Shown here: positions 1 through 64,000 of the stretch, piece after piece
Layout of the letters: each line of letters starts with the position of its first letter
How positions within the stretch are numbered: the stretch's first letter is position 1
NCBI RefSeq assembly: GCF_013155385.1
Contig: NZ_JABJUQ010000008.1
Coordinates: forward strand, 1 to 64,000
Origin: Bacillus sp. WMMC1349
GTDB taxonomy: Bacteria > Bacillota > Bacilli > Bacillales > Bacillaceae
DNA length: 64,000 nt
Reading direction: 5' to 3'
The notes under the pieces: model-generated
Seen by the model: only the letters and a program-made list of their open reading frames with translations
The model's database searches: none
What the model was told of the DNA's origin: nothing
Program-made: the position numbers and the translations under genes

Positions 1-216
1 AACGGAGTATCCTTTATTGGCTTGCCATCAGCCCACTGAGTAGCTCTATACTCTAGTTCCTGTACAACAATATAGGCTGGCTTACTTTTGATCCCAATTG
101 GTACAGCTAGTTCAAAAATATTTGATGGTTTCACCAATAAATAAAAGCGCTGGATCATTCTCCAACGCTTCAAATACTTTGTTTTTCAGTAGTAAAGACC
201 TTTCTACTACATTCAT
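1..216 (-). pseudogene. DUF3168-like tail-completion fragment, frameshifted (copy 1)
   Basis: Equivalent of the gene at 20422. The window start cuts off its last codons, and one extra A near position 140 breaks the frame. See the copy 2 entry. Confidence 0.6.
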
Positions 217-610
217 AGCTTGTACCCTCTTTTAATTACGCTTGCCATCGCTTGTAACATTCTTTCATTTGCGCTTCTCATACTTCGCTGAATAAATGGA
301 TTAGCTGGCTGATGAATGGTTCCGAATTCCGGTAAGTGAACACGGAATTTTGTGTCTTTAGTAGGTCCAACAACAGCATAGATTTCACCATCCAAATCCT
401 TTCGAGTACGGTTTCCAACAATAATATCCTCATCAATATGGGGATGACTGCCCCCAATATCAGATCGAGGTGCATTTTTATCTATTTCTTTGGCAAGAAT
501 AGCACCCCGGCTTTTACGGCTGCTTTATTGATTGACTCATCTTTCCTTGCAAGGTCAGTTAAATATGAATCTAATTCTTTAAAGCCCTGCATCTCCATTT
601 CAAATTCCAT
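213..610 (-). pseudogene. HK97 gp10-like gene, frameshifted (copy 1)
   Basis: Equivalent of the gene at 20655. A C is missing from a run of five near position 508, so the frame breaks about a quarter of the way into the gene. Probably a sequencing error, because copies 2 and 3 are intact. Confidence 0.7.
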
Positions 611-918
611 TATTCCACCGCCTTTGCCCTTATTGTGGTGAAATGTTTCCGAGAATAGTTCGGCAAAATTGATTCAATCTCGTATGGTTGATCTTGAAAA
701 AGAATTCGCATATGTTCGTTAAGATCTTCACGGTGACGAATTGTAAATTTTATAGTTTTTTCTTTCTGAACAGCTGCCGCTGCATAATACTCTCGGCCTT
801 TTAATCCCTCAGCTTTGGCCCAGCATTCCACAACAGTTTCATACTTACCTTCCACAGGGAGGCGCCCGCCCTCTTTTTTCTGTTGAAATTCAATCCGATA
901 CCGCATGTCATTCAACAT
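610..918 (-). CDS. Head closure/head-tail adaptor, SPP1 gp16-like (copy 1)
   Basis: Intact 102-residue copy of the gene described at 21053; identical product. Confidence 0.85.
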   Translation of the reverse strand: MLNDMRYRIEFQQKKEGGRLPVEGKYETVVECWAKAEGLKGREYYAAAAVQKEKTIKFTIRHREDLNEHMRILFQDQPYEIESILPNYSRKHFTTIRAKAVE

Positions 919-1210
919 TGGAACCAGTCTCCGAAACCGTATATTTTAATTGATTGATCATCATCGTTAGCACCCCATCAAGGTTTGAAGTTGTGCCAGC
1001 TACTTCCCTGTTTTCATACCAATGCGTTACAAATGCTTTTACACACATATCAGCTCGTGCTGAATGATTTGGGAACTTTAAACCAGTTGCAGCTGTAATA
1101 TATTCCTTCGCCGAAGCGATAAATCCCAGGATTAAATCATCTTCCAAATCACCATCAACCCTGAGAAATTTTTTCGCTTCTTTAAGTTCTTTTTGCTCAA
1201 TTTCTGTCAT
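908..1210 (-). CDS. Head-tail connector, HK97 gp6-like (copy 1)
   Basis: Intact 100-residue copy of the gene described at 21351; identical product. Confidence 0.85.
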   Translation of the reverse strand: MTEIEQKELKEAKKFLRVDGDLEDDLILGFIASAKEYITAATGLKFPNHSARADMCVKAFVTHWYENREVAGTTSNLDGVLTMMINQLKYTVSETGSNVE

Positions 1211-1238
1211 TGGGCATCACCTAGCTTTCATTCACCTA

Positions 1239-2523
1239 TTATTTGTTCTCACCAGAACCGGGATTTGGAACCCCATTGTCTGGAGTTGCATCTTTGATTG
1301 ATGAAAACTCTGCAAACACAACAGCATCAGTATCCCAAAGAACAACATCTTCACGTTCAATGATTCGCATATCTGTAGAATTACGATAGAATGCTTTACC
1401 GCCAACATTTGTCGTTAAAATGGAATATTGCTGACGGTCAAATAGTTTAACAGCTTCTTTAAGATCACCGACAATCAACGGATATTTTGGCGCTGCTTTT
1501 GTACCACCGTTTGGCAAATATTTATCAGATATAACGGACACAGGCTTTCCGAATAAAAGTTTTTTAGTCGGATCTGTTGGATTAGGCTGTAGTAAGTACC
1601 GGCCAAAAGCATCCTTCAATTTATCCAAAACATTAAATCCTGATTGATTTGTAATAAAAGAGGTTGTGGCGTTGATAGCTGGATCAAGCTTGACGTTCAA
1701 AATATCTTTAATATCGTCTTGCTTTGAAACTGCTGTTTTTACGAGTGTTCCTAATTGCTTAATAATCAACGTATTACGCGTAACAGCTGATTTCTTAGCG
1801 AGCCAATTGGTCAAATATTGAAGAGTTAAGTGAATTCTTGTGTATCTGAAAGCAAATCATTAGAAAGAACCAAAATTCCTGCATAATCTTTAATGTTATA
1901 TTTAATGTTTTCAAATTTAGGATTCTCTAGTTCCGTAATATCCGCTAATTCTTCAAGGTTTGCTAATGGAGTGATATCTGCTAGTTTTTCAAGCACTCGT
2001 GAACCTTTATTTGTAGATACCGGAATGACATCAACGAGATTAGCCAGTGTATCAAATTGTCTACGTTTTTCGTTGATCTTCGTTGAAATATCTTGCGGAA
2101 CAACAAGACCGCCATCTTCATCCACACCTTCTTTCATTGCGGAAAGAGGTTTCGGTATTGTTCCAGATTTAAGAGCTGACGCAAAAAGCTGAACATGGTT
2201 CTTTACTTCCGTTTTGGCGATATCATCTGTTGGCTGTTGACCAGTTGCTACTGAATCTTGTGATGTCTGCTCCTGTTCATAAGGGACTTGCATATTTCGG
2301 ACTTCTTCATATGTCTGGATCTGCTCTTTTATTTGTTGAGCTTCAGAAAGTAGTTTTTTAGCTTCATCAATTTTCCCTTTGTCTGTCAATGCTTCAATTT
2401 CTGTACGCTTTTCTGCTAGCGTTTGGCGTAACTCCCGTTCTTTTTTAGACATTCCACCTCCAGCAAAAAATTGAATATCTAGTTTCAATAAAAAATTTTT
2501 TGTTTTAATAGTTTCGGTTTCAA
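1239..2523 (-). pseudogene. Major capsid gene, broken (copy 1)
   Basis: Equivalent of the intact gene at 21682. Near 1826 six bases (AAGCGC) are replaced by eleven, and a T is missing near 2495. The frame is thereby broken in the middle and near the start. Copies 2, 3 and 4 are all open, so the damage is probably in the sequence and not in the DNA. Confidence 0.75.
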
Positions 2524-2562
2524 ATTCTTGTCCTCCTTAAAAGTGGCATTAAAAAAGAACCC

Positions 2563-3286
2563 TTAAAGATTTAAGAGTTCAAGTTTCATATCAATTTTTG
2601 TTTTTGTAATTCATCCAATCCTGCTTCTTCAGCCGAATTTTCAGCAACTGTTTTAGCAACTATCTTTCCTGGCACATGTTTAAAGTGTGCCAAAATTTGA
2701 TGATCAATACAGGCTGCTACATCCTTTGATTCTGAGACCTCATCAATCAAACCATAATGTAATGCTTCATCAGCTGTCAGCCACGTTTCTTCATCAAGTA
2801 ATTGATGTAAAGTAACATCATCCAGCTTGTCACCAGCTTTATCAAGGTATGTCGAAACAATACTTTCTGTGATCTTGTCAAGATCATCGGCAGCCTTTCG
2901 AAATTCTGTTGCATTCCCGACCATTCCCATGTAAGGATTATGAATCATCATCATGGCGTTACTTGGCATTGTAATGTTATCCCCGCCATTGCAATAACTG
3001 AGGCAATACTTCCAGCCAGTGCATCCACATAAACATTAATTTTAGCTTTATGACGTTTAAGCATTGAATGAATCGCTTGGCCCTCAAAGACATCTCCTCC
3101 AGGTGAATTAATGTACAAATCAATAGAGCTTACATCACCTAAACTTTTCAATTCTGACTGAAAAACTTTAGAAGAACTCTCACTAAACCATCCTTCACCC
3201 GTTATTGAGCCATAAAGTGTGATTTCAGCAGTAGAATCATTCAGAATCTTCATGTTCCAATACTTGTTTTTCTTCTTCGTTGCCAT
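2563..3286 (-). pseudogene. ClpP-like prohead protease gene, broken (copy 1)
   Basis: Equivalent of the gene at 23002. One T is missing near 2596 and one C near 2980. The second break falls just after the catalytic serine segment. Confidence 0.75.
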
Positions 3287-4542
3287 CACCCCCCTTCTGT
3301 TCATCAGATGTCCCTTTTACTTTGTTCAATTGATATTCTTTCATAATTGAAAGAGGAACAAGATTTAAATTCCCATAATGCTCATCCCCAATATCTCCAA
3401 TTCCGGTCATGTCCTCTTTTTGAAGGATTGTGTTTACGCTAAAAGCGCCAACACTTTGCATCGTTTTATAAAACTCAGCACGAGATTTACTATCTCCACG
3501 AAGTTCTGATTCTAGGTTAAATTTAAAGTAATAACCACTTTTTAACTGGTTTTCTGTCAATATTTTATCGTTCAATTCTTGTTCTATATTTGTCACTAAA
3601 GGTTGTAACGTCGTTTTGACATAATCCAATGATTGTTGTTCGATATTAGAGAAAGTGGCTCGATCAAGTTCACCTATTTTATGTGGTGGTACCTTATAAA
3701 TAGATGCGATCTGCTGACGGTTCCATTTCATGGACTCAATAAATTGAGCATCCTTCATCGGCATGGTTACTTGTGAATAGTCGAGACCAGCGTCTAGGAC
3801 TGCAATAGACTGACCCGCATTTACACGCTCCCAGTCTTCTCTCACAATTTTTTTACTTTCTCTATCTAATAGAGTTGGTGCTTTGACAACGCCAAACGGA
3901 GCGCCACCATTTTTATAAAATTTGCATTGAATTTTGTGGCAGCTCGATTTGATCCGATATTGTCACGAATAACTGAAATCGGAGTTTGTCCCACAATTCC
4001 ATCAAGAGAAAGGTTTTTAAAATGCAGAACTTCTTCATAAAAAAACTCACGATATTTGCTGTCAATCGTGGTTGAATACCAACCCGACCGTTATTAGGGT
4101 CAATATTTGTATTTGTTGCCTCAGGGTTTAAAGGTCTGATTCCAGTCACATTTCCGTCTTTATCAAAAAGCAAAAGATTGTAACTGTTCCCCCAAGTACA
4201 AAGCCTTGTGACCAAAAGCCTTTTCCAAATAAAACTTGTCATATAATCATTGACTTTGTTCAGAATCATCTCACTAATATCATTTTGGACTTGTTTGATA
4301 TTGCCGTTTTTATTCTGAAAAAGTTTGATTGGCAGTTTCGCGATATCATCCGCCAAAACTATGACACATGCATAAACATCGGGATGAAGAACAGCTGTTT
4401 TTGATGATACTCTTTCACCTGATGAGGTTTCAGTGCCAGCAAAAATATTTCTAAACCAATTGGCTGGATGAAGAAGGGAAGGGAGCGCTATCTCTTCTGC
4501 GATTTCATTCTTGACCCCGCCCTTTAAACGGCTTAATAGCAT
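3237..4542 (-). pseudogene. Portal protein gene, broken (copy 1)
   Basis: Equivalent of the gene at 23678. Single bases are missing near 3920 and 4081, and a net three-base scramble lies near 4471-4495 in the N-terminal codons. Confidence 0.75.
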
Positions 4543-4731
4543 CTAATCCCCTCCTTCCTCCTTACGCTGCCTATCTACACCTAACAAGCCAGCAAGAGAA
4601 AATAAAAAAACACCGGTCGCAATCAAACCCGCGTTGATATTTATTCGATATATGGCAGTAGAAATGAATATCATCCCTATAATAAGTAAGATATCATCTA
4701 TAAACGGCTGCATACTTTTTATAAATTTCAT
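4543..4731 (-). CDS. Small membrane protein, DUF1056-like (copy 1)
   Basis: Intact 62-residue copy of the gene described at 24983. Confidence 0.75.
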   Translation of the reverse strand: MKFIKSMQPFIDDILLIIGMIFISTAIYRININAGLIATGVFLFSLAGLLGVDRQRKEEGGD

Positions 4732-4742
4732 ATTCCCACCTC

Positions 4743-6452
4743 CTACAGGCTGAAAGATCCTGACTTGATATAAGCATTTAAGTCAATCGTCATATCAATT
4801 TGAGATGCTCTCACATGTGCATTAATAAGGGCTGCAGCAGGGTCAATCCGTTGTGTTGACTTTGATTTGTCCAGCATGATATTTTCTTGAGCATCTACTT
4901 TTGTAACAGCATTACCCATCGCCCATGTCAGTAGATCGTTTTTATTATGGATGATGTTTTTCGCCTTTACTTTTTCGCGAAAGTCTTTTGTAGGCTCTGA
5001 AAGTGTGGCAACTCCCTGCCTAATTTCAATCATCACATATCCGTCAGCCTCCATCTGTTGAGCAAACTGTGTCGCATTATATGGATCGTAACCGATTTCT
5101 TTAATTTTCCATCCTTTCTCTTTCTCCATTTTCTTGATATAAGCTCTGATATAGTCATAATCAACTACAGCACCATCAGTAACGGTTAACCAGTTCCTCT
5201 CCCTCCACAAGTCATAAGGGACATGATCTGTCTTCATACGTTCATAGAATGTATCTTCAGGCATAAAACCATGACTTTCTACAGCAAAGCTCCCATCATC
5301 TAACGGAAAAATAAAAGATACGGCTGTCAGGTCAATTCGTTTTGATAAGTCAATTCCAACATAGCACTCCCGGCCGGATAGATCAGGAAAATGATCAGAT
5401 CCACAATCTTTCCAAGCTTGCATGTCCATGTAGCCATTTTCACGCATGTTAACCCAGATATTCATATTCTTAGTCAGAAAGTTCCTCATTTTCTCTGGTA
5501 CAGCCAAGGCAACTTCCAACTCTCCACGCAGATAATTAAGTCCATGTTCATTTTTAGCAACAATAGGATTGGCTTTGATCCAGTTCTGCTCATCCTTAAT
5601 GTCATCACCTTTGTCTAATTCATTAACCATCACAAAATACTGCTCATTTGTTTCTACTTTATTTGGATCTAAAATGCGTGACACGTAATCATATTCAACG
5701 CGGTAGGCAGGGTTATTTAATTCAAAACCGGCAGTCGTAATAATGACCATTAACGGCTGATTTCGTGCAGCCATACCAGAAACAAGTACATCATATATTT
5801 CAGATGTTTTATGTGCGTGATATTCGTCTATAATTCCGCACTGAGGATTGAACCCATCTCCTGTTTTCCCTGCATCTTTAGAGAGTGCCTCAATTTTAGA
5901 TTGTGTTTTTGGATGTTCAATTTTCCCGTAGGCAATCCTATATTTTTGCTCAGGTTTTTTTAATAGCTCACACTGAAGAATCTGTGCTTTGATCTCATTC
6001 CAACATATTTTTGCTTGCTCAGTTTTCGTTGCCCCAATGTAGACCTCTGACATATTTTCATCATTTGCCATAGCTTCATAAGAAGCAACACAAGCTAAAC
6101 TTTGTGTTTTCGCGTTCTTACGTCCAACTTGCCAATATACTTTTGTGAATCTGCGATACCTTGTTTCTTTGTGAACCCACCCATACACATTGCCAAAAAT
6201 AAAAATTTGGATTGGTTCGGGGACAATATTTTCTCCTGCGAGAGGTCCTTTTGTATGCTTAAACTGAGTCATCCAATAAAGAAACCGTCTAGCTTTCTCG
6301 TCATCAAATATATAAGGGAACTCCCTTGTTCCTTCTCTCTTAATGTCATTTAAAAAGCGATGACAAGCCCAAATATGTTTTTGACACGCCACAATCTCAC
6401 CCGATATCACATCGCGCGAGTAGTCAATCATAAACTGTTTAATTGTATTCAT
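4743..6452 (-). CDS. terL: Terminase large subunit (copy 1)
   Basis: Open 569-residue copy of the gene described at 25183. It differs by one substitution, Lys for Asn at residue 165, in a stretch where copy 1 reads as an unbroken T run. That is probably a base-calling error. Confidence 0.95.
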   Translation of the reverse strand: MNTIKQFMIDYSRDVISGEIVACQKHIWACHRFLNDIKREGTREFPYIFDDEKARRFLYWMTQFKHTKGPLAGENIVPEPIQIFIFGNVYGWVHKETRYRRFTKVYWQVGRKNAKTQSLACVASYEAMANDENMSEVYIGATKTEQAKICWNEIKAQILQCELLKKPEQKYRIAYGKIEHPKTQSKIEALSKDAGKTGDGFNPQCGIIDEYHAHKTSEIYDVLVSGMAARNQPLMVIITTAGFELNNPAYRVEYDYVSRILDPNKVETNEQYFVMVNELDKGDDIKDEQNWIKANPIVAKNEHGLNYLRGELEVALAVPEKMRNFLTKNMNIWVNMRENGYMDMQAWKDCGSDHFPDLSGRECYVGIDLSKRIDLTAVSFIFPLDDGSFAVESHGFMPEDTFYERMKTDHVPYDLWRERNWLTVTDGAVVDYDYIRAYIKKMEKEKGWKIKEIGYDPYNATQFAQQMEADGYVMIEIRQGVATLSEPTKDFREKVKAKNIIHNKNDLLTWAMGNAVTKVDAQENIMLDKSKSTQRIDPAAALINAHVRASQIDMTIDLNAYIKSGSFSL

Positions 6453-6966
6453 ACATTACCAAACTCCTTTTCCGCTGCCGTCTTTTCTCGTTCTTCCTGA
6501 GTTTTGGTGATGGCTAGTTTTGCACGTGCAGACGGTGTAAGGCCAAAATGGTTGGCCGCAGATATCATCTGATCATAATAATTTTTCTCGCGTTTAAGAA
6601 GGGGATGTTCTTCACCAACCGACTTGATGGGCTGACCATTTTCATTACACCCTTCTGTGTTTATCATGATGCCATCTTCATCAATTTTTTTTGTAATAGA
6701 AATATATCGAGAGTAAATCTTACAATAGGTGGCCAACATGTTGATATCCGCCTCTGTGATGAGATCCACTTCAGACAATAAAGCAGCAACCCGTTTAAAT
6801 TTTTTTTAGCTACCTTATCATCCAACCATGAAGGAGGCTTAATATTTTCAGTACGCATTTTCATTTGTTTTTCATATTTAGCTCTGGTGGCTAATTCCTC
6901 AGTATTCTTTTTATTCGGATTACCCTGTATTAGTTGAAGAGCTGCAGATTTTGCGGGTCTCGGCAT
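6449..6966 (-). pseudogene. terS: Terminase small subunit gene, frameshifted (copy 1)
   Basis: Equivalent of the gene at 26889. Copy 1 lacks one base near 6798, where the other copies read TTCTTTTTTAG, and the frame breaks after about 55 residues. This is the last difference between copy 1 and the other copies. Confidence 0.75.
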
Positions 6967-7041
6967 GTTTTTCACCTCATTTCGTTAAAAAAATCTTCTT
7001 TTTTCGCTTGTTTTTTCCGTCAAACATGCTATGATGAAACT

Positions 7042-7104
7042 AACAATCAAATCGTTTATATCAAGCCCTCTTGGCAAATCGCCGAGAGGGTATTTTGTAT
7101 TTTT
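7042..7104 (+). ncRNA. Candidate short plus-strand RNA between terS and HNH gene
   Basis: A plus-strand promoter-like pair, TTGTTT at 7008-7013 and TATGAT at 7030-7035 with a 16-base spacer, faces a strong hairpin at 7066-7090. The hairpin pairs CCCTCTTGGC with GCCGAGAGGG (one G-T pair) around loop AAATC and is followed by a T-rich tract. Together they would give an RNA of about 60 nt, antisense to the late operon leader of terS. The same block is at 27483 and 47923. No family is recognised, and the hairpin could instead be part of a packaging site. Confidence 0.3.
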
Positions 7105-7194
7105 CGGGAACTTTGAAAAGCGGTGTTTGTTTGCAGAAGAGGGCGCGCCGTTCCCCAGACGGTTGTTTTCCAAAGATTTTAGTAGGGGGGTATC
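7091..7194. other. Candidate cos/packaging region
   Basis: This gene-free stretch lies between the HNH gene and terS. Phages with an HNH-TerS-TerL cluster usually have their cohesive-end site near there. It contains GGGAAC (7106-7111) inverted to GTTCCC (7150-7155), the palindrome GGCGCGCC at 7142-7149, and a second inverted repeat AGTAGG/CCTACT at 7181-7199 that overlaps the HNH stop codon. Assignment as cos is inferred from position and symmetry only. Equivalent blocks start at 27532 and 47972. Confidence 0.3.
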
Positions 7195-7569
7195 CTACTG
7201 CCCTAGCTTACTTCGATCACCATGAACCTTGTTATGGCAAGCATTACAGAGACTTTCAAGGTTTGAAAGGTCTAAACGCTTGGACCAGTCCTCTTTTACT
7301 TCCACAATGTGGTGAACCATGTCAGCAGGTATGAAGCGATGTTCCCTCAAACATCTCTGACAAAGATAGTTGTCTCTTAACAAAGCAAGTTGTCTTGTTT
7401 GCTTCCAATCAGTTGATTTATAAAAACTTGTAATTGTTTTGTCTCTTGAATGTTTGTTGTATTGTTTTGTTTCCTCTTGCTTGATGTGCTTATGATCATG
7501 GCAATAGGCTTCTCTAGTTAGTGCCTTACACCCATAGGCCTTACACTCCCTTAACGGCTTAGGTGGCAT
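7195..7569 (-). CDS. HNH endonuclease of the packaging module
   Basis: A 124-residue HNH nuclease. Cys70/Cys73 and Cys108/Cys111 can hold a structural zinc around the active site, with His86-His87 and Asn103 as the HNH residues. An additional N-terminal Cys9, Cys14, Cys23 and His24 set could bind a second metal. The open frame extends further upstream, but the ATG chosen here has AAGGAAGG six bases before it. In HK97-like phages such HNH proteins act with the terminase in cutting concatemers at cos. The terminase genes lie directly downstream across a short gap that may hold the site. Confidence 0.88.
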   Translation of the reverse strand: MPPKPLRECKAYGCKALTREAYCHDHKHIKQEETKQYNKHSRDKTITSFYKSTDWKQTRQLALLRDNYLCQRCLREHRFIPADMVHHIVEVKEDWSKRLDLSNLESLCNACHNKVHGDRSKLGQ

Positions 7570-7909
7570 TGTTATCCTTCCTTCGGTTGTAAAGAGATCG
7601 ATTGTAAACGATTGCTTTTGTTCCATACTTGCTATCTTTATCGACAAATTCAATGTCAATATGCGTTGGATTAAGCGTTGAATCATCCCTAGTTAAGTAT
7701 GAAAAATCTGCATTTATAATCTTGTCAATTTTTTTACCGTTATAAAAAATACGTGGCGGAGAATCAATATCATCAAGTTCAATTTGAAGTAAAGGTGGTG
7801 CCATTTTCTCTTTAGTTGTGATTGATTGATACGGTTGATATGGACCATTTACTACCCTTTCCAATAGGTCAGATATACTCATATTGGCTAAATCCTTTTT
7901 AAAATCCAC
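7559..7909 (-). CDS. Hypothetical phage protein before the HNH gene
   Basis: 116 residues, not recognised. It has a GTG start preceded by GGGAGGT, eight bases away, and its end overlaps the HNH start by 11 bases, so the two are probably translated together. The protein is soluble and mixed-charge, with a lysine-rich N-terminus and a conserved-looking 'ISDLLERVVNGPYQPYQ' segment near residue 12. It is the first coding gene after the terminator that ends the upstream non-coding RNA, so it opens the late operon. Confidence 0.7.
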   Translation of the reverse strand: MDFKKDLANMSISDLLERVVNGPYQPYQSITTKEKMAPPLLQIELDDIDSPPRIFYNGKKIDKIINADFSYLTRDDSTLNPTHIDIEFVDKDSKYGTKAIVYNRSLYNRRKDNNAT

Positions 7910-7929
7910 TTTTTATACCTCCCTCAAAT

Positions 7930-8346
7930 AAAAAAACACCCTCCCTTTCGGAAAAGCGCTTGGCTATATTCTTTCTAAACCATGCCCACACTCAGAGGCT
8001 CCCTTTGCCATCAATCGTCTTATCTGAGATTCACTGGACACGGTTTACAGAGAACATCAACCAAGTCCATTAACACGCTTATATTTAATAAAATTGAACT
8101 TACACATACCCCGGGAGGAAGCCAAGCATAGTAAGATCATGGGTACAATGAAAATACTATTCCCCGATACGGCTGCCGCAAGACTAGCGCTATCCAGGCT
8201 CAGAATGTTCCTCCCGTTCGGCTTCATTCCTCAACACCTTTGTTCCGTATCCGGATACGCCATTGATAAGGGAAAGGCGCGTCTCCCATATATTCTTGAT
8301 AAGTAAATGTTATCGCTAATGCAGACATAAATAGTCCCCCTTTTTG
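7930..8346 (-). ncRNA. Candidate large structured late RNA (about 420 nt)
   Basis: No credible protein gene lies in this block, yet it has its own transcription signals. A promoter-like region lies at 8353-8383. At 7930-7961 there is an intrinsic terminator: a 12-pair stem including G-U pairs, a GAAA loop and a U run on the minus strand. Internal helices include 8035-8069 (TGGAC/GTCCA enclosing GGTT/AACC), 7991-8028 (CTCAGA/TCTGAG enclosing GGC/GCC) and 8203-8229 (GAATG/CATTC). The loop of the last contains TTCCTCCCG (8208-8216), which can pair at long range with CGGGAGGAA (8112-8120). A palindrome CGTATCCGGATACG is at 8246-8259. I could not assign a known class. Copies are at 28371 and 48811. 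Confidence 0.5.
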
Positions 8347-8383
8347 TCCCCCATTTTATCGGAAAAATGTCGGGATTTTGTCG
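8334..8383 (-). promoter_or_regulatory. Candidate late promoter with paired direct repeats
   Basis: On the minus strand a good -10 hexamer, TAAAAT (8353-8358), lacks a clear -35 box. It is preceded instead by two tandem 11-12 base repeats (plus-strand GGAAAAATGTCG at 8361-8372 and GGATTTTGTCG at 8373-8383). Downstream are two GTCCCCC blocks spaced 12 bases apart (8334-8340 and 8346-8352). A weak -35 with upstream repeats is what an activator-dependent late promoter would show, and the ArpU-type regulator is encoded immediately upstream. Equivalents start at 28775 and 49215. Confidence 0.45.
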
Positions 8384-8385
8384 AT

Positions 8386-8415
8386 AAAAAAAGCACTCAG
8401 ATAATTCCGAGTGCT
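8386..8415 (-). terminator. Intrinsic terminator at the end of the ArpU gene
   Basis: On the minus strand AGCACTC pairs with GAGTGCT around a 10-base loop, followed by seven T. It overlaps the last codons of the ArpU-type gene and would separate the early transcript from the late RNA. Equivalents are at 28827 and 49267. Confidence 0.75.
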
Positions 8416-8774
8416 GTAGCTATACGGTTTATAGCGCGTTGCTTGATTTCATAATAAGTATCCTTTTTCATTCCGAGTTCTATATAGATATGAATATCTT
8501 TTACCCTTGCAGCAGTTAGATATTTCTTTTCAATGATTAACCGTTCTTCTTCATCCAAGCTGTTTTGTAAGGCGCGTTCCATCTGCTTGACCTTGAGTTC
8601 ATTGAGATTTAATGAATCTCGGAGGGAAGGGAAAGTATTTATGCCAGCAGATGAACATTCCTTTTTGTTCTCCAATTGGACTTTAAGCGCACGGTAATTT
8701 TTCAATTCTTTGATGACAACTTTGCGGACGGCTTTTTCATCCACAGCTGGAAGAAAAGATAATTGTTTAGACAT
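8397..8774 (-). CDS. ArpU-family late transcription regulator
   Basis: 125 residues resembling the ArpU/RinA-type regulators of Gram-positive phages, which switch on late genes and sit just before the terminase cluster. The C-terminal part has the sigma-region-4-like pattern of the family: 'EEERLIIEKKYL' near residue 75, then a helix-turn-helix-like 'KKDTYYEIKQRAINRIATAL' to the end. The start has GGAGGGATAGG before it. It lies directly upstream of a terminator and a promoter-like region with direct repeats, its probable target. Confidence 0.82.
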   Translation of the reverse strand: MSKQLSFLPAVDEKAVRKVVIKELKNYRALKVQLENKKECSSAGINTFPSLRDSLNLNELKVKQMERALQNSLDEEERLIIEKKYLTAARVKDIHIYIELGMKKDTYYEIKQRAINRIATALGII

Positions 8775-8792
8775 CCTATCCCTCCTATTCTT

Positions 8793-8891
8793 CTACTTTT
8801 CTTTTTCCCATTTTTCAATACGTCTTTCGGTAAACTCTATCCAAATCAACGGTGCTGCAATAATAATGATTCCTATAATTAGATAGATCAT
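8793..8891 (-). CDS. Single-pass membrane micropeptide
   Basis: 32 residues beginning MIYLIIGIIIIAAPLIWIEF and ending in a charged KWEKEK tail: one hydrophobic helix of about 18 residues, then a basic/acidic tail. GGGAG lies four bases before the ATG. The spacing and the lack of any other gene here support it. No function is known. Confidence 0.5.
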   Translation of the reverse strand: MIYLIIGIIIIAAPLIWIEFTERRIEKWEKEK

Positions 8892-8969
8892 GATTCTCCC
8901 TTCCCGTCTTATGTTATTTTTTAGTCAACTACGACTGAACACTATGCCGTTAATTTCTTAAACTGTGAA

Positions 8970-9116
8970 TTAGTCAATTTCTTCTTTCCAAGGCGCTTCA
9001 TCTATAAGCTCAAGCCAACAATTTAATGAACAACAACATTCAAACCTATTTTCTTGATTAGTTGGATAACCTTCATCTGTTTGAAACTCATCACCACAAT
9101 TTGAGCATTCTTTCAT
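8970..9116 (-). CDS. Small zinc-ribbon protein
   Basis: 48 residues with AAAGGAG eight bases before the ATG. CxxC at Cys4-Cys7 and a second cluster, CCC....C (near residues 29-35), suggest one bound zinc. The acidic C-terminus ends APWKEEID. Many phage early regions carry such small Cys-knuckle proteins; the role is unknown. Confidence 0.6.
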   Translation of the reverse strand: MKECSNCGDEFQTDEGYPTNQENRFECCCSLNCWLELIDEAPWKEEID

Positions 9117-9129
9117 TTTCGTAACTCCT

Positions 9130-9528
9130 TTAACGAACAATTATCTCAATAATTTCAACATCTTTATCACTGAATACAATTGAACAGGCCGGACAATACT
9201 CTCCCGATTGCCAATCTTCCTCAAACTCTTCTCGTTCATCAAAATAGGAGCCGAACATTGGATCTTGTTCTAAGTGGTAGAAAAACTCTTTTATTGTTCC
9301 ACTATCTTTTTCTAGCCAGTTAACGAGACAATACCCGTCTCCACTCCAACTTTTTGCGACAATAACCTCTACTCCGGCAATTAAGCCATATATTTTAAGC
9401 CAATTTTGAATTTCTTCTTCATTTGGTTCTAGCCCAGTTAATTCGTTTTTAATTTGTTCTGATGTTTTTTTACTGGTATTCAATTTTGCCTTGTATAGAT
9501 TTAGGAATTCCCCTTGTAAGAGTGTCAT
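9130..9528 (-). CDS. Hypothetical acidic phage protein with CxxC
   Basis: 132 residues from the third possible start (MTLLQGEFL). That ATG overlaps the stop of the preceding 56-residue gene as ATGA and has GGGAGG seven bases before it. The protein is strongly acidic, with a 'FDEREEFEEDWQSGEYCPACSIVF' region holding one CxxC near the C-terminus (broken here into its visible motif CPAC). No family is recognised. Confidence 0.65.
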   Translation of the reverse strand: MTLLQGEFLNLYKAKLNTSKKTSEQIKNELTGLEPNEEEIQNWLKIYGLIAGVEVIVAKSWSGDGYCLVNWLEKDSGTIKEFFYHLEQDPMFGSYFDEREEFEEDWQSGEYCPACSIVFSDKDVEIIEIIVR

Positions 9529-9695
9529 TTCCATGCCTCCCAATAATTCTGTTTTTCAAATATAAAATTACGTGAAGGTTTTAAATACTCTCGGTAGACA
9601 ATTGGGTACTTTTTGATATAAGCCAACCGTTCTTTCTCTGTCATCTTCCAAACTTTCACTTCCCCTGGCAATCTCCAATTTTTATTTGAACTCAT
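9525..9695 (-). CDS. Small basic hypothetical protein
   Basis: 56 residues, MSSNKNWRLPGEVKVWK onward, with GGGGGG seven bases before the ATG. It overlaps the 58-residue gene upstream by 14 bases and ends in ATGA with the next gene. The tight overlaps on both sides are the main evidence that it is translated. Function unknown. Confidence 0.55.
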   Translation of the reverse strand: MSSNKNWRLPGEVKVWKMTEKERLAYIKKYPIVYREYLKPSRNFIFEKQNYWEAWK

Positions 9696-9858
9696 ATTTA
9701 TTCCCCCCTTTACTTTTGTAAAGTACCCTGTGACGCCTGCAGAACGGTGTTTGATTTTTAGCAGCTTGTTTATTTATGCCTTCTTCAAAAACAGTAATGA
9801 CCTGTAGATTCTCAGAATCATAGTTTGTTGCCACCCACTGAACAACACGCCTTATCAT
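9682..9858 (-). CDS. Small hypothetical protein after ssb
   Basis: 58 residues, MIRRVVQWVATNYDSENLQV onward, with AAGGGGG six bases before the ATG. It starts 12 bases after the ssb stop and overlaps the following gene. Not recognised. Confidence 0.5.
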   Translation of the reverse strand: MIRRVVQWVATNYDSENLQVITVFEEGINKQAAKNQTPFCRRHRVLYKSKGGNKYEFK

Positions 9859-9869
9859 GTTTATCCCCC

Positions 9870-10307
9870 TTAAAACGGCAAATCTGAATCTTTTATATCA
9901 ATCGGCTTTCCATTATTGGCAAACGGGTCATCTAGGAATCTATTTCCTTGCTGTTGTCTCTGGTTCTGTCCTTGATTCTGGTTGCTGTTTTTTGTATCCA
10001 GAAATTGAACTGATTCAGCGACTAATTCTGTAATGAACACCCGACCACCATGCTGGTTTTCATAGTTGCGTGTCTGCAATCGTCCGTCTACGCCTGCTAA
10101 TGATCCCTTTTTAAGAAAGTTCGCGACGTTTTCAGCCTGCTTTCTCCAAGCCACACAGTTTATAAAGTCTGCTTCTGACTCTCCATTTTGATTTTTGAAC
10201 GGTCGATTAACCGCAAGTGTGAATCCTGCAACAGCAACACCTGAGCCGGTATATCTTAACTCTGGATCTTTAGTTAAGCGTCCAACAATAATTGATCTAT
10301 TTAACAT
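9870..10307 (-). CDS. ssb: Single-stranded DNA-binding protein
   Basis: 145 residues. The N-terminal OB fold is typical ([36 protein letters not shown]). A Gln/Asn-rich linker near 112-123 leads to the acidic tip DSDLPF, which in the family recruits replication and recombination proteins. It coats single-stranded DNA during phage replication and would work with ERF, the DnaD/DnaC-like pair and RusA encoded in the same operon. Confidence 0.96.
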
Positions 10308-10413
10308 GTTTAAATTCTCCCTCTCATTTTTTCGACAAAATTCGACAAATGAAGCCGTTATTTATTTTACTCTCCGGTGTGAAATCCCATTTATACGGAA
10401 AGTTGTTTCAATC

Positions 10414-10626
10414 TCATGAATAACCATGCTTTTCGAGCGCTGCCCTTACCTTGTCGAGATCGTATTCAATACCATCAATTTCGATATACTCTAAATCGTC
10501 GTTTAAAAAGCCATAGCGACGTTTTAACTCTATTAGACTATCAATGTTCCTCCATAGGGTGTTATGCCCCACAGTGCGCCTATAATCGTTTTTATAGCGT
10601 ATAATCAGACGCTTAGCTGTTCCCAT
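10414..10626 (-). CDS. Hypothetical phage protein between rusA and ssb
   Basis: 70 residues from MGTAKRLIIRYKND. The frame stays open 15 codons further upstream, but that start lies deep in rusA and has no ribosome site. The chosen start overlaps rusA by 14 bases and has only a weak AGAAGA before it. The basic N-terminus is followed by an acidic middle (DDLEYIEIDGIEYDLD). No family recognised. A 106-base gap to ssb follows and holds a tandem TTCGACAAA pair (near 10331-10349) of unknown meaning. Confidence 0.6.
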   Translation of the reverse strand: MGTAKRLIIRYKNDYRRTVGHNTLWRNIDSLIELKRRYGFLNDDLEYIEIDGIEYDLDKVRAALEKHGYS

Positions 10627-11029
10627 TCTTCTGTCGCCCTTGTAATCTGAACTCGATTCCTGGCTTTTCACCGTACTTTTTACAAGCAGTTACTTTTGAA
10701 ACTTGGTTATCATCTTTCCAAGCAATTTTGTTTAGAGCATCGAACACGCCTTTTATAAGATTGTCGATGTCTGGCTTTTTGGTATGCAGCGTATTGATGG
10801 ATTGTTGCTGTTTTTTCTTTGACCAACTTTTAGGAATCGGCATAACGAAAGTGATATCTACATGGAGTGCTCCCGATTCAAAAGGATCGCTTTTCATCTG
10901 TTTCTGCGCTTCCCACTTGATGAAATCTTTATAGGCTAAGTATCGTTGAGCGTTTTTATTTACGAATTTGCCACGCCCAGTCATTCGAACGGCTCCCATT
11001 GGTGTAACGGGTATGTTAAGGGTGATCAT
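10613..11029 (-). CDS. rusA: RusA-family Holliday junction resolvase
   Basis: 138 residues matching RusA in length and motifs. Asp87 and Asp89 in KPDIDNLIKGVFDAL and Asp106-Asp107 in WKDDNQV form the metal-binding acidic set. RusA-type enzymes cut four-way junctions and so resolve recombination intermediates made by annealing proteins such as ERF. It is the fourth recombination or replication function in this operon and overlaps the upstream Cys-rich gene by four bases. Confidence 0.92.
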   Translation of the reverse strand: MITLNIPVTPMGAVRMTGRGKFVNKNAQRYLAYKDFIKWEAQKQMKSDPFESGALHVDITFVMPIPKSWSKKKQQQSINTLHTKKPDIDNLIKGVFDALNKIAWKDDNQVSKVTACKKYGEKPGIEFRLQGRQKNGNS

Positions 11030-11310
11030 TGGTTGCCCCTCAATTCTTTTAACTCTTTTGATTTATACTGATTTTTCCGTCTTATTAATTTTTTATCTGG
11101 AACTTTAAGCTTTTTGCTTAATCCATCATGGTATGGGCAAAAGTCAAATGGGCCGTGTGATTTTGCACACTCCTTACACATTGGCAAATCACAAGTTCTA
11201 TGAATACCACCATGAACTGATGTCCACACATAAGCTGTTACAAAATCACATAACTGAGTTACCTCATTTTTCCGACAGATAGCGCAAGGATTTTCAGGTA
11301 ATTTAATCAT
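11026..11310 (-). CDS. Cys/His-rich probable zinc-binding protein
   Basis: 94 residues with CxxC at 9-12, Cys21, Cys40, CxxC at 45-48, Cys58 and nearby histidines, enough for two zinc sites. A lysine-rich tail (RRKNQYKSKELKELRGNQ) could touch nucleic acid. It overlaps both neighbours by four bases. No family is recognised with certainty. Confidence 0.7.
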   Translation of the reverse strand: MIKLPENPCAICRKNEVTQLCDFVTAYVWTSVHGGIHRTCDLPMCKECAKSHGPFDFCPYHDGLSKKLKVPDKKLIRRKNQYKSKELKELRGNQ

Positions 11311-11684
11311 TCCGCCACCTCCAATAGATCAGGATTTCGATATATGTCGCCGATAACTTCGATTCTGTCTTTCCAATATTCCAAACCCGCATAACTACTG
11401 GCCCTTATTTGCTTACCTATAAAACTAGTGTCTTTATATACAACAACGTACAAGATATTTAGGTCGCCTTGATGGTAGACATCCCCCTCGTAGATCTCCT
11501 GACCGTTTTTGTCCTTCAATCCGGTGTATTGTCCAATTGATGCCCACTCTACCTGTATATGACCGTTATAAGGAGCACTGATATAGGCTAATTTTTTATC
11601 ATGGTATAAGTCGATACCGCCATAAAACCATTTAATATCGCCATAATCCTCAATCGGTTTACCTCGAAACTTGATCTCTCTCAA
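11307..11684 (-). CDS. YopX-family protein
   Basis: 125 residues with the YopX hallmarks: start MREIKFRGK, the central block GQYTGLKDKNGQEIYEGDV (residues about 52-70) and C-terminal VIGDIYRNPDLL. The start codon is TTG with GGGAGG eight bases before it. YopX proteins are frequent in early regions of Gram-positive phages. The family is best known from SPbeta, and its biochemical role is unknown. Confidence 0.88.
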   Translation of the reverse strand: MREIKFRGKPIEDYGDIKWFYGGIDLYHDKKLAYISAPYNGHIQVEWASIGQYTGLKDKNGQEIYEGDVYHQGDLNILYVVVYKDTSFIGKQIRASSYAGLEYWKDRIEVIGDIYRNPDLLEVAE

Positions 11685-11689
11685 TCTCC

Positions 11690-11785
11690 TTACCTCCCGT
11701 CATCATGTATCCATTGCTTAATCTGTTTTTCTCTGTATCCGGCCAGAAATAAGATCTCAAATGCAGCTTTTATTTGCTCAAGCAC
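11690..11785 (-). CDS. Micropeptide, 31 residues
   Basis: GTG start overlapping the end of the preceding gene by eight bases, with GGCGGG upstream. The product is MLEQIKAAFEILFLAGYREK onward, helical in appearance. It fills the otherwise empty gap before the YopX gene. Support is moderate. Confidence 0.4.
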   Translation of the reverse strand: MLEQIKAAFEILFLAGYREKQIKQWIHDDGR

Positions 11786-11987
11786 CGAATATCCCGCCTT
11801 CTCTTTCCCTGATATGCCCCAACTCCGCACGGTCATAGAGTAAGAGAAAGACTTCTTTCACTGGTCGTTTAACGATTTTTGCAATTCTTTCAATGGGTAA
11901 ACCGCCCTGCCAGTAAGATTCAACTTCATCCACTTCGTCCGGCTTCCAATCAAAATTACAATGATCAAGCATGATATAAACACCCAT
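11778..11987 (-). CDS. Small HTH-like phage protein
   Basis: 69 residues with AAAGGAG eight bases before the ATG, which shares a base with the preceding stop (TAATG). A segment 'IERIAKIVKRPVKEVFLLLYD' (visible as GLPIERIAKIVKRPVKEV) looks like a helix-turn-helix. Likely DNA-binding, but not assigned to a family. Confidence 0.6.
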   Translation of the reverse strand: MGVYIMLDHCNFDWKPDEVDEVESYWQGGLPIERIAKIVKRPVKEVFLLLYDRAELGHIREREGGIFGA

Positions 11988-12136
11988 TAGGCGCTCTCCT
12001 TTATCGCTTTTTCCATTTCGCGCATTTTCTCTTCTAGCATTTTGATAACTGGTGTCAGGTCTTTGCCTTTCCCTGTCTTCCTTGGCGACAATTCGTAAAC
12101 TCCCGGCATCAATGGAATGATTTGATAGTTTTTCAT
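11987..12136 (-). CDS. Small hypothetical protein after the DnaC-like gene
   Basis: 49 residues, MKNYQIIPLMPGVYELSPRK onward. Its ATG overlaps the DnaC-like stop as ATGA, AGGAGC lies six bases before it, and its own stop overlaps the next start. The C-terminal half is charged and helical. Function unknown. Confidence 0.6.
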   Translation of the reverse strand: MKNYQIIPLMPGVYELSPRKTGKGKDLTPVIKMLEEKMREMEKAIKESA

Positions 12137-12951
12137 TTCCAAGCTCCTAATCTATGATTTAATTTCATCCGGTCACCCTTGATGATGACTATATAGTTCT
12201 CACACATTTCATAAATCCGTGTGCCGAGTGCTTCGTCTATTTGTACAAGCTGCTCAATATCCAATTCACTTGAAATGAGAATCGGCTTATGATTGAGATA
12301 ACGATAATTGATGACTGAATATGTCTGTTCCACCTGCCAATCAGTTGCCCTAGGTTTACCCTTCAGAGGCTTAAATAGATCGTCTATAAAAAGGACATCA
12401 ACCTCTTTCATTCGCCGTAGCTTCTCTTCCAATTTTTCAAAATCATCTTTCAGATCATTGAAGCCCTCGACATATGGAAAGTATTGAACTGGCACGTTTT
12501 TCGATTTGATTAATTTATTTGATATGGCTGTAAGTAAATGTGTCTTTCCTGATCCTGGCTGTCCCAAAAGGGCAATGCTGTTTTTACGTTTATCCTTGAT
12601 ACTGTCGAAATTCTTATAGTAATCAACAGCGCAATCGTAAGCATCAACGATCAGACCGTGTTTCCCTTCCGTAACAAAATTCTTGAATTGTAATTTCTCA
12701 AACTCTGCAGTTATGTCACTAGAATTCATTAATTTCCTAATTCGACGCCACTCAACACATTTACAGCGTACCCACACCTCAATGCCGTCCCTGTTTTCTA
12801 GATAACCCAATTCATCCTTACAAGTGGGACAGTCATATTCACCCTTTTTTTCTAAGGCGTCCGACTCTTCCACCAAAGATTGAGCTGACCTTTCCTGAAG
12901 CTTCTTCAGTATTTTCTCCATAGCTTTGTCCGTACGGTTGTTGGTTGCCAT
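12133..12951 (-). CDS. DnaC/IstB-like helicase loader ATPase
   Basis: 272 residues from MATNNRTDK, the start with AAGGGG before it; nine more codons are open upstream. An N-terminal zinc-binding set (Cys41, Cys44, Cys63, Cys65) precedes an AAA+ ATPase with Walker A GQPGSGKT at 130-137 and Walker B VDVLFIDD at 184-191. Such proteins load the replicative helicase at the phage origin. The gene starts inside the initiator-like gene upstream, as is usual for the phage DnaD-DnaC pair. Confidence 0.88.
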   Translation of the reverse strand: MATNNRTDKAMEKILKKLQERSAQSLVEESDALEKKGEYDCPTCKDELGYLENRDGIEVWVRCKCVEWRRIRKLMNSSDITAEFEKLQFKNFVTEGKHGLIVDAYDCAVDYYKNFDSIKDKRKNSIALLGQPGSGKTHLLTAISNKLIKSKNVPVQYFPYVEGFNDLKDDFEKLEEKLRRMKEVDVLFIDDLFKPLKGKPRATDWQVEQTYSVINYRYLNHKPILISSELDIEQLVQIDEALGTRIYEMCENYIVIIKGDRMKLNHRLGAWK

Positions 12952-13702
12952 TTCTCGTTCCCCTTCTTTCTTCTTCATTCTTCTGAACTACTAATCTGGC
13001 ATATTGTTTTCGCAATTTATCAGCACTTAAAATATTTTTGTACCAGAATTCGTGTTTAGTAGACCACAAGATCACTTCTTGAATATCTTTTCCTGTGCGT
13101 CCGTCACGTTCCATCATCAGTCGAATTGTATTAGCCCATTTATCAAGGTTTGGTTGTTTCATGTCAGGGGCGTTTATATGGACATGTTTCCAAAGCAATT
13201 CAGCCAGCTGCATTTGTTTTTCATCAAAAACCAAACGTTTATTATTATTATTATTTTCCTTCTTTACCTTCTTTACATTCTTATTATTGTTCCATCTGCG
13301 TTCCGTCTCCGTTCCATCTGCGTTCTCTCTCCGTTCCAAGTTGCCTTTTTTGTAGTTCTCTAACCCCTGATATACCTCATAATTTACGACAGTGAAGAGC
13401 GTTCCAAGTTCGGTGTCCTCGATTTTCAAACGATTTTCTTTAATCAGTCGATCAACCGCCCTTTTGATCCTCGAAAGTGAATACTGTTTGACCGATCTAT
13501 TTTCGATATACTGCAAGTCTTTTTGTAAATTTCGATATGATCTTAAAAATTGACCGCGCTTCACCAAAACATCGCCTTTTCGTTGCCCCTCTTCCGAAAA
13601 AACTGCATTTCCATAAATAAAGAAGAATAGACGGAATTCGACTGGGTTTTGCCATATATCGCTTGTAAAAATGTCTCTACTTGTTTGGAACGCTCCGCCC
13701 AT
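12839..13702 (-). CDS. Replication initiator/replisome organiser, DnaD-like
   Basis: 287 residues. The N-terminal 110 residues resemble the winged-helix domain of phage replisome organisers (SRDIFTSDIWQNPVEFRLFFF). A low-complexity Asn/Lys linker (near 138-155) follows, then a helical domain (KQMQLAELLWKHVHINAPDM ... HEFWYKNILSADKLRKQYARL) typical of Gram-positive phage initiators. GAGGGTG lies five bases before the ATG. It probably binds the repeats inside its own gene and brings in the DnaC-like loader. The overlap with that gene is long: 113 bases with the start chosen there. Confidence 0.82.
   Translation of the reverse strand: MGGAFQTSRDIFTSDIWQNPVEFRLFFFIYGNAVFSEEGQRKGDVLVKRGQFLRSYRNLQKDLQYIENRSVKQYSLSRIKRAVDRLIKENRLKIEDTELGTLFTVVNYEVYQGLENYKKGNLERRENADGTETERRWNNNKNVKKVKKENNNNNKRLVFDEKQMQLAELLWKHVHINAPDMKQPNLDKWANTIRLMMERDGRTGKDIQEVILWSTKHEFWYKNILSADKLRKQYARLVVQKNEEERRGTRNGNQQPYGQSYGENTEEASGKVSSIFGGRVGRLRKKG
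13238..13345. other. Candidate replication origin inside the initiator gene
   Basis: The linker-coding part of the initiator holds a 15-base direct repeat GTTCCATCTGCGTTC (13289-13303 and 13311-13325). Related CCGTCTCCGTTCC-type pieces lie between and after them, next to an AT-only ATT repeat tract at about 13242-13257. Iterons beside an easily melted tract within the initiator gene are the usual origin arrangement in such phages. Equivalents start at 33679 and 54119. Confidence 0.5.
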
Positions 13703-13717
13703 AAAATCACCCTCTTG

Positions 13718-14377
13718 TTATGCTAATTCTTTCTCTGCTTTAGCCACCCATCTTTTAAGTAGATAGATACAATGGTCAGCTTGCCCTTTATTGATTTTGT
13801 TAATATCTTTGATGTCAAGAGCTGTTATAACGGTCTTCACATCGCCTTGTCCACGCAATTCAATATAATGTTGAGCAAGGGATTGAATTTCATCCTTTTG
13901 CTCCTGTGTGATCATTTCAGGTGGTTTTGTCGCTTCTACTTTTTGTTGAAATGCGTCTGGATCGTCTTTATCTGTCGGAATGTTGAATTGTTTCAAAAGA
14001 AAATATTTTTCAGCGTATGTCAAAGCCTTACCGACTCCCTTTTCTCCTGCTATATCAACACCCTGTGCATAAAAAGGGACAGTCAACGTTTCTTCGGGAT
14101 TTTCTGCATTCACCCAAATAAATTCAAGGTCTAATTCTGTGAAATATGTCGTTTTCTTTTTCTGATTGCCGTACTTATCTTTACTTTCAACTGTTTCTGT
14201 TAAGATGCGTTTGTCTACAATTTTCGGAATCAGTAAAAGCGTTTGTTTGTCTAATTCATCTCTGATAGCGCCTAAAACCTGACTTGATCCGACATATTCG
14301 TACTGGTTTCCTTTGTTTTCTTTTTGGAGATACGGGATCGCCTTTCTGACCTCGATCAGCTTTTGATAAATATTCAT
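13718..14377 (-). CDS. erf: ERF-family single-strand annealing protein
   Basis: 219 residues. The N-terminal ERF domain shows IYQKLIEVRKAIPYLQKENK and the typical AGEKGVGKALTYAEKYFLL block near residues 109-127, followed by a variable helical C-terminal domain. ERF proteins anneal complementary single strands and help circularise or recombine phage DNA. The gene overlaps the Gam-like gene by one base. Homologous annealing between units could help maintain or expand a tandem array. Confidence 0.9.
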   Translation of the reverse strand: MNIYQKLIEVRKAIPYLQKENKGNQYEYVGSSQVLGAIRDELDKQTLLLIPKIVDKRILTETVESKDKYGNQKKKTTYFTELDLEFIWVNAENPEETLTVPFYAQGVDIAGEKGVGKALTYAEKYFLLKQFNIPTDKDDPDAFQQKVEATKPPEMITQEQKDEIQSLAQHYIELRGQGDVKTVITALDIKDINKINKGQADHCIYLLKRWVAKAEKELA

Positions 14378-14958
14378 TATTCGTTCACCTCGACTGTGAA
14401 TTTATCTTCCCTATCAACCACTGTCACACCTGAAATAATCTCGCCATCTGCGTCTATTAGCTTGTCCCCGAAAACTGAAGATTTCTTTTTAATGGATGCC
14501 CAATCAACGTCTTTTTTAATTTTGACTAACCCTTTTGTTTCCGCGTATTTCAACAAGTCGGTTTCATTACGTTGATATTCCGGCTGCTGCTTGGTAAGCT
14601 TAATTTTTCCATACGGTAGATTGATTGACTTATATGGCTTTTTGCCACTTTCAATCTGCCTTCTGACTTCTTCCCGCATGTATCGCTCTAGTCTATGGAT
14701 ATAGAAGTTTTCACGCTCGACATATGGTTTTTTAGACTCATCACGCCAAAACTCAACCCGTTCAATTTGAGTTCTGAGGCGTTCAAGCTGCTTTTCAGCC
14801 ACTGCATCTATTTCTGATTGTTTCCCTTTAAAGTAAGTGATGCGCCGTTGTGCTTCGGCTGCTGATTCTAGGTCAGTCACCTCAAACACTTCATAATCCT
14901 TTTCCTCTTCTTCGACCTGATCGATTAACACTTGTTCTGTTTCTGGAAGACTACTCAT
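14377..14958 (-). CDS. Gam/Gp157-like nuclease-inhibitor family protein
   Basis: 193 residues. A long N-terminal coiled coil (about 28-105) precedes a C-terminal block, INLPYGKIKLTKQQPEYQR (near 114-132) and VDWASIKKKSS, that matches the Mu Gam and siphovirus Gp157 type. Gam-type proteins protect DNA ends from host exonucleases. Placement just before erf supports a recombination role. I cannot separate the Gam and Gp157 families by eye. Confidence 0.8.
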   Translation of the reverse strand: MSSLPETEQVLIDQVEEEEKDYEVFEVTDLESAAEAQRRITYFKGKQSEIDAVAEKQLERLRTQIERVEFWRDESKKPYVERENFYIHRLERYMREEVRRQIESGKKPYKSINLPYGKIKLTKQQPEYQRNETDLLKYAETKGLVKIKKDVDWASIKKKSSVFGDKLIDADGEIISGVTVVDREDKFTVEVNE

Positions 14959-15036
14959 TAATTTGTTTCCTCCCTTGATTTTTCAAAAAATATTCGATAT
15001 GCTTTAAATATTCTTTCTTAAAAAATCACTTCCCTA

Positions 15037-15064
15037 AAGTTCACTTGGCAGAGTGAACTTTTTT
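15037..15064 (+). terminator. Strong hairpin, possible plus-strand terminator
   Basis: AAGTTCACT (15037-15045) pairs perfectly with AGTGAACTT (15052-15060) around TGGCAG. A run of T follows on the plus strand; on the minus strand no U run follows. It touches the stop of the 34-residue gene. It may be an attenuator or an operator instead. Equivalents are at 35478 and 55918. Confidence 0.4.
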
Positions 15065-15167
15065 AATTGTCTTCCTCTTCGTTGTCTTTCTCTTTTTCAT
15101 ACTTCAAATATTCCAACGGATAACCGTAACGGTTGATTTCTGTAATGATTGGATGCTCGATATTCAT
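15063..15167 (-). CDS. Small hypothetical protein, 34 residues
   Basis: Begins MNIEHPIITEINRYGYPLEY and ends with an acidic DNEEEDN tail. AAGGAGG lies eight bases before the ATG, and the ATG overlaps the previous stop (ATGA). Good translation signals for so small a gene; function unknown. Confidence 0.6.
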   Translation of the reverse strand: MNIEHPIITEINRYGYPLEYLKYEKEKDNEEEDN

Positions 15168-15433
15168 TGATACGCCCTCCTTACAGTTGAAACGTCTATC
15201 CCTTTACTTAAGAGTTGGGACGCTATTTCATGCAGCTGAACAACTTGTTCTGGATGCTCCATCCGTTTAAGATCCTTACAATGGGCAATCATCGACCCTG
15301 CTATTTCAATACACCCTTCATAATCTCCGTCCTCAATAGCATCTGGTAACAGTTCAGTGATTAGAAAATCCATTGATTTGATTAGCCTTTCAGCTCTTTC
15401 CTGATCAGACTTTAGAAATCGATTTAAATTCAT
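15164..15433 (-). CDS. Hypothetical early phage protein
   Basis: 89 residues, mostly helical, with a perfect AGGAGG before the ATG. Not recognised. It is divergent from the DUF2513-like gene, with only 50 bases between the two starts. Confidence 0.7.
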   Translation of the reverse strand: MNLNRFLKSDQERAERLIKSMDFLITELLPDAIEDGDYEGCIEIAGSMIAHCKDLKRMEHPEQVVQLHEIASQLLSKGIDVSTVRRAYQ

Positions 15434-15451
15434 GCTTATCCTCCTCTTTGG

Positions 15452-15483
15452 TATAATGTTCCTGTAAGATAGGGGGTGAAACT
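15452..15483 (+). promoter_or_regulatory. Promoter and ribosome site of the DUF2513-like gene
   Basis: A consensus TATAAT at 15452-15457 with a poor -35 (TTCATG at 15429) points at the plus-strand gene. AGGGGGTG follows five bases before its ATG. The promoter overlaps the first codons of the divergent gene. Equivalents start at 35893 and 56333. Confidence 0.55.
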
Positions 15484-15864
15484 ATGAAACTTGATCACGA
15501 TTGTGTAAGAGAAATCCTTCTTGAATTAGAAGAAAAACTTACATTGAACGACCAGCTAAATACTAGCGAGGTAAGAGAACTTCAAACCGTTCAAAAGTTT
15601 GGAGAAGAAACCTCGTTTTACGCTATTTTAAAGCTAATTGATGCCAATTTTATCGAAGGTAAAGCAATACGATCTGATGATTCACTAAGTGGCTTAATCC
15701 TAGGTCATTTGACCTGGGATGGCCATGTATTTCTTGATAACATAAGAGAGACATCAATATGGGAAGCTACTAAAGAAAAAACAAAAGGTCTTGCAAGTAT
15801 TTCAGTGTCGTTAATGGCTGGAATTGCACAAGATTATTTAAAACAAAGGCTCGGTTTAAATTAA
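15484..15864 (+). CDS. DUF2513-family protein
   Basis: 126 residues with the family start MKLDHDCVREILLELEE and the motif ISGLILGHLTWDGHVFLDNIR-like block near 70-88 (here SLSGLILGHLTWDGHVF). The middle resembles a small winged helix. It is the only plus-strand gene inside the minus-strand early operon, has its own promoter, and ends four bases into a convergent gene. That makes it look like a lysogenically expressed cargo gene. Function of the family is unknown. Confidence 0.85.
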   Translation: MKLDHDCVREILLELEEKLTLNDQLNTSEVRELQTVQKFGEETSFYAILKLIDANFIEGKAIRSDDSLSGLILGHLTWDGHVFLDNIRETSIWEATKEKTKGLASISVSLMAGIAQDYLKQRLGLN

Positions 15865-16109
15865 TATTGTTTTCCTTCAGTCCAACCATGCTCATTAAGA
15901 AATCTAATAAGATCATTTATAAACTGTGTATATTTTTCTGTAGAATAATCATTACTGTTAAAAGTCAGTTCAAGATTGAGCTGGCTTTCTTTAGCATCAC
16001 CCATGGAAAAAGCATTTCTATTTTTTATTTCAAACCCTTTAATCCAGACAGCTGCCCAGGCCTTACCTTTTTCTAATGTAACTGGCATTTGATATTTCAT
16101 ATTAGCCAT
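15861..16109 (-). CDS. Hypothetical early phage protein
   Basis: 82 residues, convergent with and overlapping the end of the DUF2513-like gene. Start MANMKYQMPVTLEKGKAWAA; AGGAGAG lies a few bases upstream. Mixed beta-type pattern. No family recognised. Confidence 0.65.
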   Translation of the reverse strand: MANMKYQMPVTLEKGKAWAAVWIKGFEIKNRNAFSMGDAKESQLNLELTFNSNDYSTEKYTQFINDLIRFLNEHGWTEGKQY

Positions 16110-16130
16110 TTATTCTCTCTCCTTTAACTT

Positions 16131-16220
16131 TTAGATATGCTTCTTCACAAAAGCCTGATAAATCTTCATAAAACGTTCTGCCTCGCTTAGAGCAAGCCAT
16201 TCTTTTGTTTTGATCTTCAC
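16131..16220 (-). CDS. Micropeptide, 29 residues
   Basis: GTG start with a perfect AAGGAGG eight bases before it, product MKIKTKEWLALSEAERFMKI onward. The strong ribosome site in an otherwise empty gap is the evidence. Basic and helical; function unknown. Confidence 0.55.
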   Translation of the reverse strand: MKIKTKEWLALSEAERFMKIYQAFVKKHI

Positions 16221-16254
16221 TTTACCCACCTCCTTTTAGTTGGTCAGTAATGAC

Positions 16255-16911
16255 CTAATCTACTGGCTGTATATATCTCGGACGCTTCTTTATCACTCTC
16301 TGCACTTCACCAGTTGTATTGTTAACCAATACTTGCTTTCCTCTGTGATCAGTCCCCATTGTGTAAGTATCAATCCCCTTTTCCTCAGCAAACTCTTCTA
16401 ACAAACCTTTTTGTCCTTCTGCTCTTCGTAAGGCACTGACTGTTGATAGCGATTCGATCATAAATGATGTAATATCCGAGTTTTGATAATCTGAAATAAA
16501 GTCAAATACTTCTCGTTCTGTTCCAATGCAATTGTCTAGTCCCTTTTCTTCAATAACTCGCATTGTGTAAAAATAGTCTTTCATTTCATATTTATCACCG
16601 TCATAATGCTTTTCGACCGGGAACATCTGCATCAATTCCCTTGGCGTTAACCAACCTATCATTGTATTGATAGAGCCAATAATGTGAAATCTCGTTAGTA
16701 CGTCTTCATATGTTTCAGGCATGTCCTCACTATTAATCATTTTTAAACCACTAAAGACAACTCTTTTGAGGGTCTCTCTTTCAATAGATCCCTGGCTTTC
16801 GCATTGTGCCAATCCTTCGTATAGCTCATTTAAAAATATTTTTCGATAGATCGAATAATAATCCACCTTTTCCTTTTGAATACCATCTATAACCTGCAAT
16901 TGATTTGACAT
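16255..16911 (-). CDS. Hypothetical phage protein after the antirepressor
   Basis: 218 residues, helical, with the start overlapping the antirepressor stop by one base (TAATG), so the two are coupled. The C-terminal tail has a beta-hairpin-like 'GKQVLVNNTTGEVQRVIKK' segment. I do not recognise a family. Its place right after the antirepressor suggests a role in the early switch or first steps of replication, but that is only context. Confidence 0.7.
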   Translation of the reverse strand: MSNQLQVIDGIQKEKVDYYSIYRKIFLNELYEGLAQCESQGSIERETLKRVVFSGLKMINSEDMPETYEDVLTRFHIIGSINTMIGWLTPRELMQMFPVEKHYDGDKYEMKDYFYTMRVIEEKGLDNCIGTEREVFDFISDYQNSDITSFMIESLSTVSALRRAEGQKGLLEEFAEEKGIDTYTMGTDHRGKQVLVNNTTGEVQRVIKKRPRYIQPVD

Positions 16912-17726
16912 TATGAAACCGCCTCTTCTTTCGTTAGAAACTTATTGATGAAATATACTTGACCCTTGCCAGTGACTTTAGGTGTCTTACTGATACTGAT
17001 ATGACCATCTGAATGTGTTATAGATGTTTCCTTAATTTCGAACAATCCACTTTCCATGCTCTTTTGAGTTGGCATGTTGTAATCTGTCCCTTTTCGCTTT
17101 ATTAAATATCCGTTGTCTCTTAACCATGCGAAAAATCGTTTCTGTCCCGTTTCAATTCCATTCTGTTTTAATAGTTTTGCAAGCTCCCCCACCAAAATAG
17201 ATGTACTGGATGCTGACACACTATCCGCAAACAGAACTTTAGGTTTGTTTTGCTCAATTTGCTTTTTTAGTTGATTGTTCTGATTTCGCAAATCTAGCAC
17301 CATTGCTTGCTTTACTTCATCACTGAAACTAGGAAAATAGTTTTTAATGAATTGTTCTTCGTTACCTTTATTAACGTATCCGCCCGTTTTTCTAATTATA
17401 GGTAGCACTTCAGAGGTTACCCATCGTTTAAATTTTTTTGCCTTCTCTTTAATTTCTCGATTGTTCCCTTGTTTTGCAGCTCCAAATATTAAATCGTATA
17501 AACCTGATTCATTTACGAACTTTTTCTTTTGTTTTCTTCCTATTCTGTCGATGACTCCGTGGACCGCGGAGTCATCTTCCTCAACATGGTTTTGAATTGC
17601 ATTATGTGGTTTCGAAAAGCTTAATGCTTTAGCAATTTCCTTTGCTCCAAACCACTCAACTCCATCCACTATCATTACAGGTAAATCTCCAAAAATTTTA
17701 TGATTAAACGTTTGTAATTCATTCAT
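16911..17726 (-). CDS. Phage antirepressor, BRO-N plus KilAC
   Basis: 271 residues. Residues 1-112 form a BRO-N domain (VDGVEWFGAKEIAKALSFSK; ESGLYDLIFGA; FKRWVTSEVLPIIRKTGGY). After a coiled linker, about 165-265 form a KilAC/ANT domain (SILVGELAKLLKQNG; KRFFAWLRDNGYLIKRKG; GQVYFINKFL). Such proteins counteract the CI-type repressor and favour lytic growth. The BRO-N coding region contains a 10-bp perfect hairpin (17550-17576). Confidence 0.92.
   Translation of the reverse strand: MNELQTFNHKIFGDLPVMIVDGVEWFGAKEIAKALSFSKPHNAIQNHVEEDDSAVHGVIDRIGRKQKKKFVNESGLYDLIFGAAKQGNNREIKEKAKKFKRWVTSEVLPIIRKTGGYVNKGNEEQFIKNYFPSFSDEVKQAMVLDLRNQNNQLKKQIEQNKPKVLFADSVSASSTSILVGELAKLLKQNGIETGQKRFFAWLRDNGYLIKRKGTDYNMPTQKSMESGLFEIKETSITHSDGHISISKTPKVTGKGQVYFINKFLTKEEAVS
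17550..17576 (-). promoter_or_regulatory. Intragenic hairpin in the antirepressor mRNA
   Basis: GATGACTCCG (17550-17559) and CGGAGTCATC (17567-17576) pair perfectly around a seven-base loop. It is much stronger than expected by chance in coding DNA of this composition. It might slow ribosomes or serve as an antisense target; function is not shown. Equivalents are at 37991 and 58431. Confidence 0.35.
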
Positions 17727-17861
17727 TTATGAAATCTCCTTTTTTTGTTTTGCCTTTCGTTCTTTAATAATTGAATGCATGCTCGGTCTTATCTCTTGAA
17801 CAAATGTAATAGCATACTTTCCGCTAAGAACAATTGATTCAACTGATTTGTTTTTTTTCAT
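17727..17861 (-). CDS. Small protein between cro-like gene and antirepressor
   Basis: 44 residues, MKKNKSVESIVLSGKYAITF onward, lysine-rich at both ends. Its ATG shares a base with the Cro-like stop (TAATG), so translation is likely coupled; GAGGG is ten bases upstream. Its last codons contain the AAGGAG used by the antirepressor. Confidence 0.55.
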   Translation of the reverse strand: MKKNKSVESIVLSGKYAITFVQEIRPSMHSIIKERKAKQKKEIS

Positions 17862-18106
17862 TAAGAAACATCCCTCTCTATATCTAACATTTTGTTAGGT
17901 TTTAGTTTAAAAAAAATGATTTCTGAAAAGTCACACCCAAATACATCAGCTAGTGCCACACCTTCTTCTATCTCCATCTTTTGCGGATTTCTCTCCCACG
18001 AAGAGTAAGTAGTTCTATGAATACCTAAGGCTTTAGCTACATCGTCTTGAGTTAAATTTAAACGCGCCCTCCATTCTTTTGGAGTTCTTGCAATTTTATA
18101 TTCCAA
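17861..18106 (-). CDS. Cro-like XRE-family regulator
   Basis: 81 residues with an XRE helix-turn-helix (WRARLNLTQDDVAKALGIHR, TYSSWERNPQKMEI) near residues 12-45. The start is TTG with GGAGG nine bases before it. First gene of the early minus-strand operon, divergent from the repressor. It probably binds the CTAACATTTT-type operators and turns down repressor synthesis. One such operator lies within its own last codons. Confidence 0.88.
   Translation of the reverse strand: MEYKIARTPKEWRARLNLTQDDVAKALGIHRTTYSSWERNPQKMEIEEGVALADVFGCDFSEIIFFKLKPNKMLDIERDVS
17884..17898. promoter_or_regulatory. Operator O1 inside the 3' end of the cro-like gene
   Basis: Perfect palindrome CTAACATTTTGTTAG, the same motif as in the intergenic switch, about 250 bases downstream of the early promoter. 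A bound repressor could block elongation or form a loop with the other sites. Equivalents are at 38325 and 58765. Confidence 0.6.
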
Positions 18107-18268
18107 TTTACCTCACCTCCTCACACGTTAATAATATCTAACATTTTATTAGATGTCAACGATTTTTACACCATTTTTATATATTTGCGTTGTTTTTTCT
18201 AACTGTATGTTTGCTATAGCTAACATTTTGTTTTATAATAACAACATAAATAACAAGGAGGTGAAAAA
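18107..18268. promoter_or_regulatory. Lysogeny switch: divergent promoters and operators O2, O3
   Basis: The early minus-strand promoter is TTGACA (plus-strand 18154-18159), 17-base spacer, TATTAT (18131-18136). Operator O2, CTAACATTTTATTAG (18138-18152), fills the spacer. The repressor promoter on the plus strand is TTGCTA (18211-18216), 17-base spacer, TATAAT (18234-18239), with operator half-site O3, CTAACATTTTGTTTT (18220-18234), in its spacer. O2 is symmetric and would silence the early operon; the imperfect O3 fits weaker autoregulation. Equivalents are at 38548 and 58988. Confidence 0.8.
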
Positions 18269-18931
18269 ATGGGGAAAAAAATAAACTTCGCCAAAAACAT
18301 AGCAAGGATTAGAACAGAGTTAGGACTTTCTAAAGCTGAATTCGGAAAGCGACTTGGCTTTTCTGATGTCACAATAGGGTATTGGGAGCGAGGGGAACGA
18401 ACTCCCAAGACAGGTACAATTGAAACGCTAGCAAGAAAACTAGGAGTTAGCACAGCCGAATTGATTTTTGACAATGTGGGCGAACAAAATACGCATAGTA
18501 GTATTGTTCCGATGACAGAGACAGTTCCTATATATGGATCTATTCCTGCAGGTTGCCCTAAATGGGCAGATGACAATATCATAGGTAGCCTTCCAATCCC
18601 TGATAAATTAATTAAAATGTATGGTTTGGAAAACCTCGTATCTTTGAAAATCGAAGGAGATAGCATGAACAAAATAGTGCCTAATGGTTTTTATGCTGTT
18701 ATAGATACTAAAACTAAAGAAGTTGCAAACGGTGATATTGTAGCTGTCCGTATCAATGGTTATGAAACAACACTGAAAAGATTTTACCAAACAAACAACA
18801 GCATTATTCTTGAGCCAGACTCATACAATCCTGAACAAAAACCTTTTATTTTTGATTGCACCAATCCTTTTGAATGTCCTGAAATTACAATAACGGGAAA
18901 ATACGTATGGAGTTGTGCGCCGATTGATTAA
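18269..18931 (+). CDS. CI-like repressor with S24 self-cleavage domain
   Basis: 220 residues. N-terminal XRE helix-turn-helix (about 10-62: RTELGLSKAEFGKRLGFSDV, IGYWERGERTP) and C-terminal LexA/CI-type peptidase. Visible are the Ala94-Gly95 cleavage pair in SIPAGCP, catalytic Ser132 in EGDSMNKIVPNG and Lys170 in YETTLKRF. It should keep the unit lysogenic and be inactivated after DNA damage through RecA. AAGGAGGTGAAAAA precedes the ATG. Several identical repressor genes in one array would raise repressor dose. Confidence 0.94.
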   Translation: MGKKINFAKNIARIRTELGLSKAEFGKRLGFSDVTIGYWERGERTPKTGTIETLARKLGVSTAELIFDNVGEQNTHSSIVPMTETVPIYGSIPAGCPKWADDNIIGSLPIPDKLIKMYGLENLVSLKIEGDSMNKIVPNGFYAVIDTKTKEVANGDIVAVRINGYETTLKRFYQTNNSIILEPDSYNPEQKPFIFDCTNPFECPEITITGKYVWSCAPID

Positions 18932-18947
18932 TTCATAATTTACCAAC

Positions 18948-18972
18948 GCGGGAGACTACCCGCTCTTCTTTT
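18948..18972 (+). terminator. Terminator after the repressor gene
   Basis: GCGGG pairs with CCCGC around AGACTA, followed by TCTTCTTTT. It lies between repressor and recombinase and would keep the two expressed separately. Equivalents are at 39389 and 59829. Confidence 0.65.
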
Positions 18973-19012
18973 ACAACCAAAAGAACATACATTCTGATAA
19001 AGGAGAATAAGG

Positions 19013-20425
19013 ATGAAATGTGTGATATATACAAGGGTCTCTACTGATCTACAAGCAGAAGAAGGAATATCATTAGATCTGCAAAAAGAAAGATTGGAGC
19101 AATATGCTCTTTCTCAAGGGTGGGAAATAAAAGAAGTATATACTGATGAAGGATTTTCTGCTAAAAATACAGAGCGACCAGCTTTTCAAAAAATGCTTAA
19201 TGACATGAAATCGAAAACTTTTGACATAATTTTGGTTTATCGCTTAGACCGCTTCACTCGTTCAGTTGTAGATTTATACGAAATACTAAAACAGATGGAT
19301 AGGTATAATGTGAAATTCAAATCATCTATGGAGATATTTGACACAACCACCGCTACTGGGCGAATGTTTATAACATTAGTAGCCACTTTAGCACAATGGG
19401 AAAGAGAAACAATTTCAGAACGTGTCAAAGATGCTATGAAAAAGCGTGCTGAAGAAGGAAAATTTAATGGTGGGAAAGTTCCTTATGGTTATAGATTAAA
19501 AAATGGAGAATTAGTTACACATAAAGAAGAAGCTAAACTTGTAAAGTTAATATTTGAACGCTCCATATCTCTAGGAGCCGGTGCATTATCGCGATACCTA
19601 AATAAAAATGGATTTAGAACAAGAAGTGGTTCATTATTTCAACGTGCAGGAATATTAAGCATAATAAACAACCCGATCTATATTGGAAAAATACGCTGGG
19701 GAGAAGAGGTTTATACTGATATCGCGCAAAAAAGCTTTGAACAAATCATTTCTTTAGAATTATGGGAACAAGTCCATAAATCGATGGATATAAGAAAAAA
19801 GAACAATACTAAATCATACCGGAAATACACATATTTATTTAGTGGTGTTTTTAAATGTGCTCGTTGTGGTAATCCACTTATGGGTTCTCCTAAATACCGA
19901 AAAGATGGTAGCGTTAGATACGGTTATAAATGCAAGGGACATTACTCATTAGGAATATGCGATCTCCCGCAATTTGGACAAGATTCACTGGAAAAAACAT
20001 TCTTAAACTTGTTAAAACTAACTGGTTTTAAAGACAAATTAGAAACAGATGAGACAAAAGATGATATGGGTAATATAAAGAAAAAAGTAAATGAATTAGA
20101 TGCAAAGAAAAAGCGTGCAAAAGAACTTTATATTGAAGGTGACTTAACAAAGAAAGAATATCGAGAAATGTTAGAGAATTATTCAAATATGCAATCAAAA
20201 CTTTTACAAAAAATCAAAACTGATTCTGAATCTGTAACACTTGAAGAGCTTGCCCTTTTCATTGAAAATATTCAAAGTGAATGGGTTAATTTAGATGACA
20301 TTGAAAAGAAATCAGCTATCAACGCAGTATTTGATTACGTAAAAGTTGATGTAAAAACTTTCTCTAAACCATCTCGATATTCTCAACCAGCAGAGATTAT
20401 CATTACTGAATATAAGTTAAATTAA
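19013..20425 (+). CDS. int: Large serine recombinase (integrase)
   Basis: 470 residues. The N-terminal resolvase domain (1-150) has the nucleophile Ser10 in YTRVSTD, with Arg8 and the YRLDRFTRS block (76-84). A recombinase domain follows (VPYGYRLKNG to about 265). Then comes a zinc ribbon with Cys282, Cys285, Cys307 and Cys316, and a coiled coil near 350-415 that in this family controls direction. It should join attP to a host attB; excision would need a direction factor, not recognised here. AAAGGAG is seven bases before the ATG. Its stop codon overlaps that of the convergent truncated tail gene, so attP, normally beside int, must lie at this junction or be lost. Confidence 0.95.
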   Translation: MKCVIYTRVSTDLQAEEGISLDLQKERLEQYALSQGWEIKEVYTDEGFSAKNTERPAFQKMLNDMKSKTFDIILVYRLDRFTRSVVDLYEILKQMDRYNVKFKSSMEIFDTTTATGRMFITLVATLAQWERETISERVKDAMKKRAEEGKFNGGKVPYGYRLKNGELVTHKEEAKLVKLIFERSISLGAGALSRYLNKNGFRTRSGSLFQRAGILSIINNPIYIGKIRWGEEVYTDIAQKSFEQIISLELWEQVHKSMDIRKKNNTKSYRKYTYLFSGVFKCARCGNPLMGSPKYRKDGSVRYGYKCKGHYSLGICDLPQFGQDSLEKTFLNLLKLTGFKDKLETDETKDDMGNIKKKVNELDAKKKRAKELYIEGDLTKKEYREMLENYSNMQSKLLQKIKTDSESVTLEELALFIENIQSEWVNLDDIEKKSAINAVFDYVKVDVKTFSKPSRYSQPAEIIITEYKLN

Positions 20426-20658
20426 TCGTGATTTTCTGACCATAACGGAGTATCCTTTATTGGCTTGCCATCAGCCCACTGAGTAGCTCTATACTCTAGT
20501 TCCTGTACAACAATATAGGCTGGCTTACTTTTGATCCCAATTGGTACAGCTAGTTCAAAAATATTTGATGGTTTCACCAATAATAAAAGCGCTGGATCAT
20601 TCTCCAACGCTTCAAATACTTTGTTTTTCAGTAGTAAAGACCTTTCTACTACATTCAT
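20422..20658 (-). CDS. Truncated DUF3168-like tail-completion protein
   Basis: 78 residues, MNVVERSLLLKNKVFEALEN onward, with a central PAYIVVQELEYRATQWADGK block. It resembles the N-terminal half of DUF3168/tail-terminator proteins that follow gp10-like genes; those are usually well over 100 residues. The reading frame ends inside the 3' end of the convergent recombinase gene, so the last residues (about SENHD) come from recombinase-strand DNA. The start overlaps the gp10-like stop (ATGA), with AGAGGG upstream. This is the breakpoint where all tail genes are missing. Probably non-functional. Confidence 0.7.
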   Translation of the reverse strand: MNVVERSLLLKNKVFEALENDPALLLLVKPSNIFELAVPIGIKSKPAYIVVQELEYRATQWADGKPIKDTPLWSENHD

Positions 20659-21053
20659 AGCTTGTACCCTCTTTTAATTACGCTTGCCATCGCTTGTAAC
20701 ATTCTTTCATTTGCGCTTCTCATACTTCGCTGAATAAATGGATTAGCTGGCTGATGAATGGTTCCGAATTCCGGTAAGTGAACACGGAATTTTGTGTCTT
20801 TAGTAGGTCCAACAACAGCATAGATTTCACCATCCAAATCCTTTCGAGTACGGTTTCCAACAATAATATCCTCATCAATATGGGGATGACTGCCCCCAAT
20901 ATCAGATCGAGGTGCATTTTTATCTATTTCTTTGGCAAGAATAGCACCCCCGGCTTTTACGGCTGCTTTATTGATTGACTCATCTTTCCTTGCAAGGTCA
21001 GTTAAATATGAATCTAATTCTTTAAAGCCCTGCATCTCCATTTCAAATTCCAT
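20655..21053 (-). CDS. HK97 gp10-like head-tail protein
   Basis: 132 residues of the HK97 gp10 family: MQGFKELDSYLTDLARK, then KAGGAILAKEIDKNAPRS, the conserved VHLPEFGTIHQPANPFIQRS and a C-terminal helix. These proteins finish the neck or tail-end side of the connector. The ATG overlaps the preceding stop (TAATG). It is the last complete gene of the head operon. Confidence 0.87.
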   Translation of the reverse strand: MEFEMEMQGFKELDSYLTDLARKDESINKAAVKAGGAILAKEIDKNAPRSDIGGSHPHIDEDIIVGNRTRKDLDGEIYAVVGPTKDTKFRVHLPEFGTIHQPANPFIQRSMRSANERMLQAMASVIKRGYKL

Positions 21054-21361
21054 TATTCCACCGCCTTTGCCCTTATTGTGGTGAAATGTTTCCGAGAATA
21101 GTTCGGCAAAATTGATTCAATCTCGTATGGTTGATCTTGAAAAAGAATTCGCATATGTTCGTTAAGATCTTCACGGTGACGAATTGTAAATTTTATAGTT
21201 TTTTCTTTCTGAACAGCTGCCGCTGCATAATACTCTCGGCCTTTTAATCCCTCAGCTTTGGCCCAGCATTCCACAACAGTTTCATACTTACCTTCCACAG
21301 GGAGGCGCCCGCCCTCTTTTTTCTGTTGAAATTCAATCCGATACCGCATGTCATTCAACAT
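21053..21361 (-). CDS. Head closure/head-tail adaptor, SPP1 gp16-like
   Basis: 102 residues, MRYRIEFQQKKEGGRLPVEG, EYYAAAAVQKEKTIKFTIRH, FQDQPYEIESILPNYSRKHF: the pattern of the SPP1-type head-tail adaptor family. These proteins plug the filled head and offer the docking face for tails. It overlaps the connector gene by 11 bases. For a tail-less element this is the surface that must fit a helper's tail. Confidence 0.85.
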   Translation of the reverse strand: MLNDMRYRIEFQQKKEGGRLPVEGKYETVVECWAKAEGLKGREYYAAAAVQKEKTIKFTIRHREDLNEHMRILFQDQPYEIESILPNYSRKHFTTIRAKAVE

Positions 21362-21653
21362 TGGAACCAGTCTCCGAAACCGTATATTTTAATTGATTGA
21401 TCATCATCGTTAGCACCCCATCAAGGTTTGAAGTTGTGCCAGCTACTTCCCTGTTTTCATACCAATGCGTTACAAATGCTTTTACACACATATCAGCTCG
21501 TGCTGAATGATTTGGGAACTTTAAACCAGTTGCAGCTGTAATATATTCCTTCGCCGAAGCGATAAATCCCAGGATTAAATCATCTTCCAAATCACCATCA
21601 ACCCTGAGAAATTTTTTCGCTTCTTTAAGTTCTTTTTGCTCAATTTCTGTCAT
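21351..21653 (-). CDS. Head-tail connector, HK97 gp6-like
   Basis: 100 residues, helical: LKEAKKFLRVDGDLEDDLILGFIASAKEYI-type start (visible KEAKKFLRVDGDLEDDLI) and a C-terminal MINQLKYTVSE. Typical of the gp6/gp15 connector that forms a ring under the portal. It lies just after the capsid gene, as in HK97-type operons. Confidence 0.85.
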   Translation of the reverse strand: MTEIEQKELKEAKKFLRVDGDLEDDLILGFIASAKEYITAATGLKFPNHSARADMCVKAFVTHWYENREVAGTTSNLDGVLTMMINQLKYTVSETGSNVE

Positions 21654-21681
21654 TGGGCATCACCTAGCTTTCATTCACCTA

Positions 21682-22962
21682 TTATTTGTTCTCACCAGAA
21701 CCGGGATTTGGAACCCCATTGTCTGGAGTTGCATCTTTGATTGATGAAAACTCTGCAAACACAACAGCATCAGTATCCCAAAGAACAACATCTTCACGTT
21801 CAATGATTCGCATATCTGTAGAATTACGATAGAATGCTTTACCGCCAACATTTGTCGTTAAAATGGAATATTGCTGACGGTCAAATAGTTTAACAGCTTC
21901 TTTAAGATCACCGACAATCAACGGATATTTTGGCGCTGCTTTTGTACCACCGTTTGGCAAATATTTATCAGATATAACGGACACAGGCTTTCCGAATAAA
22001 AGTTTTTTAGTCGGATCTGTTGGATTAGGCTGTAGTAAGTACCGGCCAAAAGCATCCTTCAATTTATCCAAAACATTAAATCCTGATTGATTTGTAATAA
22101 AAGAGGTTGTGGCGTTGATAGCTGGATCAAGCTTGACGTTCAAAATATCTTTAATATCGTCTTGCTTTGAAACTGCTGTTTTTACGAGTGTTCCTAATTG
22201 CTTAATAATCAACGTATTACGCGTAACAGCTGATTTCTTAGCGAGCCAATTGGTCAAATATTGAAGAAGCGCTTCTTGTGTATCTGAAAGCAAATCATTA
22301 GAAAGAACCAAAATTCCTGCATAATCTTTAATGTTATATTTAATGTTTTCAAATTTAGGATTCTCTAGTTCCGTAATATCCGCTAATTCTTCAAGGTTTG
22401 CTAATGGAGTGATATCTGCTAGTTTTTCAAGCACTCGTGAACCTTTATTTGTAGATACCGGAATGACATCAACGAGATTAGCCAGTGTATCAAATTGTCT
22501 ACGTTTTTCGTTGATCTTCGTTGAAATATCTTGCGGAACAACAAGACCGCCATCTTCATCCACACCTTCTTTCATTGCGGAAAGAGGTTTCGGTATTGTT
22601 CCAGATTTAAGAGCTGACGCAAAAAGCTGAACATGGTTCTTTACTTCCGTTTTGGCGATATCATCTGTTGGCTGTTGACCAGTTGCTACTGAATCTTGTG
22701 ATGTCTGCTCCTGTTCATAAGGGACTTGCATATTTCGGACTTCTTCATATGTCTGGATCTGCTCTTTTATTTGTTGAGCTTCAGAAAGTAGTTTTTTAGC
22801 TTCATCAATTTTCCCTTTGTCTGTCAATGCTTCAATTTCTGTACGCTTTTCTGCTAGCGTTTGGCGTAACTCCCGTTCTTTTTTAGACATTCCACCTCCA
22901 GCAAAAAATTGAATATCTAGTTTCAATAAAAAATTTTTTTGTTTTAATAGTTTCGGTTTCAA
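21682..22962 (-). CDS. Major capsid protein, HK97 fold
   Basis: 426 residues from a TTG start with a perfect AAGGAGG seven bases before it. The N-terminal LKLDIQFFAGGG leads into a coiled delta (scaffold) domain, about 25-105. The shell domain starts near DGGLVVPQDISTKI and continues through FDTLANLVDVIPVSTNKGS and later FGKPVSVISDKYLPN. The delta domain is normally removed by the protease encoded just upstream. An internal ATG (MSKKERELR) has a ribosome site only three bases away and is less likely. Confidence 0.94.
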   Translation of the reverse strand: MKPKLLKQKNFLLKLDIQFFAGGGMSKKERELRQTLAEKRTEIEALTDKGKIDEAKKLLSEAQQIKEQIQTYEEVRNMQVPYEQEQTSQDSVATGQQPTDDIAKTEVKNHVQLFASALKSGTIPKPLSAMKEGVDEDGGLVVPQDISTKINEKRRQFDTLANLVDVIPVSTNKGSRVLEKLADITPLANLEELADITELENPKFENIKYNIKDYAGILVLSNDLLSDTQEALLQYLTNWLAKKSAVTRNTLIIKQLGTLVKTAVSKQDDIKDILNVKLDPAINATTSFITNQSGFNVLDKLKDAFGRYLLQPNPTDPTKKLLFGKPVSVISDKYLPNGGTKAAPKYPLIVGDLKEAVKLFDRQQYSILTTNVGGKAFYRNSTDMRIIEREDVVLWDTDAVVFAEFSSIKDATPDNGVPNPGSGENK

Positions 22963-23001
22963 ATTCTTGTCCTCCTTAAAAGTGGCATTAAAAAAGAACC
23001 C

Positions 23002-23727
23002 TTAAAGATTTAAGAGTTCAAGTTTCATATCAATTTTTTGTTTTTGTAATTCATCCAATCCTGCTTCTTCAGCCGAATTTTCAGCAACTGTTTTAGCAAC
23101 TATCTTTCCTGGCACATGTTTAAAGTGTGCCAAAATTTGATGATCAATACAGGCTGCTACATCCTTTGATTCTGAGACCTCATCAATCAAACCATAATGT
23201 AATGCTTCATCAGCTGTCAGCCACGTTTCTTCATCAAGTAATTGATGTAAAGTAACATCATCCAGCTTGTCACCAGCTTTATCAAGGTATGTCGAAACAA
23301 TACTTTCTGTGATCTTGTCAAGATCATCGGCAGCCTTTCGAAATTCTGTTGCATTCCCGACCATTCCCATGTAAGGATTATGAATCATCATCATGGCGTT
23401 ACTTGGCATTGTAATGTTATCCCCCGCCATTGCAATAACTGAGGCAATACTTCCAGCCAGTGCATCCACATAAACATTAATTTTAGCTTTATGACGTTTA
23501 AGCATTGAATGAATCGCTTGGCCCTCAAAGACATCTCCTCCAGGTGAATTAATGTACAAATCAATAGAGCTTACATCACCTAAACTTTTCAATTCTGACT
23601 GAAAAACTTTAGAAGAACTCTCACTAAACCATCCTTCACCCGTTATTGAGCCATAAAGTGTGATTTCAGCAGTAGAATCATTCAGAATCTTCATGTTCCA
23701 ATACTTGTTTTTCTTCTTCGTTGCCAT
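23002..23727 (-). CDS. ClpP-like prohead protease
   Basis: 241 residues from MATKKKNKYWNMK, whose ATG follows AAGGGGGGTG; six further codons are open upstream. The ClpP/crotonase-like fold shows LYINSPGGDVFEG, catalytic Ser in DALAGSIASVIAMAG and His in MMIHNP (about residues 93 and 116 from this start). It cuts the capsid delta domain during head maturation. It starts 50 bases inside the portal gene, a usual overlap in HK97-type phages. Confidence 0.92.
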   Translation of the reverse strand: MATKKKNKYWNMKILNDSTAEITLYGSITGEGWFSESSSKVFQSELKSLGDVSSIDLYINSPGGDVFEGQAIHSMLKRHKAKINVYVDALAGSIASVIAMAGDNITMPSNAMMMIHNPYMGMVGNATEFRKAADDLDKITESIVSTYLDKAGDKLDDVTLHQLLDEETWLTADEALHYGLIDEVSESKDVAACIDHQILAHFKHVPGKIVAKTVAENSAEEAGLDELQKQKIDMKLELLNL

Positions 23728-24982
23728 CACCCCCCTTCTGTTCATCAGATGTCCCTTTTACTTTGTTCAATTGATATTCTTTCATAATTGAAAGAGGAAC
23801 AAGATTTAAATTCCCATAATGCTCATCCCCAATATCTCCAATTCCGGTCATGTCCTCTTTTTGAAGGATTGTGTTTACGCTAAAAGCGCCAACACTTTGC
23901 ATCGTTTTATAAAACTCAGCACGAGATTTACTATCTCCACGAAGTTCTGATTCTAGGTTAAATTTAAAGTAATAACCACTTTTTAACTGGTTTTCTGTCA
24001 ATATTTTATCGTTCAATTCTTGTTCTATATTTGTCACTAAAGGTTGTAACGTCGTTTTGACATAATCCAATGATTGTTGTTCGATATTAGAGAAAGTGGC
24101 TCGATCAAGTTCACCTATTTTATGTGGTGGTACCTTATAAATAGATGCGATCTGCTGACGGTTCCATTTCATGGACTCAATAAATTGAGCATCCTTCATC
24201 GGCATGGTTACTTGTGAATAGTCGAGACCAGCGTCTAGGACTGCAATAGACTGACCCGCATTTACACGCTCCCAGTCTTCTCTCACAATTTTTTTACTTT
24301 CTCTATCTAATAGAGTTGGTGCTTTGACAACGCCAAACGGAGCGCCACCATTTTTATAAAATTTTGCATTGAATTTTGTGGCAGCTCGATTTGATCCGAT
24401 ATTGTCACGAATAACTGAAATCGGAGTTTGTCCCACAATTCCATCAAGAGAAAGGTTTTTAAAATGCAGAACTTCTTCATAAAAAAACTCACGATATTTG
24501 CTGTCAATCGTGGTTGAATACCAAACCCGACCGTTATTAGGGTCAATATTTGTATTTGTTGCCTCAGGGTTTAAAGGTCTGATTCCAGTCACATTTCCGT
24601 CTTTATCAAAAAGCAAAAGATTGTAACTGTTCCCCCAAGTACAAAGCCTTGTGACCAAAAGCCTTTTCCAAATAAAACTTGTCATATAATCATTGACTTT
24701 GTTCAGAATCATCTCACTAATATCATTTTGGACTTGTTTGATATTGCCGTTTTTATTCTGAAAAAGTTTGATTGGCAGTTTCGCGATATCATCCGCCAAA
24801 ACTATGACACATGCATAAACATCGGGATGAAGAACAGCTGTTTTTGATGATACTCTTTCACCTGATGAGGTTTCAGTGCCAGCAAAAATATTTCTAAACC
24901 AATTGGCTGGATGAAGAAGGGAGCCGCTATCCTCTTCTGCGATTTCATTCTTGACCCCGCCCTTTAAACGGCTTAATAGCAT
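23678..24982 (-). CDS. Portal protein, HK97 family
   Basis: 434 residues. Family landmarks: HPDVYACVIVLADDIAKLPI near 52-71, WGNSYNLLLFDKDGNV, and IASIYKVPPHKIGELDRATF with SNIEQQSLDYV in the C-terminal half. The acidic, Glu-rich tail is typical. It forms the dodecameric DNA channel at one head vertex and is the docking site of the terminase motor. The start is the stop-side neighbour of the DUF1056-like gene. Confidence 0.94.
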   Translation of the reverse strand: MLLSRLKGGVKNEIAEEDSGSLLHPANWFRNIFAGTETSSGERVSSKTAVLHPDVYACVIVLADDIAKLPIKLFQNKNGNIKQVQNDISEMILNKVNDYMTSFIWKRLLVTRLCTWGNSYNLLLFDKDGNVTGIRPLNPEATNTNIDPNNGRVWYSTTIDSKYREFFYEEVLHFKNLSLDGIVGQTPISVIRDNIGSNRAATKFNAKFYKNGGAPFGVVKAPTLLDRESKKIVREDWERVNAGQSIAVLDAGLDYSQVTMPMKDAQFIESMKWNRQQIASIYKVPPHKIGELDRATFSNIEQQSLDYVKTTLQPLVTNIEQELNDKILTENQLKSGYYFKFNLESELRGDSKSRAEFYKTMQSVGAFSVNTILQKEDMTGIGDIGDEHYGNLNLVPLSIMKEYQLNKVKGTSDEQKGGDGNEEEKQVLEHEDSE

Positions 24983-25171
24983 CTAATCCCCTCCTTCCTC
25001 CTTACGCTGCCTATCTACACCTAACAAGCCAGCAAGAGAAAATAAAAAAACACCGGTCGCAATCAAACCCGCGTTGATATTTATTCGATATATGGCAGTA
25101 GAAATGAATATCATCCCTATAATAAGTAAGATATCATCTATAAACGGCTGCATACTTTTTATAAATTTCAT
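24983..25171 (-). CDS. Small membrane protein, DUF1056-like
   Basis: 62 residues with two predicted membrane helices (about 12-29 and 33-51) and a charged tail, RQRKEEGGD. GGAGGTGGGAAT precedes the ATG. Small two-helix proteins of the DUF1056 type sit between terL and portal in many Gram-positive phages; their role is unknown. Confidence 0.75.
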   Translation of the reverse strand: MKFIKSMQPFIDDILLIIGMIFISTAIYRININAGLIATGVFLFSLAGLLGVDRQRKEEGGD

Positions 25172-25182
25172 ATTCCCACCTC

Positions 25183-26892
25183 CTACAGGCTGAAAGATCC
25201 TGACTTGATATAAGCATTTAAGTCAATCGTCATATCAATTTGAGATGCTCTCACATGTGCATTAATAAGGGCTGCAGCAGGGTCAATCCGTTGTGTTGAC
25301 TTTGATTTGTCCAGCATGATATTTTCTTGAGCATCTACTTTTGTAACAGCATTACCCATCGCCCATGTCAGTAGATCGTTTTTATTATGGATGATGTTTT
25401 TCGCCTTTACTTTTTCGCGAAAGTCTTTTGTAGGCTCTGAAAGTGTGGCAACTCCCTGCCTAATTTCAATCATCACATATCCGTCAGCCTCCATCTGTTG
25501 AGCAAACTGTGTCGCATTATATGGATCGTAACCGATTTCTTTAATTTTCCATCCTTTCTCTTTCTCCATTTTCTTGATATAAGCTCTGATATAGTCATAA
25601 TCAACTACAGCACCATCAGTAACGGTTAACCAGTTCCTCTCCCTCCACAAGTCATAAGGGACATGATCTGTCTTCATACGTTCATAGAATGTATCTTCAG
25701 GCATAAAACCATGACTTTCTACAGCAAAGCTCCCATCATCTAACGGAAAAATAAAAGATACGGCTGTCAGGTCAATTCGTTTTGATAAGTCAATTCCAAC
25801 ATAGCACTCCCGGCCGGATAGATCAGGAAAATGATCAGATCCACAATCTTTCCAAGCTTGCATGTCCATGTAGCCATTTTCACGCATGTTAACCCAGATA
25901 TTCATATTCTTAGTCAGAAAGTTCCTCATTTTCTCTGGTACAGCCAAGGCAACTTCCAACTCTCCACGCAGATAATTAAGTCCATGTTCATTTTTAGCAA
26001 CAATAGGATTGGCTTTGATCCAGTTCTGCTCATCCTTAATGTCATCACCTTTGTCTAATTCATTAACCATCACAAAATACTGCTCATTTGTTTCTACTTT
26101 ATTTGGATCTAAAATGCGTGACACGTAATCATATTCAACGCGGTAGGCAGGGTTATTTAATTCAAAACCGGCAGTCGTAATAATGACCATTAACGGCTGA
26201 TTTCGTGCAGCCATACCAGAAACAAGTACATCATATATTTCAGATGTTTTATGTGCGTGATATTCGTCTATAATTCCGCACTGAGGATTGAACCCATCTC
26301 CTGTTTTCCCTGCATCTTTAGAGAGTGCCTCAATTTTAGATTGTGTTTTTGGATGTTCAATTTTCCCGTAGGCAATCCTATATTTTTGCTCAGGTTTATT
26401 TAATAGCTCACACTGAAGAATCTGTGCTTTGATCTCATTCCAACATATTTTTGCTTGCTCAGTTTTCGTTGCCCCAATGTAGACCTCTGACATATTTTCA
26501 TCATTTGCCATAGCTTCATAAGAAGCAACACAAGCTAAACTTTGTGTTTTCGCGTTCTTACGTCCAACTTGCCAATATACTTTTGTGAATCTGCGATACC
26601 TTGTTTCTTTGTGAACCCACCCATACACATTGCCAAAAATAAAAATTTGGATTGGTTCGGGGACAATATTTTCTCCTGCGAGAGGTCCTTTTGTATGCTT
26701 AAACTGAGTCATCCAATAAAGAAACCGTCTAGCTTTCTCGTCATCAAATATATAAGGGAACTCCCTTGTTCCTTCTCTCTTAATGTCATTTAAAAAGCGA
26801 TGACAAGCCCAAATATGTTTTTGACACGCCACAATCTCACCCGATATCACATCGCGCGAGTAGTCAATCATAAACTGTTTAATTGTATTCAT
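25183..26892 (-). CDS. terL: Terminase large subunit
   Basis: 569 residues, full length for the family. ATPase part: Walker A-like VGRKNAKTQ at 109-117, Walker B CGIIDE at 205-210 and coupling motif ITTAG at 238-242. Nuclease part: Asp368 in YVGIDLSKR with Asp374, and later acidic residues. It cuts concatemers and pumps DNA into the head through the portal. Its ATG overlaps the terS stop (ATGA). Packaging of the array in unit-length multiples would depend on this enzyme and a cos-type site. Confidence 0.97.
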   Translation of the reverse strand: MNTIKQFMIDYSRDVISGEIVACQKHIWACHRFLNDIKREGTREFPYIFDDEKARRFLYWMTQFKHTKGPLAGENIVPEPIQIFIFGNVYGWVHKETRYRRFTKVYWQVGRKNAKTQSLACVASYEAMANDENMSEVYIGATKTEQAKICWNEIKAQILQCELLNKPEQKYRIAYGKIEHPKTQSKIEALSKDAGKTGDGFNPQCGIIDEYHAHKTSEIYDVLVSGMAARNQPLMVIITTAGFELNNPAYRVEYDYVSRILDPNKVETNEQYFVMVNELDKGDDIKDEQNWIKANPIVAKNEHGLNYLRGELEVALAVPEKMRNFLTKNMNIWVNMRENGYMDMQAWKDCGSDHFPDLSGRECYVGIDLSKRIDLTAVSFIFPLDDGSFAVESHGFMPEDTFYERMKTDHVPYDLWRERNWLTVTDGAVVDYDYIRAYIKKMEKEKGWKIKEIGYDPYNATQFAQQMEADGYVMIEIRQGVATLSEPTKDFREKVKAKNIIHNKNDLLTWAMGNAVTKVDAQENIMLDKSKSTQRIDPAAALINAHVRASQIDMTIDLNAYIKSGSFSL

Positions 26893-27407
26893 ACATTACC
26901 AAACTCCTTTTCCGCTGCCGTCTTTTCTCGTTCTTCCTGAGTTTTGGTGATGGCTAGTTTTGCACGTGCAGACGGTGTAAGGCCAAAATGGTTGGCCGCA
27001 GATATCATCTGATCATAATAATTTTTCTCGCGTTTAAGAAGGGGATGTTCTTCACCAACCGACTTGATGGGCTGACCATTTTCATTACACCCTTCTGTGT
27101 TTATCATGATGCCATCTTCATCAATTTTTTTTGTAATAGAAATATATCGAGAGTAAATCTTACAATAGGTGGCCAACATGTTGATATCCGCCTCTGTGAT
27201 GAGATCCACTTCAGACAATAAAGCAGCAACCCGTTTAAATTCTTTTTTAGCTACCTTATCATCCAACCATGAAGGAGGCTTAATATTTTCAGTACGCATT
27301 TTCATTTGTTTTTCATATTTAGCTCTGGTGGCTAATTCCTCAGTATTCTTTTTATTCGGATTACCCTGTATTAGTTGAAGAGCTGCAGATTTTGCGGGTC
27401 TCGGCAT
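26889..27407 (-). CDS. terS: Terminase small subunit, P27 family
   Basis: 172 residues from MPRPAKSAALQLIQGNP, whose ATG has GAGGTG six bases before it; three further codons from a GTG are open upstream. The P27-type signs are the N-terminal RP.K...L.GNP motif, a PPSWLDDKVAKKEFKRV block and C-terminal FGLTPSARAKL. It recognises the packaging start on concatemeric DNA and directs TerL. Confidence 0.92.
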   Translation of the reverse strand: MPRPAKSAALQLIQGNPNKKNTEELATRAKYEKQMKMRTENIKPPSWLDDKVAKKEFKRVAALLSEVDLITEADINMLATYCKIYSRYISITKKIDEDGIMINTEGCNENGQPIKSVGEEHPLLKREKNYYDQMISAANHFGLTPSARAKLAITKTQEEREKTAAEKEFGNV

Positions 27408-27635
27408 GTTTTTCACCTCATTTCGTTAAAAAAATCTTCTTTTTTCGCTTGTTTTTTCCGTCAAACATGCTATGATGAAACTAACAATCAAATCGTTTAT
27501 ATCAAGCCCTCTTGGCAAATCGCCGAGAGGGTATTTTGTATTTTTCGGGAACTTTGAAAAGCGGTGTTTGTTTGCAGAAGAGGGCGCGCCGTTCCCCAGA
27601 CGGTTGTTTTCCAAAGATTTTAGTAGGGGGGTATC

Positions 27636-28010
27636 CTACTGCCCTAGCTTACTTCGATCACCATGAACCTTGTTATGGCAAGCATTACAGAGACTTTCAA
27701 GGTTTGAAAGGTCTAAACGCTTGGACCAGTCCTCTTTTACTTCCACAATGTGGTGAACCATGTCAGCAGGTATGAAGCGATGTTCCCTCAAACATCTCTG
27801 ACAAAGATAGTTGTCTCTTAACAAAGCAAGTTGTCTTGTTTGCTTCCAATCAGTTGATTTATAAAAACTTGTAATTGTTTTGTCTCTTGAATGTTTGTTG
27901 TATTGTTTTGTTTCCTCTTGCTTGATGTGCTTATGATCATGGCAATAGGCTTCTCTAGTTAGTGCCTTACACCCATAGGCCTTACACTCCCTTAACGGCT
28001 TAGGTGGCAT
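27636..28010 (-). CDS. HNH endonuclease (copy 2)
   Basis: Identical product to the gene at 7195; same neighbours. Confidence 0.88.
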   Translation of the reverse strand: MPPKPLRECKAYGCKALTREAYCHDHKHIKQEETKQYNKHSRDKTITSFYKSTDWKQTRQLALLRDNYLCQRCLREHRFIPADMVHHIVEVKEDWSKRLDLSNLESLCNACHNKVHGDRSKLGQ

Positions 28011-28350
28011 TGTTATCCTTCCTTCGGTTGTAAAGAGATCGATTGTAAACGATTGCTTTTGTTCCATACTTGCTATCTTTATCGACAAATTCAATGTCAA
28101 TATGCGTTGGATTAAGCGTTGAATCATCCCTAGTTAAGTATGAAAAATCTGCATTTATAATCTTGTCAATTTTTTTACCGTTATAAAAAATACGTGGCGG
28201 AGAATCAATATCATCAAGTTCAATTTGAAGTAAAGGTGGTGCCATTTTCTCTTTAGTTGTGATTGATTGATACGGTTGATATGGACCATTTACTACCCTT
28301 TCCAATAGGTCAGATATACTCATATTGGCTAAATCCTTTTTAAAATCCAC
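28000..28350 (-). CDS. Hypothetical protein before HNH (copy 2)
   Basis: Identical product to the gene at 7559. Confidence 0.7.
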   Translation of the reverse strand: MDFKKDLANMSISDLLERVVNGPYQPYQSITTKEKMAPPLLQIELDDIDSPPRIFYNGKKIDKIINADFSYLTRDDSTLNPTHIDIEFVDKDSKYGTKAIVYNRSLYNRRKDNNAT

Positions 28351-28370
28351 TTTTTATACCTCCCTCAAAT

Positions 28371-28787
28371 AAAAAAACACCCTCCCTTTCGGAAAAGCGC
28401 TTGGCTATATTCTTTCTAAACCATGCCCACACTCAGAGGCTCCCTTTGCCATCAATCGTCTTATCTGAGATTCACTGGACACGGTTTACAGAGAACATCA
28501 ACCAAGTCCATTAACACGCTTATATTTAATAAAATTGAACTTACACATACCCCGGGAGGAAGCCAAGCATAGTAAGATCATGGGTACAATGAAAATACTA
28601 TTCCCCGATACGGCTGCCGCAAGACTAGCGCTATCCAGGCTCAGAATGTTCCTCCCGTTCGGCTTCATTCCTCAACACCTTTGTTCCGTATCCGGATACG
28701 CCATTGATAAGGGAAAGGCGCGTCTCCCATATATTCTTGATAAGTAAATGTTATCGCTAATGCAGACATAAATAGTCCCCCTTTTTG
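28371..28787 (-). ncRNA. Candidate structured late RNA (copy 2)
   Basis: Same sequence as the block at 7930, including terminator and helices. Confidence 0.5.
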
Positions 28788-28837
28788 TCCCCCATTTTAT
28801 CGGAAAAATGTCGGGATTTTGTCGATAAAAAAAGCAC

Positions 28838-29215
28838 TCAGATAATTCCGAGTGCTGTAGCTATACGGTTTATAGCGCGTTGCTTGATTTCATAATAAGT
28901 ATCCTTTTTCATTCCGAGTTCTATATAGATATGAATATCTTTTACCCTTGCAGCAGTTAGATATTTCTTTTCAATGATTAACCGTTCTTCTTCATCCAAG
29001 CTGTTTTGTAAGGCGCGTTCCATCTGCTTGACCTTGAGTTCATTGAGATTTAATGAATCTCGGAGGGAAGGGAAAGTATTTATGCCAGCAGATGAACATT
29101 CCTTTTTGTTCTCCAATTGGACTTTAAGCGCACGGTAATTTTTCAATTCTTTGATGACAACTTTGCGGACGGCTTTTTCATCCACAGCTGGAAGAAAAGA
29201 TAATTGTTTAGACAT
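28838..29215 (-). CDS. ArpU-family late regulator (copy 2)
   Basis: Identical product to the gene at 8397. Confidence 0.82.
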   Translation of the reverse strand: MSKQLSFLPAVDEKAVRKVVIKELKNYRALKVQLENKKECSSAGINTFPSLRDSLNLNELKVKQMERALQNSLDEEERLIIEKKYLTAARVKDIHIYIELGMKKDTYYEIKQRAINRIATALGII

Positions 29216-29233
29216 CCTATCCCTCCTATTCTT

Positions 29234-29332
29234 CTACTTTTCTTTTTCCCATTTTTCAATACGTCTTTCGGTAAACTCTATCCAAATCAACGGTGCTGCA
29301 ATAATAATGATTCCTATAATTAGATAGATCAT
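29234..29332 (-). CDS. Membrane micropeptide (copy 2)
   Basis: Same as 8793. Confidence 0.5.
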   Translation of the reverse strand: MIYLIIGIIIIAAPLIWIEFTERRIEKWEKEK

Positions 29333-29410
29333 GATTCTCCCTTCCCGTCTTATGTTATTTTTTAGTCAACTACGACTGAACACTATGCCGTTAATTTCTT
29401 AAACTGTGAA

Positions 29411-29557
29411 TTAGTCAATTTCTTCTTTCCAAGGCGCTTCATCTATAAGCTCAAGCCAACAATTTAATGAACAACAACATTCAAACCTATTTTCTTGATT
29501 AGTTGGATAACCTTCATCTGTTTGAAACTCATCACCACAATTTGAGCATTCTTTCAT
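29411..29557 (-). CDS. Small zinc-ribbon protein (copy 2)
   Basis: Same as 8970. Confidence 0.6.
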   Translation of the reverse strand: MKECSNCGDEFQTDEGYPTNQENRFECCCSLNCWLELIDEAPWKEEID

Positions 29558-29570
29558 TTTCGTAACTCCT

Positions 29571-29969
29571 TTAACGAACAATTATCTCAATAATTTCAAC
29601 ATCTTTATCACTGAATACAATTGAACAGGCCGGACAATACTCTCCCGATTGCCAATCTTCCTCAAACTCTTCTCGTTCATCAAAATAGGAGCCGAACATT
29701 GGATCTTGTTCTAAGTGGTAGAAAAACTCTTTTATTGTTCCACTATCTTTTTCTAGCCAGTTAACGAGACAATACCCGTCTCCACTCCAACTTTTTGCGA
29801 CAATAACCTCTACTCCGGCAATTAAGCCATATATTTTAAGCCAATTTTGAATTTCTTCTTCATTTGGTTCTAGCCCAGTTAATTCGTTTTTAATTTGTTC
29901 TGATGTTTTTTTACTGGTATTCAATTTTGCCTTGTATAGATTTAGGAATTCCCCTTGTAAGAGTGTCAT
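29571..29969 (-). CDS. Hypothetical acidic protein (copy 2)
   Basis: Same as 9130. Confidence 0.65.
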   Translation of the reverse strand: MTLLQGEFLNLYKAKLNTSKKTSEQIKNELTGLEPNEEEIQNWLKIYGLIAGVEVIVAKSWSGDGYCLVNWLEKDSGTIKEFFYHLEQDPMFGSYFDEREEFEEDWQSGEYCPACSIVFSDKDVEIIEIIVR

Positions 29970-30136
29970 TTCCATGCCTCCCAATAATTCTGTTTTTCAA
30001 ATATAAAATTACGTGAAGGTTTTAAATACTCTCGGTAGACAATTGGGTACTTTTTGATATAAGCCAACCGTTCTTTCTCTGTCATCTTCCAAACTTTCAC
30101 TTCCCCTGGCAATCTCCAATTTTTATTTGAACTCAT
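29966..30136 (-). CDS. Small basic protein (copy 2)
   Basis: Same as 9525. Confidence 0.55.
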   Translation of the reverse strand: MSSNKNWRLPGEVKVWKMTEKERLAYIKKYPIVYREYLKPSRNFIFEKQNYWEAWK

Positions 30137-30299
30137 ATTTATTCCCCCCTTTACTTTTGTAAAGTACCCTGTGACGCCTGCAGAACGGTGTTTGATTTTT
30201 AGCAGCTTGTTTATTTATGCCTTCTTCAAAAACAGTAATGACCTGTAGATTCTCAGAATCATAGTTTGTTGCCACCCACTGAACAACACGCCTTATCAT
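30123..30299 (-). CDS. Small hypothetical protein after ssb (copy 2)
   Basis: Same as 9682. Confidence 0.5.
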   Translation of the reverse strand: MIRRVVQWVATNYDSENLQVITVFEEGINKQAAKNQTPFCRRHRVLYKSKGGNKYEFK

Positions 30300-30310
30300 G
30301 TTTATCCCCC

Positions 30311-30748
30311 TTAAAACGGCAAATCTGAATCTTTTATATCAATCGGCTTTCCATTATTGGCAAACGGGTCATCTAGGAATCTATTTCCTTGCTGTTGTCT
30401 CTGGTTCTGTCCTTGATTCTGGTTGCTGTTTTTTGTATCCAGAAATTGAACTGATTCAGCGACTAATTCTGTAATGAACACCCGACCACCATGCTGGTTT
30501 TCATAGTTGCGTGTCTGCAATCGTCCGTCTACGCCTGCTAATGATCCCTTTTTAAGAAAGTTCGCGACGTTTTCAGCCTGCTTTCTCCAAGCCACACAGT
30601 TTATAAAGTCTGCTTCTGACTCTCCATTTTGATTTTTGAACGGTCGATTAACCGCAAGTGTGAATCCTGCAACAGCAACACCTGAGCCGGTATATCTTAA
30701 CTCTGGATCTTTAGTTAAGCGTCCAACAATAATTGATCTATTTAACAT
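30311..30748 (-). CDS. ssb: Single-stranded DNA-binding protein (copy 2)
   Basis: Identical product to the gene at 9870. Confidence 0.96.
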
Positions 30749-30854
30749 GTTTAAATTCTCCCTCTCATTTTTTCGACAAAATTCGACAAATGAAGCCGTT
30801 ATTTATTTTACTCTCCGGTGTGAAATCCCATTTATACGGAAAGTTGTTTCAATC

Positions 30855-31067
30855 TCATGAATAACCATGCTTTTCGAGCGCTGCCCTTACCTTGTCGAGA
30901 TCGTATTCAATACCATCAATTTCGATATACTCTAAATCGTCGTTTAAAAAGCCATAGCGACGTTTTAACTCTATTAGACTATCAATGTTCCTCCATAGGG
31001 TGTTATGCCCCACAGTGCGCCTATAATCGTTTTTATAGCGTATAATCAGACGCTTAGCTGTTCCCAT
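30855..31067 (-). CDS. Hypothetical protein between rusA and ssb (copy 2)
   Basis: Same as 10414. Confidence 0.6.
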   Translation of the reverse strand: MGTAKRLIIRYKNDYRRTVGHNTLWRNIDSLIELKRRYGFLNDDLEYIEIDGIEYDLDKVRAALEKHGYS

Positions 31068-31470
31068 TCTTCTGTCGCCCTTGTAATCTGAACTCGATTC
31101 CTGGCTTTTCACCGTACTTTTTACAAGCAGTTACTTTTGAAACTTGGTTATCATCTTTCCAAGCAATTTTGTTTAGAGCATCGAACACGCCTTTTATAAG
31201 ATTGTCGATGTCTGGCTTTTTGGTATGCAGCGTATTGATGGATTGTTGCTGTTTTTTCTTTGACCAACTTTTAGGAATCGGCATAACGAAAGTGATATCT
31301 ACATGGAGTGCTCCCGATTCAAAAGGATCGCTTTTCATCTGTTTCTGCGCTTCCCACTTGATGAAATCTTTATAGGCTAAGTATCGTTGAGCGTTTTTAT
31401 TTACGAATTTGCCACGCCCAGTCATTCGAACGGCTCCCATTGGTGTAACGGGTATGTTAAGGGTGATCAT
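31054..31470 (-). CDS. rusA: RusA-family resolvase (copy 2)
   Basis: Identical product to the gene at 10613. Confidence 0.92.
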   Translation of the reverse strand: MITLNIPVTPMGAVRMTGRGKFVNKNAQRYLAYKDFIKWEAQKQMKSDPFESGALHVDITFVMPIPKSWSKKKQQQSINTLHTKKPDIDNLIKGVFDALNKIAWKDDNQVSKVTACKKYGEKPGIEFRLQGRQKNGNS

Positions 31471-31751
31471 TGGTTGCCCCTCAATTCTTTTAACTCTTTT
31501 GATTTATACTGATTTTTCCGTCTTATTAATTTTTTATCTGGAACTTTAAGCTTTTTGCTTAATCCATCATGGTATGGGCAAAAGTCAAATGGGCCGTGTG
31601 ATTTTGCACACTCCTTACACATTGGCAAATCACAAGTTCTATGAATACCACCATGAACTGATGTCCACACATAAGCTGTTACAAAATCACATAACTGAGT
31701 TACCTCATTTTTCCGACAGATAGCGCAAGGATTTTCAGGTAATTTAATCAT
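31467..31751 (-). CDS. Cys/His-rich protein (copy 2)
   Basis: Same as 11026. Confidence 0.7.
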   Translation of the reverse strand: MIKLPENPCAICRKNEVTQLCDFVTAYVWTSVHGGIHRTCDLPMCKECAKSHGPFDFCPYHDGLSKKLKVPDKKLIRRKNQYKSKELKELRGNQ

Positions 31752-32125
31752 TCCGCCACCTCCAATAGATCAGGATTTCGATATATGTCGCCGATAACTT
31801 CGATTCTGTCTTTCCAATATTCCAAACCCGCATAACTACTGGCCCTTATTTGCTTACCTATAAAACTAGTGTCTTTATATACAACAACGTACAAGATATT
31901 TAGGTCGCCTTGATGGTAGACATCCCCCTCGTAGATCTCCTGACCGTTTTTGTCCTTCAATCCGGTGTATTGTCCAATTGATGCCCACTCTACCTGTATA
32001 TGACCGTTATAAGGAGCACTGATATAGGCTAATTTTTTATCATGGTATAAGTCGATACCGCCATAAAACCATTTAATATCGCCATAATCCTCAATCGGTT
32101 TACCTCGAAACTTGATCTCTCTCAA
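31748..32125 (-). CDS. YopX-family protein (copy 2)
   Basis: Same as 11307. Confidence 0.88.
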   Translation of the reverse strand: MREIKFRGKPIEDYGDIKWFYGGIDLYHDKKLAYISAPYNGHIQVEWASIGQYTGLKDKNGQEIYEGDVYHQGDLNILYVVVYKDTSFIGKQIRASSYAGLEYWKDRIEVIGDIYRNPDLLEVAE

Positions 32126-32130
32126 TCTCC

Positions 32131-32226
32131 TTACCTCCCGTCATCATGTATCCATTGCTTAATCTGTTTTTCTCTGTATCCGGCCAGAAATAAGATCTCA
32201 AATGCAGCTTTTATTTGCTCAAGCAC
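32131..32226 (-). CDS. 31-residue micropeptide (copy 2)
   Basis: Same as 11690. Confidence 0.4.
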   Translation of the reverse strand: MLEQIKAAFEILFLAGYREKQIKQWIHDDGR

Positions 32227-32428
32227 CGAATATCCCGCCTTCTCTTTCCCTGATATGCCCCAACTCCGCACGGTCATAGAGTAAGAGAAAGACTTCTTTC
32301 ACTGGTCGTTTAACGATTTTTGCAATTCTTTCAATGGGTAAACCGCCCTGCCAGTAAGATTCAACTTCATCCACTTCGTCCGGCTTCCAATCAAAATTAC
32401 AATGATCAAGCATGATATAAACACCCAT
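32219..32428 (-). CDS. Small HTH-like protein (copy 2)
   Basis: Same as 11778. Confidence 0.6.
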   Translation of the reverse strand: MGVYIMLDHCNFDWKPDEVDEVESYWQGGLPIERIAKIVKRPVKEVFLLLYDRAELGHIREREGGIFGA

Positions 32429-32577
32429 TAGGCGCTCTCCTTTATCGCTTTTTCCATTTCGCGCATTTTCTCTTCTAGCATTTTGATAACTGGTGTCAGG
32501 TCTTTGCCTTTCCCTGTCTTCCTTGGCGACAATTCGTAAACTCCCGGCATCAATGGAATGATTTGATAGTTTTTCAT
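32428..32577 (-). CDS. 49-residue protein (copy 2)
   Basis: Same as 11987. Confidence 0.6.
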   Translation of the reverse strand: MKNYQIIPLMPGVYELSPRKTGKGKDLTPVIKMLEEKMREMEKAIKESA

Positions 32578-33392
32578 TTCCAAGCTCCTAATCTATGATT
32601 TAATTTCATCCGGTCACCCTTGATGATGACTATATAGTTCTCACACATTTCATAAATCCGTGTGCCGAGTGCTTCGTCTATTTGTACAAGCTGCTCAATA
32701 TCCAATTCACTTGAAATGAGAATCGGCTTATGATTGAGATAACGATAATTGATGACTGAATATGTCTGTTCCACCTGCCAATCAGTTGCCCTAGGTTTAC
32801 CCTTCAGAGGCTTAAATAGATCGTCTATAAAAAGGACATCAACCTCTTTCATTCGCCGTAGCTTCTCTTCCAATTTTTCAAAATCATCTTTCAGATCATT
32901 GAAGCCCTCGACATATGGAAAGTATTGAACTGGCACGTTTTTCGATTTGATTAATTTATTTGATATGGCTGTAAGTAAATGTGTCTTTCCTGATCCTGGC
33001 TGTCCCAAAAGGGCAATGCTGTTTTTACGTTTATCCTTGATACTGTCGAAATTCTTATAGTAATCAACAGCGCAATCGTAAGCATCAACGATCAGACCGT
33101 GTTTCCCTTCCGTAACAAAATTCTTGAATTGTAATTTCTCAAACTCTGCAGTTATGTCACTAGAATTCATTAATTTCCTAATTCGACGCCACTCAACACA
33201 TTTACAGCGTACCCACACCTCAATGCCGTCCCTGTTTTCTAGATAACCCAATTCATCCTTACAAGTGGGACAGTCATATTCACCCTTTTTTTCTAAGGCG
33301 TCCGACTCTTCCACCAAAGATTGAGCTGACCTTTCCTGAAGCTTCTTCAGTATTTTCTCCATAGCTTTGTCCGTACGGTTGTTGGTTGCCAT
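32574..33392 (-). CDS. DnaC-like helicase loader (copy 2)
   Basis: Identical product to the gene at 12133. Confidence 0.88.
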   Translation of the reverse strand: MATNNRTDKAMEKILKKLQERSAQSLVEESDALEKKGEYDCPTCKDELGYLENRDGIEVWVRCKCVEWRRIRKLMNSSDITAEFEKLQFKNFVTEGKHGLIVDAYDCAVDYYKNFDSIKDKRKNSIALLGQPGSGKTHLLTAISNKLIKSKNVPVQYFPYVEGFNDLKDDFEKLEEKLRRMKEVDVLFIDDLFKPLKGKPRATDWQVEQTYSVINYRYLNHKPILISSELDIEQLVQIDEALGTRIYEMCENYIVIIKGDRMKLNHRLGAWK

Positions 33393-34143
33393 TTCTCGTT
33401 CCCCTTCTTTCTTCTTCATTCTTCTGAACTACTAATCTGGCATATTGTTTTCGCAATTTATCAGCACTTAAAATATTTTTGTACCAGAATTCGTGTTTAG
33501 TAGACCACAAGATCACTTCTTGAATATCTTTTCCTGTGCGTCCGTCACGTTCCATCATCAGTCGAATTGTATTAGCCCATTTATCAAGGTTTGGTTGTTT
33601 CATGTCAGGGGCGTTTATATGGACATGTTTCCAAAGCAATTCAGCCAGCTGCATTTGTTTTTCATCAAAAACCAAACGTTTATTATTATTATTATTTTCC
33701 TTCTTTACCTTCTTTACATTCTTATTATTGTTCCATCTGCGTTCCGTCTCCGTTCCATCTGCGTTCTCTCTCCGTTCCAAGTTGCCTTTTTTGTAGTTCT
33801 CTAACCCCTGATATACCTCATAATTTACGACAGTGAAGAGCGTTCCAAGTTCGGTGTCCTCGATTTTCAAACGATTTTCTTTAATCAGTCGATCAACCGC
33901 CCTTTTGATCCTCGAAAGTGAATACTGTTTGACCGATCTATTTTCGATATACTGCAAGTCTTTTTGTAAATTTCGATATGATCTTAAAAATTGACCGCGC
34001 TTCACCAAAACATCGCCTTTTCGTTGCCCCTCTTCCGAAAAAACTGCATTTCCATAAATAAAGAAGAATAGACGGAATTCGACTGGGTTTTGCCATATAT
34101 CGCTTGTAAAAATGTCTCTACTTGTTTGGAACGCTCCGCCCAT
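33280..34143 (-). CDS. DnaD-like replication initiator (copy 2)
   Basis: Identical product to the gene at 12839; internal origin-like repeats at 33679-33786. Confidence 0.82.
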   Translation of the reverse strand: MGGAFQTSRDIFTSDIWQNPVEFRLFFFIYGNAVFSEEGQRKGDVLVKRGQFLRSYRNLQKDLQYIENRSVKQYSLSRIKRAVDRLIKENRLKIEDTELGTLFTVVNYEVYQGLENYKKGNLERRENADGTETERRWNNNKNVKKVKKENNNNNKRLVFDEKQMQLAELLWKHVHINAPDMKQPNLDKWANTIRLMMERDGRTGKDIQEVILWSTKHEFWYKNILSADKLRKQYARLVVQKNEEERRGTRNGNQQPYGQSYGENTEEASGKVSSIFGGRVGRLRKKG

Positions 34144-34158
34144 AAAATCACCCTCTTG

Positions 34159-34818
34159 TTATGCTAATTCTTTCTCTGCTTTAGCCACCCATCTTTTAAG
34201 TAGATAGATACAATGGTCAGCTTGCCCTTTATTGATTTTGTTAATATCTTTGATGTCAAGAGCTGTTATAACGGTCTTCACATCGCCTTGTCCACGCAAT
34301 TCAATATAATGTTGAGCAAGGGATTGAATTTCATCCTTTTGCTCCTGTGTGATCATTTCAGGTGGTTTTGTCGCTTCTACTTTTTGTTGAAATGCGTCTG
34401 GATCGTCTTTATCTGTCGGAATGTTGAATTGTTTCAAAAGAAAATATTTTTCAGCGTATGTCAAAGCCTTACCGACTCCCTTTTCTCCTGCTATATCAAC
34501 ACCCTGTGCATAAAAAGGGACAGTCAACGTTTCTTCGGGATTTTCTGCATTCACCCAAATAAATTCAAGGTCTAATTCTGTGAAATATGTCGTTTTCTTT
34601 TTCTGATTGCCGTACTTATCTTTACTTTCAACTGTTTCTGTTAAGATGCGTTTGTCTACAATTTTCGGAATCAGTAAAAGCGTTTGTTTGTCTAATTCAT
34701 CTCTGATAGCGCCTAAAACCTGACTTGATCCGACATATTCGTACTGGTTTCCTTTGTTTTCTTTTTGGAGATACGGGATCGCCTTTCTGACCTCGATCAG
34801 CTTTTGATAAATATTCAT
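34159..34818 (-). CDS. erf: ERF annealing protein (copy 2)
   Basis: Identical product to the gene at 13718. Confidence 0.9.
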   Translation of the reverse strand: MNIYQKLIEVRKAIPYLQKENKGNQYEYVGSSQVLGAIRDELDKQTLLLIPKIVDKRILTETVESKDKYGNQKKKTTYFTELDLEFIWVNAENPEETLTVPFYAQGVDIAGEKGVGKALTYAEKYFLLKQFNIPTDKDDPDAFQQKVEATKPPEMITQEQKDEIQSLAQHYIELRGQGDVKTVITALDIKDINKINKGQADHCIYLLKRWVAKAEKELA

Positions 34819-35399
34819 TATTCGTTCACCTCGACTGTGAATTTATCTTCCCTATCAACCACTGTCACACCTGAAATAATCTCGCCATCTGCGTCTATTA
34901 GCTTGTCCCCGAAAACTGAAGATTTCTTTTTAATGGATGCCCAATCAACGTCTTTTTTAATTTTGACTAACCCTTTTGTTTCCGCGTATTTCAACAAGTC
35001 GGTTTCATTACGTTGATATTCCGGCTGCTGCTTGGTAAGCTTAATTTTTCCATACGGTAGATTGATTGACTTATATGGCTTTTTGCCACTTTCAATCTGC
35101 CTTCTGACTTCTTCCCGCATGTATCGCTCTAGTCTATGGATATAGAAGTTTTCACGCTCGACATATGGTTTTTTAGACTCATCACGCCAAAACTCAACCC
35201 GTTCAATTTGAGTTCTGAGGCGTTCAAGCTGCTTTTCAGCCACTGCATCTATTTCTGATTGTTTCCCTTTAAAGTAAGTGATGCGCCGTTGTGCTTCGGC
35301 TGCTGATTCTAGGTCAGTCACCTCAAACACTTCATAATCCTTTTCCTCTTCTTCGACCTGATCGATTAACACTTGTTCTGTTTCTGGAAGACTACTCAT
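34818..35399 (-). CDS. Gam/Gp157-like protein (copy 2)
   Basis: Identical product to the gene at 14377. Confidence 0.8.
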   Translation of the reverse strand: MSSLPETEQVLIDQVEEEEKDYEVFEVTDLESAAEAQRRITYFKGKQSEIDAVAEKQLERLRTQIERVEFWRDESKKPYVERENFYIHRLERYMREEVRRQIESGKKPYKSINLPYGKIKLTKQQPEYQRNETDLLKYAETKGLVKIKKDVDWASIKKKSSVFGDKLIDADGEIISGVTVVDREDKFTVEVNE

Positions 35400-35503
35400 T
35401 AATTTGTTTCCTCCCTTGATTTTTCAAAAAATATTCGATATGCTTTAAATATTCTTTCTTAAAAAATCACTTCCCTAAAGTTCACTTGGCAGAGTGAACT
35501 TTT

Positions 35504-35608
35504 TTAATTGTCTTCCTCTTCGTTGTCTTTCTCTTTTTCATACTTCAAATATTCCAACGGATAACCGTAACGGTTGATTTCTGTAATGATTGGATGCTCG
35601 ATATTCAT
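35504..35608 (-). CDS. 34-residue protein (copy 2)
   Basis: Same as 15063. Confidence 0.6.
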   Translation of the reverse strand: MNIEHPIITEINRYGYPLEYLKYEKEKDNEEEDN

Positions 35609-35874
35609 TGATACGCCCTCCTTACAGTTGAAACGTCTATCCCTTTACTTAAGAGTTGGGACGCTATTTCATGCAGCTGAACAACTTGTTCTGGATGCTC
35701 CATCCGTTTAAGATCCTTACAATGGGCAATCATCGACCCTGCTATTTCAATACACCCTTCATAATCTCCGTCCTCAATAGCATCTGGTAACAGTTCAGTG
35801 ATTAGAAAATCCATTGATTTGATTAGCCTTTCAGCTCTTTCCTGATCAGACTTTAGAAATCGATTTAAATTCAT
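35605..35874 (-). CDS. Hypothetical early protein (copy 2)
   Basis: Same as 15164. Confidence 0.7.
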   Translation of the reverse strand: MNLNRFLKSDQERAERLIKSMDFLITELLPDAIEDGDYEGCIEIAGSMIAHCKDLKRMEHPEQVVQLHEIASQLLSKGIDVSTVRRAYQ

Positions 35875-35924
35875 GCTTATCCTCCTCTTTGGTATAATGT
35901 TCCTGTAAGATAGGGGGTGAAACT

Positions 35925-36305
35925 ATGAAACTTGATCACGATTGTGTAAGAGAAATCCTTCTTGAATTAGAAGAAAAACTTACATTGAACGACCAGCTAA
36001 ATACTAGCGAGGTAAGAGAACTTCAAACCGTTCAAAAGTTTGGAGAAGAAACCTCGTTTTACGCTATTTTAAAGCTAATTGATGCCAATTTTATCGAAGG
36101 TAAAGCAATACGATCTGATGATTCACTAAGTGGCTTAATCCTAGGTCATTTGACCTGGGATGGCCATGTATTTCTTGATAACATAAGAGAGACATCAATA
36201 TGGGAAGCTACTAAAGAAAAAACAAAAGGTCTTGCAAGTATTTCAGTGTCGTTAATGGCTGGAATTGCACAAGATTATTTAAAACAAAGGCTCGGTTTAA
36301 ATTAA
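35925..36305 (+). CDS. DUF2513-family protein (copy 2)
   Basis: Identical product to the gene at 15484. Confidence 0.85.
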   Translation: MKLDHDCVREILLELEEKLTLNDQLNTSEVRELQTVQKFGEETSFYAILKLIDANFIEGKAIRSDDSLSGLILGHLTWDGHVFLDNIRETSIWEATKEKTKGLASISVSLMAGIAQDYLKQRLGLN

Positions 36306-36550
36306 TATTGTTTTCCTTCAGTCCAACCATGCTCATTAAGAAATCTAATAAGATCATTTATAAACTGTGTATATTTTTCTGTAGAATAATCATTACTGTT
36401 AAAAGTCAGTTCAAGATTGAGCTGGCTTTCTTTAGCATCACCCATGGAAAAAGCATTTCTATTTTTTATTTCAAACCCTTTAATCCAGACAGCTGCCCAG
36501 GCCTTACCTTTTTCTAATGTAACTGGCATTTGATATTTCATATTAGCCAT
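36302..36550 (-). CDS. Hypothetical early protein (copy 2)
   Basis: Same as 15861. Confidence 0.65.
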   Translation of the reverse strand: MANMKYQMPVTLEKGKAWAAVWIKGFEIKNRNAFSMGDAKESQLNLELTFNSNDYSTEKYTQFINDLIRFLNEHGWTEGKQY

Positions 36551-36571
36551 TTATTCTCTCTCCTTTAACTT

Positions 36572-36661
36572 TTAGATATGCTTCTTCACAAAAGCCTGAT
36601 AAATCTTCATAAAACGTTCTGCCTCGCTTAGAGCAAGCCATTCTTTTGTTTTGATCTTCAC
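36572..36661 (-). CDS. 29-residue micropeptide (copy 2)
   Basis: Same as 16131. Confidence 0.55.
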   Translation of the reverse strand: MKIKTKEWLALSEAERFMKIYQAFVKKHI

Positions 36662-36695
36662 TTTACCCACCTCCTTTTAGTTGGTCAGTAATGAC

Positions 36696-37352
36696 CTAAT
36701 CTACTGGCTGTATATATCTCGGACGCTTCTTTATCACTCTCTGCACTTCACCAGTTGTATTGTTAACCAATACTTGCTTTCCTCTGTGATCAGTCCCCAT
36801 TGTGTAAGTATCAATCCCCTTTTCCTCAGCAAACTCTTCTAACAAACCTTTTTGTCCTTCTGCTCTTCGTAAGGCACTGACTGTTGATAGCGATTCGATC
36901 ATAAATGATGTAATATCCGAGTTTTGATAATCTGAAATAAAGTCAAATACTTCTCGTTCTGTTCCAATGCAATTGTCTAGTCCCTTTTCTTCAATAACTC
37001 GCATTGTGTAAAAATAGTCTTTCATTTCATATTTATCACCGTCATAATGCTTTTCGACCGGGAACATCTGCATCAATTCCCTTGGCGTTAACCAACCTAT
37101 CATTGTATTGATAGAGCCAATAATGTGAAATCTCGTTAGTACGTCTTCATATGTTTCAGGCATGTCCTCACTATTAATCATTTTTAAACCACTAAAGACA
37201 ACTCTTTTGAGGGTCTCTCTTTCAATAGATCCCTGGCTTTCGCATTGTGCCAATCCTTCGTATAGCTCATTTAAAAATATTTTTCGATAGATCGAATAAT
37301 AATCCACCTTTTCCTTTTGAATACCATCTATAACCTGCAATTGATTTGACAT
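36696..37352 (-). CDS. Hypothetical protein after antirepressor (copy 2)
   Basis: Same as 16255. Confidence 0.7.
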   Translation of the reverse strand: MSNQLQVIDGIQKEKVDYYSIYRKIFLNELYEGLAQCESQGSIERETLKRVVFSGLKMINSEDMPETYEDVLTRFHIIGSINTMIGWLTPRELMQMFPVEKHYDGDKYEMKDYFYTMRVIEEKGLDNCIGTEREVFDFISDYQNSDITSFMIESLSTVSALRRAEGQKGLLEEFAEEKGIDTYTMGTDHRGKQVLVNNTTGEVQRVIKKRPRYIQPVD

Positions 37353-38167
37353 TATGAAACCGCCTCTTCTTTCGTTAGAAACTTATTGATGAAATATACT
37401 TGACCCTTGCCAGTGACTTTAGGTGTCTTACTGATACTGATATGACCATCTGAATGTGTTATAGATGTTTCCTTAATTTCGAACAATCCACTTTCCATGC
37501 TCTTTTGAGTTGGCATGTTGTAATCTGTCCCTTTTCGCTTTATTAAATATCCGTTGTCTCTTAACCATGCGAAAAATCGTTTCTGTCCCGTTTCAATTCC
37601 ATTCTGTTTTAATAGTTTTGCAAGCTCCCCCACCAAAATAGATGTACTGGATGCTGACACACTATCCGCAAACAGAACTTTAGGTTTGTTTTGCTCAATT
37701 TGCTTTTTTAGTTGATTGTTCTGATTTCGCAAATCTAGCACCATTGCTTGCTTTACTTCATCACTGAAACTAGGAAAATAGTTTTTAATGAATTGTTCTT
37801 CGTTACCTTTATTAACGTATCCGCCCGTTTTTCTAATTATAGGTAGCACTTCAGAGGTTACCCATCGTTTAAATTTTTTTGCCTTCTCTTTAATTTCTCG
37901 ATTGTTCCCTTGTTTTGCAGCTCCAAATATTAAATCGTATAAACCTGATTCATTTACGAACTTTTTCTTTTGTTTTCTTCCTATTCTGTCGATGACTCCG
38001 TGGACCGCGGAGTCATCTTCCTCAACATGGTTTTGAATTGCATTATGTGGTTTCGAAAAGCTTAATGCTTTAGCAATTTCCTTTGCTCCAAACCACTCAA
38101 CTCCATCCACTATCATTACAGGTAAATCTCCAAAAATTTTATGATTAAACGTTTGTAATTCATTCAT
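37352..38167 (-). CDS. Antirepressor (copy 2)
   Basis: Identical product to the gene at 16911. Confidence 0.92.
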   Translation of the reverse strand: MNELQTFNHKIFGDLPVMIVDGVEWFGAKEIAKALSFSKPHNAIQNHVEEDDSAVHGVIDRIGRKQKKKFVNESGLYDLIFGAAKQGNNREIKEKAKKFKRWVTSEVLPIIRKTGGYVNKGNEEQFIKNYFPSFSDEVKQAMVLDLRNQNNQLKKQIEQNKPKVLFADSVSASSTSILVGELAKLLKQNGIETGQKRFFAWLRDNGYLIKRKGTDYNMPTQKSMESGLFEIKETSITHSDGHISISKTPKVTGKGQVYFINKFLTKEEAVS

Positions 38168-38302
38168 TTATGAAATCTCCTTTTTTTGTTTTGCCTTTCG
38201 TTCTTTAATAATTGAATGCATGCTCGGTCTTATCTCTTGAACAAATGTAATAGCATACTTTCCGCTAAGAACAATTGATTCAACTGATTTGTTTTTTTTC
38301 AT
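38168..38302 (-). CDS. 44-residue protein (copy 2)
   Basis: Same as 17727. Confidence 0.55.
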   Translation of the reverse strand: MKKNKSVESIVLSGKYAITFVQEIRPSMHSIIKERKAKQKKEIS

Positions 38303-38547
38303 TAAGAAACATCCCTCTCTATATCTAACATTTTGTTAGGTTTTAGTTTAAAAAAAATGATTTCTGAAAAGTCACACCCAAATACATCAGCTAGTGCCAC
38401 ACCTTCTTCTATCTCCATCTTTTGCGGATTTCTCTCCCACGAAGAGTAAGTAGTTCTATGAATACCTAAGGCTTTAGCTACATCGTCTTGAGTTAAATTT
38501 AAACGCGCCCTCCATTCTTTTGGAGTTCTTGCAATTTTATATTCCAA
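38302..38547 (-). CDS. Cro-like regulator (copy 2)
   Basis: Identical product to the gene at 17861. Confidence 0.88.
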   Translation of the reverse strand: MEYKIARTPKEWRARLNLTQDDVAKALGIHRTTYSSWERNPQKMEIEEGVALADVFGCDFSEIIFFKLKPNKMLDIERDVS

Positions 38548-38709
38548 TTTACCTCACCTCCTCACACGTTAATAATATCTAACATTTTATTAGATGTCAA
38601 CGATTTTTACACCATTTTTATATATTTGCGTTGTTTTTTCTAACTGTATGTTTGCTATAGCTAACATTTTGTTTTATAATAACAACATAAATAACAAGGA
38701 GGTGAAAAA
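38548..38709. promoter_or_regulatory. Lysogeny switch (copy 2)
   Basis: Same promoters and operators as 18107-18268. Confidence 0.8.
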
Positions 38710-39372
38710 ATGGGGAAAAAAATAAACTTCGCCAAAAACATAGCAAGGATTAGAACAGAGTTAGGACTTTCTAAAGCTGAATTCGGAAAGCGACTTGGCT
38801 TTTCTGATGTCACAATAGGGTATTGGGAGCGAGGGGAACGAACTCCCAAGACAGGTACAATTGAAACGCTAGCAAGAAAACTAGGAGTTAGCACAGCCGA
38901 ATTGATTTTTGACAATGTGGGCGAACAAAATACGCATAGTAGTATTGTTCCGATGACAGAGACAGTTCCTATATATGGATCTATTCCTGCAGGTTGCCCT
39001 AAATGGGCAGATGACAATATCATAGGTAGCCTTCCAATCCCTGATAAATTAATTAAAATGTATGGTTTGGAAAACCTCGTATCTTTGAAAATCGAAGGAG
39101 ATAGCATGAACAAAATAGTGCCTAATGGTTTTTATGCTGTTATAGATACTAAAACTAAAGAAGTTGCAAACGGTGATATTGTAGCTGTCCGTATCAATGG
39201 TTATGAAACAACACTGAAAAGATTTTACCAAACAAACAACAGCATTATTCTTGAGCCAGACTCATACAATCCTGAACAAAAACCTTTTATTTTTGATTGC
39301 ACCAATCCTTTTGAATGTCCTGAAATTACAATAACGGGAAAATACGTATGGAGTTGTGCGCCGATTGATTAA
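38710..39372 (+). CDS. CI-like repressor (copy 2)
   Basis: Identical product to the gene at 18269. Confidence 0.94.
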   Translation: MGKKINFAKNIARIRTELGLSKAEFGKRLGFSDVTIGYWERGERTPKTGTIETLARKLGVSTAELIFDNVGEQNTHSSIVPMTETVPIYGSIPAGCPKWADDNIIGSLPIPDKLIKMYGLENLVSLKIEGDSMNKIVPNGFYAVIDTKTKEVANGDIVAVRINGYETTLKRFYQTNNSIILEPDSYNPEQKPFIFDCTNPFECPEITITGKYVWSCAPID

Positions 39373-39453
39373 TTCATAATTTACCAACGCGGGAGACTAC
39401 CCGCTCTTCTTTTACAACCAAAAGAACATACATTCTGATAAAGGAGAATAAGG

Positions 39454-40866
39454 ATGAAATGTGTGATATATACAAGGGTCTCTACTGATCTACAAGCAGA
39501 AGAAGGAATATCATTAGATCTGCAAAAAGAAAGATTGGAGCAATATGCTCTTTCTCAAGGGTGGGAAATAAAAGAAGTATATACTGATGAAGGATTTTCT
39601 GCTAAAAATACAGAGCGACCAGCTTTTCAAAAAATGCTTAATGACATGAAATCGAAAACTTTTGACATAATTTTGGTTTATCGCTTAGACCGCTTCACTC
39701 GTTCAGTTGTAGATTTATACGAAATACTAAAACAGATGGATAGGTATAATGTGAAATTCAAATCATCTATGGAGATATTTGACACAACCACCGCTACTGG
39801 GCGAATGTTTATAACATTAGTAGCCACTTTAGCACAATGGGAAAGAGAAACAATTTCAGAACGTGTCAAAGATGCTATGAAAAAGCGTGCTGAAGAAGGA
39901 AAATTTAATGGTGGGAAAGTTCCTTATGGTTATAGATTAAAAAATGGAGAATTAGTTACACATAAAGAAGAAGCTAAACTTGTAAAGTTAATATTTGAAC
40001 GCTCCATATCTCTAGGAGCCGGTGCATTATCGCGATACCTAAATAAAAATGGATTTAGAACAAGAAGTGGTTCATTATTTCAACGTGCAGGAATATTAAG
40101 CATAATAAACAACCCGATCTATATTGGAAAAATACGCTGGGGAGAAGAGGTTTATACTGATATCGCGCAAAAAAGCTTTGAACAAATCATTTCTTTAGAA
40201 TTATGGGAACAAGTCCATAAATCGATGGATATAAGAAAAAAGAACAATACTAAATCATACCGGAAATACACATATTTATTTAGTGGTGTTTTTAAATGTG
40301 CTCGTTGTGGTAATCCACTTATGGGTTCTCCTAAATACCGAAAAGATGGTAGCGTTAGATACGGTTATAAATGCAAGGGACATTACTCATTAGGAATATG
40401 CGATCTCCCGCAATTTGGACAAGATTCACTGGAAAAAACATTCTTAAACTTGTTAAAACTAACTGGTTTTAAAGACAAATTAGAAACAGATGAGACAAAA
40501 GATGATATGGGTAATATAAAGAAAAAAGTAAATGAATTAGATGCAAAGAAAAAGCGTGCAAAAGAACTTTATATTGAAGGTGACTTAACAAAGAAAGAAT
40601 ATCGAGAAATGTTAGAGAATTATTCAAATATGCAATCAAAACTTTTACAAAAAATCAAAACTGATTCTGAATCTGTAACACTTGAAGAGCTTGCCCTTTT
40701 CATTGAAAATATTCAAAGTGAATGGGTTAATTTAGATGACATTGAAAAGAAATCAGCTATCAACGCAGTATTTGATTACGTAAAAGTTGATGTAAAAACT
40801 TTCTCTAAACCATCTCGATATTCTCAACCAGCAGAGATTATCATTACTGAATATAAGTTAAATTAA
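39454..40866 (+). CDS. int: Large serine recombinase (copy 2)
   Basis: Identical product to the gene at 19013; again convergent with a truncated tail gene. Confidence 0.95.
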   Translation: MKCVIYTRVSTDLQAEEGISLDLQKERLEQYALSQGWEIKEVYTDEGFSAKNTERPAFQKMLNDMKSKTFDIILVYRLDRFTRSVVDLYEILKQMDRYNVKFKSSMEIFDTTTATGRMFITLVATLAQWERETISERVKDAMKKRAEEGKFNGGKVPYGYRLKNGELVTHKEEAKLVKLIFERSISLGAGALSRYLNKNGFRTRSGSLFQRAGILSIINNPIYIGKIRWGEEVYTDIAQKSFEQIISLELWEQVHKSMDIRKKNNTKSYRKYTYLFSGVFKCARCGNPLMGSPKYRKDGSVRYGYKCKGHYSLGICDLPQFGQDSLEKTFLNLLKLTGFKDKLETDETKDDMGNIKKKVNELDAKKKRAKELYIEGDLTKKEYREMLENYSNMQSKLLQKIKTDSESVTLEELALFIENIQSEWVNLDDIEKKSAINAVFDYVKVDVKTFSKPSRYSQPAEIIITEYKLN

Positions 40867-41098
40867 TCGTGATTTTCTGACCATAACGGAGTATCCTTTA
40901 TTGGCTTGCCATCAGCCCACTGAGTAGCTCTATACTCTAGTTCCTGTACAACAATATAGGCTGGCTTACTTTTGATCCCAATTGGTACAGCTAGTTCAAA
41001 AATATTTGATGGTTTCACCAATAATAAAAGCGCTGGATCATTCTCCAACGCTTCAAATACTTGTTTTTCAGTAGTAAAGACCTTTCTACTACATTCAT
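40863..41098 (-). pseudogene. Truncated DUF3168-like gene, frameshifted (copy 3)
   Basis: Equivalent of 20422. One T is missing near 41060, so the first 13 or so codons are out of frame with the rest. Confidence 0.65.
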
Positions 41099-41493
41099 AG
41101 CTTGTACCCTCTTTTAATTACGCTTGCCATCGCTTGTAACATTCTTTCATTTGCGCTTCTCATACTTCGCTGAATAAATGGATTAGCTGGCTGATGAATG
41201 GTTCCGAATTCCGGTAAGTGAACACGGAATTTTGTGTCTTTAGTAGGTCCAACAACAGCATAGATTTCACCATCCAAATCCTTTCGAGTACGGTTTCCAA
41301 CAATAATATCCTCATCAATATGGGGATGACTGCCCCCAATATCAGATCGAGGTGCATTTTTATCTATTTCTTTGGCAAGAATAGCACCCCCGGCTTTTAC
41401 GGCTGCTTTATTGATTGACTCATCTTTCCTTGCAAGGTCAGTTAAATATGAATCTAATTCTTTAAAGCCCTGCATCTCCATTTCAAATTCCAT
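41095..41493 (-). CDS. HK97 gp10-like protein (copy 3)
   Basis: Identical product to the gene at 20655. Confidence 0.87.
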   Translation of the reverse strand: MEFEMEMQGFKELDSYLTDLARKDESINKAAVKAGGAILAKEIDKNAPRSDIGGSHPHIDEDIIVGNRTRKDLDGEIYAVVGPTKDTKFRVHLPEFGTIHQPANPFIQRSMRSANERMLQAMASVIKRGYKL

Positions 41494-41801
41494 TATTCCA
41501 CCGCCTTTGCCCTTATTGTGGTGAAATGTTTCCGAGAATAGTTCGGCAAAATTGATTCAATCTCGTATGGTTGATCTTGAAAAAGAATTCGCATATGTTC
41601 GTTAAGATCTTCACGGTGACGAATTGTAAATTTTATAGTTTTTTCTTTCTGAACAGCTGCCGCTGCATAATACTCTCGGCCTTTTAATCCCTCAGCTTTG
41701 GCCCAGCATTCCACAACAGTTTCATACTTACCTTCCACAGGGAGGCGCCCGCCCTCTTTTTTCTGTTGAAATTCAATCCGATACCGCATGTCATTCAACA
41801 T
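41493..41801 (-). CDS. Head closure/adaptor (copy 3)
   Basis: Identical product to the gene at 21053. Confidence 0.85.
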   Translation of the reverse strand: MLNDMRYRIEFQQKKEGGRLPVEGKYETVVECWAKAEGLKGREYYAAAAVQKEKTIKFTIRHREDLNEHMRILFQDQPYEIESILPNYSRKHFTTIRAKAVE

Positions 41802-42093
41802 TGGAACCAGTCTCCGAAACCGTATATTTTAATTGATTGATCATCATCGTTAGCACCCCATCAAGGTTTGAAGTTGTGCCAGCTACTTCCCTGTTTTCAT
41901 ACCAATGCGTTACAAATGCTTTTACACACATATCAGCTCGTGCTGAATGATTTGGGAACTTTAAACCAGTTGCAGCTGTAATATATTCCTTCGCCGAAGC
42001 GATAAATCCCAGGATTAAATCATCTTCCAAATCACCATCAACCCTGAGAAATTTTTTCGCTTCTTTAAGTTCTTTTTGCTCAATTTCTGTCAT
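41791..42093 (-). CDS. Head-tail connector (copy 3)
   Basis: Identical product to the gene at 21351. Confidence 0.85.
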   Translation of the reverse strand: MTEIEQKELKEAKKFLRVDGDLEDDLILGFIASAKEYITAATGLKFPNHSARADMCVKAFVTHWYENREVAGTTSNLDGVLTMMINQLKYTVSETGSNVE

Positions 42094-42121
42094 TGGGCAT
42101 CACCTAGCTTTCATTCACCTA

Positions 42122-43402
42122 TTATTTGTTCTCACCAGAACCGGGATTTGGAACCCCATTGTCTGGAGTTGCATCTTTGATTGATGAAAACTCTGCAAAC
42201 ACAACAGCATCAGTATCCCAAAGAACAACATCTTCACGTTCAATGATTCGCATATCTGTAGAATTACGATAGAATGCTTTACCGCCAACATTTGTCGTTA
42301 AAATGGAATATTGCTGACGGTCAAATAGTTTAACAGCTTCTTTAAGATCACCGACAATCAACGGATATTTTGGCGCTGCTTTTGTACCACCGTTTGGCAA
42401 ATATTTATCAGATATAACGGACACAGGCTTTCCGAATAAAAGTTTTTTAGTCGGATCTGTTGGATTAGGCTGTAGTAAGTACCGGCCAAAAGCATCCTTC
42501 AATTTATCCAAAACATTAAATCCTGATTGATTTGTAATAAAAGAGGTTGTGGCGTTGATAGCTGGATCAAGCTTGACGTTCAAAATATCTTTAATATCGT
42601 CTTGCTTTGAAACTGCTGTTTTTACGAGTGTTCCTAATTGCTTAATAATCAACGTATTACGCGTAACAGCTGATTTCTTAGCGAGCCAATTGGTCAAATA
42701 TTGAAGAAGCGCTTCTTGTGTATCTGAAAGCAAATCATTAGAAAGAACCAAAATTCCTGCATAATCTTTAATGTTATATTTAATGTTTTCAAATTTAGGA
42801 TTCTCTAGTTCCGTAATATCCGCTAATTCTTCAAGGTTTGCTAATGGAGTGATATCTGCTAGTTTTTCAAGCACTCGTGAACCTTTATTTGTAGATACCG
42901 GAATGACATCAACGAGATTAGCCAGTGTATCAAATTGTCTACGTTTTTCGTTGATCTTCGTTGAAATATCTTGCGGAACAACAAGACCGCCATCTTCATC
43001 CACACCTTCTTTCATTGCGGAAAGAGGTTTCGGTATTGTTCCAGATTTAAGAGCTGACGCAAAAAGCTGAACATGGTTCTTTACTTCCGTTTTGGCGATA
43101 TCATCTGTTGGCTGTTGACCAGTTGCTACTGAATCTTGTGATGTCTGCTCCTGTTCATAAGGGACTTGCATATTTCGGACTTCTTCATATGTCTGGATCT
43201 GCTCTTTTATTTGTTGAGCTTCAGAAAGTAGTTTTTTAGCTTCATCAATTTTCCCTTTGTCTGTCAATGCTTCAATTTCTGTACGCTTTTCTGCTAGCGT
43301 TTGGCGTAACTCCCGTTCTTTTTTAGACATTCCACCTCCAGCAAAAAATTGAATATCTAGTTTCAATAAAAAATTTTTTTGTTTTAATAGTTTCGGTTTC
43401 AA
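42122..43402 (-). CDS. Major capsid protein (copy 3)
   Basis: Identical product to the gene at 21682. Confidence 0.94.
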   Translation of the reverse strand: MKPKLLKQKNFLLKLDIQFFAGGGMSKKERELRQTLAEKRTEIEALTDKGKIDEAKKLLSEAQQIKEQIQTYEEVRNMQVPYEQEQTSQDSVATGQQPTDDIAKTEVKNHVQLFASALKSGTIPKPLSAMKEGVDEDGGLVVPQDISTKINEKRRQFDTLANLVDVIPVSTNKGSRVLEKLADITPLANLEELADITELENPKFENIKYNIKDYAGILVLSNDLLSDTQEALLQYLTNWLAKKSAVTRNTLIIKQLGTLVKTAVSKQDDIKDILNVKLDPAINATTSFITNQSGFNVLDKLKDAFGRYLLQPNPTDPTKKLLFGKPVSVISDKYLPNGGTKAAPKYPLIVGDLKEAVKLFDRQQYSILTTNVGGKAFYRNSTDMRIIEREDVVLWDTDAVVFAEFSSIKDATPDNGVPNPGSGENK

Positions 43403-43441
43403 ATTCTTGTCCTCCTTAAAAGTGGCATTAAAAAAGAACCC

Positions 43442-44167
43442 TTAAAGATTTAAGAGTTCAAGTTTCATATCAATTTTTTGTTTTTGTAATTCATCCAATC
43501 CTGCTTCTTCAGCCGAATTTTCAGCAACTGTTTTAGCAACTATCTTTCCTGGCACATGTTTAAAGTGTGCCAAAATTTGATGATCAATACAGGCTGCTAC
43601 ATCCTTTGATTCTGAGACCTCATCAATCAAACCATAATGTAATGCTTCATCAGCTGTCAGCCACGTTTCTTCATCAAGTAATTGATGTAAAGTAACATCA
43701 TCCAGCTTGTCACCAGCTTTATCAAGGTATGTCGAAACAATACTTTCTGTGATCTTGTCAAGATCATCGGCAGCCTTTCGAAATTCTGTTGCATTCCCGA
43801 CCATTCCCATGTAAGGATTATGAATCATCATCATGGCGTTACTTGGCATTGTAATGTTATCCCCCGCCATTGCAATAACTGAGGCAATACTTCCAGCCAG
43901 TGCATCCACATAAACATTAATTTTAGCTTTATGACGTTTAAGCATTGAATGAATCGCTTGGCCCTCAAAGACATCTCCTCCAGGTGAATTAATGTACAAA
44001 TCAATAGAGCTTACATCACCTAAACTTTTCAATTCTGACTGAAAAACTTTAGAAGAACTCTCACTAAACCATCCTTCACCCGTTATTGAGCCATAAAGTG
44101 TGATTTCAGCAGTAGAATCATTCAGAATCTTCATGTTCCAATACTTGTTTTTCTTCTTCGTTGCCAT
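43442..44167 (-). CDS. ClpP-like prohead protease (copy 3)
   Basis: Identical product to the gene at 23002. Confidence 0.92.
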   Translation of the reverse strand: MATKKKNKYWNMKILNDSTAEITLYGSITGEGWFSESSSKVFQSELKSLGDVSSIDLYINSPGGDVFEGQAIHSMLKRHKAKINVYVDALAGSIASVIAMAGDNITMPSNAMMMIHNPYMGMVGNATEFRKAADDLDKITESIVSTYLDKAGDKLDDVTLHQLLDEETWLTADEALHYGLIDEVSESKDVAACIDHQILAHFKHVPGKIVAKTVAENSAEEAGLDELQKQKIDMKLELLNL

Positions 44168-45422
44168 CACCCCCCTTCTGTTCATCAGATGTCCCTTTTA
44201 CTTTGTTCAATTGATATTCTTTCATAATTGAAAGAGGAACAAGATTTAAATTCCCATAATGCTCATCCCCAATATCTCCAATTCCGGTCATGTCCTCTTT
44301 TTGAAGGATTGTGTTTACGCTAAAAGCGCCAACACTTTGCATCGTTTTATAAAACTCAGCACGAGATTTACTATCTCCACGAAGTTCTGATTCTAGGTTA
44401 AATTTAAAGTAATAACCACTTTTTAACTGGTTTTCTGTCAATATTTTATCGTTCAATTCTTGTTCTATATTTGTCACTAAAGGTTGTAACGTCGTTTTGA
44501 CATAATCCAATGATTGTTGTTCGATATTAGAGAAAGTGGCTCGATCAAGTTCACCTATTTTATGTGGTGGTACCTTATAAATAGATGCGATCTGCTGACG
44601 GTTCCATTTCATGGACTCAATAAATTGAGCATCCTTCATCGGCATGGTTACTTGTGAATAGTCGAGACCAGCGTCTAGGACTGCAATAGACTGACCCGCA
44701 TTTACACGCTCCCAGTCTTCTCTCACAATTTTTTTACTTTCTCTATCTAATAGAGTTGGTGCTTTGACAACGCCAAACGGAGCGCCACCATTTTTATAAA
44801 ATTTTGCATTGAATTTTGTGGCAGCTCGATTTGATCCGATATTGTCACGAATAACTGAAATCGGAGTTTGTCCCACAATTCCATCAAGAGAAAGGTTTTT
44901 AAAATGCAGAACTTCTTCATAAAAAAACTCACGATATTTGCTGTCAATCGTGGTTGAATACCAAACCCGACCGTTATTAGGGTCAATATTTGTATTTGTT
45001 GCCTCAGGGTTTAAAGGTCTGATTCCAGTCACATTTCCGTCTTTATCAAAAAGCAAAAGATTGTAACTGTTCCCCCAAGTACAAAGCCTTGTGACCAAAA
45101 GCCTTTTCCAAATAAAACTTGTCATATAATCATTGACTTTGTTCAGAATCATCTCACTAATATCATTTTGGACTTGTTTGATATTGCCGTTTTTATTCTG
45201 AAAAAGTTTGATTGGCAGTTTCGCGATATCATCCGCCAAAACTATGACACATGCATAAACATCGGGATGAAGAACAGCTGTTTTTGATGATACTCTTTCA
45301 CCTGATGAGGTTTCAGTGCCAGCAAAAATATTTCTAAACCAATTGGCTGGATGAAGAAGGGAGCCGCTATCCTCTTCTGCGATTTCATTCTTGACCCCGC
45401 CCTTTAAACGGCTTAATAGCAT
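44118..45422 (-). CDS. Portal protein (copy 3)
   Basis: Identical product to the gene at 23678. Confidence 0.94.
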   Translation of the reverse strand: MLLSRLKGGVKNEIAEEDSGSLLHPANWFRNIFAGTETSSGERVSSKTAVLHPDVYACVIVLADDIAKLPIKLFQNKNGNIKQVQNDISEMILNKVNDYMTSFIWKRLLVTRLCTWGNSYNLLLFDKDGNVTGIRPLNPEATNTNIDPNNGRVWYSTTIDSKYREFFYEEVLHFKNLSLDGIVGQTPISVIRDNIGSNRAATKFNAKFYKNGGAPFGVVKAPTLLDRESKKIVREDWERVNAGQSIAVLDAGLDYSQVTMPMKDAQFIESMKWNRQQIASIYKVPPHKIGELDRATFSNIEQQSLDYVKTTLQPLVTNIEQELNDKILTENQLKSGYYFKFNLESELRGDSKSRAEFYKTMQSVGAFSVNTILQKEDMTGIGDIGDEHYGNLNLVPLSIMKEYQLNKVKGTSDEQKGGDGNEEEKQVLEHEDSE

Positions 45423-45611
45423 CTAATCCCCTCCTTCCTCCTTACGCTGCCTATCTACACCTAACAAGCCAGCAAGAGAAAATAAAAAAACACCGGTCGC
45501 AATCAAACCCGCGTTGATATTTATTCGATATATGGCAGTAGAAATGAATATCATCCCTATAATAAGTAAGATATCATCTATAAACGGCTGCATACTTTTT
45601 ATAAATTTCAT
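45423..45611 (-). CDS. DUF1056-like membrane protein (copy 3)
   Basis: Identical product to the gene at 24983. Confidence 0.75.
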   Translation of the reverse strand: MKFIKSMQPFIDDILLIIGMIFISTAIYRININAGLIATGVFLFSLAGLLGVDRQRKEEGGD

Positions 45612-45622
45612 ATTCCCACCTC

Positions 45623-47332
45623 CTACAGGCTGAAAGATCCTGACTTGATATAAGCATTTAAGTCAATCGTCATATCAATTTGAGATGCTCTCACATGTGC
45701 ATTAATAAGGGCTGCAGCAGGGTCAATCCGTTGTGTTGACTTTGATTTGTCCAGCATGATATTTTCTTGAGCATCTACTTTTGTAACAGCATTACCCATC
45801 GCCCATGTCAGTAGATCGTTTTTATTATGGATGATGTTTTTCGCCTTTACTTTTTCGCGAAAGTCTTTTGTAGGCTCTGAAAGTGTGGCAACTCCCTGCC
45901 TAATTTCAATCATCACATATCCGTCAGCCTCCATCTGTTGAGCAAACTGTGTCGCATTATATGGATCGTAACCGATTTCTTTAATTTTCCATCCTTTCTC
46001 TTTCTCCATTTTCTTGATATAAGCTCTGATATAGTCATAATCAACTACAGCACCATCAGTAACGGTTAACCAGTTCCTCTCCCTCCACAAGTCATAAGGG
46101 ACATGATCTGTCTTCATACGTTCATAGAATGTATCTTCAGGCATAAAACCATGACTTTCTACAGCAAAGCTCCCATCATCTAACGGAAAAATAAAAGATA
46201 CGGCTGTCAGGTCAATTCGTTTTGATAAGTCAATTCCAACATAGCACTCCCGGCCGGATAGATCAGGAAAATGATCAGATCCACAATCTTTCCAAGCTTG
46301 CATGTCCATGTAGCCATTTTCACGCATGTTAACCCAGATATTCATATTCTTAGTCAGAAAGTTCCTCATTTTCTCTGGTACAGCCAAGGCAACTTCCAAC
46401 TCTCCACGCAGATAATTAAGTCCATGTTCATTTTTAGCAACAATAGGATTGGCTTTGATCCAGTTCTGCTCATCCTTAATGTCATCACCTTTGTCTAATT
46501 CATTAACCATCACAAAATACTGCTCATTTGTTTCTACTTTATTTGGATCTAAAATGCGTGACACGTAATCATATTCAACGCGGTAGGCAGGGTTATTTAA
46601 TTCAAAACCGGCAGTCGTAATAATGACCATTAACGGCTGATTTCGTGCAGCCATACCAGAAACAAGTACATCATATATTTCAGATGTTTTATGTGCGTGA
46701 TATTCGTCTATAATTCCGCACTGAGGATTGAACCCATCTCCTGTTTTCCCTGCATCTTTAGAGAGTGCCTCAATTTTAGATTGTGTTTTTGGATGTTCAA
46801 TTTTCCCGTAGGCAATCCTATATTTTTGCTCAGGTTTATTTAATAGCTCACACTGAAGAATCTGTGCTTTGATCTCATTCCAACATATTTTTGCTTGCTC
46901 AGTTTTCGTTGCCCCAATGTAGACCTCTGACATATTTTCATCATTTGCCATAGCTTCATAAGAAGCAACACAAGCTAAACTTTGTGTTTTCGCGTTCTTA
47001 CGTCCAACTTGCCAATATACTTTTGTGAATCTGCGATACCTTGTTTCTTTGTGAACCCACCCATACACATTGCCAAAAATAAAAATTTGGATTGGTTCGG
47101 GGACAATATTTTCTCCTGCGAGAGGTCCTTTTGTATGCTTAAACTGAGTCATCCAATAAAGAAACCGTCTAGCTTTCTCGTCATCAAATATATAAGGGAA
47201 CTCCCTTGTTCCTTCTCTCTTAATGTCATTTAAAAAGCGATGACAAGCCCAAATATGTTTTTGACACGCCACAATCTCACCCGATATCACATCGCGCGAG
47301 TAGTCAATCATAAACTGTTTAATTGTATTCAT
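45623..47332 (-). CDS. terL: Terminase large subunit (copy 3)
   Basis: Identical product to the gene at 25183. Confidence 0.97.
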   Translation of the reverse strand: MNTIKQFMIDYSRDVISGEIVACQKHIWACHRFLNDIKREGTREFPYIFDDEKARRFLYWMTQFKHTKGPLAGENIVPEPIQIFIFGNVYGWVHKETRYRRFTKVYWQVGRKNAKTQSLACVASYEAMANDENMSEVYIGATKTEQAKICWNEIKAQILQCELLNKPEQKYRIAYGKIEHPKTQSKIEALSKDAGKTGDGFNPQCGIIDEYHAHKTSEIYDVLVSGMAARNQPLMVIITTAGFELNNPAYRVEYDYVSRILDPNKVETNEQYFVMVNELDKGDDIKDEQNWIKANPIVAKNEHGLNYLRGELEVALAVPEKMRNFLTKNMNIWVNMRENGYMDMQAWKDCGSDHFPDLSGRECYVGIDLSKRIDLTAVSFIFPLDDGSFAVESHGFMPEDTFYERMKTDHVPYDLWRERNWLTVTDGAVVDYDYIRAYIKKMEKEKGWKIKEIGYDPYNATQFAQQMEADGYVMIEIRQGVATLSEPTKDFREKVKAKNIIHNKNDLLTWAMGNAVTKVDAQENIMLDKSKSTQRIDPAAALINAHVRASQIDMTIDLNAYIKSGSFSL

Positions 47333-47847
47333 ACATTACCAAACTCCTTTTCCGCTGCCGTCTTTTCTCGTTCTTCCTGAGTTTTGGTGATGGCTAGTTT
47401 TGCACGTGCAGACGGTGTAAGGCCAAAATGGTTGGCCGCAGATATCATCTGATCATAATAATTTTTCTCGCGTTTAAGAAGGGGATGTTCTTCACCAACC
47501 GACTTGATGGGCTGACCATTTTCATTACACCCTTCTGTGTTTATCATGATGCCATCTTCATCAATTTTTTTTGTAATAGAAATATATCGAGAGTAAATCT
47601 TACAATAGGTGGCCAACATGTTGATATCCGCCTCTGTGATGAGATCCACTTCAGACAATAAAGCAGCAACCCGTTTAAATTCTTTTTTAGCTACCTTATC
47701 ATCCAACCATGAAGGAGGCTTAATATTTTCAGTACGCATTTTCATTTGTTTTTCATATTTAGCTCTGGTGGCTAATTCCTCAGTATTCTTTTTATTCGGA
47801 TTACCCTGTATTAGTTGAAGAGCTGCAGATTTTGCGGGTCTCGGCAT
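47329..47847 (-). CDS. terS: Terminase small subunit (copy 3)
   Basis: Identical product to the gene at 26889. Confidence 0.92.
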   Translation of the reverse strand: MPRPAKSAALQLIQGNPNKKNTEELATRAKYEKQMKMRTENIKPPSWLDDKVAKKEFKRVAALLSEVDLITEADINMLATYCKIYSRYISITKKIDEDGIMINTEGCNENGQPIKSVGEEHPLLKREKNYYDQMISAANHFGLTPSARAKLAITKTQEEREKTAAEKEFGNV

Positions 47848-48075
47848 GTTTTTCACCTCATTTCGTTAAAAAAATCTTCTTTTTTCGCTTGTTTTTTCCG
47901 TCAAACATGCTATGATGAAACTAACAATCAAATCGTTTATATCAAGCCCTCTTGGCAAATCGCCGAGAGGGTATTTTGTATTTTTCGGGAACTTTGAAAA
48001 GCGGTGTTTGTTTGCAGAAGAGGGCGCGCCGTTCCCCAGACGGTTGTTTTCCAAAGATTTTAGTAGGGGGGTATC

Positions 48076-48450
48076 CTACTGCCCTAGCTTACTTCGATCA
48101 CCATGAACCTTGTTATGGCAAGCATTACAGAGACTTTCAAGGTTTGAAAGGTCTAAACGCTTGGACCAGTCCTCTTTTACTTCCACAATGTGGTGAACCA
48201 TGTCAGCAGGTATGAAGCGATGTTCCCTCAAACATCTCTGACAAAGATAGTTGTCTCTTAACAAAGCAAGTTGTCTTGTTTGCTTCCAATCAGTTGATTT
48301 ATAAAAACTTGTAATTGTTTTGTCTCTTGAATGTTTGTTGTATTGTTTTGTTTCCTCTTGCTTGATGTGCTTATGATCATGGCAATAGGCTTCTCTAGTT
48401 AGTGCCTTACACCCATAGGCCTTACACTCCCTTAACGGCTTAGGTGGCAT
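48076..48450 (-). CDS. HNH endonuclease (copy 3)
   Basis: Identical product to the gene at 7195. Confidence 0.88.
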   Translation of the reverse strand: MPPKPLRECKAYGCKALTREAYCHDHKHIKQEETKQYNKHSRDKTITSFYKSTDWKQTRQLALLRDNYLCQRCLREHRFIPADMVHHIVEVKEDWSKRLDLSNLESLCNACHNKVHGDRSKLGQ

Positions 48451-48790
48451 TGTTATCCTTCCTTCGGTTGTAAAGAGATCGATTGTAAACGATTGCTTTT
48501 GTTCCATACTTGCTATCTTTATCGACAAATTCAATGTCAATATGCGTTGGATTAAGCGTTGAATCATCCCTAGTTAAGTATGAAAAATCTGCATTTATAA
48601 TCTTGTCAATTTTTTTACCGTTATAAAAAATACGTGGCGGAGAATCAATATCATCAAGTTCAATTTGAAGTAAAGGTGGTGCCATTTTCTCTTTAGTTGT
48701 GATTGATTGATACGGTTGATATGGACCATTTACTACCCTTTCCAATAGGTCAGATATACTCATATTGGCTAAATCCTTTTTAAAATCCAC
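48440..48790 (-). CDS. Hypothetical protein before HNH (copy 3)
   Basis: Identical product to the gene at 7559. Confidence 0.7.
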   Translation of the reverse strand: MDFKKDLANMSISDLLERVVNGPYQPYQSITTKEKMAPPLLQIELDDIDSPPRIFYNGKKIDKIINADFSYLTRDDSTLNPTHIDIEFVDKDSKYGTKAIVYNRSLYNRRKDNNAT

Positions 48791-48810
48791 TTTTTATACC
48801 TCCCTCAAAT

Positions 48811-49227
48811 AAAAAAACACCCTCCCTTTCGGAAAAGCGCTTGGCTATATTCTTTCTAAACCATGCCCACACTCAGAGGCTCCCTTTGCCATCAATCGTC
48901 TTATCTGAGATTCACTGGACACGGTTTACAGAGAACATCAACCAAGTCCATTAACACGCTTATATTTAATAAAATTGAACTTACACATACCCCGGGAGGA
49001 AGCCAAGCATAGTAAGATCATGGGTACAATGAAAATACTATTCCCCGATACGGCTGCCGCAAGACTAGCGCTATCCAGGCTCAGAATGTTCCTCCCGTTC
49101 GGCTTCATTCCTCAACACCTTTGTTCCGTATCCGGATACGCCATTGATAAGGGAAAGGCGCGTCTCCCATATATTCTTGATAAGTAAATGTTATCGCTAA
49201 TGCAGACATAAATAGTCCCCCTTTTTG
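48811..49227 (-). ncRNA. Candidate structured late RNA (copy 3)
   Basis: Same sequence as the block at 7930. Confidence 0.5.
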
Positions 49228-49277
49228 TCCCCCATTTTATCGGAAAAATGTCGGGATTTTGTCGATAAAAAAAGCAC

Positions 49278-49655
49278 TCAGATAATTCCGAGTGCTGTAG
49301 CTATACGGTTTATAGCGCGTTGCTTGATTTCATAATAAGTATCCTTTTTCATTCCGAGTTCTATATAGATATGAATATCTTTTACCCTTGCAGCAGTTAG
49401 ATATTTCTTTTCAATGATTAACCGTTCTTCTTCATCCAAGCTGTTTTGTAAGGCGCGTTCCATCTGCTTGACCTTGAGTTCATTGAGATTTAATGAATCT
49501 CGGAGGGAAGGGAAAGTATTTATGCCAGCAGATGAACATTCCTTTTTGTTCTCCAATTGGACTTTAAGCGCACGGTAATTTTTCAATTCTTTGATGACAA
49601 CTTTGCGGACGGCTTTTTCATCCACAGCTGGAAGAAAAGATAATTGTTTAGACAT
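49278..49655 (-). CDS. ArpU-family late regulator (copy 3)
   Basis: Identical product to the gene at 8397. Confidence 0.82.
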   Translation of the reverse strand: MSKQLSFLPAVDEKAVRKVVIKELKNYRALKVQLENKKECSSAGINTFPSLRDSLNLNELKVKQMERALQNSLDEEERLIIEKKYLTAARVKDIHIYIELGMKKDTYYEIKQRAINRIATALGII

Positions 49656-49673
49656 CCTATCCCTCCTATTCTT

Positions 49674-49772
49674 CTACTTTTCTTTTTCCCATTTTTCAAT
49701 ACGTCTTTCGGTAAACTCTATCCAAATCAACGGTGCTGCAATAATAATGATTCCTATAATTAGATAGATCAT
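49674..49772 (-). CDS. Membrane micropeptide (copy 3)
   Basis: Same as 8793. Confidence 0.5.
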   Translation of the reverse strand: MIYLIIGIIIIAAPLIWIEFTERRIEKWEKEK

Positions 49773-49850
49773 GATTCTCCCTTCCCGTCTTATGTTATTT
49801 TTTAGTCAACTACGACTGAACACTATGCCGTTAATTTCTTAAACTGTGAA

Positions 49851-49997
49851 TTAGTCAATTTCTTCTTTCCAAGGCGCTTCATCTATAAGCTCAAGCCAAC
49901 AATTTAATGAACAACAACATTCAAACCTATTTTCTTGATTAGTTGGATAACCTTCATCTGTTTGAAACTCATCACCACAATTTGAGCATTCTTTCAT
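49851..49997 (-). CDS. Small zinc-ribbon protein (copy 3)
   Basis: Same as 8970. Confidence 0.6.
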   Translation of the reverse strand: MKECSNCGDEFQTDEGYPTNQENRFECCCSLNCWLELIDEAPWKEEID

Positions 49998-50010
49998 TTT
50001 CGTAACTCCT

Positions 50011-50409
50011 TTAACGAACAATTATCTCAATAATTTCAACATCTTTATCACTGAATACAATTGAACAGGCCGGACAATACTCTCCCGATTGCCAATCTTC
50101 CTCAAACTCTTCTCGTTCATCAAAATAGGAGCCGAACATTGGATCTTGTTCTAAGTGGTAGAAAAACTCTTTTATTGTTCCACTATCTTTTTCTAGCCAG
50201 TTAACGAGACAATACCCGTCTCCACTCCAACTTTTTGCGACAATAACCTCTACTCCGGCAATTAAGCCATATATTTTAAGCCAATTTTGAATTTCTTCTT
50301 CATTTGGTTCTAGCCCAGTTAATTCGTTTTTAATTTGTTCTGATGTTTTTTTACTGGTATTCAATTTTGCCTTGTATAGATTTAGGAATTCCCCTTGTAA
50401 GAGTGTCAT
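50011..50409 (-). CDS. Hypothetical acidic protein (copy 3)
   Basis: Same as 9130. Confidence 0.65.
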   Translation of the reverse strand: MTLLQGEFLNLYKAKLNTSKKTSEQIKNELTGLEPNEEEIQNWLKIYGLIAGVEVIVAKSWSGDGYCLVNWLEKDSGTIKEFFYHLEQDPMFGSYFDEREEFEEDWQSGEYCPACSIVFSDKDVEIIEIIVR

Positions 50410-50576
50410 TTCCATGCCTCCCAATAATTCTGTTTTTCAAATATAAAATTACGTGAAGGTTTTAAATACTCTCGGTAGACAATTGGGTACTTTTTGATAT
50501 AAGCCAACCGTTCTTTCTCTGTCATCTTCCAAACTTTCACTTCCCCTGGCAATCTCCAATTTTTATTTGAACTCAT
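50406..50576 (-). CDS. Small basic protein (copy 3)
   Basis: Same as 9525. Confidence 0.55.
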   Translation of the reverse strand: MSSNKNWRLPGEVKVWKMTEKERLAYIKKYPIVYREYLKPSRNFIFEKQNYWEAWK

Positions 50577-50739
50577 ATTTATTCCCCCCTTTACTTTTGT
50601 AAAGTACCCTGTGACGCCTGCAGAACGGTGTTTGATTTTTAGCAGCTTGTTTATTTATGCCTTCTTCAAAAACAGTAATGACCTGTAGATTCTCAGAATC
50701 ATAGTTTGTTGCCACCCACTGAACAACACGCCTTATCAT
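50563..50739 (-). CDS. Small hypothetical protein after ssb (copy 3)
   Basis: Same as 9682. Confidence 0.5.
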   Translation of the reverse strand: MIRRVVQWVATNYDSENLQVITVFEEGINKQAAKNQTPFCRRHRVLYKSKGGNKYEFK

Positions 50740-50750
50740 GTTTATCCCCC

Positions 50751-51188
50751 TTAAAACGGCAAATCTGAATCTTTTATATCAATCGGCTTTCCATTATTGG
50801 CAAACGGGTCATCTAGGAATCTATTTCCTTGCTGTTGTCTCTGGTTCTGTCCTTGATTCTGGTTGCTGTTTTTTGTATCCAGAAATTGAACTGATTCAGC
50901 GACTAATTCTGTAATGAACACCCGACCACCATGCTGGTTTTCATAGTTGCGTGTCTGCAATCGTCCGTCTACGCCTGCTAATGATCCCTTTTTAAGAAAG
51001 TTCGCGACGTTTTCAGCCTGCTTTCTCCAAGCCACACAGTTTATAAAGTCTGCTTCTGACTCTCCATTTTGATTTTTGAACGGTCGATTAACCGCAAGTG
51101 TGAATCCTGCAACAGCAACACCTGAGCCGGTATATCTTAACTCTGGATCTTTAGTTAAGCGTCCAACAATAATTGATCTATTTAACAT
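50751..51188 (-). CDS. ssb: Single-stranded DNA-binding protein (copy 3)
   Basis: Identical product to the gene at 9870. Confidence 0.96.
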
Positions 51189-51294
51189 GTTTAAATTCTC
51201 CCTCTCATTTTTTCGACAAAATTCGACAAATGAAGCCGTTATTTATTTTACTCTCCGGTGTGAAATCCCATTTATACGGAAAGTTGTTTCAATC

Positions 51295-51507
51295 TCATGA
51301 ATAACCATGCTTTTCGAGCGCTGCCCTTACCTTGTCGAGATCGTATTCAATACCATCAATTTCGATATACTCTAAATCGTCGTTTAAAAAGCCATAGCGA
51401 CGTTTTAACTCTATTAGACTATCAATGTTCCTCCATAGGGTGTTATGCCCCACAGTGCGCCTATAATCGTTTTTATAGCGTATAATCAGACGCTTAGCTG
51501 TTCCCAT
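51295..51507 (-). CDS. Hypothetical protein between rusA and ssb (copy 3)
   Basis: Same as 10414. Confidence 0.6.
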   Translation of the reverse strand: MGTAKRLIIRYKNDYRRTVGHNTLWRNIDSLIELKRRYGFLNDDLEYIEIDGIEYDLDKVRAALEKHGYS

Positions 51508-51910
51508 TCTTCTGTCGCCCTTGTAATCTGAACTCGATTCCTGGCTTTTCACCGTACTTTTTACAAGCAGTTACTTTTGAAACTTGGTTATCATCTTTCC
51601 AAGCAATTTTGTTTAGAGCATCGAACACGCCTTTTATAAGATTGTCGATGTCTGGCTTTTTGGTATGCAGCGTATTGATGGATTGTTGCTGTTTTTTCTT
51701 TGACCAACTTTTAGGAATCGGCATAACGAAAGTGATATCTACATGGAGTGCTCCCGATTCAAAAGGATCGCTTTTCATCTGTTTCTGCGCTTCCCACTTG
51801 ATGAAATCTTTATAGGCTAAGTATCGTTGAGCGTTTTTATTTACGAATTTGCCACGCCCAGTCATTCGAACGGCTCCCATTGGTGTAACGGGTATGTTAA
51901 GGGTGATCAT
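51494..51910 (-). CDS. rusA: RusA-family resolvase (copy 3)
   Basis: Identical product to the gene at 10613. Confidence 0.92.
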   Translation of the reverse strand: MITLNIPVTPMGAVRMTGRGKFVNKNAQRYLAYKDFIKWEAQKQMKSDPFESGALHVDITFVMPIPKSWSKKKQQQSINTLHTKKPDIDNLIKGVFDALNKIAWKDDNQVSKVTACKKYGEKPGIEFRLQGRQKNGNS

Positions 51911-52191
51911 TGGTTGCCCCTCAATTCTTTTAACTCTTTTGATTTATACTGATTTTTCCGTCTTATTAATTTTTTATCTGGAACTTTAAGCTTTTTGCTT
52001 AATCCATCATGGTATGGGCAAAAGTCAAATGGGCCGTGTGATTTTGCACACTCCTTACACATTGGCAAATCACAAGTTCTATGAATACCACCATGAACTG
52101 ATGTCCACACATAAGCTGTTACAAAATCACATAACTGAGTTACCTCATTTTTCCGACAGATAGCGCAAGGATTTTCAGGTAATTTAATCAT
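51907..52191 (-). CDS. Cys/His-rich protein (copy 3)
   Basis: Same as 11026. Confidence 0.7.
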   Translation of the reverse strand: MIKLPENPCAICRKNEVTQLCDFVTAYVWTSVHGGIHRTCDLPMCKECAKSHGPFDFCPYHDGLSKKLKVPDKKLIRRKNQYKSKELKELRGNQ

Positions 52192-52565
52192 TCCGCCACC
52201 TCCAATAGATCAGGATTTCGATATATGTCGCCGATAACTTCGATTCTGTCTTTCCAATATTCCAAACCCGCATAACTACTGGCCCTTATTTGCTTACCTA
52301 TAAAACTAGTGTCTTTATATACAACAACGTACAAGATATTTAGGTCGCCTTGATGGTAGACATCCCCCTCGTAGATCTCCTGACCGTTTTTGTCCTTCAA
52401 TCCGGTGTATTGTCCAATTGATGCCCACTCTACCTGTATATGACCGTTATAAGGAGCACTGATATAGGCTAATTTTTTATCATGGTATAAGTCGATACCG
52501 CCATAAAACCATTTAATATCGCCATAATCCTCAATCGGTTTACCTCGAAACTTGATCTCTCTCAA
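52188..52565 (-). CDS. YopX-family protein (copy 3)
   Basis: Same as 11307. Confidence 0.88.
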   Translation of the reverse strand: MREIKFRGKPIEDYGDIKWFYGGIDLYHDKKLAYISAPYNGHIQVEWASIGQYTGLKDKNGQEIYEGDVYHQGDLNILYVVVYKDTSFIGKQIRASSYAGLEYWKDRIEVIGDIYRNPDLLEVAE

Positions 52566-52570
52566 TCTCC

Positions 52571-52666
52571 TTACCTCCCGTCATCATGTATCCATTGCTT
52601 AATCTGTTTTTCTCTGTATCCGGCCAGAAATAAGATCTCAAATGCAGCTTTTATTTGCTCAAGCAC
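52571..52666 (-). CDS. 31-residue micropeptide (copy 3)
   Basis: Same as 11690. Confidence 0.4.
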   Translation of the reverse strand: MLEQIKAAFEILFLAGYREKQIKQWIHDDGR

Positions 52667-52868
52667 CGAATATCCCGCCTTCTCTTTCCCTGATATGCCC
52701 CAACTCCGCACGGTCATAGAGTAAGAGAAAGACTTCTTTCACTGGTCGTTTAACGATTTTTGCAATTCTTTCAATGGGTAAACCGCCCTGCCAGTAAGAT
52801 TCAACTTCATCCACTTCGTCCGGCTTCCAATCAAAATTACAATGATCAAGCATGATATAAACACCCAT
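52659..52868 (-). CDS. Small HTH-like protein (copy 3)
   Basis: Same as 11778. Confidence 0.6.
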   Translation of the reverse strand: MGVYIMLDHCNFDWKPDEVDEVESYWQGGLPIERIAKIVKRPVKEVFLLLYDRAELGHIREREGGIFGA

Positions 52869-53017
52869 TAGGCGCTCTCCTTTATCGCTTTTTCCATTTC
52901 GCGCATTTTCTCTTCTAGCATTTTGATAACTGGTGTCAGGTCTTTGCCTTTCCCTGTCTTCCTTGGCGACAATTCGTAAACTCCCGGCATCAATGGAATG
53001 ATTTGATAGTTTTTCAT
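52868..53017 (-). CDS. 49-residue protein (copy 3)
   Basis: Same as 11987. Confidence 0.6.
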   Translation of the reverse strand: MKNYQIIPLMPGVYELSPRKTGKGKDLTPVIKMLEEKMREMEKAIKESA

Positions 53018-53832
53018 TTCCAAGCTCCTAATCTATGATTTAATTTCATCCGGTCACCCTTGATGATGACTATATAGTTCTCACACATTTCATAAATCCG
53101 TGTGCCGAGTGCTTCGTCTATTTGTACAAGCTGCTCAATATCCAATTCACTTGAAATGAGAATCGGCTTATGATTGAGATAACGATAATTGATGACTGAA
53201 TATGTCTGTTCCACCTGCCAATCAGTTGCCCTAGGTTTACCCTTCAGAGGCTTAAATAGATCGTCTATAAAAAGGACATCAACCTCTTTCATTCGCCGTA
53301 GCTTCTCTTCCAATTTTTCAAAATCATCTTTCAGATCATTGAAGCCCTCGACATATGGAAAGTATTGAACTGGCACGTTTTTCGATTTGATTAATTTATT
53401 TGATATGGCTGTAAGTAAATGTGTCTTTCCTGATCCTGGCTGTCCCAAAAGGGCAATGCTGTTTTTACGTTTATCCTTGATACTGTCGAAATTCTTATAG
53501 TAATCAACAGCGCAATCGTAAGCATCAACGATCAGACCGTGTTTCCCTTCCGTAACAAAATTCTTGAATTGTAATTTCTCAAACTCTGCAGTTATGTCAC
53601 TAGAATTCATTAATTTCCTAATTCGACGCCACTCAACACATTTACAGCGTACCCACACCTCAATGCCGTCCCTGTTTTCTAGATAACCCAATTCATCCTT
53701 ACAAGTGGGACAGTCATATTCACCCTTTTTTTCTAAGGCGTCCGACTCTTCCACCAAAGATTGAGCTGACCTTTCCTGAAGCTTCTTCAGTATTTTCTCC
53801 ATAGCTTTGTCCGTACGGTTGTTGGTTGCCAT
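53014..53832 (-). CDS. DnaC-like helicase loader (copy 3)
   Basis: Identical product to the gene at 12133. Confidence 0.88.
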   Translation of the reverse strand: MATNNRTDKAMEKILKKLQERSAQSLVEESDALEKKGEYDCPTCKDELGYLENRDGIEVWVRCKCVEWRRIRKLMNSSDITAEFEKLQFKNFVTEGKHGLIVDAYDCAVDYYKNFDSIKDKRKNSIALLGQPGSGKTHLLTAISNKLIKSKNVPVQYFPYVEGFNDLKDDFEKLEEKLRRMKEVDVLFIDDLFKPLKGKPRATDWQVEQTYSVINYRYLNHKPILISSELDIEQLVQIDEALGTRIYEMCENYIVIIKGDRMKLNHRLGAWK

Positions 53833-54583
53833 TTCTCGTTCCCCTTCTTTCTTCTTCATTCTTCTGAACTACTAATCTGGCATATTGTTTTCGCAATTTA
53901 TCAGCACTTAAAATATTTTTGTACCAGAATTCGTGTTTAGTAGACCACAAGATCACTTCTTGAATATCTTTTCCTGTGCGTCCGTCACGTTCCATCATCA
54001 GTCGAATTGTATTAGCCCATTTATCAAGGTTTGGTTGTTTCATGTCAGGGGCGTTTATATGGACATGTTTCCAAAGCAATTCAGCCAGCTGCATTTGTTT
54101 TTCATCAAAAACCAAACGTTTATTATTATTATTATTTTCCTTCTTTACCTTCTTTACATTCTTATTATTGTTCCATCTGCGTTCCGTCTCCGTTCCATCT
54201 GCGTTCTCTCTCCGTTCCAAGTTGCCTTTTTTGTAGTTCTCTAACCCCTGATATACCTCATAATTTACGACAGTGAAGAGCGTTCCAAGTTCGGTGTCCT
54301 CGATTTTCAAACGATTTTCTTTAATCAGTCGATCAACCGCCCTTTTGATCCTCGAAAGTGAATACTGTTTGACCGATCTATTTTCGATATACTGCAAGTC
54401 TTTTTGTAAATTTCGATATGATCTTAAAAATTGACCGCGCTTCACCAAAACATCGCCTTTTCGTTGCCCCTCTTCCGAAAAAACTGCATTTCCATAAATA
54501 AAGAAGAATAGACGGAATTCGACTGGGTTTTGCCATATATCGCTTGTAAAAATGTCTCTACTTGTTTGGAACGCTCCGCCCAT
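53720..54583 (-). CDS. DnaD-like replication initiator (copy 3)
   Basis: Identical product to the gene at 12839; internal origin-like repeats at 54119-54226. Confidence 0.82.
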   Translation of the reverse strand: MGGAFQTSRDIFTSDIWQNPVEFRLFFFIYGNAVFSEEGQRKGDVLVKRGQFLRSYRNLQKDLQYIENRSVKQYSLSRIKRAVDRLIKENRLKIEDTELGTLFTVVNYEVYQGLENYKKGNLERRENADGTETERRWNNNKNVKKVKKENNNNNKRLVFDEKQMQLAELLWKHVHINAPDMKQPNLDKWANTIRLMMERDGRTGKDIQEVILWSTKHEFWYKNILSADKLRKQYARLVVQKNEEERRGTRNGNQQPYGQSYGENTEEASGKVSSIFGGRVGRLRKKG

Positions 54584-54598
54584 AAAATCACCCTCTTG

Positions 54599-55258
54599 TT
54601 ATGCTAATTCTTTCTCTGCTTTAGCCACCCATCTTTTAAGTAGATAGATACAATGGTCAGCTTGCCCTTTATTGATTTTGTTAATATCTTTGATGTCAAG
54701 AGCTGTTATAACGGTCTTCACATCGCCTTGTCCACGCAATTCAATATAATGTTGAGCAAGGGATTGAATTTCATCCTTTTGCTCCTGTGTGATCATTTCA
54801 GGTGGTTTTGTCGCTTCTACTTTTTGTTGAAATGCGTCTGGATCGTCTTTATCTGTCGGAATGTTGAATTGTTTCAAAAGAAAATATTTTTCAGCGTATG
54901 TCAAAGCCTTACCGACTCCCTTTTCTCCTGCTATATCAACACCCTGTGCATAAAAAGGGACAGTCAACGTTTCTTCGGGATTTTCTGCATTCACCCAAAT
55001 AAATTCAAGGTCTAATTCTGTGAAATATGTCGTTTTCTTTTTCTGATTGCCGTACTTATCTTTACTTTCAACTGTTTCTGTTAAGATGCGTTTGTCTACA
55101 ATTTTCGGAATCAGTAAAAGCGTTTGTTTGTCTAATTCATCTCTGATAGCGCCTAAAACCTGACTTGATCCGACATATTCGTACTGGTTTCCTTTGTTTT
55201 CTTTTTGGAGATACGGGATCGCCTTTCTGACCTCGATCAGCTTTTGATAAATATTCAT
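54599..55258 (-). CDS. erf: ERF annealing protein (copy 3)
   Basis: Identical product to the gene at 13718. Confidence 0.9.
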   Translation of the reverse strand: MNIYQKLIEVRKAIPYLQKENKGNQYEYVGSSQVLGAIRDELDKQTLLLIPKIVDKRILTETVESKDKYGNQKKKTTYFTELDLEFIWVNAENPEETLTVPFYAQGVDIAGEKGVGKALTYAEKYFLLKQFNIPTDKDDPDAFQQKVEATKPPEMITQEQKDEIQSLAQHYIELRGQGDVKTVITALDIKDINKINKGQADHCIYLLKRWVAKAEKELA

Positions 55259-55839
55259 TATTCGTTCACCTCGACTGTGAATTTATCTTCCCTATCAACC
55301 ACTGTCACACCTGAAATAATCTCGCCATCTGCGTCTATTAGCTTGTCCCCGAAAACTGAAGATTTCTTTTTAATGGATGCCCAATCAACGTCTTTTTTAA
55401 TTTTGACTAACCCTTTTGTTTCCGCGTATTTCAACAAGTCGGTTTCATTACGTTGATATTCCGGCTGCTGCTTGGTAAGCTTAATTTTTCCATACGGTAG
55501 ATTGATTGACTTATATGGCTTTTTGCCACTTTCAATCTGCCTTCTGACTTCTTCCCGCATGTATCGCTCTAGTCTATGGATATAGAAGTTTTCACGCTCG
55601 ACATATGGTTTTTTAGACTCATCACGCCAAAACTCAACCCGTTCAATTTGAGTTCTGAGGCGTTCAAGCTGCTTTTCAGCCACTGCATCTATTTCTGATT
55701 GTTTCCCTTTAAAGTAAGTGATGCGCCGTTGTGCTTCGGCTGCTGATTCTAGGTCAGTCACCTCAAACACTTCATAATCCTTTTCCTCTTCTTCGACCTG
55801 ATCGATTAACACTTGTTCTGTTTCTGGAAGACTACTCAT
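55258..55839 (-). CDS. Gam/Gp157-like protein (copy 3)
   Basis: Identical product to the gene at 14377. Confidence 0.8.
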   Translation of the reverse strand: MSSLPETEQVLIDQVEEEEKDYEVFEVTDLESAAEAQRRITYFKGKQSEIDAVAEKQLERLRTQIERVEFWRDESKKPYVERENFYIHRLERYMREEVRRQIESGKKPYKSINLPYGKIKLTKQQPEYQRNETDLLKYAETKGLVKIKKDVDWASIKKKSSVFGDKLIDADGEIISGVTVVDREDKFTVEVNE

Positions 55840-55943
55840 TAATTTGTTTCCTCCCTTGATTTTTCAAAAAATATTCGATATGCTTTAAATATTCTTTCTT
55901 AAAAAATCACTTCCCTAAAGTTCACTTGGCAGAGTGAACTTTT

Positions 55944-56048
55944 TTAATTGTCTTCCTCTTCGTTGTCTTTCTCTTTTTCATACTTCAAATATTCCAACGG
56001 ATAACCGTAACGGTTGATTTCTGTAATGATTGGATGCTCGATATTCAT
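55944..56048 (-). CDS. 34-residue protein (copy 3)
   Basis: Same as 15063. Confidence 0.6.
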   Translation of the reverse strand: MNIEHPIITEINRYGYPLEYLKYEKEKDNEEEDN

Positions 56049-56314
56049 TGATACGCCCTCCTTACAGTTGAAACGTCTATCCCTTTACTTAAGAGTTGGG
56101 ACGCTATTTCATGCAGCTGAACAACTTGTTCTGGATGCTCCATCCGTTTAAGATCCTTACAATGGGCAATCATCGACCCTGCTATTTCAATACACCCTTC
56201 ATAATCTCCGTCCTCAATAGCATCTGGTAACAGTTCAGTGATTAGAAAATCCATTGATTTGATTAGCCTTTCAGCTCTTTCCTGATCAGACTTTAGAAAT
56301 CGATTTAAATTCAT
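56045..56314 (-). CDS. Hypothetical early protein (copy 3)
   Basis: Same as 15164. Confidence 0.7.
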   Translation of the reverse strand: MNLNRFLKSDQERAERLIKSMDFLITELLPDAIEDGDYEGCIEIAGSMIAHCKDLKRMEHPEQVVQLHEIASQLLSKGIDVSTVRRAYQ

Positions 56315-56364
56315 GCTTATCCTCCTCTTTGGTATAATGTTCCTGTAAGATAGGGGGTGAAACT

Positions 56365-56745
56365 ATGAAACTTGATCACGATTGTGTAAGAGAAATCCTT
56401 CTTGAATTAGAAGAAAAACTTACATTGAACGACCAGCTAAATACTAGCGAGGTAAGAGAACTTCAAACCGTTCAAAAGTTTGGAGAAGAAACCTCGTTTT
56501 ACGCTATTTTAAAGCTAATTGATGCCAATTTTATCGAAGGTAAAGCAATACGATCTGATGATTCACTAAGTGGCTTAATCCTAGGTCATTTGACCTGGGA
56601 TGGCCATGTATTTCTTGATAACATAAGAGAGACATCAATATGGGAAGCTACTAAAGAAAAAACAAAAGGTCTTGCAAGTATTTCAGTGTCGTTAATGGCT
56701 GGAATTGCACAAGATTATTTAAAACAAAGGCTCGGTTTAAATTAA
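56365..56745 (+). CDS. DUF2513-family protein (copy 3)
   Basis: Identical product to the gene at 15484. Confidence 0.85.
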   Translation: MKLDHDCVREILLELEEKLTLNDQLNTSEVRELQTVQKFGEETSFYAILKLIDANFIEGKAIRSDDSLSGLILGHLTWDGHVFLDNIRETSIWEATKEKTKGLASISVSLMAGIAQDYLKQRLGLN

Positions 56746-56990
56746 TATTGTTTTCCTTCAGTCCAACCATGCTCATTAAGAAATCTAATAAGATCATTTA
56801 TAAACTGTGTATATTTTTCTGTAGAATAATCATTACTGTTAAAAGTCAGTTCAAGATTGAGCTGGCTTTCTTTAGCATCACCCATGGAAAAAGCATTTCT
56901 ATTTTTTATTTCAAACCCTTTAATCCAGACAGCTGCCCAGGCCTTACCTTTTTCTAATGTAACTGGCATTTGATATTTCATATTAGCCAT
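56742..56990 (-). CDS. Hypothetical early protein (copy 3)
   Basis: Same as 15861. Confidence 0.65.
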   Translation of the reverse strand: MANMKYQMPVTLEKGKAWAAVWIKGFEIKNRNAFSMGDAKESQLNLELTFNSNDYSTEKYTQFINDLIRFLNEHGWTEGKQY

Positions 56991-57011
56991 TTATTCTCTC
57001 TCCTTTAACTT

Positions 57012-57101
57012 TTAGATATGCTTCTTCACAAAAGCCTGATAAATCTTCATAAAACGTTCTGCCTCGCTTAGAGCAAGCCATTCTTTTGTTTTGATCTTCA
57101 C
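57012..57101 (-). CDS. 29-residue micropeptide (copy 3)
   Basis: Same as 16131. Confidence 0.55.
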   Translation of the reverse strand: MKIKTKEWLALSEAERFMKIYQAFVKKHI

Positions 57102-57135
57102 TTTACCCACCTCCTTTTAGTTGGTCAGTAATGAC

Positions 57136-57792
57136 CTAATCTACTGGCTGTATATATCTCGGACGCTTCTTTATCACTCTCTGCACTTCACCAGTTGTAT
57201 TGTTAACCAATACTTGCTTTCCTCTGTGATCAGTCCCCATTGTGTAAGTATCAATCCCCTTTTCCTCAGCAAACTCTTCTAACAAACCTTTTTGTCCTTC
57301 TGCTCTTCGTAAGGCACTGACTGTTGATAGCGATTCGATCATAAATGATGTAATATCCGAGTTTTGATAATCTGAAATAAAGTCAAATACTTCTCGTTCT
57401 GTTCCAATGCAATTGTCTAGTCCCTTTTCTTCAATAACTCGCATTGTGTAAAAATAGTCTTTCATTTCATATTTATCACCGTCATAATGCTTTTCGACCG
57501 GGAACATCTGCATCAATTCCCTTGGCGTTAACCAACCTATCATTGTATTGATAGAGCCAATAATGTGAAATCTCGTTAGTACGTCTTCATATGTTTCAGG
57601 CATGTCCTCACTATTAATCATTTTTAAACCACTAAAGACAACTCTTTTGAGGGTCTCTCTTTCAATAGATCCCTGGCTTTCGCATTGTGCCAATCCTTCG
57701 TATAGCTCATTTAAAAATATTTTTCGATAGATCGAATAATAATCCACCTTTTCCTTTTGAATACCATCTATAACCTGCAATTGATTTGACAT
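57136..57792 (-). CDS. Hypothetical protein after antirepressor (copy 3)
   Basis: Same as 16255. Confidence 0.7.
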   Translation of the reverse strand: MSNQLQVIDGIQKEKVDYYSIYRKIFLNELYEGLAQCESQGSIERETLKRVVFSGLKMINSEDMPETYEDVLTRFHIIGSINTMIGWLTPRELMQMFPVEKHYDGDKYEMKDYFYTMRVIEEKGLDNCIGTEREVFDFISDYQNSDITSFMIESLSTVSALRRAEGQKGLLEEFAEEKGIDTYTMGTDHRGKQVLVNNTTGEVQRVIKKRPRYIQPVD

Positions 57793-58607
57793 TATGAAAC
57801 CGCCTCTTCTTTCGTTAGAAACTTATTGATGAAATATACTTGACCCTTGCCAGTGACTTTAGGTGTCTTACTGATACTGATATGACCATCTGAATGTGTT
57901 ATAGATGTTTCCTTAATTTCGAACAATCCACTTTCCATGCTCTTTTGAGTTGGCATGTTGTAATCTGTCCCTTTTCGCTTTATTAAATATCCGTTGTCTC
58001 TTAACCATGCGAAAAATCGTTTCTGTCCCGTTTCAATTCCATTCTGTTTTAATAGTTTTGCAAGCTCCCCCACCAAAATAGATGTACTGGATGCTGACAC
58101 ACTATCCGCAAACAGAACTTTAGGTTTGTTTTGCTCAATTTGCTTTTTTAGTTGATTGTTCTGATTTCGCAAATCTAGCACCATTGCTTGCTTTACTTCA
58201 TCACTGAAACTAGGAAAATAGTTTTTAATGAATTGTTCTTCGTTACCTTTATTAACGTATCCGCCCGTTTTTCTAATTATAGGTAGCACTTCAGAGGTTA
58301 CCCATCGTTTAAATTTTTTTGCCTTCTCTTTAATTTCTCGATTGTTCCCTTGTTTTGCAGCTCCAAATATTAAATCGTATAAACCTGATTCATTTACGAA
58401 CTTTTTCTTTTGTTTTCTTCCTATTCTGTCGATGACTCCGTGGACCGCGGAGTCATCTTCCTCAACATGGTTTTGAATTGCATTATGTGGTTTCGAAAAG
58501 CTTAATGCTTTAGCAATTTCCTTTGCTCCAAACCACTCAACTCCATCCACTATCATTACAGGTAAATCTCCAAAAATTTTATGATTAAACGTTTGTAATT
58601 CATTCAT
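57792..58607 (-). CDS. Antirepressor (copy 3)
   Basis: Identical product to the gene at 16911. Confidence 0.92.
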   Translation of the reverse strand: MNELQTFNHKIFGDLPVMIVDGVEWFGAKEIAKALSFSKPHNAIQNHVEEDDSAVHGVIDRIGRKQKKKFVNESGLYDLIFGAAKQGNNREIKEKAKKFKRWVTSEVLPIIRKTGGYVNKGNEEQFIKNYFPSFSDEVKQAMVLDLRNQNNQLKKQIEQNKPKVLFADSVSASSTSILVGELAKLLKQNGIETGQKRFFAWLRDNGYLIKRKGTDYNMPTQKSMESGLFEIKETSITHSDGHISISKTPKVTGKGQVYFINKFLTKEEAVS

Positions 58608-58742
58608 TTATGAAATCTCCTTTTTTTGTTTTGCCTTTCGTTCTTTAATAATTGAATGCATGCTCGGTCTTATCTCTTGAACAAATGTAATAGCATACTT
58701 TCCGCTAAGAACAATTGATTCAACTGATTTGTTTTTTTTCAT
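58608..58742 (-). CDS. 44-residue protein (copy 3)
   Basis: Same as 17727. Confidence 0.55.
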   Translation of the reverse strand: MKKNKSVESIVLSGKYAITFVQEIRPSMHSIIKERKAKQKKEIS

Positions 58743-58987
58743 TAAGAAACATCCCTCTCTATATCTAACATTTTGTTAGGTTTTAGTTTAAAAAAAATGA
58801 TTTCTGAAAAGTCACACCCAAATACATCAGCTAGTGCCACACCTTCTTCTATCTCCATCTTTTGCGGATTTCTCTCCCACGAAGAGTAAGTAGTTCTATG
58901 AATACCTAAGGCTTTAGCTACATCGTCTTGAGTTAAATTTAAACGCGCCCTCCATTCTTTTGGAGTTCTTGCAATTTTATATTCCAA
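58742..58987 (-). CDS. Cro-like regulator (copy 3)
   Basis: Identical product to the gene at 17861. Confidence 0.88.
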   Translation of the reverse strand: MEYKIARTPKEWRARLNLTQDDVAKALGIHRTTYSSWERNPQKMEIEEGVALADVFGCDFSEIIFFKLKPNKMLDIERDVS

Positions 58988-59149
58988 TTTACCTCACCTC
59001 CTCACACGTTAATAATATCTAACATTTTATTAGATGTCAACGATTTTTACACCATTTTTATATATTTGCGTTGTTTTTTCTAACTGTATGTTTGCTATAG
59101 CTAACATTTTGTTTTATAATAACAACATAAATAACAAGGAGGTGAAAAA
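58988..59149. promoter_or_regulatory. Lysogeny switch (copy 3)
   Basis: Same promoters and operators as 18107-18268. Confidence 0.8.
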
Positions 59150-59812
59150 ATGGGGAAAAAAATAAACTTCGCCAAAAACATAGCAAGGATTAGAACAGAG
59201 TTAGGACTTTCTAAAGCTGAATTCGGAAAGCGACTTGGCTTTTCTGATGTCACAATAGGGTATTGGGAGCGAGGGGAACGAACTCCCAAGACAGGTACAA
59301 TTGAAACGCTAGCAAGAAAACTAGGAGTTAGCACAGCCGAATTGATTTTTGACAATGTGGGCGAACAAAATACGCATAGTAGTATTGTTCCGATGACAGA
59401 GACAGTTCCTATATATGGATCTATTCCTGCAGGTTGCCCTAAATGGGCAGATGACAATATCATAGGTAGCCTTCCAATCCCTGATAAATTAATTAAAATG
59501 TATGGTTTGGAAAACCTCGTATCTTTGAAAATCGAAGGAGATAGCATGAACAAAATAGTGCCTAATGGTTTTTATGCTGTTATAGATACTAAAACTAAAG
59601 AAGTTGCAAACGGTGATATTGTAGCTGTCCGTATCAATGGTTATGAAACAACACTGAAAAGATTTTACCAAACAAACAACAGCATTATTCTTGAGCCAGA
59701 CTCATACAATCCTGAACAAAAACCTTTTATTTTTGATTGCACCAATCCTTTTGAATGTCCTGAAATTACAATAACGGGAAAATACGTATGGAGTTGTGCG
59801 CCGATTGATTAA
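59150..59812 (+). CDS. CI-like repressor (copy 3)
   Basis: Identical product to the gene at 18269. Confidence 0.94.
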   Translation: MGKKINFAKNIARIRTELGLSKAEFGKRLGFSDVTIGYWERGERTPKTGTIETLARKLGVSTAELIFDNVGEQNTHSSIVPMTETVPIYGSIPAGCPKWADDNIIGSLPIPDKLIKMYGLENLVSLKIEGDSMNKIVPNGFYAVIDTKTKEVANGDIVAVRINGYETTLKRFYQTNNSIILEPDSYNPEQKPFIFDCTNPFECPEITITGKYVWSCAPID

Positions 59813-59893
59813 TTCATAATTTACCAACGCGGGAGACTACCCGCTCTTCTTTTACAACCAAAAGAACATACATTCTGATAAAGGAGAATAAGG

Positions 59894-61306
59894 ATGAAAT
59901 GTGTGATATATACAAGGGTCTCTACTGATCTACAAGCAGAAGAAGGAATATCATTAGATCTGCAAAAAGAAAGATTGGAGCAATATGCTCTTTCTCAAGG
60001 GTGGGAAATAAAAGAAGTATATACTGATGAAGGATTTTCTGCTAAAAATACAGAGCGACCAGCTTTTCAAAAAATGCTTAATGACATGAAATCGAAAACT
60101 TTTGACATAATTTTGGTTTATCGCTTAGACCGCTTCACTCGTTCAGTTGTAGATTTATACGAAATACTAAAACAGATGGATAGGTATAATGTGAAATTCA
60201 AATCATCTATGGAGATATTTGACACAACCACCGCTACTGGGCGAATGTTTATAACATTAGTAGCCACTTTAGCACAATGGGAAAGAGAAACAATTTCAGA
60301 ACGTGTCAAAGATGCTATGAAAAAGCGTGCTGAAGAAGGAAAATTTAATGGTGGGAAAGTTCCTTATGGTTATAGATTAAAAAATGGAGAATTAGTTACA
60401 CATAAAGAAGAAGCTAAACTTGTAAAGTTAATATTTGAACGCTCCATATCTCTAGGAGCCGGTGCATTATCGCGATACCTAAATAAAAATGGATTTAGAA
60501 CAAGAAGTGGTTCATTATTTCAACGTGCAGGAATATTAAGCATAATAAACAACCCGATCTATATTGGAAAAATACGCTGGGGAGAAGAGGTTTATACTGA
60601 TATCGCGCAAAAAAGCTTTGAACAAATCATTTCTTTAGAATTATGGGAACAAGTCCATAAATCGATGGATATAAGAAAAAAGAACAATACTAAATCATAC
60701 CGGAAATACACATATTTATTTAGTGGTGTTTTTAAATGTGCTCGTTGTGGTAATCCACTTATGGGTTCTCCTAAATACCGAAAAGATGGTAGCGTTAGAT
60801 ACGGTTATAAATGCAAGGGACATTACTCATTAGGAATATGCGATCTCCCGCAATTTGGACAAGATTCACTGGAAAAAACATTCTTAAACTTGTTAAAACT
60901 AACTGGTTTTAAAGACAAATTAGAAACAGATGAGACAAAAGATGATATGGGTAATATAAAGAAAAAAGTAAATGAATTAGATGCAAAGAAAAAGCGTGCA
61001 AAAGAACTTTATATTGAAGGTGACTTAACAAAGAAAGAATATCGAGAAATGTTAGAGAATTATTCAAATATGCAATCAAAACTTTTACAAAAAATCAAAA
61101 CTGATTCTGAATCTGTAACACTTGAAGAGCTTGCCCTTTTCATTGAAAATATTCAAAGTGAATGGGTTAATTTAGATGACATTGAAAAGAAATCAGCTAT
61201 CAACGCAGTATTTGATTACGTAAAAGTTGATGTAAAAACTTTCTCTAAACCATCTCGATATTCTCAACCAGCAGAGATTATCATTACTGAATATAAGTTA
61301 AATTAA
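59894..61306 (+). CDS. int: Large serine recombinase (copy 3)
   Basis: Identical product to the gene at 19013; followed by the deleted junction of copy 4. Confidence 0.95.
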   Translation: MKCVIYTRVSTDLQAEEGISLDLQKERLEQYALSQGWEIKEVYTDEGFSAKNTERPAFQKMLNDMKSKTFDIILVYRLDRFTRSVVDLYEILKQMDRYNVKFKSSMEIFDTTTATGRMFITLVATLAQWERETISERVKDAMKKRAEEGKFNGGKVPYGYRLKNGELVTHKEEAKLVKLIFERSISLGAGALSRYLNKNGFRTRSGSLFQRAGILSIINNPIYIGKIRWGEEVYTDIAQKSFEQIISLELWEQVHKSMDIRKKNNTKSYRKYTYLFSGVFKCARCGNPLMGSPKYRKDGSVRYGYKCKGHYSLGICDLPQFGQDSLEKTFLNLLKLTGFKDKLETDETKDDMGNIKKKVNELDAKKKRAKELYIEGDLTKKEYREMLENYSNMQSKLLQKIKTDSESVTLEELALFIENIQSEWVNLDDIEKKSAINAVFDYVKVDVKTFSKPSRYSQPAEIIITEYKLN

Positions 61307-61359
61307 TCGTGATTTTCTGACCATAACGGAGTAGTAAAGACCTATTCTACTACATTCAC
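61303..61359 (-). pseudogene. Remnant of DUF3168-like gene (copy 4)
   Basis: A 181-bp deletion removed most of this gene. Plus-strand CGGAGTA now joins GTAAAGACC, with AGTA present at both parental breakpoints. One-base insertions near 61343 and 61359 also destroy the start codon and add an early stop. Only about 19 codons of sequence remain. Confidence 0.75.
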
Positions 61360-61755
61360 TAGCTTGTACCCTCTTTTAATTACGCTTGCCATCGCTTGTA
61401 ACATTCTTTCATTTGCGCTTCTCATACTTCGCTGAATAAATGGATTAGCTGGCTGATGAATGGTTCCGAATTCCGGTAAGTGAACACGGAATTTTGTGTC
61501 TTTAGTAGGTCCAACAACAGCATAGATTTCACCATCCAAATCCTTTCGAGTACGGTTTCCAACAATAATATCCTCATCAATATGGGGATGACTGCCCCCA
61601 ATATCAGATCGAGGTGCATTTTTATCTATTTCTTTGGCAAGAATAGCACCCCCGGCTTTTACGGCTGCTTTATTGATTGACTCATCTTTCCTTGCAAGGT
61701 CAGTTAAATATGAATCTAATTCTTTAAAGCCCTGCATCTCCATTTCAAATTCCAT
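61342..61755 (-). CDS. HK97 gp10-like protein with altered C-terminus (copy 4)
   Basis: As the gene at 20655, but an inserted base replaces the stop, so the protein gains five residues (VNVVE), 137 in all. Possibly a sequence error at the junction. Confidence 0.75.
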   Translation of the reverse strand: MEFEMEMQGFKELDSYLTDLARKDESINKAAVKAGGAILAKEIDKNAPRSDIGGSHPHIDEDIIVGNRTRKDLDGEIYAVVGPTKDTKFRVHLPEFGTIHQPANPFIQRSMRSANERMLQAMASVIKRGYKLVNVVE

Positions 61756-62062
61756 TATTCCACCGCCTTGCCCTTATTGTGGTGAAATGTTTCCGAGAAT
61801 AGTTCGGCAAAATTGATTCAATCTCGTATGGTTGATCTTGAAAAAGAATTCGCATATGTTCGTTAAGATCTTCACGGTGACGAATTGTAAATTTTATAGT
61901 TTTTTCTTTCTGAACAGCTGCCGCTGCATAATACTCTCGGCCTTTTAATCCCTCAGCTTTGGCCCAGCATTCCACAACAGTTTCATACTTACCTTCCACA
62001 GGGAGGCGCCCGCCCTCTTTTTTCTGTTGAAATTCAATCCGATACCGCATGTCATTCAACAT
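61745..62062 (-). CDS. Head closure/adaptor with altered C-terminus (copy 4)
   Basis: As the gene at 21053, but one T is missing near 61768. The last five residues are replaced by a different eight-residue end (RRWNNGI type), 105 in all. Probably a sequence error. Confidence 0.75.
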   Translation of the reverse strand: MLNDMRYRIEFQQKKEGGRLPVEGKYETVVECWAKAEGLKGREYYAAAAVQKEKTIKFTIRHREDLNEHMRILFQDQPYEIESILPNYSRKHFTTIRARRWNNGI

Positions 62063-62354
62063 TGGAACCAGTCTCCGAAACCGTATATTTTAATTGATTG
62101 ATCATCATCGTTAGCACCCCATCAAGGTTTGAAGTTGTGCCAGCTACTTCCCTGTTTTCATACCAATGCGTTACAAATGCTTTTACACACATATCAGCTC
62201 GTGCTGAATGATTTGGGAACTTTAAACCAGTTGCAGCTGTAATATATTCCTTCGCCGAAGCGATAAATCCCAGGATTAAATCATCTTCCAAATCACCATC
62301 AACCCTGAGAAATTTTTTCGCTTCTTTAAGTTCTTTTTGCTCAATTTCTGTCAT
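62052..62354 (-). CDS. Head-tail connector (copy 4)
   Basis: Identical product to the gene at 21351. Confidence 0.85.
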   Translation of the reverse strand: MTEIEQKELKEAKKFLRVDGDLEDDLILGFIASAKEYITAATGLKFPNHSARADMCVKAFVTHWYENREVAGTTSNLDGVLTMMINQLKYTVSETGSNVE

Positions 62355-62382
62355 TGGGCATCACCTAGCTTTCATTCACCTA

Positions 62383-63663
62383 TTATTTGTTCTCACCAGA
62401 ACCGGGATTTGGAACCCCATTGTCTGGAGTTGCATCTTTGATTGATGAAAACTCTGCAAACACAACAGCATCAGTATCCCAAAGAACAACATCTTCACGT
62501 TCAATGATTCGCATATCTGTAGAATTACGATAGAATGCTTTACCGCCAACATTTGTCGTTAAAATGGAATATTGCTGACGGTCAAATAGTTTAACAGCTT
62601 CTTTAAGATCACCGACAATCAACGGATATTTTGGCGCTGCTTTTGTACCACCGTTTGGCAAATATTTATCAGATATAACGGACACAGGCTTTCCGAATAA
62701 AAGTTTTTTAGTCGGATCTGTTGGATTAGGCTGTAGTAAGTACCGGCCAAAAGCATCCTTCAATTTATCCAAAACATTAAATCCTGATTGATTTGTAATA
62801 AAAGAGGTTGTGGCGTTGATAGCTGGATCAAGCTTGACGTTCAAAATATCTTTAATATCGTCTTGCTTTGAAACTGCTGTTTTTACGAGTGTTCCTAATT
62901 GCTTAATAATCAACGTATTACGCGTAACAGCTGATTTCTTAGCGAGCCAATTGGTCAAATATTGAAGAAGCGCTTCTTGTGTATCTGAAAGCAAATCATT
63001 AGAAAGAACCAAAATTCCTGCATAATCTTTAATGTTATATTTAATGTTTTCAAATTTAGGATTCTCTAGTTCCGTAATATCCGCTAATTCTTCAAGGTTT
63101 GCTAATGGAGTGATATCTGCTAGTTTTTCAAGCACTCGTGAACCTTTATTTGTAGATACCGGAATGACATCAACGAGATTAGCCAGTGTATCAAATTGTC
63201 TACGTTTTTCGTTGATCTTCGTTGAAATATCTTGCGGAACAACAAGACCGCCATCTTCATCCACACCTTCTTTCATTGCGGAAAGAGGTTTCGGTATTGT
63301 TCCAGATTTAAGAGCTGACGCAAAAAGCTGAACATGGTTCTTTACTTCCGTTTTGGCGATATCATCTGTTGGCTGTTGACCAGTTGCTACTGAATCTTGT
63401 GATGTCTGCTCCTGTTCATAAGGGACTTGCATATTTCGGACTTCTTCATATGTCTGGATCTGCTCTTTTATTTGTTGAGCTTCAGAAAGTAGTTTTTTAG
63501 CTTCATCAATTTTCCCTTTGTCTGTCAATGCTTCAATTTCTGTACGCTTTTCTGCTAGCGTTTGGCGTAACTCCCGTTCTTTTTTAGACATTCCACCTCC
63601 AGCAAAAAATTGAATATCTAGTTTCAATAAAAAATTTTTTTGTTTTAATAGTTTCGGTTTCAA
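62383..63663 (-). CDS. Major capsid protein (copy 4)
   Basis: Identical product to the gene at 21682. Confidence 0.94.
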   Translation of the reverse strand: MKPKLLKQKNFLLKLDIQFFAGGGMSKKERELRQTLAEKRTEIEALTDKGKIDEAKKLLSEAQQIKEQIQTYEEVRNMQVPYEQEQTSQDSVATGQQPTDDIAKTEVKNHVQLFASALKSGTIPKPLSAMKEGVDEDGGLVVPQDISTKINEKRRQFDTLANLVDVIPVSTNKGSRVLEKLADITPLANLEELADITELENPKFENIKYNIKDYAGILVLSNDLLSDTQEALLQYLTNWLAKKSAVTRNTLIIKQLGTLVKTAVSKQDDIKDILNVKLDPAINATTSFITNQSGFNVLDKLKDAFGRYLLQPNPTDPTKKLLFGKPVSVISDKYLPNGGTKAAPKYPLIVGDLKEAVKLFDRQQYSILTTNVGGKAFYRNSTDMRIIEREDVVLWDTDAVVFAEFSSIKDATPDNGVPNPGSGENK

Positions 63664-63702
63664 ATTCTTGTCCTCCTTAAAAGTGGCATTAAAAAAGAAC
63701 CC

Positions 63703-64000
63703 TTAAAGATTTAAGAGTTCAAGTTTCATATCAATTTTTTGTTTTTGTAATTCATCCAATCCTGCTTCTTCAGCCGAATTTTCAGCAACTGTTTTAGCAA
63801 CTATCTTTCCTGGCACATGTTTAAAGTGTGCCAAAATTTGATGATCAATACAGGCTGCTACATCCTTTGATTCTGAGACCTCATCAATCAAACCATAATG
63901 TAATGCTTCATCAGCTGTCAGCCACGTTTCTTCATCAAGTAATTGATGTAAAGTAACATCATCCAGCTTGTCACCAGCTTTATCAAGGTATGTCGAAACA
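63703..64000 (-). CDS. ClpP-like prohead protease, C-terminal part (copy 4, cut by window end)
   Basis: Matches the C-terminal 99 or so residues of the product of the gene at 23002. The catalytic segment lies beyond the window. Confidence 0.85.
   Translation of the reverse strand, partial: VSTYLDKAGDKLDDVTLHQLLDEETWLTADEALHYGLIDEVSESKDVAACIDHQILAHFKHVPGKIVAKTVAENSAEEAGLDELQKQKIDMKLELLNL

Follow-up and report, generated by a model that had tools for sequence, protein, structure and literature searches.

The window, the first 64,000 bases of an 88,528-bp contig (C8) in a source genome of eight contigs, contains three units of 20.44 kb arranged head-to-tail and part of a fourth, confirming the repeated array of head and packaging genes reported in the preliminary description. 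The starts of successive copies are spaced by ~20,440 bp and then by 20,261 bp (Table 1). The unit limits originally given, 20422 and 40866, proved to be integrase stop codons; the real unit boundaries are the junctions at 20450/20451 and 40891/40892. The end units of C8 contain many small gaps. C8 is possibly a circle unrolled by the assembler.

Table 1. Features of the array, with positions in the window
Feature	Position	Other copies	Strand	Details
First window unit	1-20450		-	Contig begins at its head end; 23 differences, mostly gaps
Complete unit, J1 to J1	20451-40891		-	20,441 bp; head end 20451, integrase end 40891
Next complete unit, J1 head end	40892-61331		-	Versus prophage: 1 substitution, 1 gap
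J2-type unit, start only	61332-64000		-	20,260 bp, 181 bp missing at head end; rest further along C8
Junction J1	20436-20458	40877-40899	-	Tail-terminator sequence joined to integrase-side half of attP
Junction J2	61317-61340		-	Upstream tail-terminator point joined to same attP base
Tail-terminator gene, truncated by J1 after codon 69	20451-20658		-	phrog_78; full gene C5:6912-7295
Portal, ClpP-like protease, HK97-type capsid, connector, head closure, gp10-like	20655-24982		-	PF04860, PF00574, PF05065, PF05135, PF05521, PF04883
TerS and TerL terminase subunits	25183-27407		-	PF05119, PF03354, PF20441, phrog_83
HNH-TerS gap, candidate cos place	27408-27635		-	By comparison with phi105, whose cos is annotated past its HNH region
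HNH endonuclease	27636-28127		-	PF01844, phrog_144
ArpU-family late activator	28838-29215		-	TIGR01637; phrog_248
RusA-like resolvase (31054-31470) and SSB (30311-30748)	30311-31470		-	phrog_140, phrog_44
DnaD-like and DnaC-like helicase loaders (replication)	32574-34143		-	phrog_2514, phrog_50
Gam-like end protection and Erf-like annealing protein	34159-35399		-	phrog_2205, phrog_155
Antirepressor	37352-38167		-	phrog_130
Cro-like regulator, 81 aa	38302-38547		-	phrog_3
Second operator	38325-38339		-	Wild type, within cro-like gene
Early promoter	38572-38600	18131-18159, 59012-59040	-	TTGACA-N17-TATTAT, operator palindrome in spacer
Third operator	38661-38675		-	2 mismatches, upstream of repressor gene
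CI/LexA-type repressor, 220 aa	38710-39372		+	phrog_4; LexA C-terminal match under its cutoff
Large serine integrase, 470 aa	39454-40866	19013-20425, 59894-61306	+	PF00239, PF07508, PF13408; phrog_95

Profile searches bear out the genes previously read from the sequence (integrase, repressor, antirepressor, replication, recombination, HNH-TerS-TerL, and head genes). The early region is, as had been noted, of ordinary temperate-phage type, with a CI/Cro pair, an antirepressor, and DnaD/DnaC loaders by PHROG match; the DnaD-like protein has no NCBIfam match and shows weaker PHROG matches to "replication initiation O-like" families too (e.g., phrog_391). The best PDB sequence match of the integrase is a TP901-1 integrase domain, and its best phage matches, at 42%, are in Paenibacillus larvae phages; no close relative was found among the genome contigs, viral contigs, and 44 genus-set genomes compared (best 36%). 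For the five unknown proteins tried, no PADLOC family was found. The 69-codon tail-terminator stub kept by the unit at 20451-40891 is out of frame in the other two window copies, through single-base gaps that we take for assembly noise.

The units had been described as lacking tail and lysis genes, and we found none anywhere in C8; in contig C5, as in the chromosome, these genes directly adjoin the same module. A search of the genome for a related full prophage, as had been proposed, located the same DNA in the chromosomal contig C7. There it forms part of a complete phi105-like prophage, 45.39 kb long and inserted in cysK, whose head genes are directly followed by genes for tail, holin, and endolysin. 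Over its 20,441 bp, the unit at 20451-40891 differs from this prophage by one substitution and no gaps. The full phage also appears in C5, which repeats at a period of 45,391 bp and contains attP, and in C6, which extends from the early region, across the head and tail genes, into attR and the chromosome. The attL and attR sites enclose the whole 45.4-kb phage, not 20.4 kb, and the two prophage flanks joined together (attB) agree with a prophage-free relative at all 70 bases compared. Among related capsid loci the tail terminator adjoins gp10 in 30 out of 31, the remaining locus ending at that point, and the capsid belongs with those of tailed phi105-like phages. As judged from these alignments, the window derives from the resident phi105-like phage by deletion.

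The junctions point to how this deletion may have arisen. The tail-terminator breakpoints of J1 and J2 are 181 bp apart, yet both junctions break attP at the same place, between A and C of its central AC step. The arms of attP are symmetric around this step (tied best among the 25 centers tried), from which we infer that it is the crossover step. The J1 target shares 13 of 20 bases with the right half of attB; just nine of the 45,391 phage positions, its own among them, score as high, and its full-site match to attB is maximal at offset 0 over the range -12 to +12. Several observations count against an integrase origin, however. The symmetry of attB is weak, and the center scan chose a step other than AC for it. 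The central step of the J1 target is AG, a mismatch with attP, and in the A118 integrase system altering the central two bases in one site is reported to abolish recombination (PMC3556126). The J2 target has the matching AC step but no attB likeness (14 of 40 bases; 7,137 of 45,391 positions score as high). No 25-kb tail circle turned up among the contigs retrieved. Of the contigs compared, C8 is the sole one with J1 and J2.

The resemblance between the J1 target and attB is seen in relatives too. At the same position, the right-half match is 11-14 of 20 in all 30 relatives that could be aligned, from 32 loci given, so the target is not an evolved site and we rejected selection for it. Since no close relative of the parent integrase was found in the viral-contig collection that supplied these loci, the likeness comes from conserved tail-terminator coding. 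The attB site lies in cysK codons for YQFD, and the tail terminator has YQID.

The single substitution separating the unit from the prophage is a C-to-T change at position 38589, inside the operator in the early-promoter spacer. It is present in all four units that span the site, and C5, C6, and C7 are wild type. The operator word CTAACAAAATGTTAG occurs as two exact copies and one copy with two mismatches, all inside 351 bp of the switch; elsewhere in the 45-kb phage there are no copies at up to two mismatches. In 20 Markov-simulated sequences we observed no exact CTAACAAAATGTTAG copy and a mean of 0.2 at up to two mismatches. At up to three mismatches, though, the word is not enriched (seven hits, against a simulated mean of 3.9 and a maximum of 8). 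The chance of a random substitution falling in the 15-bp operator is ~7e-4, or 2e-3 for any of the three operators. Judging by its position, the change is expected to reduce binding of the repressor to the early promoter; a search for close relatives of the repressor, meant for operator footprinting, gave none (best 35%-36%).

We consider it probable that the unit is a lambda-dv-like, repression-escaping, head-only replicon produced by the phage's own integrase. The large serine integrase would recombine attP (or the prophage attL) with a site lying within the tail-terminator gene of the same phage, splitting the genome into a 20.4-kb circle with integrase, switch, replication, terminase, and head genes and a 25-kb tail-lysis piece that, without those replication genes, would be lost. 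A similar intramolecular deletion is described for A118 integrase, where attP x attB recombination yields two circles and only the origin-bearing one is kept (PMC3556126). A second such event probably removed the 181 bp at J2. Because the operator change should weaken repressor binding, the head circle could replicate in an immune lysogen, and, lacking lysis genes, would not have to kill its host; it would then persist as a replicon in multiple copies, perhaps oligomeric, that functions much as lambda-dv does. Both escape from repression and replication in lysogens are inferred. In the open-access papers searched we found no direct report of integrase self-attack or autointegration in phages, or of operator-mutant deletion replicons.

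The unit was earlier proposed to be a capsid-forming satellite (cf-PICI) taking tails from a helper. An extrachromosomal unit of head and packaging genes without tail and lysis genes fits that proposal, but the integrated copy sits inside a full phage, with tail and lysis genes contiguous with its head end and att sites flanking 45.4 kb rather than 20.4 kb; the early region is of the phage type, the resident phage is identical except for one base, and the close capsid relatives are tailed phages. We regard a true cf-PICI as refuted, with hardly any probability left to it. In the related suggestion of a phage-derived satellite caught soon after losing its tails, phage origin stands and the deletion looks recent and integrase-made, whereas satellite status of the cf-PICI kind does not hold. 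C7, C5, and C6 do carry a full-length phage with this sequence, and such a phage was foreseen as explaining the unit as a mere deletion artifact; that is not right either, since junctions at the attP center together with a lone operator substitution indicate more than an artifact. The deletion looks clonally propagated, with an accompanying operator mutation. Illegitimate recombination or a sequencing or assembly chimera, made without the integrase, is very improbable: it would suit the possible unrolling of a circle, the small gaps in the end units, and the mismatched central step of J1, but it leaves two distinct junctions sharing an exact breakpoint at the attP center (~3 in 45,391 per event within 1 bp) and a private substitution that sets the C8 lineage apart from it. 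Ordinary defective genomes, made by the integrase during a lytic burst and carrying a neutral operator change with no escape from repression, are a doubtful alternative. Junctions centered on att require the integrase alone, and many viruses, less commonly phages, are described as yielding such genomes spontaneously by large deletions (PMC8635385); yet the sole private substitution lies in an operator, in every unit spanning the site, at the low chance given above.

One further reading is compatible with, not opposed to, a head-only replicon. Integrase attack at the phage's own head-tail boundary might have given a repression-escaping replicon whose head circle enters heads of its own or of parental make, for instance as dimers of 40.9 kb between cos sites, and which spreads as a defective-interfering phage, the parent phage supplying tails and lysis upon prophage induction. 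This would be a nascent, self-made satellite and a first step to a capsid-forming one; we think it unlikely, although it retains some plausibility. The unit keeps the terminase, the head genes, and the HNH-TerS gap, the expected place of cos, the parent phage resides in the same genome, and a dimer (2 x 20,440 bp) is 0.90 of the 45,391-bp phage length. Against it, the phi105 cos-end word GCGCTCC is absent from the gap, and a non-transmissible replicon would show the same structure. Since GCGCTCC is at chance level in the window (four occurrences vs. 2.0) and missing from the gap, the candidate cos is placed by gene order.

In this genome a single assembly contains both parent and derivative, which differ by one base across 20 kb; the enzyme can be read from it, as can the two breakpoints and a change that is likely to give escape from immunity. 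A first step in the rise of tail-less satellites from phages thereby becomes testable by ordinary methods. A serine integrase, these data suggest, may attack the phage genome that encodes it, as its attB lies in ordinary coding sequence that a phage gene may resemble by chance (YQFD/YQID). Concatemeric contigs of this kind can also be mistaken for satellites or plasmids. We rejected two sets of plasmid records as parallels. The linear, head-only 15.35-kb "plasmids" NZ_CP154903 and NZ_CP154904 of B. paralicheniformis FUA2150 both begin at the same homologous capsid position, with capsid, protease, or portal genes in pieces, and so resemble fragments of two related prophages produced during assembly. 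A 23.95-kb Piscirickettsia plasmid with TerL has terminase genes and no annotated capsid (among the matches listed, 60 of 539 records).

Among known systems, Bacillus phage phi105 and relatives in IMG/VR are close to the parent phage: the IMG/VR relatives have the same order of head and tail modules, and ~750 bp around the late-activator gene here is 78% identical to phi105 DNA. Cf-PICIs resemble the unit in carrying genes for heads and packaging but none for tails or lysis; they form integrated islands of their own, whereas here the chromosomal copy lies within a 45.4-kb prophage, and their genomes are distinct from the helper's, compared with one substitution per 20,441 bp here. The CI/Cro pair, antirepressor, and DnaD/DnaC loaders are of temperate-phage type and do not form a PICI-type regulation and replication module. 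Cf-PICIs average 14 kb, as given in PMC10803314, vs. 20.4 kb here. Defective interfering genomes are likewise large deletion derivatives that lose trans-acting genes and keep replication with the parent in the same sample; the unit differs by keeping its head genes. Phage lambda Int-promoted deletions ending at att were reportedly described by Davis and Parkinson in about 1971 and share one end fixed at the att crossover point; the lambda enzyme is a tyrosine integrase, whereas here a large serine integrase would have deleted 55% of the genome and left an apparent replicon. A118/TP901-1-type integrases are of the same enzyme class and convert attP and attB in cis into two circles (PMC3556126), but A118 deletions used a placed attB, and here the partner would be a pseudo-site in the phage's own tail gene, with a mismatched central step at J1. 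The unit would be functionally like lambda-dv, a piece of a temperate phage that retains switch and replication genes, with the early promoter, and persists as an autonomous replicon. Early lambda-dv isolates derived from lambda vir, which has operator mutations, and formed tandem oligomers. Lambda-dv uses the lambda O and P genes, whereas the best PHROG matches here are to DnaD-like/DnaC-like loaders. Its replication is controlled by repressors at the early-promoter operator (PMC5043065; PMC3349717, citing Matsubara and Kaiser 1968), and it can be as small as 2.4 kb (cro-cII-O-P; PMC5043065), whereas the unit described here is 20.4 kb, with a whole head-packaging module and an integrase.

The WMMC1349 assembly consists of eight contigs (4.51 Mb in total), of which C8 (NZ_JABJUQ010000008.1) is 88.5 kb long and supplies the window as its first 64,000 bases. 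The window comprises three successive copies of a 20.44-kb unit, arranged head to tail, and the beginning of a fourth. Copy 1 starts where the contig starts, and C8 may represent a circle unrolled in assembly. Four unit junctions of two types occur over the whole contig, in the order J1, J1, J2, J2. Profile searches support the gene content that the preliminary description gave for the unit, from recombinase to gp10-like protein.

The same DNA is also present in the chromosome contig C7, most of which was covered by searches; there it lies close to the contig end and runs on at the head end into ~25 kb missing from C8. Two further contigs carry DNA of the full phage: C6 spans early region, head, tails, attR, and chromosome, and C5 has a repeat period of 45,391 bp and contains attP. 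Profile searches of C5 identify, in order, tail terminator, major tail protein, head-tail adaptor, tape measure (1,483 aa), Dit, tail endopeptidase, appendage-type protein, minor tail/fibre protein, small tail-fibre-like protein, holin, and endolysin; beyond the endolysin come genes for an LXG-deaminase toxin, for an IS transposase, and for a UvsX-like (phrog_97) protein. Given these genes, the att sites, and the repeat period of C5, the parent phage is complete in modules and 45.39 kb long. The unit had been proposed to be a capsid-forming satellite (cf-PICI) because no tail or lysis gene was seen; since tail and lysis genes are contiguous with the head module in the same genome, we abandon that reading. 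By its sequence, C5 could be a tandem prophage, or the phage could be present there as a concatemer or an excised circle.

Coordinates of features in the unit, the parent phage, and the rest of the genome
Feature	Location	Detail
Unit compared with the chromosomal prophage	window 20451-40891	20,441 bp
Variant operator base	window 38589	C to T
LXG-domain polymorphic toxin with deaminase domain	L015:2063-4651 (C5:22063-24651)	PF04740, PF14424
IS transposase gene	L015:5468-6751	
Substitutions and gaps within ~60 bp of the endolysin gene	C7 near 4,028,100 (L011)	C7 only
24.15-kb repeated unit	C3 (L021, L032, L033); C4 (L022, L034-L036)	

The toxin gene beside the parent's lysis genes is absent from the head-only unit. 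Of the ORFs on either side of the IS transposase gene, one matches one half and the other the second half of a phage family (phrog_5208), so the insertion probably splits a gene of the parent; 1,808 bp around the transposase gene are also found in contig C1, at 100% identity. Since C2, C5, and C6 agree with one another in the endolysin region, unlike C7, the clustered differences in C7 suggest local misassembly close to the end of that contig. The genome has another repeated element, a 24.15-kb unit with genes for a TcpC/TraG-like conjugation protein, an Alp7A-like actin, and a Rap phosphatase. A search did not find it whole in C7, and it is probably a conjugative-type plasmid. In C4, inverted copies of this element swap around a ~1-kb stretch, an arrangement that may be a hairpin artefact or a real inversion.

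Close relatives of the capsid (84-89% identity) were found in 31 IMG/VR loci. The tail terminator follows gp10 in 30 of these and a tape measure is present in 29, the exceptions being loci where the contig ends; judged by these neighbouring genes, the head module is one of ordinary tailed phages. Together with the genus set, the phage relatives would place the host in the Bacillus subtilis group. Two 15.35-kb linear Bacillus paralicheniformis "plasmids" (L038 and L039; NZ_CP154903 and NZ_CP154904) carry phage head and early regions and both begin at the same homologous capsid position. We rejected them as parallels to the unit, as they are likely prophage assembly fragments mislabelled as plasmids. 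A 41.5-kb circular Bacillus velezensis "plasmid" (L040; NZ_CP085707) is a phage of this kind; its genes include those for head, tail, and lysis and one of AimR type.

The prophage is integrated in cysK (TIGR01139), which is cut in its last codons, a substitute end being supplied by the prophage end. attL and attR have a common 20-bp core, and attB, obtained by joining both outer flanks, is identical at 70 of 70 bases in a prophage-free relative (G006, locus L082). By profile searches and its best PDB sequence match, the integrase belongs to the large serine recombinases. The symmetry of attP is centred on an A/C step, which tied for best among 25 centres tried; in attB, this step is flanked only by short arms (GATAT/ATATC) and was not chosen by the centre scan.

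All four C8 junctions hold the integrase-side half of attP, starting at the base after this step. On the other side, J1 lies at one point in the tail-terminator gene and J2 at a point 181 bp upstream. Neither random joining nor library chimeras would be expected to yield two distinct junctions that share a breakpoint in the centre of attP. The J1 target matches the right half of attB at 13 of 20 bases, a score reached by nine of 45,391 positions, the target included (~0.002 when corrected for the eight half-site comparisons made; full-site comparisons were made in addition). Its full-site match peaks in exact register (20/40, vs. at most 15 at 24 neighbouring offsets). The likeness arises from similar codons: As read from the sequences, attB spans Y-Q-F-D codons of cysK and the J1 target Y-Q-I-D codons of the tail terminator. 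It is common to relatives: of 32 loci, 30 aligned here, and in these 11-14 of 20 bases match. The central step at the J1 target is AG, which speaks against a clean integrase reaction; for A118, one set of reported experiments has either central base of one site altered and recombination abolished (PMC3556126). The J2 target has AC at its centre yet lacks likeness to attB, which also counts against such a reaction. The substrate could be attP (circle) or attL (prophage); both would give an identical product, and the data fit both.

Compared with the chromosomal prophage, the unit at 20451-40891 shows a single substitution and is free of gaps. The substitution is present in all four C8 units that span the site, and the wild-type base is found in C5, C6, and C7. 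Further small differences in the other spanning units consist largely of gaps and are concentrated in end units; we take them for assembly noise. The repressor and cro-like genes diverge, and the variant base is in the interval between them, within the spacer of the early promoter TTGACA-N17-TATTAT (match 11/12; the scan gave three promoter-like sites vs. 2.7 in shuffles, so that position and score are the grounds for the call). The substitution turns the palindrome CTAACAAAATGTTAG into CTAATAAAATGTTAG. Two exact copies of the palindrome and one with two mismatches occur, all around the switch, and all three have C at the variant position in the wild type; elsewhere in the 45-kb phage no copy was found at up to two mismatches. 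Twenty Markov-simulated genomes contained no exact copy, and at up to three mismatches there is no enrichment (seven matches vs. a simulated mean of 3.9). The chance that a lone substitution falls in this 15-bp site is 15/20,441 (~7e-4), or 45/20,441 for any of the three sites. Since the substitution is common to J1 and J2 units and absent from the full phage, the sequences suggest a single lineage replicated apart from it, J2 being most simply a trimmed J1.

We infer that the integrase would have split the phage genome in two. The head circle would retain the switch, replication genes, and terminase, while the tail piece, with none of these, would be lost. Lambda replication is described as failing to start when PR is repressed, even if O and P are provided in trans (PMC5043065), and a plasmid-like derivative in a lysogen would therefore have to be relieved of repression. 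The operator change would provide such relief, and loss of holin and endolysin would allow the cell to survive. The unit retains the late activator and the head genes and so may make heads. Two units amount to 40.9 kb, or 0.90 of the phage length, and we predict that such a dimer might be acceptable to a cos phage of this kind; the candidate cos in the unit is placed by gene order only. The closest functional analogue of the unit is lambda-dv, which is tied to the operator-mutant lambda vir and forms oligomers.
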